The notes under the pieces were generated by a model. That model was not told where the DNA came from. It worked only from the letters and a program-made list of their open reading frames with translations, and searched no databases. Positions 1 through 64,000 of a stretch of 64,000 bases of DNA are shown one piece after another; the first letter of the stretch is position 1; each line of letters begins with the position of its first letter. Source of the stretch: Haliotis asinina (Eukaryota > Mollusca > Gastropoda > Lepetellida > Haliotidae); assembly GCF_037392515.1 (NCBI RefSeq), contig NC_090280.1, positions 76,737,004-76,801,003 of the forward strand, read 5' to 3'. The translations under genes and the position numbers were made by a program.

Positions 1-243
1 ATATATGATCTAAACGAAATGCAGACAATGGGCGGAAGATCAAGAACTATCGGCCACAGGAGGACCTGCACTCCTTACAAGACACAATAAAATACCATTA
101 ATCAACCTCAAAATATGTTTTGCACTCAACAGTTTCAAATGACCAATTACATGATTAAAACCATTTTCACTTAATGCCTTAGCCATTCCCAGAATACAAT
201 CACCAGTAAACCTGTACATCTGCCACCATTAATGACGTGTTAT

Positions 244-490
244 ACCCTGATAAGAGGCACCAGTATTGTTATTGTGCCATACCCTTACAAGAGCCACCAG
301 TATTGTTATTGTGCTTACAAAAGGCACTGGTATTGTTATTGTGCCACACCCTACAAGTGCCACCAGTATTGTTATTGTGCTAAACCCTCACAAGAGCCAC
401 CAGTATAGCTTTTGTGCTAAAGCCTTACAAGAGCCACCAGTATTGTTATTGTGCCAAATCCTTACAAGAGACACCAGTCTTTATGCTGCA
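244..490. repeat. Tandem repeat, ~37-bp unit, about 6-7 copies
   Basis: Units share the core CCACCAGTATTGTTATTGTG followed by a short A/C-rich spacer with CTTACAAGAG. Copies are diverged by substitutions and small indels. Confidence 0.85.
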
Positions 491-2810
491 TAATGTCCGT
501 ACAAAAACCATGAAGAACACTCATAACATCTTTTAATTATTTGTTTGATATATGTAGAACTGAATAACTTAATTATGATAAAACCCCTCTTGGAAATAGA
601 AAAAACAAATTAAGGCTATTTACAGCACAAAGCTATTATGTGAAACACAAACCCACCTAAATATGGATATATAAATAACCCACATTTGTCTTTTGACAGT
701 AAAACATATCATCTCTGGAAGCTCTAAATAGAAAAAAACTTGAAGATGCCTTTCCCTATCATTATATAACCATGGGCGTTTGATGCACTTTAAATTCACT
801 CATAAGGTGTGTGATATCTAGAGCAAGTTGCACTGTAAGATCTCTCTAAGGGGCATGACATCTAAGGCATTTGTTGATCTATAAATTTTCTTTGAAGGTT
901 TAGGACATTAGGGGAGAGAACTCTTTGCACAACATCAATGTTCACAGAATATGAAACAATATCGGATTTACTTTCTTATTTTTCAATTATGTAGTCAGTA
1001 TATTGATCATATTTGTTGATCAGAGTTATTTATTAGTTATTAGAGGTACTTATTTTGTCATGCACATTTCTTCTCTCATAGATCTGTTACTGGGAAATTT
1101 ACAGCGAGACTGGCAGCCATGTTGAATGCCACAAACCAATCTTGGATATGTCTATGACATGCAAGTTCTCAAGGGGAGATATAGAGTGGGTACAAAACAA
1201 TACTGTTAAGGAAATCGGAGTACAAGCTATTAGTTTCTTTATACTTTGTGATAATGAAAGTCCAACAACCAGTGTTGCCTTTAACCTTGAAAAGCTGCAA
1301 TCCATCGAGCAAGTTTTACTGTAAGGCAAAGGATGATGGATGTAAGGAGTACAATCATTACTCTGGAATGGAAAGTAAAAAATACTCAAGGTAAATCTTT
1401 CACAGAGTTATGTCTAAAGGCCATCTGAGGGTATCACAAGATAATTACAGAACAGCCCAGGAGGATGAAACTTGTACACATGAAACAATGTTCTCTGAAA
1501 GAAATATCCACCCTCCCTGTGCCACAGACACAACACAGTGCATAGTTGTCATACAAGGTTTTGATAAGGGTTATGTACAGTGTATCAAAATATTTATCAA
1601 CAAAACTCAACAAGAATTCATGTCATGATCAGGACAGCAAAGGGCACATTAATATCAGTACAATTAATCACTCTACAATCACAGAACAATAATCACAGAT
1701 ATACAGTTCAAGCAGATACACACAATTTTATATTTGCAAGGCTCTTGTATTACCTCATCAACAGTACATGGTTCGGACTACTTTCATCCCACATGAAGTA
1801 TCTACACTTGTTTTTAAATTGTAGTAGTTTTAAGATAATAGCATCATGTCCTCCTCAAGCTTATTGTTCAGCTAAACATAATTTGTTGACAAGCATTAAT
1901 AAACAATCTGGATGTCCTCTTAAAAAGTGGATTTATATGGAGCGAAAAAATTTATAATTTATGTGTTCAATGAAAGACTTTGATACTGTTGTCACCAATC
2001 TGTCAGCTACTGACTTTATGATATAAATACAATAAATATATAAAGCTGTTAATGTCTTTCATAATGAAAACAATTTCAAAAGTTTTGTTCTGACTTCCGT
2101 AAAATGTCAAGTACGGAAAATTTCTTATAAAACCACATCTGTTGCAATTCATCATAATTTGTTGTGTTTTGAAGTTTGTCAAAAATCATTTTGCACTTGT
2201 CAATTTGTTTTTCAACCAACGTATATATTATTATGATAAACTATATCCATGTTCATTCTAACCATCCTCTATTGCAGTAAGACGTGCTAAGACATGATGC
2301 CAATGAAATGCTGAGTAAGGGAAAAGTTGAATCTACAGAGTACTACATAAAAAAAACATATCACAACTGCATTTAATTGGTTGTAACCATGGAAACAGAA
2401 ACATACTAAAACAATCTACATTCATGTGCGTTTTCAACAAAATCTGAATTTCACATTATTACATGGCAGGTGGAATAAAATCTGGATTTCATTTTCACAC
2501 TTTGGGTGTGATCACACTGGGAACATATTTGACTTTGGTGAAAATACGTCTGTCAGTTGAAGGATAATTTACAAAAGCTAGAACTATAAACTGTTTAACA
2601 AGGCAAAAATAATTGTTTGCAGTACTGACTGAACAGTGGCACCAAGTGTCTTTGATTGTTCTTGTACTCCCAGGAAATTCTTTAAGACACCATGACATAT
2701 ACACAGAGAAGTACTGGATGCTGAGAACGCAGATATCACTTACATTTATTTCCAGGATTTGTCTCCACAATGTTCTTCCATCACTGTGAGTTTGTATAGT
2801 CTTATGCTGT

Positions 2811-2935
2811 GTTCAGCAATATTCCAGCAATATCACTGTAATGGAACCTGGAAATGGGCTCTGTGCCATGCATTCATGTAGGGCAACGAACCTGGTCTTT
2901 GATATGAAAAACGACCACTATACCCCACCACCCTT
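2811..2935 (-). repeat. tRNA-derived SINE (T family), degraded
   Basis: Reverse complement of the family pattern: CAGCAATATTCCAGCAATAT tail side, GAACCTGGTCTT (B-box region) and a CCCCACCACCC head end. Confidence 0.7.
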
Positions 2936-4784
2936 AATCAACTTCGAATATGTATGTACATTTACAGCAAAGTAGCCTTTTCAACCAGTGACTCCAGCGA
3001 GGATCCAGATAGAGGGAAGTCAACGTGTGTTCTGCTTACACGGCATGAGTACCATAATCTCGTCCATGTCAATTATGCCCTCTACACACAGTCTCAAGGT
3101 CAGGTAAAGGAAGGTAAAAAGGGTATTGTGATGGGCAGGACTAATTTGACATAAAATGGTCTCACTTCAATAGGTTACTTCGAAGACATGAGTAACAACA
3201 CCACAGAGCATCCATATTCATCGGTGTAGCCTCCACAAAGCCCTGATGTACTGATGGTGGTGAACAGGGAACACATACAAACATTCTTGCTGACACTTCA
3301 GAACACAAGGACCCTCATCCTACACCAATAACATAAGATGACTTTTTCTGAAGATAAATAAGAATTCACAAACTGCTGCATTAGGTTTCTGGCAACATAA
3401 CTTTCTCCTTTTGTTCAGATGTGCAGATGTGGTAGCTATTGGATGAAATCCAAAATCTTGAGCAGGTGATGACCTGCCCACGATCTTAATGAAGATGCCT
3501 CTGGAATTACAACCCACTATCACGGAACCCTGGCCTTCTCTGTACAGCAATATCAGTGATGACTTGGTCATCCTTGAACCTCACACTTTGAATTTGGAAT
3601 GTAAAAACTACAAGTTAAATGATGGGTATACGTGATGAAATCAATGCTGAAGAAATACATTCCCACAATATTGTCCCAGGAGACAAATAAAATCCCTACA
3701 GTTATGTCCTTTGTACAGACAGAAGCACCTGACAGTACTGTTAAAAATGAAGATGAATGAATCAGTCCCCTAACACATCCCTAGTCTTCTTTTGTTACAA
3801 GACAGAAATAAATAATTGACAGGAAAACACGTTTTGTCAGCTATGATGACTTACAATGCTGATGAACATGATGACTGCATTACAACTAAAACAATTATCC
3901 TTTCCCCAGATGATACAAGTATGTACTGAATGTATATACAAGTCAGAGTCACTCCTATACTCATAGCTGTAATTCTACAATGATCAAATAGTGACATGGG
4001 TGTCCAGAATGCCGTTTCCTGTAATTTAACAATAAAGAAGAAACTCTGAAAGTTGTAATGATAACCCAGTTTCTTTGGTAACCATCTTCCAAAAATAACT
4101 TGCGTTGTCATTTAAACTGTGATTTTCTAGTCTACTATTTCAGCTTCCACTTGACCAAGCCAGTAGTTCAAGGAGTATACAAAGTAGCATATCACAAGAA
4201 TTAAAAAATTAAATCAGTGTTTCAGTATCCAATAGGGCACTAATTTAGAAAATCTAAACTTAAACTGGCATCATTAGAGAAGCAAGTGGGCTTCTCACAG
4301 TACTCATCCTTTCGCAACAGCTGCATCACTTAAGCTTCACAACTAATAACATGTTTACAAGACAAAACAAGCATGCTTTATGAATATTGGTGTTAAATAA
4401 ATAAATATATACACATGTCACCTTGTTAAGCGTGTGGTGGAAGTCATACCAAGATGAATCCCACCAAAGCTACTACCTATATATGACTGCTATTTACAAA
4501 CATGTCACCCATGTACACTGACATTAAATGACCTTCTCAGGACTTACTGAAAGAATCAAGGGATCGTCTTTCGCTCTTTACATACACATTTACACACTGC
4601 CAACCAAGTTTCAAAATTGTTGTCATTGAAATTTGTGTCGGTGAATTTTAACTCAAACTCATTTTGTGAAAGTCTCATCATTGAAAGTGAGCATTGAAGT
4701 ATCACGTTATGAGATTCTGTTGTGCATCTTCTTCACGGAAACCACAGCAGCAGGAGCAGTGTCATTTGTGCCGTATGGGATGAT

Positions 4785-4920
4785 CTAAATGTCCACAACA
4801 TCTGACAGTGTCTGGACAGCATCAGAGGCATTGGATGTTGTCGATGCTGTTGCTGCTAAGGTTGTGTTGGCTACCGTCTTCACCACCTCTCGGAGCTCAT
4901 TGACTTCAGATTCGATGCTC
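4785..4920 (-). CDS. GOLGA3: GOLGA3 terminal coding exon, residues 1615-1659 and stop
   Basis: The acceptor CATGATAG joins in phase to the GTATGTG donor of the previous exon. Encodes an Ala/Thr/Ser-rich end finishing SDVVDI and a TAG at 4785-4787. Poorly conserved, as in vertebrates. Confidence 0.8.
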
Positions 4921-7900
4921 CTATCATGGCAATGTGATATACATCAGTGACACACAAGGTTTGAGTGAAATGACAGTGAAATTAACAATGGTTATCACTC
5001 ACAATATGCAGATAGATAACTGAGGCTCAGTAATGGACTATAATTGCAACCACACCACAAAATGTATGTGAGTAAGAATGAAACATTACATTGTGCAAAC
5101 AAAACAGGCACTGATTAAAACTAGGATCAAGAGGGTTGAGACACACATGTGAGTATGTTGTTTACATGGCAGTTTTATTAGTCAGGAACTGCATCAGCTG
5201 CTTACATCTTGATCTAATACACAACAATAAGAAACAAACTTTCTTACTTTATATTGAATATCAACTTGTCTCCAGAACCCATCCATAATTGCTAATGCAA
5301 ACTAGGTAAACTGATAGACCAATTATTCGATCAACTGCTCCAGCAATCAATATAATTCTTTATTTATGATTATGTCATCCATGTTGCATTGTGTGTGTGA
5401 CTGTTTGTATCCGCCCTGACCTCCCTCAGATTTCTTAGGCCAGCCCTCTTTGTTTAAGATGGATACCCCATAAAAAAAAATATTCTGGCTCTAAGTTGAC
5501 CAGCGCTTGTTTTACCTCCTAATACCAGGTAGGGTAACTGCAAGTACAATGTCTTAACCTCTTTGAGCATTCTGTGATCAGAGATTGAATCACTGACCTG
5601 TCACAGCTCCCATACAGCTTTATGACTTTCTTGTTTGTTCTTTAACACTGCACTCAGCAATATTCCAGCTATATAGCAACTCAGTGAGCCTGACAACCAG
5701 ATCCCTTCACAACAAGCATGGGATGATGAAGACCAAATCTAGCGCAGATCTATACCATACAAACATTCATGGATGAAGTGTAATCTGGTTGGAACACAAA
5801 TGGTAAAATAGTGTCTCCAAATCATTTAAAAATGAAATCTCTGATGTGTAATTGAAGAAGCACATACCTCCAGCTCATGTTTGAGGAGTGGACAGTGGTG
5901 GTGTGGACGTCCATCTGCTTCTGGAGTCCGGAGATCTCGGACCTCAGTGAGCTCAGGCAGGTTTGAAGATTGTCCAGGGGTCTGTACAAGGGAGACAACT
6001 CCATACATACACACCTCACAAGAAATTGTACTTATAACCAGTATTATTATTAACCAGTATTATTAAAAGATTGCTATTCACACAATGAATGACAATTGCT
6101 ATTCACAATTAGTAAACGATACTGCAATCTTTCTTTGAAAGATTCCAACCACACTGGAAATACTAGTACTATGCTGGAGAGTATACAGACATTTTCTGTC
6201 TCTACTAGCGTGCATATGGATATATTGTGGGTATGCTGCAGTGTATGGAAATTCTGCCCACACTGGAGTTTATACTCCAGTACAGACAGAAAATATCTCT
6301 ACATTCTTCATTTAAATTGAGCAGAGAAAGAGTAACAGGTTTTATGTTGGAATATAAGACCTGTAATGAAATTGTGTTGTTGGTTTTTGCATAACACCAC
6401 ACTCAGCAATATTTCAGCTATATGACAGCTGGCTTTAATTGAGTTGGACCAGACAATCAGGTAATCAACATCATGAGCATTGATATATGACATGAGTCTG
6501 ACCACAAGATCACGTTAGTCACCTCCTTAAAACAAGCATGGGCTGCTGAAGAACAGTGAAGTTACTTACTTGCTTTCTAGGGCCTTCACAGAAGTGTCCT
6601 GTAGGAGTCTCTCAACGGCCTCCAGGTCAAATGATGGGGCTGGGAGTGGGGTAGAGGTGTCAAAGTTGACCTGTGTTCCCTTGTCCTCACCGCTGGATGT
6701 GACCAGCCCATCACCTGCCGCCATCTGAAGCTCTTTCTTCTTGGAGATGATCTTCTTTGCAAGCTGCAGATTTGTAGTTACCACAATTATGTGTGCCAGT
6801 ATACCTCAAGATCTTCACATGACACAAATGACTCCAATCATAGGCATCAAAATGAGTGAAAAGGCAATCACCATTCTCTTATACAGACATAAAACGGCAA
6901 AGAACAAAAGCCTGGGTTCTTGGGGGTCTTTTACTGCAGATTTACATTGATTTCAAATGCTTTCAAAATGAAAGAAACCTGTAGATCCGCAGAAAATTAG
7001 TATGTCTGGTCATACCACTAGCTTCACAAATCATTGGTAAGTAGTGAGTGAGTTTAGTTTTACGCAGCACTTAGCAATATTCCAGCTATATGGAGGCAGT
7101 TTGTAAATAAGTGAGTCTGGACCAGACAATCCAGTAATCAACAGTGAGCATCAATCTTTGCAATTGGGAATCAATGACATGTCAACCACGTCAGAGAACC
7201 AGACAACCTGATCCTGTTAGCCACCTCTTATGGCAGGCATGGGGAAGTAAAAAATAATACATACGTCATTTAAAATAACATAATACCAATTGAACATGTA
7301 TCTTACAAACTTCAAAACAGAATGAAGCATGGTGAATCACTACATGAAATAAAAAACACATATTTGAAGTTGAACTTTCATTTCAATTTTATGGATATGG
7401 TTAAACTACCACCAACAATGTTTTGGACAAATATCCTGAATCAAACAAAAAGAATATGAACTGCTCCCCAACCTTGTGGTGCTGCACTGATGACTTGAGG
7501 GCACTCCGTAGCTCTGTGACTCTGGTCTTCTGAGTCAGCTTGTCCTTCCTAATGGCTGCCATCTCAGCTTTCAGAGTATCAATCTCCTCTTGTTTTTCCT
7601 GTAAGTGATGGCATGTATGAGGCTTGGACATTTCACACCATGGTCAGCAATGGTCCAAGTCTTTTACAAAAACAGTATTGGCATTGGATCCAGATCCCTA
7701 TGATCGTTCAGAAAATGACAAACTGATCCGTAAAATCATCCCTTACATCAGTAGATGAGATGGTTAATACCATAATACCAAAGCTACTTTAAGGTTGTCT
7801 GTAAATAATGAAGTCTGAGCAACACATTGGTTATTGACATCATGAGTATTGGGCGAGATGCATCATGCAGGTCTGCCAGCCTGATGATCAGATCCCATCA

Positions 7901-10900
7901 TTTGCCTCTTTATATGACAAGCTGTTGAAGACCAACTGGAGTCTACATCTTCCAGTGTTAGTTTGGGACACAGGCAATATTGGGACGGTGCTTCCTGTAC
8001 ATGCTGAACATCTATCAGCATCCTGCTCTCATGACATTTTACCATGATGCCATCACCTTAAAGTTTCCTAGATAACAGAAAAGTGAAGTTAGAGCTGTGT
8101 GTACTGACCTGTAGGGTTTTCCTCATGCTTTCCAGCTCGGTGTGCTGCCGGAGCTCTGCCAGTCGAAGCTGTTCCTGCAGCTGGTCCACCTCCACTGACT
8201 TCTGTTGCAGCTGCCACTGTAAGGACTGCAACGCAGCATACATCATCTCATGGCATCATGCATAGCACATAATATACATTATTTTCTGATTTTGCATTAA
8301 TGCATTGAATGAGTACTCATTTGTAAGTACTCATTTGTACAAAACATTTTAACCACCCACACTTGTATCGTTAACCAACTGTTACACTTGATGTCTGTTC
8401 TGGAACTCCAGTAACCACTTGATTCTATTCCTATCTGAACTTTGCTACACAACAGCCAAACCTAGTGCTTCTTCCACCTGGACCTCCTCAACCACACGTA
8501 AATCTACTACTCCCTGAACGTCTCCTACCTGAATCTGCTCCATGATGAGGGGGTTGCGGGCGATGTTGTCTGCAAGATCCCGCCGCACCCTCTCCAGCTC
8601 CTGCTCCAAACCCTTGTTGTGTGACGAGAGGCTGGTCACTTGAGCCTGGTGGCTCAACACGGTCTGTCTGCTTGAATCCAGGTCAGCCTGTAGCTGGTTC
8701 AGTGTTGCATCTCTTGTCTGCACATCCTGTCGCAACTGCTCCAGGTCCTGCTTTGAAGCATCTGCCTGTTTCTTCAGACGTTTGTTCTCTGATATCTTTG
8801 TCCCAATCTGTGGTAAAGAACAGCTTTTAAACTGTAGGTTTACAAATATTATTTAACAAACTATATCCATGTCCCTATGCCATCATGTTTACTAAGGCTG
8901 CGTACCTCAACCAGCCTGTTTCGTAGGATTCCCCTACCTTTCGGCTTCCTGGGATCCCTCTTTACATGAGCTTTGTAGGATCCCTTTACCCACTGGCTTC
9001 CTAGGTAACCTCTACCCACTGGCTTTCTATGATCTGTCTACCTATTGGTAAGGACCCTACCCACCTGCCTGCTTCCTAAGATCCCTGTACCCACCAACTT
9101 TGTGAGGTCCTGTACCCTCTACATTAATGCTTCACAATGTCAGCAACCCTAGCTTCTTGATGCCTGTCAACCCACCTGCTTCCTGAGGTCCCTCTGACCA
9201 TCCTTCTCTTTCTGCAGGAGGTCCTCGAGACCCTGGATCCGGCGAAGGTAGTCTTGCTGGATGTTGTCCTGTCCTGCCATGGCATCAGTCAGCTGGGCAT
9301 GGATCTCCACCAGGGAGGACTCCCTTCGTGCCAGAGCCTCCTCCAGCTGCGACACATGCTGCTTCAAGGAGCTGTTGTTCTGCACCAAACCTGTAACAAA
9401 CCCATCCACTTACACAGGGCTTGAGACATACCTTTTTCAGCTTGGAATTCCCACAACTGTAAACTTTGATTTCCTAAATAAGTAACCCAGTTAAATCTCC
9501 TTATTAGTGTTATATACTCTTAAAAAAAGTAGGGGATAATGAGAGAGTGAAAGTGTTTAGTTTTACGTTGTGATCAGCAATATTCCAGCTATATGGCGGC
9601 AGTCTGTAAATAATCAAGTCTGACCAGACAAACCAGGGGATAATGAAGTTTCAATCTGGATAGGAAATGTAAACGTTAGCAAATGTTTCAAGGACAGACA
9701 TCTTATGAATGCACCACCATTTCCTTTTATTACCACCCCTAAACACAATGCATGATATGTATGTGCACAACGCAGTAGCCCCATACACGTGCATGAGATC
9801 CTGTGATTTTGACGTTTTTTCAAGAAGGTTGAGAAATCACTTAGAACATTAATTTTGACACTCATCTTGCATCACACATTTGTTAGTGTTTGTTTCTAGT
9901 TGTTTGTTTTAAAATACAAATCGTACACATGCAAATGACATGCCATACACCAATCATCTTTCAACAGCGACTACATACAAATAACTATGGTTGTAAGGAA
10001 GTGCAAATGGTGATTAACACTCAAAACATTCAATAATATCGTATCAACACTGATTGACTCCGATAAATCTGCTAAATATTTTTTATCGTGAATAAAAAAA
10101 AAAGATGATCCCCTACTTTTTTTAAAGAGTATACTTCAAAGTCTAAAAATGAAAAAAGAAAACAAATAAGTCCCACATCCGCTTACGACAATAACAGGAA
10201 ACAATTAAACATGATATGCCATGTGACAACCTATGTACCATCCCTCCACGAACCTGCCAATCTCCCTCGCTCCTTCTCCAGCTCCAAGGACAACTGCTGA
10301 TTCAGCTCATCTGTCTTCTCCCTCTCACTTTCTTCCTCTCTCGCCTGCTGTAGAGCTGCATCAAGAGCAGACAACTCTTCCCTCAGTGTGGCTACTTCTG
10401 TTTCTTTGGCATGTTGTAGAGCAATAAGTTGATTGTGAAGTTCTTGTTGTGATAAACGGGATGTTGACAACTCAGTGGCCAGAGTCTGGTTTGAAAAAAA
10501 TCAATGTTCAAGTTTCATGTGAGGCTACCACAACTACACCAAAAACAATCTATGTTTGTTGATGTCAGCTGGTATATACGATATTTCCTGATATTCCTCT
10601 CCTACTACTTCCAGAGATTCCACATACGTGACTTTTGAGTTTCCTTTCCTACTGTTTCCAACCTGGACATCCCCCTCAATGAGCTCCTCCCTATCTGTTT
10701 ACTGAGTCCCCATCTGCTTTCTGAGATCCCCCATTATCAATTTCCTGTGGTCCCCCTAACATGTATCCAAAGATTTGCCCGAAATTTGCATCCACATTTC
10801 TCCTTACCCCATCCACTATCTGCTTCCAGAGAATCCCCAAAAGGAATAACTGAAATTCACCTGAATATCAAGACACACCACTAACCTTGAACAATGATTG

Positions 10901-13900
10901 CATATGTTTAAGACATCTTTTAGAAAAAGTACCCCCACGATATCCATGAAGCATCGCCTACCTGTAGCTCTGTCCTCATCTGATCCTGCTGTTCAATGGA
11001 GCTGATCTCAAACTGTCTCTGCATCATTTCCAGCTCTGTCTGCACCTTCTCCTTCTCAGCCATCACCTCTCGCAGCCGGGAACTCAGAGTTTCAACGTTG
11101 TCCTCAAATGCTTTCTGTCTACTCATCAACTCTTCCTTCAGAGAGCTAAGATCATTACTGAGCTGTTCACTGTGCTCTTTATGTTTCTGTTTCTCATGTT
11201 CTCTCCTTTGCTCTGATTCTGCTAACTTGCCCTTCACAGCCTGGTTCTCCCTGGATAATTCCTCATATCTCTCATCTGACACAGTACTAGCAGTACTCTG
11301 TTGTATACTGACACTGTCCACTTTAATGGCGAGTTGTTGATCTGCTGCCTCTAGCCTTTGTTTGGTTTCTGAAAGCTCCATAATCAATGCATGTTTCTCT
11401 GTCTCACTAGCATCCTGAGTTGACATGACTGCAGCTAACTGTTCCCTCAACATTTTCACATCACTCTCCAAAGAGGTCTTTTGGATCTCTAATTGCTGTA
11501 CCTGAGTTGACTTACCATTATAATCTGTATGCATTGATTCATAGCTACGGTTTTTGATATTGAGATCCTTCCTCATAGTCTCCAACTCCCTCTGAAGTTG
11601 AGACTTGTCTGAGTTCACTTTCTCCAACTCAGTCAGTTTCATATTGAGTTCACCCTTCATCATCTTGAAGCTCTTCTCAACCTTGTACATATCATTCTGA
11701 AGCTTCTCAAGGGCTTCATCCACCACTGTCTTCTCCTCCTTCACAGCCTGATATAAGATTTCTGCTGAAGCCTTCCCTTCCCTCAACTGAAGGATCTCCT
11801 TGTCCTTCTGTGTGATCTCAGCCTGGAAGGCCTTCAGTTGTGCCTCAACCTCAATCAGCTTCTGATTCACATCCTCAAGCTCCTTCTCCTTCTCCATCAG
11901 AGTTTCCTGGGAGAGAGTCATCTTCTTCATCAACTCCATCTGTTCATTCTCCATATCAAATATCTGCCCATGCCTCTTCTTGAGGTCTTCCTGAGCCTTG
12001 TCCAGTCTGGCTTGTAGGTCATTGTTAATTTGCATGAGGAGATTCAGTCTGGACCTTTCATCTTCCGCTGTGGTAATCTGTGTATTGAATGTATCTTCAA
12101 TCATTGCCCTTTCCCTCTGAATCTCCTGAAAGGCTGCCTCACGCTCCATCATATCAGATTCAATTGTTTCAAGATGCTTTGCCAGCATCTCTTTCTGCTT
12201 CAGAGCTCTGTGTTGAGCTTCAGTTAGCTGCACCCTTAGCTTAGCATTGTCTGTTTTCAGCCGCTCAACAATGGTGCCCTGACTGACACTCTGGGCTTGA
12301 AGGATGGTCAACTCCTTCTGGAGTTGTGACCTGACATCATGCGCCAACTGTAACTGCTGCTGGTACCATTCCTTTGTCTTCACAAGAGACACAAGATCAC
12401 TTTTGGCAGATCTTGTCTCATTTTCTAACTCATTTTTAGACTGTAGTCCATTTTGCACTTCAACATAGAGCTCAGCTACCTTGTTCTTAAGAGCCTGTAT
12501 TGCTACTTCTTTAGACATGATATCATCTCTCAGGTCTTTCATCCTGAGCTGCAGCTTGTCATGAGCCTCCTGGGTCATTTGAAGCTCTTCGTGAGAGATT
12601 TTACTTTCTTCAGTTTTCTCCTCTAGGAGTTTCTGAATCTCTCTTGCTGATTGTTCCAAAGTTTCTCGTGATTTCTTCAGCATGTCAACCTCATGTCTAA
12701 GTGACTCTTTTTCTGGATCATGTTCTCCACCTTTGTGAGACAGAATCTTGAGTCTGAGTGAGGCCAGCTGGGCCTGTAACTCAGCTCTCTCTTGGAGTGT
12801 GGACTGCGCCTCCTGTGTTAGCACCTCCAGCTGTCCTTCTAGCTTGGCTTTCTCTCTCAGAGCCTCATCCAACTGCTTCTTCATAGCTGGACTTGCATCA
12901 CTGTACTTGCTGGTCTTCACAGGACGTTGAAGCAGTGAGCTAGTGTTGTACACAACCGGCTCTGTTTTGGGAAACAAGGGACCAATTTGTGGAACAAATA
13001 TTTGTGGCTTGTTTGCTGGAATTGCATAAGGTGTAGATGTAAGCGGATGCTGCAAAAGGGAACTAACATCCATGTCCACTCCTGAATCTGAGGATGTGAC
13101 TTTGGCTTGTTGGGCAGGACTTTTTGCATTATGTACAGGTTTAAAAGAGGTTTCCTTTACAGGAGGCGAGTGTCTATGTTGCACAAACTGACTCATATCC
13201 ACTGATTTAACAGGAGGCAAAGACTTCAAGAAGTTGTCCGTTTCAGATTGGTTATATTTCTCCAACTCCTGCTCACTGGAGATACTGGACACACTCCTGG
13301 TATCGTCTGTCCTGTCACTCACACTTCCTGAACCATTCACAGGCCCATCCTGCAGGCTGTCCTCGGACACCTTCCTCTGCTTATCAGACTTCTTCTTGTC
13401 ACCCTTAGGTCCTACCTTTACTCCCTTGGAGTCCTTGCCCCCGAACCAACCTGATTTCTCTTTGGTAGTGGTCCGTGTCAGGGATCCTGCAGGGATACGG
13501 ATCAGTTCTTTAGTCTCAGCAGTATCTGCACTCTTTGTAGATTCCCTACTAACACTGTGCGGGGTGTCAGTAGTATCATGTTTCATCACTTCAGCTGTTG
13601 GTGACTGAGGAGACAAAGTTGGACTTGGCACCTAAAACATAAGGAAAAGGTTGAAGCATAAGGAACTTCAAACTGCAATGGTATTTCTCATGTATGGTCA
13701 AGCACAGTTTTAGAGCAACTGACCCTGGGCCTACATATTCTGGTACCATTGTTTTAACTGCTTCTGGTTACTGCATACAAAGGAAGCTGAATAAACCGGC
13801 ACTCACTGGGAAAGAAGAAATAATCCATTTTAGACAATGTGCCGGATTATGGAGCTGATGATATATGAACCAGTCACGGATGGAACTGAGATTATATGCC

Positions 13901-16900
13901 AGTGTAGACAACTTGCCAGATTGGACGGATGCTGTTTATGAAAGCTTCTACAGTACATGATTCTCTAACCATATGGGCTTACCATACCATATGTTTTACA
14001 AGGGTTTCAGTGCTGTAGAGGCTGTGCTAAACTTACCCTATAAGCAATTTTGGCAGTTTTAAGGGATGACCACTCACTCTGAGAGAGTATGGTTTTACAC
14101 ATTTAGCAAAACTGCAGCAATGGCAAAGTGGGGCATCAAACCCAAGATAAGTGAACCCTTTAACAATAAAGTAACTGAGATGGACTTGGTATTTGATAGC
14201 ATTCCAGTTATATCACTACATGTCAGGTGAATGTGAGAAGAAAGTCAGTGCATGTCTTGAATCTGGTCAGCACAACCTAATCGTCTTGCTCAAGTCTTTG
14301 GTAACAAGGTTAGTAAACATGCAAAAGTTCTCACCTGTGAATAATCATGTGTAGCACCTGGACTTGGAAGATTTGTGTTTGCTGCTTCAGGAAAAACTGG
14401 AGTTGTCCCCCCTGGAGTTTGTGTGGTAGGAGTTGTCCCCCTTGGGGTTTGTGTGGTGGGAGTTGTGGCTCCTGGAATTACAGGAGTTGTTCCCCTTGAT
14501 GTGTCTAGCGCAGGAGTTGTGGTCCCTGATCCATCAGAGGCTTTGAGTTTCTTCTCGGCCTCAGCAACAATCTGAGCAACAACATCTGGTGATGCTGGAG
14601 TGATGTCTTTGTTACCTGAATATGACAGCAACAAAAGTAATTTGGTAGTTTTGTTTACTGTCTATTGCATATTCAGTAATATTCCAGGTATATGGCGGTG
14701 GTCAGCAAACAATTGAGTCTGGACCAGACAATCCACTCATTAACCGCAACACGATCACTTGAGTCAACCAAGTCGGTGAGTCTGACCACCTGATCCCGCT
14801 AGTCCTGACTTATGAGAAGTCTGGGTTACTGAAGATCAATTCTAACATGGATGTTCATGGGCAATAACAACAGTGATATCCCAAAGTGACTTACACAAAC
14901 TAAGAACAATGTTCTTTCATACAACTCTTCTCCATTCTTATTGTGTAAAGTCAATATTATTCAAAAAGGTAAGAAACTGTTCATATTCAGTTTTCTTCTT
15001 CTTCACCTTTATATTCTAAATTATCAAGGAGTGTTTTACAGATAAGTGAAGTTAAGCTGTAATGCTATATAATATCATTATTGTGGAAGGAGCGTCTGAA
15101 CTGTAGCAGAACTTTGGCAGGTCATGGTGCACTATTTGGACTAATCTAGAGGTCCATACAACTTATCCAAAATGCTGTGATACCTCAATTCACCTATAAC
15201 AGATCACTGTACTTGATTCAGACAGATCAAGGCTAAGGTAATCTTCTCATCCATCACACTGATGAATAAGACTCACCTATGACAGACCACTGTAATCGCA
15301 GAGCTTCTGCAACGGTCTCAAAAGAACTGTTTTCCTCCCCCTCAGGGGCTGGTTGTTTGTTTGGAGGCGATGATGTGGTCTCAGATGGCATGGTGGTGAC
15401 AGCAGTTGACGTGGAGTTGATAACTGTGGTTCTCCCCACAAACTTCCGTTTCTTCTTGGAGACGTGCTGGCTGACAGCTGCAGTGTTAGCAGTAACCTAC
15501 AGCAAGGCAGAGGAGGGATACAGTCTCTTACATTGTGAAATGTTCATAGAATATAAACAAGTGTTGAATCCATGAGACTCACACAGAGGAGGGATACAGT
15601 CTCTTACATTGTGAAATGTTCATAGAATATAAACAAGTGTTGAATCCATGAGACTCACACAGAGGAGGGATACAGTCTCTTACATTGTGAAATGTTCATA
15701 GAATATAAACGTGTTGAATCCATGAGACTCACACAGAGGAGGGATACAGTCTCTTACATTGTGAAATGTTCATAGAATATAAACAAGTGTTGAATCCATG
15801 AGACTCACACAGAGGAGGGATACAGTCTCTTACATTGTGAAATGTTCATAGAATATAAACAAGTGTTGAATCCATGAGACTCACACAGAGGAGGGATACA
15901 GTCTCTTACATTGTGAAATGTTCATAGAATATAAACGTGTTGAATCCATGAGACTCACACAGAGGAGGGATACAGTCTCTTACATTGTGAAATGTTCATA
16001 GAATATAAATGTGTTGAATCCATGAGACTCACACAGAGGAGGGATACAGTCTCTTACATTGTGAAATGTTCATAGAATATAAACAAGTGTTGAATCCATG
16101 AGACTCACACAGAGGAGGGATACAGTCTCTTACATTGTGAAATGTTCATAGAATATAAACAAGTGTTGAATCCATGAGACTCACACAGAGGAGGGATACA
16201 GTCTCTTACATTGTGAAATGTTCATAGAATATAAACGTGTTGAATCCATGAGACTCACACAGAGGAGGGATACAGTCTCTTACATTGTGAAATGTTCATA
16301 GAATATAAACGTGTTGAATCCATGAGACTCACACAGAGGAGGGATACAGTCTCTTACATTGTGAAATGTTCATAGAATATAAACGTGTTGAATCCATGAG
16401 ACTCACACAGAGGAGGGATACAGTCTCTTACATTGTGAAATGTTCATAGAATATAAACAAGTGTTGAATCCATGAGACTCACACAGAGGAGGGATACAGT
16501 CTCTTACATTGTGAAATGTTCATAGAATATAAACGTGTTGAATCCATGAGACTCACTGTCAGAACATGATACTGGGACTTATCTTGGAGTGAGTGGGTGG
16601 GTGAGTGAGTGGTTGAGTGAGTTGTACTCATGTGGGGAACTGAACCTGGGTCTTAGATGTTCAAACACTTTAACCACTGGGCTATCCCTCCTTGCCTCCT
16701 ACTTATGATTACAGATGAAAAGTTGGATAAAAGAATAAAATATTGTGAAAAAAACTATTTGTTTTCACATTCTTATGTTATAAATTTGGACAAATCGATA
16801 ATTTTTACAGCCATTTGTTGTAGACGGGCCAAACATCAGTCTGTAAGCAAAGTTTAGACGAATGCCTGTAATAACATACAATTTCCACAGACCAGTATCC

Positions 16901-18430
16901 ACAAAGCATCCTTGGAGCTTCAAAAGTTACATTTATGAAAAGTTCACAGGGTTCACAGAAACTCACAGATTGCAACTGATGAATCAAAGTCCCTGGCTAG
17001 AAGTCTTTGGAAGTCAAGATGTGCTTGTCTCTCAATGTAGGTGAAACAAATATTATTGTGTAAGGTAAGACGAACCTGTGACAGGTACGCTATGTCTGCT
17101 GTGGCTGTGTGGGGCACACAGTGCCCATTCTGAGAGTCGGTGAGTTTGATGAAGCTGTCGTCGGGGTTGATGAGGTATCGCTGGTGTGGTGGACTGCTTG
17201 AAGAGTCAGACCACACTGGGTCAACTTGATGCACAACAGGCTGAGGTGTGTATGTCTGGTAGAAGCTTGCTGAAACACAAACAACAGAAAATACCAGCTG
17301 TCTGCAATTCCCTCAAGACTGGATGTCAAAGGCAAATGTGTATTGATGTCACCATGTTTATGATGAAGTTCAAAAGAAGCTTCCCTAACTGCAACTGCTT
17401 CAGGACCCAGATCCAGATGCTCACAGACAAGCACCCTTGTAGTCATTCCAAACTCATAAAAGAACACACTTTATCCAGCCTCTATGATTAGTTGGCAGCA
17501 CATCTGTCCATGCCCAATGTGTGCGGGTATTTTGGGAGGACAGTCTTCTACCAAGGCTGGACCAACTCTTTGAAACAATCTTAGAAAAGTCATATTCAAT
17601 AAGTGTGTGAAAATTTTGCCCACAGCTACATGGCAGAGCTCTTCCTCTTCGGTAACCATTCCAAGGTTTGCACCAAACCATGTGATAGAAATAAACACAT
17701 CCTAACCTCATGAACCTAATGAGTGAAAACATGTTATCTTGGTTAAGTTTTAGTAACCTTTGTCCTTTGGCCTCCGCTTCTTTATGGGTCTCACCACATA
17801 TAACCACGAATCATAATATACAGTTACGAATTCAAAATTCAGAAACACACTTGCAAACAATCTGTTTATCAAATTTTCTAAGTCTGTTGTAGACTTTCTT
17901 CCACATTTCAGTCTTGGAAACAACTGACCATGTGGCCATCTCTTTATGGTGTATTCATATATTCCATCAATGTCACATAGGGAACACCAAAAACGGATAT
18001 CAATCATTGTAACCTTGTGTGGAATCCAACCTGGACCTTCAGCCTGATTAGCAAACATTTCATCCACTAGGCTACCCCACCCCTGCATTATTGATATAAA
18101 CATATGAATGCAATTGTGAGATAACTGACAATGAACCTCTACAGCAAACATTCGTATAAGTGTGTAACATTTAACACTTGATAAAAATCAGTATTAATAA
18201 CTTAATACACCAAGCATTACAAAATGATCTTGTGATACAAATGAGGAAAGGAATGATCCCCAATTTACCAGTGTACCAGTACTGTTACATTGTTTCAGCT
18301 GCCAGGTTGGCAAATGTGGTAATAAATCAAATCCTCATTTCCTTTTCAAATGTAAATTCCTCCCATATTACACAATTTGTTGCAGTCACCAATATTACCA
18401 TGGTTACAATCTATCTCAAGAACTTCCACT

Positions 18431-18472
<42 letters not shown>

Positions 18473-20165
18473 ATTGATTTTTTCCTCATAAAGAGAGGTT
18501 ATAACTGATCTTCTGGACACAGCAAGCCAGTGAAACATTTGCATAGATCTACAGCGCATGACAGTTATACTCAGTAGATAATATTGGTGCCATTATCTTG
18601 ATTGTTCAAGCCCAGTGGGAGGACTAGAGGATGGCTGCATATTGCACATCATGAATGTATTACCAGTCTATGAAATAGCGTCTGGCAGGCAGCATGCCGC
18701 TTGCTAGTAACATGGCAGGCTTAAAACTTTATTTTGAAGGCGGCCCTGTGTGCCAATACATTTTCCAAGGGTATATATGTGGCCATGTCACTGACTACAG
18801 GAAATATTTCGATAATGATTTACAATTGTGGTAACTAGATGATGTTTGCATAGTTCATGATCGATCAACTTCCACTGATCAACCTGCCTATTTACCCAAC
18901 ACTAAACATGCTAAATGTGACTGGCTTTCTTTCAGCCAATGAATAATGTCATTCTTTTCTGATGGTAGTGACACTAAATGAATTAACAGTGACCACAAAG
19001 TCATGGTTTTAAGTTTAAGTTTAACTCACTTCAAGTAATTCATTAATTACTTTCTTTTAACACCATGTGTCAATTTCCTATATTCAATGTCCTTTTTGTA
19101 AACACAAATGAAAAAAAAACAATGCAGATAAAATTTTGCATCCTGAGGGACGTAAATAAAATATCATTCATTGTGGCACACACTTTTGACAAGAAATAAA
19201 GCAATATATGCACTTCACCTTTTTGTTACTCTCACAGGGTTGGTAGGGTAGGCTAGTGGTACAAGTGCTTACTAGTTCTGTCAAAGATCGGAGTTCAATT
19301 CCAAATGTTGGTACAAAGAGTAAATCCATTTCTCTGGTTCACTACTGTGATATTGCTGGATCTTACTGTGATATTGCTGGAATCTTACTGTGATATTGCT
19401 GGAATACACTAAAAGCGGTGAAAAACCATATCACACACTCATTTGTTTACAGGACCTTCTTATTCATGCAAGTTTGGTAAGGACCCTTGAGACTAATCAC
19501 TGAGGTCATCTTGACACTAGTTTTGCAGGTCATGGCCAAACCCCAATATGCAGCCTCAAGGACTTCACCAGCACTAGATACTCCATGATGATGAAGCCAG
19601 CTACTATAGTTTCCAGGGCAATGATAAGCACACATGCAGCTGATATTTGTGAAAGCTATCAAATAGCCAGATGGGGCAGCTAACTAACAATAAAAACAGA
19701 TTCACACATTGGTTGTTTTCAGGCACAGCTCTTGACAATTCTAGATAAGCTGTGCACACACAAACATGGACTCAACTACAGTGGAAAATACACAACAAGG
19801 GCTCTAAGTCTTGCTCATGAATGTAAATATTCATAACATTATTGTGAGCTATTGTGGCATGTTATACTCTTGGAGCAGCACATGCACAAAAAACATAAAC
19901 ACCTCAAATAGTATTTTACACATTGAAAGAATTATTTTAAAAAATTATCTATACCATGTGCAAAAGTACCAAAATGTCTGGAGTCAAAAGAGTAAAATTC
20001 TATTAAAGGCCCTAAACAAATGATCAGTAATACTAACATATAAGCAAACATTCTATGACTCAAAAAGATTACTGGTATCTGAAGAAGCCAATGCAAGCAA
20101 GTCCACACAAGATACAAGGGATTAGATAAAACTCTTGAAGTGAATGTCAAGTTTTCACCTCACAC

Positions 20166-20257
<92 letters not shown>

Positions 20258-23200
20258 TCAATCTCACGCGGACATAAATGACATCAAAATGACATATTTA
20301 CAGAGAATATGCACGACTCTATTCCAACATACTATGAGCACCTATTAAACAATCTTGTCCACTTTTTCAAGCAGCATGGACTAACAGTTACCATGGATAC
20401 TTGTCAGTAGGTAGCATATTTTTTGATGAAATTGTTTCTTAAATTTATCGCACATGACTTTGCTCTATCTCACTACTAATGTAAGCTGCAATGTTTTTCA
20501 CATGTCAAAACAGCTACAAAAAGAACATGGACATTTATGGCACATAAACTTTTCTGAAAGGAAGATAGGTGTGTGGAAGTGAAGCCTGGCTACAGAAACC
20601 CGAGTACATTTATTAGCTCACAGCATTCCTGTACAGATGTTAATGTATCGGTATCTACGAATTGTTGAACATTTCCATCTGTTGCCATGGTTTCAGCTTG
20701 TGCTGATATGCACAGGTGTTGCTGAACAATATGCAAAACAGACAGTAGAAACAAAATGTAAAATGCACACATTTGACTCAGACATGAAACATGAGAGATA
20801 TCAAGTTTCTTACATCAGGCCAAACAGTTGGTTTGCTTAGCGTGTTCTGGTGCCTTATGCTCTGAATATCGATCCACAAAGCGTTTGCAACATTAAGACC
20901 AGTCTTTCAGCTAACACTGGTTATAGCCTTATATCAGTCCTTCTTCAACATAAAATTACTGTGCTAAAGATACATCTTTACAGATGTGTGTCTATGATAG
21001 CAAGATCCTCAACATTGAGGAAATCAAAAACAAGAATTGAATTTGGAAAAAATTATTAGCCTACATCTATCTATCATTTTTAGCTTAACATATGTAAATC
21101 CAATAAAAGTGCCTATACTGGCAGAGATTGGGAAAGAGAACTTTGACAATGGGCCATTTTCAGGATTATTAGCCATTTTATGAATTTGGAATGAGCCACA
21201 GCCCTTGCATCAATAGTAAAATTCAAAGTTTTAAAGGGCCATTTTTCATTCAAACGTGCAAAATGACCCATGGCCCCTGCCTTTCCCATTCCCAGTAGAA
21301 CAGGCTTTCAGCAACCCATGCTTGCAAAACAAAGCGACTATGCTTGTCGTAAGAGGCGACTAACGGGATCGGGTGGTCAGGCTTGCTGACTTGGTTGAGA
21401 CATGTCATCAGATCTATGCTCATGCTGTTGATCACTGGATTGTCTGGTCCAGACTCGAATATTTACAGACCGCCGCCATATAGCTGGAATATTGCTGAAT
21501 GCAGCGTAAAACTAAACTCACTCACTCACTCCCATTCCCAGTACTGGGTATGACAGACCAAACCAACTTGAAACTGTACCTCCACACTTAAACAATATTT
21601 CTTTAAAACCATATACCTAATATTTACATATTTAAATCAGAGAGAATAAGATCATGATAATGCGTCATATGAGCAATTATTCAATGACTGGTCATAATTG
21701 TCTGGAATTTTATCATGTTAAAAAATTGCTACTAGCAGTGAACATGTTTTCATTGTGTTATTCCTGTTAACCATATTAAAAAATATCATTCCTTAATATA
21801 ATGAATCAAATAACATGATTGATGTCTTCAGATAAAAGGAATGTTTGACAATGATTGAGCAGATTGAATAAACAAACTAATCAGATGGAGCTTTCATCCA
21901 TCTGTTGAAATGATCAAGGTCAAATTATGATTATCATCTTTAACAGGGCTGGCGAGTGGCCTGGTAGATAAGGCTAAATAGAAAGGGTGAAATGTTTCTC
22001 AGGCATCGGTATGTCACTTTTATTTGCGCACGTAACAATTTTTATCGCCATTTATAAAAAAACAGTTTTGACTTGGCAGCATCCTGATTATCCATTTGTC
22101 CACTATCAAAATGGGCGTCTGTAAGTATGAGTGTGAGTGAATCTACTGCTCATAAACACGTGCTACACTTCCTATGCTGTATTTCTGAGAGGAAAGAATA
22201 AAAATGTGCCCCTCCCCCATCACTAATTTTTTTTTATCAAATTTTTTTTATAAAAGTCCTACTGCGCTTATCACTTTTGAACAAAATGTGCCTGAGAAAC
22301 ATTTAATTTCTTTATGCAGCCTAATACCAAGCTGTTTGATAACTGTTTGCTCCTTAAAACAACAACACGCCATTGGAGTAAGGACACGAGCCTCTGTGTC
22401 ACTTGACCAGCCATATTTAAACTATTTGGCTCCTCTGTACTCACTGCTCTGATCCACATGTCATTCATACGTAGATTATGCTACAGCGATACAGACACCT
22501 TCATTGTGTCCATAAACAATTTTACACACATGCATCCTTTATAGTATTCATGTTATCAGCTGCAGTTACTTTCTGAATATATTTCCATATCATTTATAGA
22601 TTCAACCAAAAGGCTTCATTATAGTTTACATATAAAGATATTTCAATAGGTTTTGGCTCATAAAACTATTAAAAGCTCATTCCAAACTTGTAATGACACT
22701 AAAGAATGCCTTACAAAAACTGACCATATTATGAAACGTTCCACAAAGTCAAAATATTGTCCATCTCAAGCAAAATCAATGACATCTTGAAAGAGGAGTA
22801 TCACAGCACTGTAAGTTTCTGGAGCAGACTACTTACATCCAATGAATGAGTGAGTGAATTTAGTTTTACACCAATTTTATTACTATTAGCAATATTCTAG
22901 TAATATCACGACAAGGACACCAAAAACAGGCTTCACACATTGTACCCATGTGGGAATCGAACCTGATCTTCGGCATGATGAGCCGACGCTTCGACCACTA
23001 GTGGGTAAATAAGTTAAGTTTTATGCCAACTTCAGCATTTTTTTCCAGCAATATCAAGGTGGGGACACCAGAAATGCGCTTCACACGTTGTACCCATTGC
23101 GGACTTGAACCTGGGTCTTAAATGTGATGGGTGGACTCTTTCCCTACTCGGCTACCCCTTAAATCTAAGTGAGTGAGTTTAGTTTTGCTCCGCACCCAGC

Positions 23201-25032
23201 AATATTCCAGCTATATGGCAGTGGTCTGTAAGTAACCGAGTCTGGACCAGACAATCCAGTGATCAAGAGCATGAGCGTCGACCTGCACAGATGACATGTG
23301 TCAACCGAGTCAGCGAGTCTGACCACCCGATCCCGTTAGTTGCCTTTATGACAAGTATGGGTTGCTGAAGGTCTATTCTACCCCGGACCTTCACAGGTCC
23401 TTAAATGTTGTGATTGAGTATCATTATACGCCACTTGAGCAATATTCAAGTGTCTCTGCACATGTTAAAAAATTGCCATTAGCAGTAAACATGTTTTCAT
23501 TGTGTTATTCCTGTTAACCATATTCAAAAATATCATTCCTTAATATAATGAAAAAAATAACATGATTGATGTCTTCAGATAAAAGGAATGCTTGACAATG
23601 ATTGAGCAGATTGAATAAGAAAAACATCATAATCCTGGGAACTCTTGTGAGTTAAACAAGGAATGCCTCAACCTCATAGACCTAGGTTCTAATGCTGTTA
23701 GAAATCCAGAACCCCAAACCTAGGTTCTAATGCTGTTAGAAATCCAGAACCCCAAACCTAGGTTCTAATGCTGTTAGAAATCCAGAACCCCAAACCTAGG
23801 TTCTAATGCTGTTAGAAATCCAGAAACCCAAACCTAGGTTCTAATGCTGTTAGAAATCCAGAACCCAAGACCTACGTTCTAATGCTGTTAGAAATCCAGA
23901 ACCCCAGACCTACGTTCTAATGCTGTTAGAAATCCAGAAACCCAGACCTACGTTCTAATGCTGTTAGAAATCCAGAAACCCAGACCCAGACCCAGGTTCT
24001 GATGCTTGTTGGTATTTGTTTGTGTCCTGTTCCAGATGTGTAACACGTCTGATAAACCCACAAATGCTGCTACTAATACTATTCTAATTAACAATGAACA
24101 AAACAATAACCACTTAACATGCAGAATGCAGAAGAGTGACAGTGTTCCCCCTAGGCACATTTAGGAGGGTGCAGCCCTTTGACTTTTGCGCCCTGCACTT
24201 TTTATTTTGCGCCTGCCCTTTTTCGCCTCAATCGTCAGTCGTTTACTATGACTAGTGTGTATTCTCCAGATTTGAAATGCTTTTTTAAAATTCTAATCTT
24301 AAAATACAAACTGAGAAGAGTAAAAACAAACTTCAGAGTTGAAATTATAAGACAATTTGACTTCTTATACATTTTGTTGTTTTTTCAATAATCCTCACCA
24401 ACATGCCCTTTGAGGTTATGAAGTGCCCTTTTCCATGAATATACCCTGCCCTTCCTGAACCCTAGGGGAACACTATGTGACTATGGTAGGTGTTATCCTT
24501 CGAGAAATATTCCATCACTAGCACTGCAGGCAACACTAGAAATGATGTAACGAATGCACTCTTTAACCTCTAGTCTACCCCATCACTCTTCATTGTAGAG
24601 TTCATGTACATGATATGCCAGCATTCAATCACGAAAATAATCTTCAGCATAAAAAGACATGCATACAATTTGGAAAGCAAACACTTGGTAATTATGAGGT
24701 ATACCTTAGGGGTTATGACATTATCCATGCCCTTTTGTTAGCAAGAAACTCAAATTTGATGGAATAGTGGTGACATATATTTTGGATTTTTAACAAATGA
24801 TCAGATTTTCTTAAGCTTTAACGTACGTACCTTGGGTTCCTGGAGGCAGTAGTGGTGACGAAGTAGTTGTACTCGATGTTGTGCTGGTGTCTACTGTAGC
24901 AGCAGGTGGAGATTCGGCTGAAAAACTGGAGTCGTAGTTGATGACAGCATCGAAGGAGTTGAGCTGTGGTGCGTACTCAAACTGGTCCTGGTCAAATGTT
25001 ATCTGCTGGAGAGTCAGTTTAAACGGCTCCAT
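4785..25032 (-). CDS. GOLGA3: Golgin subfamily A member 3 (golgin-160), complete 13-exon coding model
   Basis: Long coiled-coil Golgi matrix protein. The family sits on the cytosolic face of cis/medial Golgi membranes and acts in tethering, cargo sorting and apoptotic signalling. I joined 13 exons with GT/AG borders; every phase agrees, giving 1659 residues (human about 1498). Residues 1-550 are a Ser/Thr/Pro-rich, probably disordered head; about 552-1575 is coiled coil; a conserved short tail follows. Blocks I recognise from human golgin-160 include LEGQLEVL, ERAELQAQLASL, EWYQQQLQLAH, LTEAQHRALKQK, and near the C-terminus LQKQMDVHTTTVHSS. The start ATG at 25032 follows an in-frame TAG in the 5' UTR. 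Exons: 24831-25032, 17076-17269, 15277-15496, 14335-14615, 10962-13631, 10254-10485, 9176-9390, 8529-8807, 8109-8225, 7473-7598, 6570-6763, 5868-5981, 4785-4920. Family identity is very likely; minor or alternative exons could be missed. Confidence 0.93.
5631..5740 (-). repeat. SINE (L family), partial
   Basis: Contains ACTCAGCAATATTCCAGCTA and the CAACAAGCATGGGATG end with the middle deleted. In a GOLGA3 intron, sense to the gene. Confidence 0.75.
5868..5981 (-). CDS. GOLGA3: GOLGA3 exon, residues 1577-1615, conserved tail
   Basis: Acceptor CCTTGTACAG, donor GTATGTG. PLDNLQTCLSSLRSEISGLQ is the diagnostic C-terminal block of golgin-160 (human PLKNLNSCLQQLKQEMDSLQ). Confidence 0.9.
6383..6556 (-). 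repeat. SINE (L family)
   Basis: Tail CACTCAGCAATATTTCAGCT, centre GGACCAGACAATCAGG, head end ACAAGCATGGGCTG. Intronic, sense to GOLGA3. Confidence 0.8.
6570..6763 (-). CDS. GOLGA3: GOLGA3 exon, residues 1513-1577
   Basis: Acceptor CAAATCTGCAG, donor GTAAGTAAC. Starts LAKKIISKKKE at the end of the coiled coil, then a Pro/Ser-rich linker and FDLEAVERLL, which parallels human ASLLEELL. Confidence 0.9.
7044..7247 (-). repeat. SINE (L family)
   Basis: GTGAGTGAGTTTAGTTTTAC tail, GTCTGGACCAGACAATCCAG centre and a degraded head. Intronic, sense to GOLGA3. Confidence 0.85.
7473..7598 (-). CDS. GOLGA3: GOLGA3 exon, residues 1471-1512
   Basis: Acceptor CACTTACAG, donor GTTGGGG; 42 whole codons including KDKLTQKTRVTELRSALK, matching human KDKFMLQAKVSELKNNMK. 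Confidence 0.9.
7790..7935 (-). repeat. SINE (L family), degraded
   Basis: Recognisable TCTGTAAATAATGAAGTCTG, a TGATCAGATCCCATCAT stretch and a GACAAGCTGTTGAAGACC end. Old copy; intronic, sense to GOLGA3. Confidence 0.6.
8109..8225 (-). CDS. GOLGA3: GOLGA3 exon, residues 1432-1470
   Basis: 39 codons starting SLQWQLQQK, which aligns with human NLKWEVDQK. Donor GTCAGTAC. The acceptor has a weak pyrimidine tract; another AG nine bases downstream is possible but would drop the conserved Leu. Confidence 0.85.
8529..8807 (-). CDS. GOLGA3: GOLGA3 exon, residues 1339-1431
   Basis: Acceptor TCTTTACCACAG, donor GTAGGAGA; 93 whole codons of coiled coil ending IMEQIQ. Confidence 0.9.
8913..9175. repeat. 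Decayed tandem repeats resembling the adjacent exon-donor junction
   Basis: Several imperfect units built on CTTCCTAGGATCCCT followed by ACCCAC lie in the intron directly beside the exon end that reads CCCACCTGCTTCCTGAGGTC at 9171-9190. A looser set of similar units is at about 10600-10840 in another GOLGA3 intron. Confidence 0.55.
9176..9390 (-). CDS. GOLGA3: GOLGA3 exon, residues 1267-1338
   Basis: Acceptor GTTTGTTACAG, donor GTGGGTTG. LVQNNSSLKQHVSQLEEAL continues the previous exon exactly as in human golgin-160. Decayed copies of its donor-side end recur in the following intron. Confidence 0.9.
9513..10133. mobile_element. Non-autonomous TIR DNA transposon, interrupted by a SINE
   Basis: The left end TATACTCTTAAAAAAAGTAG and its inverted partner around 10106-10133 form ~27-bp terminal inverted repeats continuing into GGGGAT. 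A TA or TATA duplication is plausible. No transposase seen. About 516 bp before the SINE insertion. Confidence 0.75.
9543..9635 (-). repeat. SINE (L family), 3' part, with perfect 11-bp target duplication
   Basis: Reads AGCAATATTCCAGCTATATG then TCTGTAAATAATCAAGTCTG. Flanked by GGGGATAATGA at 9532-9542 and 9636-9646. Nested just inside the left TIR of a DNA transposon. Confidence 0.85.
10254..10485 (-). CDS. GOLGA3: GOLGA3 exon, residues 1190-1266
   Basis: Acceptor TTTTCAAACCAG. The donor GTTCGT follows the first base of a Gly codon. Ends LSLELEKERGRLAG, matching human LALELEHEKGKLTG. Confidence 0.9.
10962..13631 (-). CDS. GOLGA3: GOLGA3 giant coiled-coil exon, residues 300-1189
   Basis: A single uninterrupted 2670-bp exon (890 codons) with acceptor TGTTTTAG and donor GTAGGCG. 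The first ~250 residues are a Ser/Pro-rich head that includes two SSLLQ[H/R]P motifs. The rest is continuous heptad-rich coiled coil matching human golgin-160 in several blocks (LEGQLEVL, WYQQQLQLAH, EAAFQEIQRE). Confidence 0.95.
14335..14615 (-). CDS. GOLGA3: GOLGA3 exon, residues 206-299, Thr/Pro repeats
   Basis: The acceptor CATATTCAG and the donor GTGAGAAC bound 281 bp. A short helical stretch (VVAQIVAEAEKKL) is followed by several GTTP/TTQTP-type units, low complexity and probably disordered. Confidence 0.85.
14649..14862 (-). repeat. SINE (L family)
   Basis: CAGTAATATTCCAGGTATAT tail end, GTCTGGACCAGACAATCCAC centre, GACCACCTGATCCCGCTAGT. Intronic, sense to GOLGA3. Confidence 0.85.
15277..15496 (-). 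CDS. GOLGA3: GOLGA3 exon, residues 133-205, with KKKRK cluster
   Basis: The acceptor GCTGTAG and the donor GTGAGTC bound 220 bp. Residues 146-150 are KKKRK, a classic basic nuclear-localisation-type cluster. The intron side of the acceptor is a 74/76-bp minisatellite, which supplies the pyrimidine tract. Confidence 0.85.
15507..16556. repeat. Minisatellite, 14 copies of a 74/76-bp unit, in a GOLGA3 intron
   Basis: Near-identical units containing AGAGGAGGGATACAGTCTCT and GAATATAAAC(AA)GTGTTG. Two length alleles differ by one AA: reading left to right the order is L L S L L S S L L S S S L S. The array begins about 10 bp from the exon ending at 15496, and on the sense strand each unit carries GTGAGT and a CCCTCCTCT tract. 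Confidence 0.97.
16577..16697 (-). repeat. tRNA-derived SINE (T family), internally deleted
   Basis: A (GAGT)n-type tail, then GGAACTGAACCTGGGTCTTA and TTTAACCACTGGGCTAT (reverse of the A-box region). Intronic, sense to GOLGA3. Confidence 0.75.
17076..17269 (-). CDS. GOLGA3: GOLGA3 exon, residues 68-132
   Basis: The acceptor TTGTGTTTCAG and a GTTCGT donor bound 194 bp in phase. Contains RYLINPDDSFIKL, the most ordered-looking block of the head region. Confidence 0.85.
17946..18086 (-). repeat. tRNA-derived SINE (T family)
   Basis: AGGGAACACCAAAAACGG, TGTGGAATCCAACCTGGAC and CCACTAGGCTACCCCACCC. Sense to GOLGA3. Confidence 0.8.
18432..18472. repeat. (ATC)n microsatellite
   Basis: About 13 uninterrupted ATC units. 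Confidence 0.97.
19237..19442 (+). repeat. tRNA-derived SINE (T family) with triplicated tail module
   Basis: Head GTAGGGTAGGCTAGTGGT (A-box) and GTTCAATTCC (B-box). Then a ~22-bp module TTACTGTGATATTGCTGGAA occurs three times in a row at about 19323-19400. One of only two intronic copies antisense to GOLGA3. Confidence 0.85.
20171..20257. repeat. (AG)n microsatellite
   Basis: About 43 dinucleotide units with one AA interruption. Confidence 0.98.
21122..21545. mobile_element. hAT-like MITE, split by a SINE
   Basis: Ends CAGAGATTGGGAAAG and, inverted, CTTTCCCATTCCCAG. The internal sequence matches, in inverted orientation, the element at 27578-27752. The CAG-starting ends suggest hAT; no clean 8-bp duplication was found, so the superfamily is inference. 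Confidence 0.65.
21298..21529 (+). repeat. SINE (L family) with perfect 14-bp target duplication
   Basis: A copy reading GGGATCGGGTGGTCAGGC through to a CTCACTCACTCACT tail. TCCCATTCCCAGTA is duplicated at 21284-21297 and 21530-21543, so it inserted into the terminal repeat of the host MITE. Antisense to GOLGA3. Confidence 0.92.
21714..21873 (+). repeat. 160-bp direct duplication, copy 1
   Basis: About 95 percent identical by eye to 23461-23619 (starts CATGTTAAAAAATTGC, ends GAGCAGATTGAATAA). Unrelated flanks; no end structure seen. Confidence 0.9.
22838..22999 (-). repeat. tRNA-derived SINE (T family)
   Basis: GTGAGTGAATTTAGTTTTAC tail, GGGAATCGAACCTGATCTTC (B-box reversed), TTCGACCACTAG. 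First of three SINEs abutting in the same orientation. Confidence 0.85.
23001..23160 (-). repeat. tRNA-derived SINE (T family)
   Basis: AAGTTAAGTTTTATGCCAAC, ACACCAGAAATGCGCTTCAC, ACTTGAACCTGGGTCTTA, CGGCTACCCCTT. Second of the cluster. Confidence 0.85.
23169..23404 (-). repeat. SINE (L family), with 8-bp duplication CCTTAAAT
   Basis: GTGAGTGAGTTTAGTTTTGC through GGACCTTCACAGGTCC. CCTTAAAT flanks it at 23157-23164 and 23399-23406, so it landed at the edge of the previous SINE. Third of the cluster. Confidence 0.88.
23461..23619 (+). repeat. 160-bp direct duplication, copy 2
   Basis: Partner of 21714-21873, lying immediately beyond the three-SINE cluster. Confidence 0.9.
23681..24003. repeat. 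Tandem repeat, 38-bp unit, 8 copies
   Basis: Unit CCTAGGTTCTAATGCTGTTA plus GAAATCCAGAACCCCAAA. The first copies carry CCTAGG; later copies switch to CCTACG, showing local homogenisation. Too uniform throughout to have CRISPR-like spacers. Confidence 0.95.
24140..24478. mobile_element. Short TIR element (hAT-like ends)
   Basis: The left end CAGTGTTCCCCCTAGGC pairs with the inverted right end TAGTGTTCCCCTAGGG. The interior is AT-rich with no transposase. Superfamily by end sequence only. Confidence 0.6.
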
Positions 25033-25071
25033 AGAGATGCTCTACATGCCATCATCACCTTTCACCACAGG
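24831..25071 (-). CDS. GOLGA3: GOLGA3 exon with start codon (5' UTR 25033-25071)
   Basis: The acceptor CTGTTTCAG precedes 25071. ATG at 25032 is the first in-frame start after a TAG 15 bases upstream. It encodes residues 1-67 (start MEPFKLTLQQ, then a Ser/Thr-rich stretch) and ends one base into codon 68 at a GTACGT donor. An untranslated first exon must lie further upstream. Confidence 0.85.
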
Positions 25072-25216
25072 CTGAAACAGAAGGGGCAGTCAGTTAGTGA
25101 GATTTTACATGCAGGTGTGTGATTATGCTTGTTTGCTGTTTAATGCTGTTGTCTTTAGCCTTTGTAAAGAGACTCTCAAACATCTCTGTGGTCAACTTTT
25201 GTTTCTTCATTTTTAG

Positions 25217-25452
25217 GAAGACTGTTGTCAGCAATATTCCAGCTATGTGACAGTGGTCTGTACGAAATAATTGATTCTGGACCTGACAATCCCATGATCA
25301 ATAGAACAAGCATCAATCAATGAAACTGTGATTCGATGACATATGTCAGCCAATTCAGCAAGCCTGACCATCCGATCCAGTTAGCTGCCTGAGACTAGCT
25401 TGCTTCTTAGGACAAGCATGGATTGCTGAGGATTAATTCTAACCCAAATCTT
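25217..25452 (-). repeat. SINE (L family)
   Basis: GTCAGCAATATTCCAGCTAT, ATTCTGGACCTGACAATCCC, ACCATCCGATCCAGTTAGC. Sense to GOLGA3. Confidence 0.85.
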
Positions 25453-26620
25453 ATATGTGTGATTAAAGAAATAATGCACTTGCAAAATATAAACATAAAT
25501 ATCCTACTCCACAAGTCCAGACAGAAATGTTAGAAACAAAACTGTGCCAATCCTGAAACTACTGAATCTAACCATAGTGAATTGTGTATTTAGGCATGGT
25601 AACTTAATCAGGGAACTGGAAAATTGTTTATTACAGACTGTGGGCAGACACAGTGTTCACGAATAGTGTCTGACCCTCTGACAAATCTGGTGGATTTGCC
25701 AATGGTCAGACAGACGTCCCCAACCTGCTGGCCACAGTGTCTGATTGAATATATTAAAATGACTTTGTCTGCAGTTGTTATTTGTAGCACCTGACACTTG
25801 TTCAATTTTTTATAAATTTATGTTTATAATGTTTGTCATTATATAATGTTAATAATTTCAATGCCAATTATGAGAAATGTTAAATCTGAAATGTGTGTTG
25901 AATTTTGTTCCGAGGGTCCTGTGAATTTTCAGTGGGTCAGACAGTCATCTGAAACTTACAGGGACCAATGTCCTGTTACTTTGAAACACCATTTGTAAAC
26001 ACTGGCAGACAGCATACATGTTGTGAACTGCAGGGATTAATAAACTGGGGCACACATGTTGTTTAATTAAGAATACAGTTCACTCTACTGCCATGTATAA
26101 TGTAAAAAAAGCACACTTTCGCCCTAAACGTTGACAGTTAAAGCATGAGGACACTGTTTACTCTGGCTGTATATTGTCAGATAAATTGGACTTCAACATG
26201 TTATGAACACTTATACAGATATCAGTATTGCAATATATTGTGAGTGTTTAATAGTGGGTGACACTTGTTGCACATGCAGATATTTCTCAACATACTAAGC
26301 CCCTAAAATCATATGTTATATGGTTCTGACAACAGTAACCTCAAAACCAAGATACTGATATTGCTGCGCAGTCAAGTGTTTTCATGGTTTGAGAGCAGCC
26401 CATCAAAACATGCTACATAAAAGATGTCCCCATTTGGAGTCGAGGACCTAGATTTTTTAAGCTCTTATCGCTAAGATAGTCATAAGTGACACATGTTAAC
26501 ATTAACTTATGATTTTCTTAGTGCTAAGACATTTATGAAAATCTAGACCGTGAGCACAGTCGTCTAAACATACCATACATACGTATGCTACTGAGATGAA
26601 AAGAAAATACATATCCAAGT

Positions 26621-26781
26621 ACAGTGAGTGAGCGATTTATGCCACTTTCAGAAAAATTCCAGCAATATCACAGTGGGGGACATCACACATTGGATTCATA
26701 CATTTTGCCCAGGCAGGGAATTGAACACTGGTCTTTGGTGTGACCAGCAAACACTTTAACCACTGGGTTACCCTACCGCCC
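26621..26781 (-). repeat. tRNA-derived SINE (T family)
   Basis: GTGAGTGAGCGATTTATGCC, TTCCAGCAATATCACAGTGG, GGAATTGAACACTGGTCTTT, CCACTGGGTTACCCTACCGC. Sense to GOLGA3. Confidence 0.85.
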
Positions 26782-26972
26782 TAAACAAATACCGAGCTGA
26801 CAATGACACTGTCAATAGCTGGTTAGTACTGAAGCCATTCTGTATTGATGGCAGTGCATCACAGCTATAGTATAACGTAGAATCAGTTACACAATAGATA
26901 ACACATGTAATTACTCTAAATTTAACCAGCAAATACAGGAAGCTGTTTAATACTATATCTTTTAATGACATT

Positions 26973-27182
26973 TATAAGGCGTTATACAGGAACAAGATTT
27001 TTATGGATAAATCTTCTTTCAATCTTTTACACACAACATTTGGGGTAATTTCAAATCCCTTCATCAGGTGTATCAACTATCATTTCACCTGATAAAGGGA
27101 TCGGAAATGAAACCCAAACAATGTGTGTAAAAAATTAAAAAAAGATTTATCCATAAAAGATATTGGTCTGTGTAATACTGCC
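26973..27182. mobile_element. Long palindromic foldback element
   Basis: Two arms of ~95 bp, inverted around a short loop near 27075-27090; both arms share TTTATGGATAAATCTT and ATCAGGTG. A related single-arm copy lies at 33440-33612. Confidence 0.8.
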
Positions 27183-27577
27183 AAATATCAATACTTGCTT
27201 AAAAACCATTGTAATATATCATAATAAACATTCCAACCTTTCCAGTTGTAGTGCATCAAAATGATCGGTATAAGATATGTGACATTGATTGTCATATTAG
27301 TGTAACTTCCACTGTTAGACACTTTGAATATTTCGGCCATGTTACTATCATGGTATATCAGAAGAGGACTAGTGATACTGGGTTGCAATATATACACATA
27401 AAACATTATACTAGTGCATTTGGACTTTATATATAGCACAAGGAGCTGTCATTGCAGGAGAGAAACAAGTTTCAAGGACCAATTGTTCGCTCCTACCATG
27501 ACACCTTCGGGGCATTCATAATTATAACGTCCAAATCACTGAAATGCACTTGTATGGGCTTTCCATTATGTCTTTTA

Positions 27578-27752
27578 CAGAGACTGGGAAAGGCAGGGGC
27601 CAGGGGCCATTTTGCACACTGGAATAAAAAAATGGCCTATTAAAATTGGGAATTTTATGATTGATACAAGGGCTGTGGCCCATTCTAAATTCAGAAAATT
27701 GCTAATAACCCTGAAAATGGTTCATTGTCAACGTTCTCTTTCCCAATCCCTG
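27578..27752. mobile_element. hAT-like MITE, second copy, intact ends
   Basis: Ends CAGAGACTGGGAAAG and inverted CTTTCCCAATCCCTG. Interior inverted relative to the copy at 21122-21545 and clearly homologous to it. Confidence 0.75.
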
Positions 27753-28084
27753 CTTACATATGTTTTTGGCACAGACTGTTTAATCAAACTGTAAACATCA
27801 CTACTGAAACTTCTGCATTGAGGTTACCATAGCCTGAGTGTCATAAAAGACGTATCATGCATTACTTGAGATCACATTCCTACATCTGACATTGTTAATC
27901 AAGTGCCAGCTTCTTGAAAGAAACAATACAGAATATCAGACATGAAACAATTTCTATTTCTTGACCAAAAACTTTCAAAGGTTTAATTCTGAACACTCTT
28001 TAGATCTTTCAAATAAGTTACTGAGTTACTCAGTTAGTGATGTTCAAGCACAAAGTCAGTATTCAAACACACTGGTGTTCCTCC

Positions 28085-28205
28085 ATTCATCAGTAAGTCA
28101 CTGTCAGTGATCAACCATGTTAGCAAGCTGACCACCTGATCCCATTAGTCGCCTTACAACAAGCATGGGGTGCGGAAGAAAACTTCTAACCTGGATCTTT
28201 ATGTG
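28085..28205 (-). repeat. SINE (L family), head-side fragment
   Basis: TGATCAACCATGTTAGCAAG, TGACCACCTGATCCCATTAG, CAACAAGCATGGGGTGCGG. Sense to GOLGA3. Confidence 0.75.
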
Positions 28206-28258
28206 TGTTACTGAAGAATCCCAATGTCATGGTGTGAAGCACATTCAGTGTAAACCTA

Positions 28259-28329
28259 ACAGCTGTGCAATATGGAAACTGTGGCGAAATAAGGAATTTG
28301 TATAAGCTCTCTCTGTATTGCACAGCTGT
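28259..28329. repeat. Short hairpin with perfect 14-bp inverted arms
   Basis: ACAGCTGTGCAATA at 28259-28272 and its exact inverse at 28316-28329, separated by 43 bases. Confidence 0.8.
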
Positions 28330-30129
28330 ATGGCTATCTTAAGATTTAATCATAGATGGGTACATAATAAACATCCCAATCCATTAGGTGGGATACGATT
28401 TGTTTGTGAATACTCTGCTTCCTTTACAAATGTTGATTTTCTGTCTTACTGCGGGTTAATCATGCTCCTGAATCATTAGTTTAAGAAAAATATCAAAAAT
28501 GGGATATTGTTGGGGAGTATCTCACGATACTGTGCATGTTCTGCTTCTTGCCAATGTGGAAAATAAAGATAATACAAGTATGCTGGATGTTGAACAGTTT
28601 TGGTTATTATACATGGGCATAAACAGGAATAGAACTTGTGATGGAATGCATTGTACATATCGCAATATAGAGGTTGTAAATAAATGTATTGTATCATTGG
28701 GCATGTATCATAATACAATGCTGTATTGTAGATTCATTATCTGTTCAATACAGCTGGTAGATGATTACCTCTTTAAGGAAGAGTATGGTGTCTATGAACA
28801 GCTTCCCCCCACCCCCACTCCCCTTCCTAGAAATTTCTTACAGGTTACTTTTTGTGCATCAAAGTACTGACATAAGATTCTTTTAACGGTGATAGTGAAC
28901 TCCACATTTACAAAAGTTAACCAAAGCCCTGACTCAACATGATATTATACAAACATCCATGTTTCAGTATCTATTACAATGAGATATCAACATGTGTGAC
29001 CAAGATTTGCAGAAAAACACATAGGAAACTGACGGGAGGTTGGATTCAGTAAACGCAGAGACTACAGTGACATTTGAAACTTGGACTTTTCACTCTGGAA
29101 ATATGATGATTCATGAATGATATGATTACACAGTTGTCAGTACAGGAAAGGTTAGGGACAAGTAATGATGACAAACAGTCACTTCAAGAGAATAAGGGTT
29201 TGTTTAAGTCATTTATTGTATGTATATTTGGTCTAGCATCAAGATGAAGATTTGTCAAATTATTTCAGTTTTTGAGTTGACATAGTAAAGATACCATGGA
29301 TCATGTGGATATCTCAAAACAAAAACATGACAAAACATTGATGCTGGAAATATTTTACACTTGTGAACAATGCCATATAAACCAGCACATTATTCCAACA
29401 CATTATCCCATCCACATGAGCAACACATGCTGCACAGTTCAACACCTTCGGCAAGGCTGAATATTGCAACAAAAAATGAATATAACATTATTCTGTATAC
29501 TACGACACAGCTCGCTGTCCATTATAATCATTGACTCTTAAGTCTACTGATCAGTAATTGCCACCATTAGTACCACCGTTATGGTACTGTTAGGCCTGAT
29601 CAGAAATACTAAGAAATACTCAGACTGAAAGAAGTGAAATGTCAGGGGACCTTTGGGCAACAATTAGGATATATTGTCGGACTATGGGTCACATATTTTC
29701 GGAGAGCAATGTTTACTCGCACTATCGCACAAAAACAAGGCTGGTTGTGTGAGTATCGAGACAATAACGAATGATCCGATAACCCATAACACGATGATAT
29801 TGACAATACCGATTCTGTATCTGCCCTAGTTAATCAGCAATATGTGAAATGATCCTAATTAGTTTGTGCTTGACAATAGTCTGGGCTAGACAACAATAGC
29901 GCGTTCATGTAAATTCGCATAAGATCGTGACTGTTACGAGGTATTATAGGCCTACCAGGAAACAACATGTGCAGACCACATTCCGTCAACATTCACGAAA
30001 TCAGAACAACTCCTAAGGCTCACTTCCACATTTCGGCTGTCAGTTGAAATCTCGTCTGCTACACTTTCAAAGTATCCGAATTCGGCTCATACAAAACCCC
30101 AGCTGTGCATCACTACCTCTCATACTCAC

Positions 30130-30250
30130 CACGCCCCGTATACAAATCTCTCGGAAGTCCAACACATCAATTATTTGGGTTAATGCCCAACAATACTCGC
30201 CGGGTTTGCAAACAAATCCAAACTTCTCGCGAGCTCTCGCGATATCTACG
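30130..30250 (-). promoter_or_regulatory. Candidate untranslated first exon of GOLGA3
   Basis: In this CpG-rich block the minus strand has a strong donor (GGGCGTG followed by GTGAGTATG, cut after 30130) and no long frame. The acceptor at 25071 needs such a partner. A second candidate donor (ATGTG followed by GTAAGCAAAG) cuts after 30371. Inference from splice signals and base composition. Confidence 0.4.
30225..30244 (-). promoter_or_regulatory. Tandem TCTCGCGA promoter octamers
   Basis: TCTCGCGAGC directly followed by TCTCGCGATA, two octamers ten bases apart in otherwise CpG-poor DNA. This palindromic element is known from TATA-less, often bidirectional housekeeping promoters in animals. 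Role here inferred. Confidence 0.5.
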
Positions 30251-30850
30251 TGGCACGGCAAACCTAAAGAGAGTGATCTCCCTTACACTTACGTTTGTCT
30301 GATTAAAGAGTAATGTTAACGAAATCAACGATATCAAAATTGGTGATTGTAGGGTGCAATCTTTGCTTACCACATGTAACTTTTCGTTCCGCCCGGATCT
30401 CTGTGATAAACTTTCTGAATGTTTTGTTTTCAAGAGAAATGTGTTCTATAAACATTGAAATATTTGTTTAAAGTTCTTTTCAAATCTAAACTTTATATTC
30501 TAAAATGTATTATATGAAAAACACACTTCAAGCACATGCTACCACATATAATATTTAAACATAATTGTTATAACAACATTTACCTCCAAGGTGGATCAGT
30601 ATGTACTATTGGTAAGTAGGTAAGTAGGTACTACCCTCGCATGTATTAGAAACATAAAATGGCGTGGTGAGGGTTAAATTGAGTAGTAACTGAAACGAAA
30701 GAAACTGGAAATATTTATCCTCGTCGACAATTATTTTCCTTTTTGTAGAATGTGCTTATCTGAAAAATATAATATGATACATTTGGCGTAAAATGCCGTT
30801 TTAACAAAATTATCAAACTTATGAAAAGGAACAGTTACTCTCTACCAACG

Positions 30851-31129
30851 GAGACCCGTGAAGATACGGCCGATGTTGAATAGACCTTCAGAAATCCTTG
30901 CTTGCCCCCCAAAGGCGACTATGCTTGTCGTAAGAGGTGACTAATGGGATCGGGTGGTCAGCCTCACTGACTTGGTTGACACATGTCATCGGTTCCTAGT
31001 TGCAGAGATTGATGCTCATACTGTTGATCACTAGATTGTCTGGTCCAGACTCGACTACTTATAGTCCGCAGCCATATAGCTGAAATATTGCTGATTGCGG
31101 CTTAAAACCAAACTTACTCACTCACTCTA
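30851..31129 (+). repeat. SINE (L family), full length
   Basis: From AGACCCGTGAAGATACGG to the TTACTCACTCACTC tail. Flanked by the near-perfect duplication CTCTACCAACG / CTCTACCAGCG. Confidence 0.9.
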
Positions 31130-31248
31130 CCAGCGAATAATCAAAACACCTAAATGAGCCAGTAATACTTGCCAAATGTTTGTCTTGTTGCTAAATAACA
31201 TATGCATGCAGATATGAAGAATGTAAAATTGTTGTGGTTACATTTATT

Positions 31249-31480
31249 TGGTTTACAACTCACTCGGGAATATTCCATCCATATAGCGGTGGTCTGTAAA
31301 TAATCGAGTCTGGACCAGACAATCCTATGATCAACAACATGAACATCGATCTGCGCCAGTGGGAACCAGTGAAACGTGTCAACCAAGTCAGCGAGCCTGA
31401 CCACCCGATCCCGTTAGTCGCCTCATTATCGCCTTTTATGGTAAGCATGGGTTGCCTGTTCTATTCCGGACCTTCACGGG
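31249..31480 (-). repeat. SINE (L family)
   Basis: CGGTGGTCTGTAAATAATCG, GAGTCTGGACCAGACAATCC, GACCACCCGATCCCGTTAGT, CCGGACCTTCACGGGTT. Confidence 0.9.
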
Positions 31481-31813
31481 TTTATTTGCATATGAGATCT
31501 TCCACCGGTTAATGAGGTTAATTGCGATGTGGTGGTAGAACGGATGCGTTAAAGATATTAATCATAATTTCAATAAATGGAGATGTGGTGAGGTTTGTTT
31601 TTAGACGTGTGAAATGGCTCGATTACACAAGGTGGATGCGTTTGGCCAGAGCTACGAAATTCTTTTTGATGGTGTCTATATTTTACGAACGCTTCATGTT
31701 ATGTTAGGTTTTGGTTATTTTCAAATATATCGGCCATCTGACGGATAACTATGCAAGTCTGCCTGCCGGACATCGCTGGACACTTTAGTGGTGCTGGCAA
31801 TGGGTACACGAGT

Positions 31814-31945
31814 AAGTCCGTGTTGGATACCCGTTTCACATTCACATTCGGACACCGGAGGAGATCCATGCTCGATACCCATTTCACATCCCCATTCGGA
31901 CACCGGAGTAGATCCATGCTTGATACCTGTTTCACATTCGGACAT
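31814..31945. repeat. Tandem repeat, 48-bp unit, ~2.8 copies
   Basis: GATACCC starts recur at 31826, 31874 and 31922; units share CACATTCGGACACCGGAG. Because 48 is a multiple of three, several frames stay open, so the open frames here are not evidence of coding. Confidence 0.85.
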
Positions 31946-32152
31946 CCAACACCACAAATCACAAGTGAATGAAGCGTTTGTGATCGTCTGACACCTATAT
32001 GGCGCCCCTCGGCGCTTCTTCTGTCAACAGGGTCAACAGACTCGTCATCATAGAATACAGCGAATGCTGGCCAAACATACAGTGCAATCAACACATCCTA
32101 AAGGCCGTGTCACTTGTTCATCAATAAGAAAACTACCATATGGATTAATCCT

Positions 32153-32306
32153 GGGGCGGTGGGGGTAGCCTTGTGGTCAAAGCGTTCGCTCCCCACACCG
32201 AAGACCCGGGTTCGATTCCCCACATTGGTGCAATGTGTGAAACCCATTTGTAGTGGTCCCCGCCATAATATTGCTGGTATATCAATAAAACCATGCCCAC
32301 TCATTA
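32153..32306 (+). repeat. tRNA-derived SINE (T family), good promoter boxes
   Basis: GGGGTAGCCTTGTGGTCAAA (A-box) and GGGTTCGATTCCCCAC (B-box), then the shared AATATTGCTGGTATAT tail. ATTAATCC is duplicated at 32144-32151 and 32306-32313. Confidence 0.9.
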
Positions 32307-32487
32307 TTAATCCAATGGAATGAAAGAGGGGAAATGTCAGTCGTACAGTATTGTTGAACGGTTGTTTACTCCGTCGTTAGGAATGTCATAGTAGGACATT
32401 TTAATCTCTATTATTGTCACCTTTCCTTACGCATTCCAGTAAAACATACACTGGAACCCTTTGGTGATTATATAAAGATAAAGTAAA

Positions 32488-32825
32488 TTATTACTCGCCC
32501 GTTGAAGATACTGCAGTGTAATATTTTTACCGCAATATTGCACTAGTGTAATACCGCTTGACGTATGATGTCAACATGTTTCAAAGTTGTGACGTCACAA
32601 TGCTAATGACGATGTTGCAATTTTACTAGCCCTTGCTTGACTCACGGAAAGCTGAGAGTGATCACACTGTAGGGAATTTCGCGGCAGTTTTTGTCAATTT
32701 ATGTTGGCGAGTAATAAACAGAATACTAGACTCGCTTCCGTGAAATATCATTTTTATTAAGAGGTTTCGCTCGTTTGATACCAAATCATTAACTCGTTTA
32801 ATAAAAATGGTATTACACGGAAGGT
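32488..32825. repeat. Two adjacent palindromic (MITE-like) structures
   Basis: TTATTACTCGCC near 32487 pairs with GGCGAGTAATAA near 32706. Then CTTCCGTG plus CATTTTTATTAA at about 32737-32765 is inverted at 32797-32825. TTGTGACGTCACAA at 32587-32600 is a perfect 14-bp palindrome with a CRE core. Confidence 0.65.
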
Positions 32826-32861
32826 CGTTTAGTATCCTCTATTTATAAAATATATTACCCG

Positions 32862-33045
32862 TCGTTGTCGTATGAGGCGACTAACAGTGGTAAGACTAGC
32901 TTACTTGGCTGATTTTAACCCCACTGAGAAGATCAATGGTCATGATGTTGATCACGGGATTATCTGATCCAGATTCGATTATTTATAGACCGCTGTGATA
33001 CACCTTGAATATAGTTGAATGCAGCGCTGAACAACAAACAAACAT
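32862..33045 (+). repeat. SINE (L family), diverged
   Basis: GTCGTATGAGGCGACTAACA, GTTGATCACGGGATTATCTG, TCGATTATTTATAGACCGC. Confidence 0.75.
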
Positions 33046-33439
33046 AGTCAAATATATTTTCTTTATGCATTAGTTCACATCGTCAAAAACAGACTGTTTA
33101 CGAGGTGCTGTCTGTTAAGTAATTTGGTCAAAAACAAACAAAGAAACTCACCCTGTAAGACGGGACGGAATAATGGCGATGACCAAAGGGCGATAATTGC
33201 AGCGTTCTTTCACTGCGATTAAGATACCACCGCCCTTCCCCACAGGCAAGGGAGATAATAGTCCTATTAGAATGAACCGAGGATACCCTCTGTTGTTTGA
33301 ACATGTATGGACAGTTGTTATCTTACAGTTACGCCGTAGGTGTTATCCACAGCGATTATCTTTTATTGCAATGAACATTGACCCCATAGGGGATATACAC
33401 AATGCCCTTCAACGTAACATGTACTGTATGCTATTTGCT

Positions 33440-33612
33440 TTAACTTTAACTGTCAAATATAGGAAGCTGTGTAATACTGATGTCTTTCAGTGGCATTTAC
33501 AAGGTGTTGTACATGAACAAGATCCTCAAAGGTATGGCCAAATCGTCTTTCAATCTTTTACATACGTTTTGGGGGTCATTTCAGATCTCTTCATCAGATG
33601 TATCAACTGTCA
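33440..33612. mobile_element. Single-arm relative of the foldback element
   Basis: AGGAAGCTGTGTAATACTGA through CTTCATCAGATGTATCAACT parallels one arm and left flank of the element at 26973-27182. The second arm is missing. Confidence 0.7.
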
Positions 33613-33800
33613 GAGGTGACTAACAAGACCAGGTGGTCAGGTTCGCTGACTTGGTAGACACATATCATCTTATCCCACCTGCGTAGATTCATGCTCATAA
33701 TATTGATCACTGGATTATCTGCCAAGACTCGACTAATTACAGACCAGCACCAAATAGCTGGGATATTGCTGAATTTTGCGTTAATCAATAAAACAACCAA
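33612..33800 (+). repeat. SINE (L family)
   Basis: GAGGTGACTAACAAGACC, GGTGGTCAGGTTCGCTGACT, GGGATATTGCTGAATTTTGC. It directly abuts the foldback fragment. Confidence 0.8.
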
Positions 33801-33901
33801 CTTTCACAATCTGTATTCCGAAACCCGGGTAGATGTAGATGTGATAGTTCCAACAGTTGTCCCGCAAGTTAAATGTATCTTAATTTACAATGGACAGAGC
33901 T

Positions 33902-33995
33902 GAGGGTCGGTGGAGTAGCCTAGTGGCTACAGCGTTCGCTCTTCACTCCGGGTTCGAGTCCCCATATGAATACAATGTTTGAATGTAAACACGTA
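33902..33995 (+). repeat. tRNA-derived SINE (T family), head only
   Basis: GGAGTAGCCTAGTGGCTACA (A-box) and GGGTTCGAGTCCCCAT (B-box); tail missing. Confidence 0.8.
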
Positions 33996-34059
33996 TTATA
34001 GATGCAAAATAGTCGTCATTGTCCGTTTTGGTATTATCGGGCAAGACATAAAGAGTACA

Positions 34060-34172
34060 TATGATGTATACGACCGGGGACAACAAGAATTCACGCATTG
34101 TGGCTTTGTGGAGAATCGAACCTGGTCATTGAGGTAAGGAGCGAACGCTTTAGCCACTAACCCAGCAGTTTG
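34060..34172 (-). repeat. tRNA-derived SINE (T family), head side
   Basis: GGAGAATCGAACCTGGTCAT and GCTTTAGCCACTAACCCAGC. Confidence 0.75.
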
Positions 34173-34183
34173 TTCGGTATTTT

Positions 34184-34334
34184 TGGTTTAAAGCCGCTTT
34201 TAGCTATATGCCAGCAAAATCACGGCGGGTTGCACCTCGCAATGGGCTTCACACATTTCAGTCATTTGGGAATCGAACCAGAATCTATGACATTGACAAG
34301 AGAACGCTTTCACAACTAGGCTTAACTGCCGCAG
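34184..34334 (-). repeat. tRNA-derived SINE (T family)
   Basis: CCGCTTTTAGCTATATGCCA tail, AATGGGCTTCACACATTTC, GGGAATCGAACCAGAATC. Confidence 0.8.
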
Positions 34335-34767
34335 TTTAGGTGTGTTTAATCTAAATTATACAATGATCATATCAGCACATTCAATCACACATTCGTTCTC
34401 TCATTTTATTTCTCCACATCTGTAACTGCAATCGACAAAGCCATACATGCATCAAAAATGAAACTTTATTTACAGAACAAGTAATATTTTGATAGGAAAG
34501 AACAACCTATAGTGATCCAGTGATCGATCTTGTGAGCAAGGATGTACATAGTCCGGTACAACACACAAGAACTCACCTCAGTGTGCGAGACCACAGACCC
34601 ATTCAGCTGCCCCTTAAGTTCAAGTGAGCTGTAGGGGACCTGTATACATGTAAACCCGGATCGCCTGATGTGTTTCTAATCATCTATATATTGCTGAAAT
34701 TGTACAACAATACAAAACTACTACATATCTGAATATCTGAATATCTGAATATCTGATCAAGTCAGTA

Positions 34768-34870
34768 TACTTCTTCAACAATATTCCAACAAAACTACGG
34801 TGGGAACACCACAAATGGGCTTCACCCATTGCACCAAACTGAAGAATCGAACCCCATACTGAGGGTCCTA
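34768..34870 (-). repeat. tRNA-derived SINE (T family), middle part
   Basis: CAACAATATTCCAACAAAAC, CACCACAAATGGGCTTCACC, GAAGAATCGAACCCCATACT. Confidence 0.7.
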
Positions 34871-35675
34871 AATAGGGTACATACACTGGAATGATGAGGA
34901 CTCTCGCATCTTGCCGATCATGTATTCGAGGATAAGGTATCTTCTCGATCAAGTAATTGAGGATGTGACATTCAAGGCCCATTACACCAACGATCCGAAG
35001 ACTGCTGCAAGCCTTCACGATTGCATTGTGGAAGGGAGACAGTTCCAGATGCATATGGAAAGCAGGCAATTATTGATGAATACTGTGCCTTTCATTTAAA
35101 TTAAAACTGAACGTATTTGCCCCCACTGCACCAATGCCCCTTATCATGCTGTAACACATGTGGCCTCTACTTCCGCACGATGGGTGAGCCTTTGTTCATC
35201 GTGACGTCACACAGTTTCCGGTCTGAATAAGCTGATCACGTGACTAGCACAAAACGTCGTCTGAATCGACACAGAGGAGATCCCATCTCACTCGGACTGG
35301 TCGCCCTGACTGAAAATATCAACATTCAGGGGGTAATATTTGTGTAGATATCTCAAACCGTCCTTATATGATGTAAATTGGCATGGTTTCAGCGGCACAG
35401 ACATGCCTGAGGTGCAAGAAAACGTTCTGCAACGTTTCCTACTCTGGAAATACGGTTTTGGGTTATAAACTACCCTCCCTGAATGTACTTAGTCGTTTAA
35501 GCCACTGTCATACTTTCATATCTTTGATGGGTGGGACTCTTCAGAATAAATACCTGCTTCAAATACAAACACATGATTTGAAAATGTAAACTGTTAAGGG
35601 AATGATACTGTGTTAGCTGGTTTTATATTAAGCAGCCAATGGAAAATACCCGATTCCAGATATTCCACAGGGTTT

Positions 35676-36072
35676 CAGCATTCGTAACGACTCGTATCTT
35701 TCCGTAACGTGAAAGAAGGCTTCTTTCGGGTCATTTCGTGGCCAACTCGTATAATCCCGGTACAAACCGACAAGCGACTCGTGCCCATCTGGAAGGATAT
35801 CATATTGGCGCATGGATATCAGAACTATTTTAAACAAGATCGATAACTCTATTCCTGTTTGATTTGAATGATGCTTAATATCACATCGTGACCAAGTCGC
35901 TTTTTCCGGGACAAGCCGAATAGCGAGGTATCGGAAAGGGACGAGTGGTGACGAATGGTGGACGGGTCTTCTTGGAGGTCCCGGAAAGCACGGATAATCT
36001 ACAACACAGAGTCTCCCAGCGGAAACGTGACGAATGCTTTCAGGTTACGGAAAGGGACGAGTAGTTACGAAT
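35676..36072. mobile_element. Composite of TACTCGT-type foldback repeats
   Basis: Begins CATTCGTAACGACTCGTATC and ends GGGACGAGTAGTTACGAAT, with further internal pieces such as GGAAAGGGACGAGTGGTGAC. It is a larger relative of the ~80-bp palindromes at 37774, 40249 and 44739. Confidence 0.65.
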
Positions 36073-36794
36073 AAAGTTTTCACGTGCTTTGCATCAATGT
36101 GGTGTTCTCCCATGTGACAATGTCTCGATCTTTATCCCACTGTCGTCCATTCTGTCAGTTTGTAGTTTTGGAGAGTGGACACTTATGGTCCAATAGTGCT
36201 CTTTTAAACAAATAATCTAAACCAAAACGTTTCCACTACAAGAACATTCTGTATTGATTTAATAGGATTATGTATCTGTGGAATAAAAAGCGGGCAGTGG
36301 GTGGTCAAGACCTCACTACACTGATGCTAAGTCCTAGAAAATGTAACATATTGACCAAAAATAACCCCGTGAGTGAGATGGGAGAACCTTGATGATCGTG
36401 TATCTAGTGTTTGAAAAACATCACGGTTCGAGGACTATGTGACTAGCAATGGCGATATCGTGTGTAATCCAATGGCTTGAGATGAAACACTTAAAACAAA
36501 ACAAATCTAACACACAGCTGGAGAGGACTATTGAATCAGTGGCACCTTGCCCTTTTTCAGAAAGAAATGTTACTCCAACCGAATGCAGGTTAACTCGATT
36601 TGGTGTGTTGATATTTTAAACGCCGTGGACAGTGCTAGCCTCTGAAGCAGTTGAACCTTGACCAGACATTTGTGTGATTAATATTACGACCCGCGTTCAG
36701 TGTGCGAAATACCTTTCACATTTGCTTCTTAAGCTGGATAACTTGTGCCCAATCCATTTCATTTTCGAATAAAATATGTTTAAAACAAACATTT

Positions 36795-37080
36795 GCTATC
36801 CAGTCACACTAGCTATGTCTGAAAGTTACTAGCCCACAAAATAATTCTCTCGTCCGAAATCTGAATGTGAACACGGGTTTCATCATTCAACTGCCATACT
36901 AAGATGAACATTCTTATCAGGTCATAATCGAGCATGATTTAAAAATACATTATAAGTTAACAAGTCGGAGTGTTATATTTACAAAAGGACCCCATGAACA
37001 TTCAACAGCCAGTCGTGCCAGTGACTGAACACTGGCCCGACTGGATTTTTACTAGCCACGGGTAAGCGGGCTAGTGGCAG
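36795..37080 (+). repeat. Dispersed ~290-bp repeat, copy 1
   Basis: Homologous in order and orientation to 53530-53842: GTCTGAAAGTTACTAGCCC, TTAACAAGTCGGAGTGTTAT, CCAGTCGTGCCAGTGACTGA. Class unknown. Confidence 0.7.
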
Positions 37081-37474
37081 TTTCGCACACCGCCAAAGAT
37101 TTCACAATATGAGCACCGAGACTGACCAGTCTGTCCATTGTATTTGGTCCTGACTGCAACCAACTGTTCCTGCTTAACGCGGCCGTCACACCAATTGCAT
37201 GTTAACGCACGAACAACAACCCGGCGTTTGTACAAGAGTTCCGTCGCTGTGATATGTAATACTATGGACGGGAAACCACGACCATGGCGGAAAAGCGTCT
37301 GTCACATGAATATATTATATTTCTTTTGTTCCTTCGTTCTCCTTCAAGAGAACGACAGTAATACTACCATATATATATATTCTGACTATTTTGAACGGCA
37401 GATAGATGAGCACACAAACACGCAAAATTCTATCAAGTATCTGTATAAAAGGCGGCGTTAGCAGTACCATACTC

Positions 37475-37623
37475 CAGGGGCAGGGGGTAGCCCACTGGTC
37501 ACGGCTTTGGCTCGTCACGTCACGGTTCGCTTTTCCACACGGGTACAATGGGTGGAGCCCATTTCTGGTGATATTGCTGGAATATTGCTAAAAGCGGCGT
37601 CAAACTAAACTCACTCACTACAC
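37475..37623 (+). repeat. tRNA-derived SINE (T family), full length
   Basis: GGGGTAGCCCACTGGTCACG head, then TGATATTGCTGGAATATTGC and GCGTCAAACTAAACTCACTC tail: the clearest T-family copy of the shared tail. Confidence 0.9.
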
Positions 37624-37773
37624 TCCAATTATAGGTTAAAATTACTATAAATCCATGAAATTATCATTTATCACAGACTTGGAGAAAGGCTTGCAGAAAT
37701 GCATTCAACCAATTCATACACCTCAGCACCGCAGCTCTCCGGATGACAAGTACAGCTAATACCGTGCATCTAT

Positions 37774-37853
37774 TCACTCGTAACTACTCGTCTCTTTTCG
37801 TGACCTACAAGAGGCCATCCGGATTGCCGTAATGACACGAGTAGTTACGAATG
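37774..37853. mobile_element. ~80-bp palindromic element (TACTCGT family)
   Basis: CTCGTAACTACTCGTCTCTT on the left is inverted at the right end as ACGAGTAGTTACGAATG. No coding capacity. Confidence 0.8.
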
Positions 37854-38102
37854 GGCATCTGTTCTACGTCGGAACCATTCGGGATTGATTCGGAACCATT
37901 CGGAAGATCATGTGTGCTATCGAACGATCGCCTGCGCCCAATCCACGAATTATATGATGAGCTTTTTCTTAAATTTGAAACGTATACGGCGACAGCTGCA
38001 TAAAATAAGCAGTAATTCCAATTGATTAGTGCACGAGACTGCTCATGCTGAATCAAACTGCCACACTGAACTGATATGTCCAAGCTTTTCAACGCACTAT
38101 AG

Positions 38103-38203
38103 AGAATAGGTCGATACTGATGCTGCTGACTACAGGATTGACTTCAAGTTCATACTCGATAATTTACAGACGACGGCCAAATGGCTTGGTATATTGCTGG
38201 CAA
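38103..38203 (+). repeat. SINE (L family), 3' part
   Basis: GCTGACTACAGGATTGACTT, CTCGATAATTTACAGACG, GGCTTGGTATATTGCTGG. Confidence 0.65.
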
Positions 38204-38359
38204 CAAAGAATCAAATGAGCACACACCTGCATGGTGTCTACTTCGGCACATCAGGGTTCGGTGAGGTGTCTATTTCGGTACATCAGGGCTCGGTGAGGAT
38301 ATGGGATTCAAACCCAAGTCCAAAGGACGAAAACATTACAGGCGCCTCTCTACACAGCG

Positions 38360-38483
38360 GGGACGGTGAGTTGGCCTAGTGGTTAAAGCTTTCGCTCGTC
38401 ATGCCGAAAACGCGTGTTCGATTCCTTATATGAGTGTAATGTGTAGAACCCAATTCGGTGTCCCCACCATTGATGGTATATTG
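38360..38483 (+). repeat. tRNA-derived SINE (T family)
   Basis: GAGTTGGCCTAGTGGTTAAA (A-box), GTGTTCGATTCCTTAT (B-box), GTGTCCCCACCATTGATGG. Confidence 0.85.
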
Positions 38484-39678
38484 TTTATAGTTGTTTATTC
38501 TATAGTCCCTCCCTCGCTGCAGAGCGTCTGAGGGGTTGGTTTTACGTGTACCAACCTCTTTGTCCACAACATCCCTTGATTCTACGGGCGACTTAACACG
38601 GCATGGTGGGACCCGTTGACTTAAAAATACCAGACAGTCTTGAAGTCGTCGTATCCTGACAAAGCTCATAATATCAACCACTGCTGTGTCTGCCCAAACT
38701 CGAATATTTTCATGTGTTCCCTTATTTGTTTCCACCAGTATAATCCAAACTTTACGAAAGCGTTACCAGTTGCTGAAACACTGTAAACATCAGGTTAAGT
38801 AGAGCTTTGATACCCATATCAAATTCAGAACCATCGAATAACCATTTTTTTTTGTTCGTTTCACTTCTAGACACAGTCAATCATGAATGTGAACTTTACA
38901 CAAGTACGTTTCAAATCAACAAGGAGAGTGTGCAGACGAGGTCAATGGTAGGTATGTTCTGGGATACTGAACATAATCATTTCATGCATACTGAACACGT
39001 GTATGTTTTATCAGGTCACTGAACTATTCAGCGAGGATTGTTTAACATCTGACACCAAACGCAGTTGCGTCTTTGGACATCGCACCTTTTTCGAATCACA
39101 TCATGTCTTCTTTTAAGTAGATGCGTTCATTTTTTTTATCATAATTTAATTAATTTGTATTCTGTATAGTCATAAATATATATTTTTTTTATTTTGAGTT
39201 TTTATTTTTCTTATTATATTTTTATTTATATTATCTCTTTGTTACGAGCGTAACGATAATTCGAAAATTATTCGTTTTACCATAATTCTCGGATGTGAAA
39301 CTAAAATAATATTTTTCGACATGGCATTTAATGGCATGGTTACCATGACTAAGATGCGTTCTGTATTGGTCTCGTGATACCTTAAATCTTAAAAGTGAGA
39401 ACTTGAAGTGTAAGGCAAGCTTCACGCTTTCTTTTGGCACTCACATTTAACACATCCCCCACCTCGCCTACCGATATATTATTGATAACTGGGTAAGGCA
39501 ATAAAGGGCACTGGTTATTGCCCAGTTCAACATATTATCTCTGCAAGGGCTCTATTGGATCATCTATCATGTACCAGTGCAAGGTTTTGCGGGATGATTG
39601 TTTTTATACGTATGGAATTTATCTATGATTACACAAAGTAAGCAGTCTAGACTACCAGTTGTCCGACTTTCATTTTGG

Positions 39679-39770
39679 AAGTCGCGGTGGCTGAGCGGGC
39701 TAGGCGGCTGACTTTGTGTGCTGGCGATTAGGTGCCTGACTCTGAGGGTGCGGGTTCGAATCCCGGATGG
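39679..39770 (+). repeat. tRNA-like SINE head of a third kind (Ser/Leu-type)
   Basis: Perfect A-box TGGCTGAGCGG and B-box GGTTCGAATCC. However, the acceptor stem pairs poorly, the anticodon stem is weak, and the A-B distance is long. Better read as a class-II-tRNA-derived SINE head or pseudogene than a working tRNA. Confidence 0.6.
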
Positions 39771-40248
39771 GACTCAACCGAAAAAAGTACTAGAATTTGT
39801 ACTTTACTAAGAAAGTGAAATCCCAAATATGACATATGTTGGAATTTATTTGGATACTCTCAGGAAGCTTTTGTCATTTAGAAATCGACTACCACCACTC
39901 TCAGACATTTAAAGGAATTATAAGTTATCCTCGTGTTATCAAAGGTGACTGTTAAAGCAGGTCAAGCGATTGTTCATCTCGACGTTGATACGCATACAAT
40001 TCGAGCATGTCAGGGGTGACAGAAAACACAACCTGTCGAGTACGCGCTACAGAGTGAGTGAACTGTATTAGTGACCGTGCTCCGGTGTTCGGTGCATCCG
40101 CGTTGAACTCCGGAGTTGAACTCCGTTTGATTTCATTTGGGACCGATTAATATCTCATTCACAGGTGCTTGTAACGCTAAAAGCTGCCATCAAAGTATAT
40201 ACTGTCCATGACGGGATATTGGTACAATTTACTAATACTTCACTATCA

Positions 40249-40309
40249 ATCGCAACTACTCGTGTCATTCCGTTGTAGGTCACGGAAAGAGACGAGTAGT
40301 TACGAATGG
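40249..40309. mobile_element. ~60-bp palindromic element (TACTCGT family)
   Basis: CGCAACTACTCGTGTCATTC and inverted GAGACGAGTAGTTACGAATG around GTAGGTCACGG. Confidence 0.8.
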
Positions 40310-41232
40310 CTTCACAAAAGGCTTACGAATGTCGTAACGCTACGAACGTTTTGTGGCTTTGGACTGTGGTTGGTAACGGGCTGGAGCTGAGGTGTCGATG
40401 AGAAAGCATGACGATATAACTGTTGTGTTGTGACTGACTGACAGATAAGTGTAAATCACGAGACAAGACCATGAGCAGGAAAAGCGTGCACGGGTTTTCA
40501 ATTTCTGTTATGACGTCATTTTGCACAGCGTCAGTTCAGTTACAGCCGGGATATCAACTACATGTTTATGGGTTCATCGAGGTAAGGACACCACAGCCAA
40601 GCTTTACTGGTAGCGGGTTTAGCGAACGGTTTAACACAACGCTATCGCCTCGCCACTCAGTTGATGAAGTCTACCAGCACTTACATGGTGCTAACAAACC
40701 AATCAGCCGAACACCGTAGGGCCAAACAAATACTACGATATGCGTTGTATACCATTTCTTGAGTCAACACTATACAATATGCAATGTATGTGAGAAAACT
40801 GACAGTAGCTGTGGTGGTACGGTCACGCAATAGTGCTGAAACGATACATAGGTGCACGAGTGCATAGTGAGTTTTCATACCATGCAATATATAATTTTTT
40901 GTATCGATTCAAAACGATACTCTTGTTAAAATATTTTGTATCCTCTCCCAGTCACCCCTGTTAGTATAAATATTGAAAAATTAGCGTTTCGAATTTATTT
41001 TTTAAACCAGCCACTACGAAGAGGTTCCAGCAACAAGCTTTTCCTTTTGAACCTGATCAGGAATGTGCAGTTGTTGGGAAAAAAGGGGTGCCCAGTATAT
41101 TTTCACCTGAGACCAAATAGATACGCTTATGATTTGATAAACTTTACGGACAAAAGGGATGCGCACGTTTTGACGCAAATATTCGCATCGTTTTGTGTAT
41201 CCTATCATGTATCATTTCAACCCTGTTACGGT

Positions 41233-41233
41233 G

Positions 41234-41273
<40 letters not shown>

Positions 41274-41274
41274 A
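41233..41274. repeat. (ATC)n microsatellite
   Basis: About 13 units. The His-rich open frame across it (40936-41277) is a product of the repeat. Confidence 0.97.
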
Positions 41275-41831
41275 TAAACAATCAGTCTACATTTTATTTT
41301 TATTTTATTTATTTTAACTAATAACCTTTCTTCTCACGTGCCACTTGACTTTGATTGAGTTTATAAACCTGGCCATGACTGTGTAGGTAAAATACTGCTA
41401 TTCCAATTGAGAAATGAAAGACGTCGGTTCCTAATATATTGCAGCATGCAGAACGCGCACACACGTACAAACTCAGGTCACAAGCGTCATGCAAACAAAC
41501 GTGTCACGTGTCACCATGGTCACAACACACCCATCAGGAAACAGAAGATCAGTGCGCATGCGTGTATGAGAAACATGATCAGAAGGAAGTGTTTCTTGAC
41601 TATTACCAAAGATCGCTCCAAGAACTCGCTGAATGATTCTGCTTCAAAGTTGCAATCTGAAACATGAAGATGGCAACGATATGACTGGCAATTCAAGGAT
41701 ACAAACATCTGCGGTCAGTATTGGTGTCCAGGTTATTATACACCTAATTTGCACGGCTACCATGCTTTTTAAGCCTAGCGGAATCTGTAGTTTGACAAAT
41801 CGAATGCTCTGGCATTGACGTTTGTATTTAA

Positions 41832-41985
41832 GGAAGTTCAGCGCGCCGCTTTTAGCAGTATTCCAGCAATATCACGGCGAGGGACACCAGAAATGGTCTT
41901 TACATCTTGTGCCCACGTAGGGAATCGAACATTGGTGTTCGACGTGACGAGTGAACGCGTCAACCACTAGGCTACCCCCGCCCGT
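41832..41985 (-). repeat. tRNA-derived SINE (T family) with perfect 11-bp duplication
   Basis: CCGCTTTTAGCAGTATTCCA tail, GGGAATCGAACATTGGTGTT, CCACTAGGCTACCCCCGCCC head. TTTGTATTTAA at 41821-41831 and 41986-41996. Confidence 0.92.
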
Positions 41986-42040
41986 TTTGTATTTAAAGCA
42001 TGTAGGCTATTTGATTGTGCTAATCTTCTCAACTTTACAG

Positions 42041-42170
42041 AGAGTCGGTGAGTTTAGCTTTACGCCGCATTTACCAATATCCGAACAATAAATGGGCTTC
42101 ACACATTGGGCCAATGGGGGAATCGAACTCGAGAACTCAGTGTTAACCACTGGCCTATCCTGCCGGCCCC
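42041..42170 (-). repeat. tRNA-derived SINE (T family)
   Basis: GGTGAGTTTAGCTTTACGCC tail, ATGGGCTTCACACATTGGGC, GGGGGAATCGAACTCGAG. Confidence 0.85.
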
Positions 42171-42384
42171 TCATCTTAATAACATCAACTTCCAACTTAA
42201 GGAAATCCAGTAAAGATAACAAAGTTATGTCGGGAGGAACTAAATCGTTTCTAGTGAAATGTAATGGTTGTATTGAACAATCATGGCTACATAGAGATAG
42301 TGAGTCAGCTAGGGTTTTGCGGCGTTTGAAGAAATATGGGTGAACAGAGAAGAGACTGGTTCTAATCGCCAAGTGGATAATAAA

Positions 42385-42603
42385 GCGGCGGTCTGTAAAT
42401 GATCGAGTCTGGACCAGACAATCCAGTGATCAACAACAAGAGCATCGATCTGCGCAATTGGGAACCGATGACATGTGTCAACCAAGTCAGCGAGCCTGAC
42501 CACCCGATCCCATTAGTCGCCTTTTACGACAAGCATAGTCGCCTTTTATTGCAGGCATGGGTTGTTGAAGGCCTATTCCACCCCGGGACCTTCACGGGTC
42601 TCA
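42385..42603 (-). repeat. SINE (L family) with internal duplication
   Basis: Well-preserved body. The segment TAGTCGCCTTTTA occurs twice (about 42515-42550), lengthening the head side. Confidence 0.88.
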
Positions 42604-42852
42604 CAGGAAGTTATCTATTATCTATGTAGTGTATAATATACAAAACTGTGTTCCACAGGATCTATCGCTTGTGTGAGATAGGACGATATCTCCTAGGAGA
42701 TGTCGCTTTGACAGTAGATTTTGCACAATGCCCTGACAATGCAATCACGTCATGAACATCGTTGCACTGCAAATCTAATGCCAGTGCTGTGTTCAGAGAT
42801 GTACGGACATTTTTCATTGAAGGCTAATGAAGAATGATTTTGGATGACAAAT

Positions 42853-42938
42853 AGAATCTCACCCTCGTGTCTACTGATATCAATTACATCAACACTAGCT
42901 GATATATTTGATATAAGTGGACACTTGGGTGAGATTCT
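42853..42938. mobile_element. 86-bp MITE (CTCACCC family), copy 1
   Basis: AGAATCTCACCC and its exact inverse form the ends, with imperfect pairing continuing inward (GTGTCTACTGATATCA). Second copy at 52150-52291. Confidence 0.8.
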
Positions 42939-43015
42939 CTATGTATCATAAGCGGAGATCAAATATCGATATATGGTCTCTGTGAGAAGTGAAAAAAAAC
43001 AATCGACATTGTTAC

Positions 43016-43139
43016 CGATGTGCTGTTGTTGTGTATTGGGTGGATGTGTACTGCTGATTTCTTCCACTGATGGCAGAGGAGGGTTTTCTACTTGTTCGGA
43101 CACAATGGTGGTATCTTCTGAGGGCTCATCCGACACTTT
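43016..43139 (-). CDS. Third exon of TRIM-like gene
   Basis: Acceptor TTCACAATCAG. KVSDEPSEDTTIVSEQ and a Pro/Gln-rich end. The donor GTAACA is moderate, so it may be terminal with a stop at 42939, at the edge of a MITE. Confidence 0.65.
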
Positions 43140-46111
43140 CTGATTGTGAAGGCAACATCTGGTTATTAACTGCATATAATGGCACAACAGATTGTTTGTT
43201 AAATTTAGTTACCTTCGCACTTAGCAAATATTTCAGCTGTATGGTGACATTCTGTAAATAATCGTGTCTGGACCAGACAGTCCAGTGATCAACAGCATGG
43301 ACATCCATCTACGCAACAGTCAGCGCGCCTGACCATCCGATCCCGTTCGTCGCCTCTTACGACAAGCATGGGTTGCGGAACATCAATTCTAACCCGGATG
43401 TTCACGGGTTCAACGGTTTCGTGTTTCTTCAATGAAACTGCTGACCAGACACGTAAACTTTAAATAACAAAGGAAGTCACTGTTACAATGAAGACACATC
43501 CACGACAACAAAGTTCAGTATACAGTCGCACCATCACCATCCGAGATATACACGAGTGTTATGAATTATATTATTTGAAACAGTACAGCACCTGTCCAAG
43601 GGCAAGCACCTAACATACAACGCACAACATATGATCCTCAGAAATAACACCTGTAACAGAGAAGGGACAACACCTGCCCCAGGACATGCACCTAACATAC
43701 AACGTACAACATATGACCCTCAGAAATAACACCTGTAACAGAGAAGGGACAACACCTGCCCCAGGGCAAGCGCTGGAGGCATAAAGTACAATATATGCAC
43801 AAATAAGATCTGTCCTGGAGAAAGGATCTGACACTCAACACCACCACGTAATATGCACACACCACCTGATAGAAAACAAACGTCTCACAACACCTGTTAC
43901 AGAGCAGAGACAACAGTTGTTCCAGGCCACGCATCTGACCGAAAACACTAGCAACGGAGAACGCACCTGATATACAATGTATGAAACACAACGTGCTCTT
44001 GTCCAAAAGCACTGATCAGACACATCACAAACAAGAGCACGCATCAGACACACACCACACGTGCATGGAGACGCATCAGACATACACCATCTGCCCGAGG
44101 ACACACATTAGACACACATTATCTGTCTCAGAACACGGATCAGACAGACAGCTTATAGACGCACCAGACACACAGTACCTGTCTCAGGACACGCATCAGA
44201 CCCACAACACCTGATAATATATATAAAAGAAACAAACAAACAAACAAAAAAACCCTCACGCACCTGCCTTATTCCCCCGGCATTAATACTGGACTGGTCA
44301 AGTGCGGTCAGTAGAGACTGAAGCTTTGTATCCACTGTCGACAGGAAGGATGTGAGGTTCTGGACAGAAAGTGATTACATTCGTATTAACTTCACCATCA
44401 ATGGGAGATGTAATTCATAGACACAGGGGGCGTGGCAAGACATTTGATGAACTATATCTGAAATTCATCATGTGTGTTCATAGCACCAACCATAGCAAGA
44501 TGTTAAGTACAACAATCTTCAAGTGAGTGAAAATTACAGCCTCAGTAGCTTGTGGGTGAGTGAGTTTATCTGTATGGCAAATTGCGGGTAAACACGTCTG
44601 AATCCAGTCTAAGTAAACTTACACTCGTTACCACTGAGTCTAACAAACCCTAGTAGGAGGTCGCGTCAGGTAACGTTTGAACGACCTGTGACCGTCCAAA
44701 CGCTAGAGGGTTAAATAGATTCAGACAACGGCTACTACATTCGTAACTACTCGTGTCATTTCGGCAAGCCGGATAGCGTCTTCTTGTAGGTCACGGAAAG
44801 AGACGAGTAGTTACGAATGCGGCTACTACTTAGGAATCGGAGGGACTTCAAAATATTTAAGTCACTGACATAGATCTCTCAACAAACAAAAATCCGCATA
44901 TTTTTTTTTTACCTTCAGTATGTCAGGGTTTCTGTTGACATGGTTACCATTAGCTAATATTTCCACAAGCTGACATCTTTGAATATTGCCAAAACCACTA
45001 TTTTCAGCGACTGTTTACTCGCCGTTGTCATGATTGTAACGAGCGCCGTGTGCATCACCAGTAAGTGCGCGTACGCTAAATAGCATTCGGAATCGTTCGG
45101 GTACGAACCTTTTCCAGATAACAAGTTCAAAAGGTATGTGCGAATGTCCACTTTCGCGATTTGGTAAGCTGTGTTCTGATTGGTCAATCTTAAAGTTTAC
45201 CCGACGCCACCTCCCATAAGGTTTTGTTAGACTCAGAAGTGGAGTGTAAGTACTGAGGTTAAGTTTACTTAGACTGGTCTGAATCAAGCAAACCAGTTGT
45301 TGAAAGACCAAGAACCTACCCACACATCAGGGGCACAAAGACAAACTAACAGCTCTCATTTTAGTCACAGTTTGCAAGCATGTGATGCTCAAGATGAGAT
45401 TGGGTCATTCATAGTCAGAATCAGTCAGATTGGTTGTACATGTATGTTTGTTTAACGCCACACTCACCAATATTCCAGTTTTATAGCGGCGCTCTGTAAA
45501 TAATCAAGTCTGGATCAGATAATCCAGTGATCAACATCGATCTACGCAACTAAGATACGATCACGTGTGTTAACCAAGTCAGAGAGTCTGACCACCCAAA
45601 ACCGTTATTCGCTTCTTACGATAAACATGGGTTGCTGATGACCAATTCTCGACCGGAGCTTCACGGGTCCGGATGTTCACGGACAGAGGTCACTCTACGC
45701 CTGATTTTTAACCAAAGAAATACCTACATCAAGCTCTGCCTTGGATGGCCTGTCTGCGGTTTCAACAGCAGCAACTACTCCTTCATGAGACTTCGGCTTC
45801 ACATCCTTCATTTCGTACTGACGTATTTCCGCTATCCGTTCCTGCGACTTCCGGTGACTGTTAACGATATTTTGGAGGTGATGGTTCACCTTTTCGCTGT
45901 CGCTGGGGAGGAAACGACGGCGACACTGGGGACAAGCGTACGGATTCCTGTACGTATCACGAGCTCCTTGTATCGACTGCTGAAGACATCGCTTACAGAA
46001 CGAGTGGAAACAGTTATAGAGCGTCACTGGTTCGGTCAGAAGCTCCAGACATATTGGACAGTTTAAGTCCTCTGTCAGTTGGTCATCCACTTCAGGCGAG
46101 GCCATGGCCAT
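43016..46111 (-). CDS. TRIM-type RING-finger protein, probable E3 ubiquitin ligase (3' end unresolved)
   Basis: Exons 45728-46111 (128 codons), 44264-44359 (32) and 43016-43139 (41 plus one base) join in phase with GT/AG borders. The N-terminal C3HC4 RING has CPIC at residues 18-21, C34, H36, C39, C42 and CPQC at 60-63, plus the TRIM-like LLTEPVTL and HSFCKRC. RING domains recruit E2 enzymes for ubiquitin transfer. No B-box follows in the visible exons; the second exon (LSTVDTKLQSLLTALDQS) looks helical and the third is acidic, Ser/Pro-rich. Two in-frame ATGs (46111, 46105) are possible starts; both have a purine at -3 and G at +4. If the third exon is not spliced, the frame stops at 42939, giving about 226 residues. 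Which TRIM or RNF subfamily is not clear. Confidence 0.8.
43194..43412 (-). repeat. SINE (L family)
   Basis: CTTAGCAAATATTTCAGCTG, GTGTCTGGACCAGACAGTCC, GGATGTTCACGGGTT. In the RING gene intron, sense to it. Confidence 0.88.
43601..44220. repeat. Decaying tandem array (82-bp then ~32-bp units)
   Basis: The left part is two copies of an 82-bp unit (CAACATATGATCCTCAG recurs 82 bp on). The right part breaks into ~32-bp units like CCTGTCTCAGGACACGCATC plus AGACACACA. It fills the intron beside the RING gene's second exon. Confidence 0.8.
44264..44359 (-). CDS. Second exon of TRIM-like gene
   Basis: Acceptor CTTTCTGTCCAG, donor GTGCGTGAG; 32 whole codons NLTSFL...GGIRQ. Confidence 0.75.
44604..45277. 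mobile_element. DNA element with ~75-bp terminal inverted repeats
   Basis: CCAGTCTAAGTAAACTTA and TGAGTCTAACAAA at the left recur inverted at 45195-45277. Interior non-coding; it contains an ~80-bp TACTCGT palindrome, i.e. a nested insertion. Superfamily unknown. Confidence 0.78.
44739..44819. mobile_element. 81-bp palindromic element (TACTCGT family), nested
   Basis: CATTCGTAACTACTCGTGTC at the left, inverted GAGACGAGTAGTTACGAATG at the right. Confidence 0.85.
45448..45671 (-). repeat. SINE (L family)
   Basis: CACTCACCAATATTCCAGTT, AAGTCTGGATCAGATAATCC, GGAGCTTCACGGGTCC. In the first visible intron of the RING gene, sense to it. Confidence 0.88.
45728..46111 (-). CDS. RING exon of TRIM-like gene
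   Basis: Encodes the whole C3HC4 RING plus a basic/helical linker ending RPSKAELD; phase-0 donor GTAGGTAT. Confidence 0.85.
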
Positions 46112-46789
46112 CACGACTTGTGTATTGCGTGTTCAACTAGTATCCTGTCTACATATGGCGAGTGCTGAGCATTTCCTCAGAGTCGCAATAATTAATTCAC
46201 ATGGTCGTTGAGCATCCGATGACAACCATATTTGGGCGAATCCAGCTGCAATGAAACACCAATGTATCTTGACCTACGTGAAGGCGATATTGATATGTGA
46301 CCCATATTATTATACTAAAAAGAATACGCACGATTTTCGATAGAACCTTTGTGTTTTAAAAATAAAAAAAATATCCATTTTATAATTAAGTTATTTGGGA
46401 GTATATTCGGGTAAACTGCGAATTTTAGTTAACAGAAAATATAAATATATATTACAGGTTAAAGAGTTACGTCCCTTCAGTATCCCTGACCAATGTATGA
46501 TAAGATAATCTGATTATTAGTACCCTTGCCTCATGCATGCTTAGATCCGTTTCGATTCTTGTTGTGTACTACGCCTCCTCAATGAGTTATCTAAGAAAAC
46601 TACATTCACATGTGCGAGTATGTTTTTGTGGTAAGAGAGGTTGATACGGCGAGGTCGGTTCAAAGGTCAGTGGGACTTATGATAACAGATTTGCGTCACA
46701 GCAGCCAAGACGACTGAGGACGAATCGGTGTTTTTGAAGGATATTGAAACAAAGGTAAGGGAGCATGACTCCATTTCCCCATATACATG

Positions 46790-46918
46790 TATTCTAAACA
46801 GCAAAAGAAACGCAATTTTCGAAAAAGGGAATCTCATGAAACGCACCCTTTCACATTTATATCTTCTATTTACAAACTTGACAAAAACCGAATGGCGTTT
46901 CTTTTGCTGTTCAGTATA
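46790..46918. mobile_element. ~130-bp MITE (TACTGAAC family), copy 1
   Basis: Right end GCGTTTCTTTTGCTGTTCAG, with its inverse (AACAGCAAAAGAAACGC) at the left. The interior shares ATTTATATCTTCTATTTA with the copy at 48907. End style resembles Tc1/mariner derivatives. Confidence 0.8.
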
Positions 46919-47278
46919 TATCGTTGTTTCATGTTTAGTATTGTTTAGTGTCATAAAGAAGCCTTATATTCGGGGGAAGAAAAACAAAGTTTAAGATTAT
47001 TATATATTTATCCATAAGGAAGCTTCCTCGTGTTTTTATTACTGGTGGTGCGTCATGTCTGAAACTATTTTCCTGAAACTAACTAGTATGGATGTCGTGT
47101 TTGCCTTGCATGGGATTCAATACGTGTGTAAAGCGTCAGTGTTCTTTAACCATCTGTATATAAAGTCACGACGTGTGATTGAGTGTTTGCGCGTGTAACG
47201 TTCTATATTTATTACTACCTTTTTCGAGACAATGACTGATTAAGTGTACCCAAAACACTAAAGAATAATAACCCAAAT

Positions 47279-47400
47279 AAAAAAAAAACCCAAAAAACAA
47301 AATAAAACAAAACAACAACAACAACAACAAAAAGCAAAAAAAAGAGCAAAAACAAAAAACAAAACAAAAAAAACCCAACAAAAACAACAACAAAAAACAG
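47279..47400. repeat. A-rich / (AAC)n low-complexity run
   Basis: Runs of A interrupted by C. The hydrophobic open frames on the minus strand here are artefacts of the poly(T). Confidence 0.9.
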
Positions 47401-47464
47401 ACAGAAATTCGACAGACGGAAGAACATATGTATTGTTGTCAATTGTAAGCATCGATTCAGTTAA

Positions 47465-48135
47465 CTCACTGCACTTCACGGCGTGTACATTACGTCAGTA
47501 CTTCTCCATGTGTGTATAACTTCCGATTCTTCACGGTGTGTGTGTAATGTCAATACTTCACCATGCACATTTAACTTCAGTTCTCCAGGATGTGCATATA
47601 ACGTTAACAGTTGGCGGTGTGTGTATAACATCAATACTTCACCATACGTGTATGACGTCAGTTTTTCACGATGTGTATATAACGTCAGTTCTTCGCCAAT
47701 GGGATATAAAGTCATTTCTTCAATATGTGTATGTAACGTCAATACTTTATGGTATGTACGTAACGGGAATTCTTCACCATGTGTATATAACGTCAATTCC
47801 TCACCATATGTATATATAACGTCAGTTTTTCACAATGTGTATATAAAGTCAATAATTCACGGTGTGTAACGTTAGCACTTCACCATGTGTGTATAACGTC
47901 AGTAATTCATAGTTTGTGAACGTCAATTCTTCGCCTTATGTGTTTAACGTCAGTACTACATGATGTGTGTGTAACAGCAGTCCTTTACCATATGTGTATA
48001 ATGTCAGTACTTTGCCATGTGAATCAAACGGCAATAATTCAGGGTGTGTGTATTAAGTCAATGATTCACGGCGTATATAACGTCAGTTCTTCACGATGTG
48101 TATCTAACGTCAGTACTTCACGCTGTACATTTAAC
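47465..48135. repeat. 27-bp minisatellite with ACGTCA in many units
   Basis: About 25 diverged units of the form TTCACCATGTGTATATAACG plus TCAATTC. ACGTCA occurs 11 times, one being the full TGACGTCA at 47653-47660. Units of nine codons keep several frames open on both strands. Confidence 0.9.
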
Positions 48136-48700
48136 ATTGCGCCAAATGAGGAACGTACTGTAAGCACACCATCGAATGAATCATTGAAGAAAAATATGGT
48201 ATTTTATCAGAGTCACGTGGACCAATCAAAACTCGACATTCTTACATGAGGCTAGATAAGACAATTTTCTACCCGCCTTATAGAAAATGACAACAAAAAA
48301 CATCTATATGGTTTTCATATTGTTAAACACACCACGCCGCTTCAAATTTATTAATCAGTCAAGGATCCAGCATTCTCAAGTATCACACACATTTATACTG
48401 AAAACTGTGTTTCCTAAACAGCAGATAGGACACCGTAACCTTGCTGATATCTTTTTAAAATTATGAAACCAGAGCCAAATGAATGAAGTCTACCTGGGAC
48501 AGGTGCAATGGATCACGTCACACCATAGCTAATATACTGTCAATGCATGTGGTCTGAATCTCAAGCTGTATATTACAAATATAGATCCGCACTAGCACAA
48601 ACAACAACAACCCTCTCCTCACTTTTACCAACAGAAAAATACAATCATTATGTATTCCCATACTACTCAGGTGACGAATGGCAGTGGATATTGAGAAGGG

Positions 48701-48738
48701 GGGTGGGGGGTGGGTGTGGAGAGGGGGGGGGGGGGGGA
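48701..48738. repeat. G-run
   Basis: Nearly pure G with a few T/A; potential G-quadruplex or assembly-sensitive stretch. Confidence 0.9.
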
Positions 48739-48906
48739 AGAGAGTACATATTGTTATTACCCTTTAAGATAAATGTGTGTAAATTCTGTTTGTCAAAGCA
48801 TACTAAACCATATAGGGCGGAGTTGCCAGGGTGTATGAATCGTACACTCCCTCAGATCTATCACGTGACACACTACACGGACTGTATGGATGACCTGTTC
48901 ATATAT

Positions 48907-49039
48907 TATACTGAACACCAACAGAAACGCAGTTTTCGAGAAAAAAATGAAACCTTATGAATGCATGCGTTTATATTTATTTCTTCTATTTAAAAGAATG
49001 ACAAGAACCAGTGTTGCGTTTCTTTTGTTGTTCAGTATA
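48907..49039. mobile_element. ~130-bp MITE (TACTGAAC family), copy 2
   Basis: TATACTGAACACCAACAGAA and inverted GCGTTTCTTTTGTTGTTCAG; interior homologous to 46790-46918. Confidence 0.82.
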
Positions 49040-49106
49040 ATTATTAATTTATCTAATCGATGTCGTGAAACTAAATATTGATCTTGTCAAATTCTGTTTT
49101 CAGTTA

Positions 49107-49215
49107 GTGAGCGAATGAGTGAGTTTAGTTTTAGCAATATTTCAGCTACGTCACGGTGATGGACACCAGAAATCGCGTTGACCATTTCCATGTAGGACTT
49201 TTAGCATTAACCATA
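49107..49215 (-). repeat. SINE (T family), 3' half
   Basis: GAGTGAGTTTAGTTTTAGCA, ATTTCAGCTACGTCACGGTG, GGACACCAGAAATCGCG. Confidence 0.75.
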
Positions 49216-50007
49216 TCAACACACTGATATCTTGATTATAACGACAAACAAAGATCAGACATTTTTTTTCTTTCGAATCAGACATCCCTTGGCTGAACGG
49301 CAAGTACGAAATGGACATTAAATTAATGGATCATTGAAAATCAGTATCGACACCAGGTGCCTGTGAAACTCATGCCATTGTCCTACTCTTGCTTTGGGCA
49401 GCACCAGCCGGTCGTCAACAATGTGCATTGAAAGAATGGATTATTTAACTGTTGATTTTTCGTCGTTTATAAGGTATACGAAACATGAAACGATGAAAAC
49501 CGGCGTTAAAAACACCTATCTCCTACCCCTTCGACCCGAAATAAGAAAACAAAAACAAAACAAATATAGCTAACCCCAAAACGATTACATTAAATAATTA
49601 TAAAAATAATAAATGGTTGAAACTGGTATAGATGCAGTTGAAAGTAGGTATTTGCCAAACTTCATGAACTCACTGCACCCTTATTGAACCTCACATTTAG
49701 ACCTACAGGCCACTCCGAATGGCGGGTAAATAAAACAACAGACATCTACCCATACCCTCACAAAGGAATCCTAAGCATGTATTCCTATGAAAATATTTAA
49801 CTGCTCGACATCCACTGGGGGAAGCGCAACGATTTCTCACCTACTCTTTCCCTAACACAGAAATACGACGTCATGCACGGCACACAACCCCGAGCCCTCA
49901 ACACAACATGATACATTATAAAACATTGAATGAGTCATCGTATTCAGGCTAAGTCTAGCCTACAACCTTCTCTCTTGATTACAGCATACCTTAACCCTCA
50001 CACTTAC

Positions 50008-50110
50008 CTGTCTGGAAATATTCCCGACTTGTCATTTAGCACCGTTCATCTTCATCAGACATCCTTTCACAAGTCGGTCACGTGATCTGACCAGTCAGCG
50101 GAACGCGCAA
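50008..50110 (-). promoter_or_regulatory. Possible untranslated first exon of the RING gene
   Basis: The minus strand has a consensus donor (CCAGACAG then GTAAGTGTG) cutting after 50008, in mildly CpG-enriched DNA. No long frame. Linking it to the RING gene 4 kb downstream is a guess. Confidence 0.25.
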
Positions 50111-50794
50111 CAGGTTTGTATATAGATCCGCTGTACATGACGGTTTTTATCGAAAATGTAACGATGTGACGTGGATTGAATATACTTCTGTGCCGGTCGG
50201 ACTGTAGGATAAACAATCGATTAGGGTAATCCTAATGCTGTATAGCGGTGACATCGCGGTAACAGCTGGTGTATTATAATAGGGTGAGTATTTAATATAT
50301 AGCGCCCTCGTGCGATTTGGTAATAAAATGTACTTACATGCTTACAAATTTACAAATGTATATCTGGTGAGATATTGGTGTAAATGGTGTTTGAAAATGA
50401 TGTTTATCATTGGTATCGATTATATGCGGTGTAGCTTTTAATGAAAATGACGTGATCATCACCCAGTCCAAGAATTTGGACTGACATAAGAACTACGCTC
50501 AAGAGTTCTTTTTCAGTGGATCAAATCGGGTCATGAAAAATAATTCACTTCAACACAAAATGTACTGAAAACATCAGGCTAACTCTGGAAAAAAAAGTTT
50601 CATAAAGTTTGTCTCCTAAATACAGGGATGGAAAGAAGCACATAAGCCGTTTTAGAAGAATTTATCGCGTTAGTTAAGAGCAACTATATGCCATGCAATT
50701 TCAATGGTAGAAATGTTAAAAAGATCACACGTCTATGGAGAAAGGGTTCGCCAACATAACAGCAACCTGTAATATTGTGTTTCTGTTTACTTAA

Positions 50795-51620
50795 ATTCTC
50801 AAGATGGTGCCAAAGTCAGTACTCGTATGGTCACCATTGCTCGGCACCGTCTTGAAACAGACTGGATAAGTCGACAAGGTCGCTCTTGCGGAAGTCTTCC
50901 CCACTTTTCATGCGATGCGATGGGCAGTTATGGAAGTCTTTGAGGCGTGTTTTGACGTTGATGTACACATCGATCGAGTTCATCCCACAGGTATTCTATC
51001 GGGTTCAGATCTGGTGGGAGTGAAGTCCACTGACATTGTCAAAACATTGACCTTAGACCAAAGTAGCTAAACGTGGCGCGTGTTGTATGGGAGATAGAGT
51101 TGCCATGATGGAATAACTCCCTCTTTCTGCCCATAATCGGAAGCATGTGACGTGCAAAGACTTCGTTCATGAACCGGTTTGCTGTCATATGCCCCTGTAC
51201 CCCCACTAAATCAGATCGTTGTGTTTAGGATATGCCATCCCACACCATGACACTATCACCACCTACTCGGTCGTATGCAACTAGAGGCAAAAGATTCATT
51301 TCTCCGACGGTAAACACACTGTCTTCCATGTCGCCGTGAAGAAGAAATCGTGATTCGTCACAGACTGAACCAGACTTCAGTTTCAAAGGTTCCAGTTTCA
51401 GTTAAACACGTTTGCCCTTTAATAGTGAACGATACCACATGTTCTTTCCGCTTACTTAGACGTGCATTATGCATTGCAGGTTTTCGTGGTTGCATTTAGG
51501 CGAATATTTCTTAAAACGCCTTTAAAACAAGCTAAAATTTTGACTATTCTGACTTTGGGCCTTCCAGCTGCATAGGTTTGTAATGACAGTCAATCACCAG
51601 GGAAGGTATGCCTGATCATA
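50795..51620 (-). mobile_element. Degraded Tc1/mariner transposase
   Basis: Reading the minus strand, a frame from ~51365 contains DESRFLL (first catalytic Asp context), VGGDSVMVWDGIS (family GGSVMVWGGI), then past a stop LTAN-like GHMTANRFMNEVFARHMLP. The second Asp motif reads GNSISH instead of DNARPH, and the third acidic motif is lost. Inactive plain DNA transposon. Confidence 0.8.
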
Positions 51621-52149
51621 CAGCCATTTTTGTATCTATATAAACCATAAACCAAAGACTAATACTGTGATCATCATCCATGCCATCCAGTAGGAAGGCA
51701 CACCTTCATCCTGATTCAAATATGAGGAAGTGTATGTTTAACACTGATGTCAGCAATCACAGATACAAAAGAGAGGCCAGTTTATGCCAAAAAATATTTA
51801 ATATAGAGCTTTTTCAATCATTGTTATGACAACTCTCAATGAAATCATAATATCTAATACAAAAATACAATGAAAAACAGTGATCTCGCTTCATATGTAT
51901 ATTCCTTTAAATAAAAAAGAGATATTTATTAATCATAACTGCAATGTCTTCACTTGAAATCATACGCACTGAAAAAGGCAATTTTTTCAGCACAGGCATT
52001 AACCTTAATTATCTCCCCTTACATAGAGCAGCAGGACATGCAAGACTTGGGTTGGTGAGTGAATGAGTGAGTGGCCCAAAACGACCCTGGCTGTAGATAG
52101 GAAAGGGAGGTAAATGGTAAATGTCTGAAAGATAATTTGATTCCTTGAA

Positions 52150-52291
52150 GATATTATGAATCTCACCCAAGTGTCTACTGATATCATGAGTTGATAACGT
52201 GACAAATATACAAGGCTTGCTGATAACACTTTTATCAACAAGTGTTGATATAATTGATATCAGAAGCAACAAGGGTGAGATTCTATAATAT
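52150..52291. mobile_element. MITE (CTCACCC family), copy 2
   Basis: GATATTATGAATCTCACCC and inverted GGGTGAGATTCTATAATATC form the ends, with inner GTGTCTACTGATATCA as in copy 1. About 55 bp longer inside than copy 1. Confidence 0.82.
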
Positions 52292-52827
52292 CACTCCTTT
52301 TGCAATGAAAATGGACATCTCTGAACATGGTACTGCCATTAGACTTGCAGTTCAGCAATGTCACAGAATTATTTCATCACCAAGCTTATCACATCCTAGC
52401 ATTGTGAGTCATGTAATTGATGACGTCACAGCATTGTACAAAATATACTGCCAAAACGACATGTCCTCGAAGAGATCATTTAATCTCACACAAAAAAATA
52501 TGTCCAGTGGGAAAACAGTTTTGGATTCTTGAATTTGTTTTCATGCTGGCAGAAACAGCAGACCACTGGACTGGTCACTAGGCTGGATCTACTATGGACC
52601 ACAGGCCAATGTAATGATGCGAGATGTGTGGCTGCTGCTGACACTGGGGGATCAAGGAGCACATTACTAACTGCTGAACCTGGGAATGCAGCGGCCATCT
52701 TGTTTAAGTTGTTGTTCACAATATAAAGCTCAGCTGTGTAATATGGATACTATCAATGAACACTGATGTCTTCTATTCTGTGATGTGGTATCAGGACTCC
52801 ACTAGATTGCTTTCTTCATCAGTTTAG

Positions 52828-53008
52828 AGAGTGAGTGAGTGAGTGAGAGTGAGTGTGAATAGTTTTTCACACCACTTTTAGCAATATTCCAGCAATATCA
52901 TGGCAGAAGACTCTGGAAATGGGCTTCATGCATTGTGGCGATGTACAGAATTGAGCCCGAGTCTCCAGTGTGATCAGCAGATGGTTTAACCATTAGGCTA
53001 CCCCTCCA
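52828..53008 (-). repeat. tRNA-derived SINE (T family)
   Basis: GTGAGTGAGTGAGAGTGAGT tail, CCAGCAATATCATGGCAG, ACCATTAGGCTACCCCTCC head. Just beyond the ZNHIT3 stop, so possibly in its 3' UTR; sense. Confidence 0.85.
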
Positions 53009-53218
53009 AAGCTCATCACCATAGAACACCATGGACCATCAACAGATCATACATAGATCATTAACAGATCATCAACAGACCAATGACCAATCATTACATG
53101 TATAGATCCCAGATTTGACTGTCACTCACACATTCTTTCATATAATGTCCGTCTCATTTTCGACAGCTGTTTCCTTGTTTTTCAATTTAACACATCTAAT
53201 CAGTTTCCTGAGCAACTG

Positions 53219-53391
53219 TCATGTCTGCTCTGGTTCTATGACCTTCAAGCACTCGTCGGCAAATTCAGTAAAAATGGGTTCCTTCATGGCTTGCTCCATG
53301 AGTTTGCCAGGGTTTTCAGCACTCACCAACGCCGACATCATCACACGTAAATGGGGGTTCTGGAGAAGGGTCTTCAGGTCCTCGGACTCTC
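53219..53391 (-). CDS. ZNHIT3: ZNHIT3 terminal coding exon
   Basis: Acceptor CTTCTGTACAG. Encodes ESEDLKTLLQNPHLR through the conserved C-terminal helix and a TGA at 53219-53221. Confidence 0.95.
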
Positions 53392-56300
53392 CTGTACAGA
53401 AGACAGGAAAACACATGAGTAATTCCAAGTCCACTCTCACAAGAACATGAAACTTGTAACTCACTTTGTGGTTCAAAATGATTTTCACAGTACTCTTTGA
53501 ATACGGTGTGTGAAATAGTTTCCAAATACTTTTAACCACTCGGACTAGCTGTGTCTGAACGTTACTAGCCCCCAAAATAATTCACTAGCCCAAAATTGGA
53601 ATGTAGAAACTAAACAAGTGATTACAAAAATAAATGGGAATTAGGTATTGTTGGCATGATACAGGTTTCATCAAACTGATGAACATATATATGATGAAAA
53701 TGATTTAAAAGTGTATTATAACTTAACCAGTTGGAAAGCGTGATATATTTACAAAATGACCCTATGAAAATTCACTAGCCAGTCACACCAGTGACTCCGG
53801 AGATTTACTGGCCCCACTGGATCTTTACAAGCCTCAGGCAACAAGCATCAACAGTCACAAAAAAAAGTTGAGATACATCATACCAAGTTTATCCAGCAGG
53901 TGTCGCTCCACTTTGTCTTCCGTTGTCTCGAGCTCCGTGTCTGACAGCTCACCCTCCTCTGTAACCATGGTGACAAACACATGTATTTGGTGTTTCAAGG
54001 TTTCAGCAGTTCTTATAACGAACAATATCAGTATGTGTGGAATGGCTGATCTCTCCTGTACAATGTGAGCAAAATTGGGGCAATGTACAGCTTTCGATAG
54101 CATTTAAACTGTATCCAGCTTGATGTTGTATATTCAATAGTGAGCTGTGGGTCTTGTCTGAAGTACCAGACTAAAATGATACAATGGAAGCTGTCAGTAC
54201 TGGCATTTGTCCAATCTGGCAAGTTGTCAACACCAGCAAAAACTCTCAGTCCCTTCCATGGCTAACAAATTTATCATCACTTAAAAGCTCTGCAATTCGG
54301 CAGTTGTCAATTATGGATGTTGGCATGAAATGGTGTAGTGTCAACCGGATGTGTATTGTCCCGAATTAGAAAATCATTCTCAAGTTGGAGTCAACCTTGT
54401 GTGCAGACTCTTCCAGTTTTGTCACAAGCCCTAGTGTACAGTACATAACCCTGTGCACTTAAATGAACCAATGAATATGTTGGTAAATGACCACATGGTG
54501 GCCATGTGAATACATGCAAACACCAAGTTGAGGGTACAGAACGTCCAGTACACTTGGGCAAAGTACTATGACTGTGTCCAAGCCCACCCAGCCGTGAATG
54601 GGCACCTTGTTAGGATGAGAAATGAAAATTAACTCGGTGCGCTGATTGCCAGGGAGTTGAGAATATAATGTGCTGTTGAGATACCAAGGAAAAACCATCC
54701 CCTTGGCATGTACCTGTTGCATGGATATATGCACTATATAAATATCATATAGATAAAAAATAGAAAGATATCTTTGGTACCAGGCAGAGATATGTTGTAT
54801 ATTTCCCAAGGAGCTGATGAGTGAGTGAGTGAGTTTAATTTTACGCCGCATTCAGCAGTATTCCAGCTACATGGTGGCGGTCTGCAAACAATCGAGTCTG
54901 GACCAGACAATCCAGTGATCAACAGCATGAGCATCGATCTGTGCAATCGGGAACCGATGACGTGTCAACCAAGTCAGCCAGCCTTACCAACCGATCCTGT
55001 TGGTCGCCTCTTGCGACAAGTTGAGTCACCTTTCACGGCAAGCATGGGTTGCCAAAGGCCTATTCTACCCCAGGACCTTCACAGGTCCCCAAGGAGCTGA
55101 TACTGTAATTAGAGTGCACATAATTATACAGAAAGATAAATACATGATTATACCATCTGACAAAGCTGCAATAAAGGAATGAGAGTAATAAACAATAATC
55201 AGAAACAGTGGTCAAGTTTCTGTTGGGTAGTGCCGCCATTAAGCAGGTGCACATCTATTCATTCAACAAACCTTTCTGTTCCTGAATCCTTTCTTTCTCT
55301 AACATCTCAGACTCTCTATCCTTTCTGCTGGCATCCTTTCTCACACATGTGTCTGAAACGTAGGTTACAGGGCTTCAACCATTATAGCAATTGATTGATT
55401 GATTGATTGAGTGAGTGAGTGAGTGATTGCTTGCTTGATTGCTTGAGTGAATGAGTGAGTGAGTGAGTGAGTGAGTGAGTGAGTAATTGATCCCTGGTTT
55501 TGGTGTGACCACCTAACACTTTAACCACTAGACAATCCAACTGATGTCTCCTGGATTAAAATTATTACAGTTACATCCCAATGATTATAGTGCATCAGCT
55601 ATATGACATTTGCTGACCTAGACCTTACATGTACGTCACCGAAAAGCTGACATGACAGAGATCCAAGTTACAAGTAGCTGGCAACGACATACCTTTGTGT
55701 TTCTTGTAACACTGGACAGAACAACTGGAAAGAAAAGAAACAAAATAAATATAACACTAAACTAATTTTGACATTACTGTGAGATAAATTAACAGTGACA
55801 GGAATATTCCATAGGTCTACCCTGTTACCAGGATACAATGTTCATCCTTTGTAATCTCTTTAGATCAAATGATGAAAGTGTGGAATCTGTGATCGAGAAA
55901 CCTGTTTATTTACAAGTGGCAATTGACCACCATGCTTGGGATTTTACTGGGCACTTTTATCACCTGTCATCATCGCCATGTTCGCACAGGATCAAGTGGT
56001 TCCATGGTGATTGATTTAATTAGGGTGTAGCACTTCAACTAGTACTGCAGAGCGCATCCGTCTCACATACAAGAGGCGGTAGGTTTCGCATACATGCCTG
56101 TGACTGGTTACTGAGAACCCCAAACTTACATGCTGATAACCAGAATCATCAATAAGGGGATTCTAACTAAGATCAGTGTATCCTGGTGCATAAAAGGGAT
56201 GTAACTTTCAAATCATTCCACTAGAAGACTAACGGTTCTGATTTGCTTCATCTTGTTGGTCCAATACTTTTATGAGTCTATGACACTTATTTTCTTTCGT

Positions 56301-56500
56301 AGTTTCTATCATTATCAACCTATGCCCTGATGTCCAGTGGATGATAATTGTTAATAACATAATTGCTTTCTTATAAAAAACATGCTGTGAAAGAACAGAG
56401 GACACTTTTTGTCAGAGTTTATAACTTACTATCTGAGGACACACTGGGGACACTTGTACTTGGCTGACTCTTCAGTGCAAACTTCACACAGTGTCTGCAT
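53219..56500 (-). CDS. ZNHIT3: Zinc finger HIT domain-containing protein 3, complete five-exon model
   Basis: ZNHIT3 works with NUFIP1 in assembling box C/D snoRNPs in the nucleus. Exons 56430-56500, 55693-55724, 55272-55352, 53884-53958 and 53219-53391 join in phase for 143 residues (human 155). The N-terminal HIT zinc finger is CEVC (5-8), CPQC (17-20), C25, C29, H33, C37, the full CCCC-CCHC treble clef. A charged linker (exons 3-4) follows, then LLQNPHLRVMM and FTEFADECLKVIEPEQT, matching the human LLLNPHLRQLM and FVEFADCCLGIVEP. The ATG at 56500 is close to the finger, as in the family. An acceptor-like AG at 56565-56566 implies an upstream untranslated exon. It probably shares a divergent promoter region with the plus-strand Nudix gene. 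Confidence 0.95.
53530..53842 (+). repeat. Dispersed ~290-bp repeat, copy 2
   Basis: GTCTGAACGTTACTAGCCCC, TTAACCAGTTGGAAAGCGTG, CCAGTCACACCAGTGACTCC; collinear with 36795-37080. Lies in the last ZNHIT3 intron. Confidence 0.7.
53884..53958 (-). CDS. ZNHIT3: ZNHIT3 acidic linker exon
   Basis: Acceptor CATGGTTACAG. Encodes EEGELSDTELETTEDKVERH and a short helix; donor GTATGATG. Confidence 0.9.
54819..55087 (-). repeat. SINE (L family), full length, perfect 14-bp duplication
   Basis: GTGAGTGAGTGAGTTTAATT through GGACCTTCACAGGT. CCCAAGGAGCTGAT at 54805-54818 and 55088-55101. In a ZNHIT3 intron, sense. Confidence 0.95.
55272..55352 (-). CDS. ZNHIT3: ZNHIT3 linker exon
   Basis: Acceptor CTACGTTTCAG. 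Encodes DTCVRKDASRKDRESEML and the charged end; C37 here is the last zinc ligand. Confidence 0.9.
55388..55542 (-). repeat. SINE (T family) with expanded GATT/GAGT tail
   Basis: A ~100-bp mixed (GATT)n/(GAGT)n run joins directly to a head fragment (CTGGTTTTGGTGTGACCACC, TTTAACCACTAGACAATCC). In the ZNHIT3 intron, sense. Confidence 0.8.
55693..55724 (-). CDS. ZNHIT3: ZNHIT3 32-bp micro-exon
   Basis: Acceptor TTTCTTTCCAG, donor GTATGTCG. Encodes CSVQCYKKHK, the second half of the HIT finger. Confidence 0.93.
56430..56500 (-). CDS. ZNHIT3: ZNHIT3 exon with start codon
   Basis: MQTLCEVCTEESAKYKCPQC and VLR; donor GTAAGTT two bases into the Tyr codon. Confidence 0.93.
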
Positions 56501-56626
56501 GTTGATGGTTTAAACTCTGGGGCTGTGTGTTTCACTTACAGATGAACAATCCACTACTTGTTATCTGAAATTAATTATATATAGATTACAAAGACAGATA
56601 GAAATAAACCATGGATGTGTACTATG

Positions 56627-56840
56627 TCCAAAGGTCTGCTTGGTGTAAGAGGCAACTAACAGAATCAGGTGGTCAGACTGCCTCACTTGGATGACTGCCA
56701 TAGTATCCCATTTAGATCAAAGCTCATACTGTTTACCACTTGATTGTCTGGTCTAGACCTGATTTTTTACAGACCTGGCACCACCTCCATCATGTCCATA
56801 TAGCTAGAATATTGTTGAATGGCGAGTAAAACTCAACTTA
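56627..56840 (+). repeat. SINE (L family), diverged
   Basis: GTAAGAGGCAACTAACAGAA, GATTGTCTGGTCTAGACCTG, CATATAGCTAGAATATTGTT. Upstream of the ZNHIT3 start. Confidence 0.8.
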
Positions 56841-56999
56841 TGTTTAGTATGCATATGGAATCCATCTCTGCCTCACTTTAGTACAGCTACAACACTTTGG
56901 TTCGATTCATGGTATATCAAATTTGACACCTTAGTTTCGATTTTCAGTAACTGTTATCACTATTTTGATCCCATTTTTGACTACCTATTGGAATTATTC

Positions 57000-58109
57000 T
57001 TACACAGCCAAAACATGGTTTTGACTGCAACAATTTATGCACTGAAATAAAGCGAAATTTGATTGGTTGATGCTGGGCTAATTATCCAAAGAAAATTGTT
57101 GTTAGTAGGTATTGCCAAGTTGATGATGGATTTCAGGCTAAAACAGCCGACACGAGAGTTAAATGAAATCTGACATTTTCACTTAATGAAGAACTGGATC
57201 GAAAATGATTGAATTGCGGGTCCATTAACGAAAATTGTAATGAATGGAGGTGTGGGTGAATTGTTGCAGTCCTACAATTCAGATTTAAGAAACATTCTAG
57301 TTCTCATTTAGTTCTAATAACAAGCAGTCATCCTTCTATATAATATAATTTTATAGTACACTATTGTAAGGACAAATATTAAAACGACCCATCTCCTGTC
57401 TGAAGAATCAGATGAGCATATGATATATACAAGAAATCACGTGAACGTTTGTACACGACATCTCTGACTTGATAATGCCAACTTTATGCTAAAAACAAGT
57501 CCAAGTCTGTGTCACACAACCAGCCTCGTCATAATGCGAGTCGTCCTCCGAAAACGTGAATGTGTGAAGTCCGAAAACCTATCATCGGACGATCAATAGA
57601 TTTATACATCCAGTCCTCTCTCCTTATAACATGTCAGTCAGAATGTCTGTGTATGAGTACTATCGTTGTTTAATCAAATTGGACGACTACATTCACATTC
57701 TCTATTCGTCAACAGGTACTTATCGCACTCCCGTTGAAACTTACTCTGTTCCCTCACAACATGTGCTCATGTTTGACGCATGCGTGATGTCCTATTGTGT
57801 ATTGGTTAGTTGTGATTATTCATTGTCAAAATTGAGAATACAAATTACAACAAAATGAATATGTAGTGTTGGCATATCGTATTATGACCTAACTAAATAC
57901 AGTCTTTTTTTCTCAATTAAGAACTCATCTTGTAGCATTCTTACTTCCTTCTAATTTACGTAGGACATACCGGAAATGGGCACGCTACCACTTGCAAGCT
58001 CCTAACATTGCCTTTCAACGCAAAGAGAAAATGGTTTAGCTTATTTCTACACTGTGTTGATTACAAGGATTTATTGTTTACCACCAAAAACTAGGAATGT
58101 AGTCTAAAA
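57000..58109. promoter_or_regulatory. Divergent intergenic region between ZNHIT3 and the Nudix gene
   Basis: About 1.1 kb with no exon supported. A local rise in CpG around 57440-57620 (e.g. CGAGTCGTCCTCCGAAAACG) makes it the likely shared promoter. No precise site can be named. Confidence 0.4.
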
Positions 58110-59210
58110 ATGTCACGTAAAAGCACAGAATTTGTCAGTGTACTTATCTCCGACACAAGTCACGGAAAGATTTTATTAGTGAACAATGATAACAAGGGTT
58201 TATGGCTGCCAACAGCAGAGAGGCACAAAAACGAAACTCTGAAATCCGTTGCCCTGCACTTGGCTGAAGAGGTACGCTTTCATGACTCACACCAATAAGA
58301 TCGTCTGCATGAAGTGAACACCGCTGACTTTTACTGACTTTTACAGGTCACACTGAAAACTAGTTTATCCACTATTTTGCTTTAACATGCGCATTATCTG
58401 GACTCAATTATGTAAAATTGTGTAGTAAGAATCTTCATGTTTAACAAGATACCAAAGAAAATGTTTCAAGGAAGTAAACCGGTTCAGTGATATCACAGAC
58501 ATTTATATTGTCTATATTCAAGACTTCATGTCACGGAATATTATCCCACAATCCTCCAGAGTTAAGAAATGTACATTCAGATTTTTTTCCTTTCGATCAG
58601 TTATTTATACTATTTTATTATTCTTAGGCCTGACCCGTGAAGGTCCCGGGGTAGAATAGGCCTTCAACAATCCATACTTGCCATAAAAGGTCACTGTGCT
58701 TGTTGTAAGAGGTGACTAACGGGATCGGGTGGTCAGGCTCGCTGACTTGGTTGACATGTCATCGGTTCCCAATTGAGCAGATCGATGCTCATGTTGTTGA
58801 TCACTGGATTGTCTGGTCCAGACTCGATTATTTACAGCCTGCCGCCATATAGCTGGAATATTGCTGAGTGTGGCGTAAAACTAAACTCACTCACTCACTC
58901 TTAGGGCCATCATATCTAGACATCTCCTGATCTTGATCTATCATAGTATAAAATGTATGTTAAGTTTTGTGTTATATATCATTAGGATTCAGATAACTTG
59001 AGAATTCATACATTCTATATTTAATACAAATGACATTGACAGTGCTGTCTAATTAATCAAAGTAATCTGAGACCACTTTCTTTCCTTTAGGTATGTGGAC
59101 AGAGGATAGCTTTGAAAGGCGTATTACGCACCAACATCACAAGATTTTCTCACCGACCTTCATCCACACATGTCATCTTTCTTACATCACCCCTTACAAG
59201 CATAGAACAG
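58110..59210 (+). CDS. Nudix-fold protein with degenerate Nudix box, first two coding exons
   Basis: Exons 58110-58271 (54 codons) and 59091-59210 (40 codons) join in phase across a GTACGC donor and a CTTTCCTTTAG acceptor. The start MSRKSTEFVSVLISD, KILLVNN and GLWLPTAERHKNETL lead into a helix HLAEEVCG placed where the Nudix box should be. Against the consensus GX5EX7REUXEEXGU, the Gly after LP is Thr, the REU is HLA, only one metal-binding Glu of the pair aligns, and the final Gly is kept. THVIFLTSPL fits the next strand. So the fold is recognisable but pyrophosphohydrolase activity is doubtful. Further exons are expected; a possible short last exon is LFYRCVSWDVAGD-stop at 60169-60210 behind a weak acceptor. 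Family member not identified. Confidence 0.65.
58629..58902 (+). repeat. SINE (L family), full length
   Basis: CTGACCCGTGAAGGTCCCGG through to TAAACTCACTCACTCACTC; short TCTTAGG duplication at both sides. In the Nudix gene intron, sense. Confidence 0.92.
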
Positions 59211-59348
59211 GTTAGTAGAAATTTGGAATTTAGTCAAATACTAATGGCATCATGAATGTATGAATATTCGATGGATTGTATTGTATTCCTTCATGAATTC
59301 AGTTCACTATTTGTGATCACTAGAATGAAAAAAATATAAACTTTGTTA

Positions 59349-59421
59349 ATTCTGGTGTCCCCTGCCATGATATTGCTGGAATATTGATTAAACCTGTGTA
59401 GAACCATACTCACTGACTCAT
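59349..59421 (+). repeat. SINE (T family), 3' part
   Basis: GTGTCCCCTGCCATGATATT, GCTGGAATATTGATTAAACC, ACTCACTGACTC. Sense to the Nudix gene. Confidence 0.8.
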
Positions 59422-61796
59422 GTTAAATTACACTGTCAGGATGGTAGAACATGTCAAATAAAGTACAGCCAAGTCTCATTAATTAGACCTTTGTTTATTT
59501 AACAATATAAGTTGTTCACTGGTCGTGAGGGGGCCATGGGCTCATGTACCCTTGAGGTTTGCTTATGTTCCCCGAGGCCGTATCTTACAGAACACCTGAA
59601 TTTTAATTTTGAACTGTTTGAAGCACTTCTGTTGAATGTGAGGCGAATTGCCATTTTGCAGACGACACTAGGTGAACAGATTTAGAGTTATCTCCCTTCC
59701 ATTGATTTTCGATCGCAAAACATCGGTAATTTCCGTGCTTGATGCGTGATTCAATGTTATTCAAGGTAAAAAAGTACTACCATGAAGCACCAGAAGAGTT
59801 CGGAATTCTCAGCGGTGTACATCGAAAATAATACATTGCCTTTAAGCGGGGTACATTGAAAATAATAGAATAGTGCTTAGAACATCAGAAAGCAACATTC
59901 ATGTGTGAGGTAAGATAATCAGCTTTATCCTACACTTTTGTATAAGTGAATAAACATAATTTAGTCTCATTTATTTAGTCCAACATCCTTGTTAATCTGA
60001 CAATTTGCTGTGAAAGGGACAATGTTGGATTAGTGGGACTTGACTGTATTTTGTCATCGTTTCATGGAATAATCTGAACATTACATCAGCTGCTCACTTG
60101 TTATTTTATTGGTCAATATTTGTAATCATTAACCAGTATATATTCACCTCATAGTGGATTCATTGCAGCTCTTCTACAGATGTGTCTCTTGGGATGTTGC
60201 TGGGGACTAATAGTAATAGCATAGTTTCCCTATCCGAATTTTTGTCTTTACCATTTGTTTTTATTCTTTATAATGTACATTATTTTAATAACAATATATG
60301 AATCAGCAAAATTTATTGATGATGGTTTACTACACTCACTAGTCCTGTATCATATTAAACTTCAGACCTTGAAAGCATGTGCATCATCAACCTTCTGTGT
60401 TGTTGTGTGTATCATTATATGCCGTAACAAATTCACTGCACTGATGAAAAGAATCAGTCAAAGGTTTCATGAGTTCATTCAAACAACCTCTCAGAGAATA
60501 TAGAAATCAGTCAATTAGAACAACACCTGTGACAAATAATTGTTGTTTGGTGCTGAACATGTTTGACGGTTGCATTCTTCAGTGACAGAAATTAACCTTA
60601 TTTTCAGACCGGCCTTTTGGGCCAGTAGGCATAAAAACTTACTGGCCCATGCTGTTTTCTGCTGGCCCAGTTACAAAAATGAGGCTGTAAAAAACTCATA
60701 TTGAATAACTGTAGTGGGGCAAACACATTTAAATGAATATTTTGAGGCTTTTTATCAGTTATCAGAAGAGAAGATACACATGGAAGTCTTTCCATCTATA
60801 TAATCAGCAGTGACACATACCTTGTCACCCTGCGGGCAACCAGTAATAATTCACCCAGACAAACTTCTACTTGCCTTGGGCCAGGGGGCGAGTGTTATCA
60901 CTGATTCTTTATCTTTTGTTGAAATATTTCAGTTTAAAGAAAGAAGAGGTTTGTTGTGCATATTGTTGGGTTATGGCACTTTTTTAGATACCAACCAAAA
61001 TACATGGTAAAAGCAATTGCTGTTTTAGGCATATTAAGCCTTTTGTTAAAATTTAAAGGCATAGTTAGTGATTTAATACTTAATAATGATACTCAAAAAA
61101 TCTGTCATTAGATTTAGACTTAGTTTCAACTTTGACAGATAATATGACCAAATACTAGCTGTAAATAGTCACTGGCCAAACATCTGAGATTTTACTCTGT
61201 TTGTATGGCGGATATCAAAGACAAATATCATCTCTTATATATATGTGGTGCTTATGCCAGTGTAAGAAAGAATTAAATTCTGCAGAAATATTTGGGTCAC
61301 CCTGCCAAAATGTGTCTTGATATCAGATACAAGGACACTTTTGAAAATCTTCAGTAAACTATATTGTGACATCATCAAGATGTTGAAACAATTGTTTTAT
61401 TTTCACATTGCCAGATATATCTGTACAAACTGAATTGAAAACATCTTGAATCAGTCAATGACCATAACTTTCTAACAAACAGAAAAGTCAAGACGATTTG
61501 GTTGTCGCTAAAGTGACCTGATGAAAGAAATTACCGTTTGGCTTTATAAAACATACATGTTTTACTGGCACACCTAAAACATTTTCAGTCAGTGGAGTTA
61601 GCTGAATGGTTTCATGTTTGTATACTCTGAGAAAAAGACGATTAATGACCGTCCCAGTTTTCAATATCGAAAACTTAAAATTCATATTATGATCTACTTA
61701 ACACTTCAGTACTGGATTTGGGGATGTTTCTTAGCTTATTTTGTCGAGTACAAGAGTTTCATGAATTAAATAGTCATGAAATCTAATGAATTATAC
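59422..61796. other. Stretch without supported exons
   Basis: Neither the remaining Nudix exons nor the missing C-terminal exon of the ZMYM-like gene could be found. 60605-60670 has GGCC-rich inverted pieces (GGGCCAGTAGGC / TTACTGGCCCAT) of a possible repeat. Confidence 0.4.
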
Positions 61797-62854
61797 CTTT
61801 CCTGAATGGCCAGTAAATCTTCCATGTAGACCTGCCTCCTCACACTTTGTCTTAGACATTTTCTGCAATGTGTGTATCCCAACTTTCTGTTGTGAATATC
61901 GCAGTTTTCCGTCCTTAGCTGCCAGAGGTTGCCTGTAGAAGGGACCGTGGGCCGGTATTGCTGCCAAGTAGGTCTTGAGCAGTCTCACGAAACATCGAGG
62001 GTTGTCAGGTTGGGCATATTGCATGATATCCCTGAAACAAACACTTGATATATTCACTCCTGGTGACTAAAATGGTATAAACATACTTCAATTCAAACTT
62101 CGAATGTGATTGATACATTTACTGTCGAAACGAAAATGTTGTTTTCACCTATTAAATATTTTCTAATGAGTTTTCACGCAAACTGCGTTTTGTCGTCTAA
62201 ACGCCTTTTGGTCTAAATGTGCCCATTTCAAGGTTTTATACGATGGAACATTTTTGAAGGTTCAAATTAATAAGAGACATTTTTAAGCCAGAACATGTGT
62301 TCCTTTCTCAGTATACATGTAAGGTAAATACTCACTTGAACTGAATCTTTCCACATTGCTTCAGCCCGGCCTGATTATATTTCGTGACATGCCCAATGAA
62401 TAGCACGTATTCTCCAACGGAATACCGGCCAAACTCAAATTGACTCACTTCCAGAGTGGCATGTTCATCGGCCGCCCTTAGTCCAAAAACTTTGCAGTTG
62501 TAGAAGTAACCTGCATGTGGCAGACCACTAGAAGTCTCAGAAGAAAATGTTCCCTTGGCCCACAACATCTATCCTCTAAAGGCATGACAGGCTCTGCCTT
62601 GCTTAAAGACAATCCAGTACCCTTTTGGTTGATTTGTTTCATCACACCATCAAGAGTGGCACGAAAGTTACAGAATTTGTGGTTATTCATATCCATGAAG
62701 TTTAGATCTGATCTCTTGCACACGTCATGCAACTAGCACCATATACCGATACAAATATTTTTGACCGACAGTGCGGGATACATGGATCCATCTTGTCGTT
62801 TAATTTCACAAATAAAGCGACACATCCAGAAGTTGAGGGCGTCTGCGGGAATTT
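61797..62854 (-). pseudogene. ZMYM2/QRICH1-like gene remnant with Crypton-derived recombinase-like (DUF3504-type) domain
   Basis: Two exons with good borders: 62336-62854 (acceptor CTCTCTCTGCAG, donor GTGAGTA) and 61797-62031 (acceptor TTTGTTTCAG, donor GTATAA). They read NFWMCRFICEIKRQDGSMYP, then HDVCKRSDLNFMDMNNHKF and AEPVMPLED, then MLWAKGTFSSETSSGLPHAG, YFYNCKVFGLRAADEH, and in the next exon DNPRCFVRLLKTYLAAIPAH, GPFYRQPL, RFTGHSGK. This is the order in ZMYM2/QRICH1/KCTD1-type proteins, whose C-terminal domain comes from Crypton tyrosine-recombinase transposons. An in-frame TAG near 62734 and a one-base frame change near 62570 break it, yet the splice sites are kept. The C-terminal exon after HSGK was not found. 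A recent pseudogene or assembly errors are both possible. Confidence 0.75.
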
Positions 62855-64000
62855 CTGCAGAGAGAGGAGGTACAAATACATGCCGCTCACTTGCAGCTGT
62901 ATCTTGTTGAGCTATTCATGTGTTTCTGTTTTTCGCCCACGAGTCATATATGTTGACACCATTTAGTATTCTGCTGTGTATTTTGAGGAATCCGATTTTG
63001 ATCCAAAGCTTATATAAATTCACCGGTCACTGGTTCACCAAAGTGTCGTTGCTCTTGACTAGATGTAAGTTTAAAGTCTTCTCTATCCTTAAAGTCAATT
63101 TGAGACAACTACTCATCTCCATCCATATCGAACTCCATGGCTCAATAAAGATATAACACCTGTTTTGCTTTTATGCCTGAATATTGCACGTGCAGGAACG
63201 CCATGCTCGTGGATTTTGGATGAGCCAATCAAATGACTTGCGAAAACTTTCTTACTACTACAGATTTCATTCACTAAAGTTGGAGGGGCCCAAATAAGGT
63301 TGTGGAAATTCACAATGTTTTGAGAATTAATAAAGATATATATTCTTTCCACTCGGTATTAATGAGATGTAGGTCACTTACTACCACAGTTTCCTTGTTG
63401 CATTGGCAGGTATCAGGACGGTTTTGTCCGGGGGGCCCGTCCTCAGCTTCGCCTGTTGACCTGTTGCTTTAATTCACTTTATAACTCAACATGATTGATT
63501 GAGTGAGTGAGTTTGGTTTTACGCCGGTTTTAGCAATATTCCAGCAATATCACAGAGAGGGACACCAGAAAATGGGCCTCACACATTGTACCCGTGTGGG
63601 GAATCAAACCCACGTCTTCGGCGTGAAGAGCGAATGCTTTAACCACTAGGCTACCCCACCGCCCCTCAACATGATCGGATTGCATTACATTTACTCTTTG
63701 CTAATTGGCTGCATGGCTTTCTGGTAATAATAATAATAATATGATGTTTTTAGTGTTGGGATTTGGTGTTGGATTTGTGGTGTTGGGAATATCATAATTG
63801 ATAATTGTTTTATTACAAATGATCAATCATCAAAAATAATTGCTTTGTGTCATTTATCAAATTTTCATGTTCTGTTTGTTAATGCACAATTTTTGGGGTT
63901 TTTTTTCAAATTGTCCAAAAGCTTTTGGAAATTTCGCATGTTCAAAGAATTACTAATATGTTAGGAACATACATTTCCTGGAGTCTTTTAAGTTGAAATT
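62855..64000. other. Right-hand flank
   Basis: No exon recognised; an N-terminal exon of the ZMYM-like remnant was not found. Holds one SINE with a clear duplication and an (AAT)n-like run near 63727. Confidence 0.4.
63496..63664 (-). repeat. tRNA-derived SINE (T family), near-consensus, perfect 11-bp duplication
   Basis: GAGTGAGTGAGTTTGGTTTT tail, CACCAGAAAATGGGCCTCAC, GGGGAATCAAACCCACGTCT, CCACTAGGCTACCCCACCGC head. CTCAACATGAT at 63485-63495 and 63665-63675. Confidence 0.95.

Follow-up and report, generated by a model that had tools for sequence, protein, structure and literature searches.

Orientation bias of repeats within introns is a standard readout of hidden transposon harm. In humans, Alu elements show a sense excess near exons, opposite to LINE and LTR elements, and this excess has been attributed to cryptic splice acceptors in antisense Alu copies (PMC2533698, 2008; PMC3088655, 2011). 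An antisense fixation bias of LTR elements, and of some LINEs and DNA transposons, was described in chicken, zebrafish and fly, and the same report gives no significant orientation preference for exonization of the zebrafish HE1 SINE (PMC2911107, 2010). Alu elements also show an excess of direct pairs and form catenated clusters, or CLIQUEs (Cook 2011, PMC3215922). Among the titles and abstract openings of the open-access papers listed, we found no report of an intronic sense excess of SINEs in molluscs.

Here we analyze the SINEs of a 64,000-nucleotide stretch of the Haliotis asinina genome (NC_090280.1; hereafter the window) and of introns elsewhere in the same genome. The closest precedent is the human Alu, which resembles these elements in that intronic copies favour the sense orientation. 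The Alu excess, however, is limited to about 20-200 bp from exons, whereas no exon-distance effect was seen for the mollusc SINEs, and they end in (ACTC)n rather than poly(A). Compared with the systems of PMC2911107, an intronic orientation bias of fixed transposable elements is again found outside mammals, but with the opposite sign. The likeness to CLIQUEs is that neighbours share orientation, partly through insertion beside older copies; the mollusc SINEs differ in having microsatellite-like tails, and our data on them are small local counts.

Results

SINEs in the window were located by profile searches with two models, family A and family B. The largest gene, on the minus strand at 4785-30400 (the limits given by an earlier, sequence-only reading), was recognized from its open reading frames. 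Its coding frames extend between roughly 25041 and 5822, with candidate splice sites near exon ends, and include a large coiled-coil exon frame (13631-10920). We take the gene to be GOLGA3-like, following the earlier assignment; its sole Pfam match was a sub-threshold one to Fez1, and the large exon gave no match in a solved-structure search. The 25.0-30.4 kb interval is its putative first intron, as placed by the earlier reading.

Within these limits 15 SINEs lie on the minus strand, sense to the gene, and two on the plus strand (family A 6:1, family B 9:1), in agreement with the 14:2 counted originally for GOLGA3 and its putative first intron. Our count includes a weak minus copy of family A (24468-24598) and excludes weak minus fragments at 14072 and 23399. 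A binomial test gives p = 0.0042 with 14:2 and p = 0.0023 with 15:2, neither corrected for the region having been chosen as biased-looking. The sense copies comprise five of family B at 5625-9642 (starting at 5625, 6363, 7030, 7776 and 9540), a family B copy adjoining an exon frame (14629-14869), two of family A (16621-16705 and 17958-18089), a head-to-tail string of A, A, B and a weak A-like 3' remnant (22829-23450), the weak copy just mentioned, and three in the putative first intron at 25196-28212 (B at 25196, A at 26619, B at 28058). The antisense copies are one of family A (19231-19455), the tail of which has no GTGAGT, and one of family B (21294-21544), with three GTGAGT on the gene strand. 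The orientation of every SINE was said to have been scored by its (ACTC)n tail, which is impossible because many copies are 3' truncated or end otherwise.

The gene-poor stretch gave the same counts as before in 30.4-42.9 kb, 8 plus and 7 minus copies (30843-42609). The plus copies fall within 30.8-38.5 kb and the last three minus copies at 41.8-42.6 kb. The balance claimed for intergenic copies holds only when they are pooled, since orientation comes in runs. Further along, two minus-strand family B SINEs (43171-45677, starting at 43171 and 45421) lie beside a RING exon (45695-46132, minus), a family A (52832) and a family B (54802) copy, both minus, flank at 52832-55098 the C-terminal exon of ZNHIT3 (53219-53581, minus), and a B (58630) and an A (59349) copy on the plus strand (58630-59437) lie beside a candidate Nudix exon. 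All six match the strand of the neighbouring exon and would be sense, as had been proposed; the Nudix gene is putative, the proposed exon of 67 aa having no Pfam match.

Runs of this kind extend over the region. In 103 kb, 64 copies form 19 runs (permutation p = 0.0005); the p value is 0.004 for the strong copies only (n = 58) and 0.026 for the 32 strong copies beyond 30.4 kb, which form 11 runs. Nine consecutive minus copies, one of them weak, span 41.8-55.5 kb, a stretch that takes in the RING and ZNHIT3 genes together with what separates them. Copies in the window are moreover not independent, as seen in the same-orientation string at 22829-23450. These runs and head-to-tail insertions inflate the window ratio. 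They also raise the possibility that SINEs spread locally, by same-orientation insertion at SINE tails together with loss of inverted neighbours, so that patches arise and the 14:2 of the window is unrelated to genes. Close neighbours in the held-out introns described below are mostly of the same orientation (6 same versus 1 opposite at up to 30 bp; 13 versus 9 at 31-500 bp), and the direct pairs and catenated clusters of human Alu (PMC3215922) offer a precedent. An exact tail-to-head SINE pattern was found at six places genome-wide, three of which are one array. Core pairs of like orientation spaced 150-180 bp apart total 314 genome-wide (186 + 128), and among the matches listed many overlap in tandem arrays; the 11 divergent core pairs need truncated copies at that spacing and so are not comparable with them.

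Patchiness alone, however, yields no mean sense excess across unrelated genes. Orientation was scored in a further 168 kb of inter-exon DNA from 17 genes elsewhere in the same 1.143 Gb genome; the stretches were selected on intron length and the position of exons, blind to their SINEs. The sample grew in three batches with interim totals known (37:15, 56:24 and 63:25 before merging), and the p values ignore this stepwise growth; merging four split family B pieces reduced 88 copies to 84. Two genes (L041 and L053) had no SINE. In the remaining 15, 60 copies are sense and 24 antisense (71%; binomial p = 1.1e-4; sign-flip test by gene, p = 0.008; 95% bootstrap interval over genes, 60-82%). Ten genes lean sense, three lean antisense and two are tied, the 15 genes representing three protein families. 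After merging same-orientation copies up to 500 bp apart the counts are 42:23 (p = 0.025; sign-flip on merged clusters p = 0.039). The reversal of the usual antisense trend in introns replicates in other genes at 60:24. The excess looks real but milder than the window implied: the direction proposed for SINEs inside genes stands, and "almost entirely" sense (20:2 in the earlier count) does not. Local spread as the whole explanation is thus improbable; it does serve well to explain the more extreme ratio of the window, since neighbouring copies tend to share orientation.

The held-out bias rests mainly on family A (39 sense, 9 antisense), which has a putative tRNA head, family B being near balance (21:15; Fisher p = 0.029), a difference of modest strength. 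The contrast between families weakens once GOLGA3 is added. Counted separately, a 21-mer of family A, allowing up to two mismatches, occurs 12 times sense and twice antisense, and is balanced across the genome (25189/25220). The 12 sense copies compare with 3.7 expected from the genome mean, which mere removal of antisense copies would not give. Separately, among the matches listed the 21-mer is more often plus beyond about 25 Mb, which may be a listing effect, and no copy was found in the viral contigs searched. Family A shows no age trend across score classes, from high to low 12:2, 15:5 and 9:1 (an earlier 80-copy set), the score mixing age and length.

Aligned consensus sequences of A and B are identical at 52 of their 58 3'-terminal bases and have the (ACTC)n tail in common, as would be expected if both relied on one, putative, LINE. 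ARAGORN at its default found no tRNA in either consensus; at a relaxed threshold it returned a tRNA-Asp-like head for A and a tRNA-Leu-like head for B. Family B may be akin to the Nin-DC SINEs of molluscs. It resembles Lgi-Nin-DC-SINE1, as that element is presented in PMC11121367, in its long conserved middle, separate 3' tail and weak tRNA-like head.

We then considered the mechanism first put forward, in which antisense tails are read as tandem 5' splice donors (GTGAGT) and hence purged. GTGAGT is indeed present where the tail is intact, as in the copy at 21294-21544, and one of the two antisense GOLGA3 copies thus has three, but it is absent from 10 of the 15 sense copies there. In the held-out introns the sense:antisense counts are 36:12 with no GTGAGT, 24:12 with at least one and 9:6 with at least two (0 versus at least 1, Fisher p = 0.47), so that the sense share goes from 75% to 67% to 60% rather than rising; a bias independent of this count is what the earlier reading had itself named as refuting it. 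Moreover, family B is near balance despite having the same tail as A. Splice sites were scored with generic matrices. By this measure the tail donor TGA/GTGAGT is mediocre (5.1 bits, a score reached by 337 of 4282 GTs on one window strand); the top donor candidates of 11 GOLGA3 exon frames score 6.0-10.9 bits each. Per-copy donor scores showed no difference by orientation (p = 0.83). The missing dose effect of GTGAGT, the contrast between families and these scores together contradict the tail-donor model in this sample, and we regard selection against tail donors as very improbable.

Splice acceptors fared somewhat differently. The family A consensus has acceptor-like sites of 4.7, 4.2 and 3.3 bits antisense and at most 0.9 sense; that of family B has 8.5, 5.6 and 4.6 bits sense and 3.2 antisense. 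This is the direction needed for A to be biased and B balanced. When actual copies were scored the two strands differed little (5.24 antisense and 4.60 sense for A; 5.41 and 6.71 for B), and per-copy scores did not predict orientation (A, p = 0.26 for acceptors and 0.37 for donors; B, 0.37 and 0.75). In family A the acceptor trend is even the reverse of that expected, antisense copies having 1.71 and sense copies 0.39. Per-copy scores thus give the acceptor model no support. Nor was an effect of exon proximity seen, with exons partly known: the counts are 14:7 at up to 300 bp from a known exon, 10:1 at 300-1000 bp and 36:16 farther away or at unknown distance.

The bias might instead arise at insertion, if the machinery of the partner LINE preferentially nicked the template strand in transcribed genes and so produced sense SINEs without selection. 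The lack of an age trend, of an exon-distance effect and of a relation to splice scores would fit, as would sense copies above the genome mean. Flanking repeats of at least 9 bases, some of 13-14, were found at 17 near-full-length copies, a raw count, and are candidate target site duplications; several start with tail-like CTC, TC or ATCA, which fits a nicked strand that sets orientation. Against this, the bias is clear in A only, although B has the 3' end in common with it and presumably depends on the same LINE. Furthermore, the sense-strand share of 13 tail-like target words (CTC, ACTC, CTCA and others) is 0.46-0.52 in held-out stretches L035-L051, and 0.23-0.53 in GOLGA3, where most lean against sense; therefore, the targets tested do not predict the sense bias, and target-site composition was rejected as its cause. 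We judge insertion preference rather unlikely. We consider a little less likely still a combined course, in which SINEs insert along transcription by template-strand nicking, independently of splice signals and exon distance, and then spread locally at tails.

Discussion

Our preferred reading, to which we give a probability of about 40%, is that the moderate sense excess (about 70%), mostly of family A, may reflect selection against antisense copies through signals in the body of the element and not through its tail. The bias itself is present in 15 held-out genes, differs between families with modest strength and does not rise with GTGAGT count. Under selection, antisense family A copies would be disfavoured by element-body signals rather than by (ACTC)n; candidates are weak cryptic 3' splice sites, or an internal pol III promoter in head-on conflict with the gene. 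The extreme ratio of the window would then follow from neighbours sharing orientation, partly through new SINEs inserting at old SINE tails. Evidence against this reading comes from the per-copy splice scores, the absence of a trend with exon proximity or age, the number of sense copies above the genome mean, and the weaker family contrast once GOLGA3 is included. As to the cause, selection against antisense family A copies and transcription-linked insertion are the two candidates.

A sense excess that is unconfined to exon borders, mostly due to one family and, in this sample, unlinked to splice scores is unlike the mammalian expectation. If it is confirmed genome-wide, population data could separate selection from insertion preference in a non-model animal.

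Two SINE families and their surroundings

Models of both SINE families were built from computed alignments, in which family A is ~163 bp long with a weakly tRNA-like head, and family B is ~250-270 bp long and almost the same as family A over its final 58 bp and in its (ACTC)n tail. A family A 21-mer, allowing up to 2 mismatches, occurred 25,189 times in the forward and 25,220 times in the reverse orientation in the 1.143-Gb assembly that contains the window and whose repeats suggest an abalone or a near relative. Among the family B copies of the window region and of held-out stretches L042, L043 and L052, some carry ACAA-rich tails in place of ACTC, and some align to the model in two pieces that overlap, hinting at an internal duplication. 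These are probably subfamilies.

Other features were recorded nearby. A minus-strand open frame of 1365 codons in the left flank, ~14.9-19.0 kb from the window, consists of short SESIHGRLESSRIHGM-like repeats and is probably a tandem array, not a gene. Matches under the respective cut-offs were weak ones to a Tc/mariner-like transposase ~7.1-6.7 kb left of the window (Pfam E 0.02-0.05), a SCAN or gag-like domain at 65111-65455 on the window's scale (minus strand; SCAN E 5.6e-5, curated cut-off) and a weak DUF3504 at 61791-62066 (minus strand).

Orientation of SINEs in the window

Long open frames, whose ends have plausible candidate splice sites close by, support placing the gene at 4785-30400, which we take to be GOLGA3, on the minus strand. 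The strong sense excess reported there by the sequence-only reading (14:2) was recovered, with a slightly different count of 15 sense and 2 antisense copies, and the balance described for 30.4-42.9 kb (8:7) was reproduced exactly. Pfam confirmed the RING and ZNHIT3 domains of the neighboring gene calls, but not the Nudix gene. Tandem arrays lie at 15508-16556 and 23680-23986, inside the GOLGA3 stretch, and at 47473-48126, with units of ~75, 38 and 27 bp, respectively.

Orientation was patchy: 64 copies over 103 kb formed only 19 runs (p = 0.0005), and one run of nine minus-strand copies, one of them weak, spans two genes and the DNA between them (41.8-55.5 kb). At 22829-23450 and 34070-34341, SINEs of one orientation stand head to tail almost without spacer, similar to the human Alu catenated clusters with orientation bias described in PMC3215922. 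The flanking repeats of several of 17 copies begin with CTC, TC or ATCA, resembling the insertion target. Older SINE tails seem to act as targets for new copies, and such local spread, for which the Alu clusters are a precedent, explains the one-sidedness of the window; alone, however, it could not produce a mean sense excess across unrelated genes.

A sense excess in held-out genes

The pattern was then tested away from its place of discovery. Exons of the myosin head, PDE and tyrosine phosphatase families were located in the genome, which fixed the gene strand, and 168 kb between exons of 17 genes were selected with the SINEs unseen, on the basis of where the exons lay and how long the introns were; the second and third batches were added once the first results were known. 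Gene limits were the span between matched exons, and for MYO2, MYO3, PTP3 and PTP4 two distant same-strand matches were assumed to be one gene. On contig C5 (73.57-73.88 Mb), myosin-head matches cluster densely on both strands, some with internal stop codons; C7 and C9 hold at least 160 phosphatase exon matches, several equal in score, as in a recent expansion.

After four split copies were merged, 84 SINEs in 15 genes of the three families were counted, 60 sense and 24 antisense (71%; 60-82% on resampling genes). Random sign flips at the gene level reached this split in 0.8% of trials; ten genes leaned sense, three antisense and two were tied. Collapsing same-orientation copies within 500 bp left 42:23 (p = 0.025; sign-flip test, p = 0.039), and the 21-mer alone gave 12 sense and 2 antisense matches, where the genome mean predicts 3.7 each. 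Together, the 60:24 split, the per-gene tests and the 21-mer count indicate that a sense excess is present outside the window, although weaker than the 20:2 first reported for genes of the window. The observation is partly confirmed. No report of such an orientation bias in molluscs was found in the literature searched.

What the bias depends on

The sequence-only reading had proposed that antisense tails act as GTGAGT splice-donor decoys, so that the sense excess should grow with GTGAGT number. Among held-out copies it did not (36:12 with none, 24:12 with at least one, 9:6 with at least two; p = 0.47). In GOLGA3, only 5 of 15 sense copies would show any GTGAGT in the tail if read antisense, and one of the two antisense copies has three. 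All splice scores come from generic rather than species-specific matrices. On these, the donor that recurs in the tail gets 5.1 bits, and 337 of the 4282 GTs on one window strand score at least as high. Sense and antisense copies could not be told apart by their individual donor or acceptor scores; within family A, the acceptor-score trend was opposite to that expected under selection. With no dose effect, a mediocre donor and scores unrelated to orientation, the decoy mechanism is not supported.

The held-out bias differed between families (39:9 for A versus 21:15 for B; Fisher p = 0.029), but this contrast requires more data because family B stands at 9:1 in GOLGA3. The bias did not strengthen steadily toward known exons: copies up to 300 bp away stood at 14:7, those at 300-1000 bp at 10:1 and the rest, at greater or unknown distance, at 36:16, classes that rest on partial exon knowledge. 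No age trend was found in an 80-copy held-out set, and target-like words were even across both strands of held-out stretches L035-L051. The null results on splice scores, exon distance and age, together with sense copies above the genome mean (12 versus 3.7), leave room for an insertion preference linked to transcription, which would yield a sense excess. Our first choice is that antisense family A copies would be selected against through signals in the element body, because the consensus of family A has its acceptor-like sites on the antisense strand and that of family B on the sense strand, and because there is a precedent in human Alu, whose antisense copies are scarcer near exons, as attributed to cryptic acceptors in PMC2533698 and PMC3088655. 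The orientation bias of SINEs in this mollusc-like genome is moderate, and both selection through the body and transcription-linked insertion remain live explanations of it.
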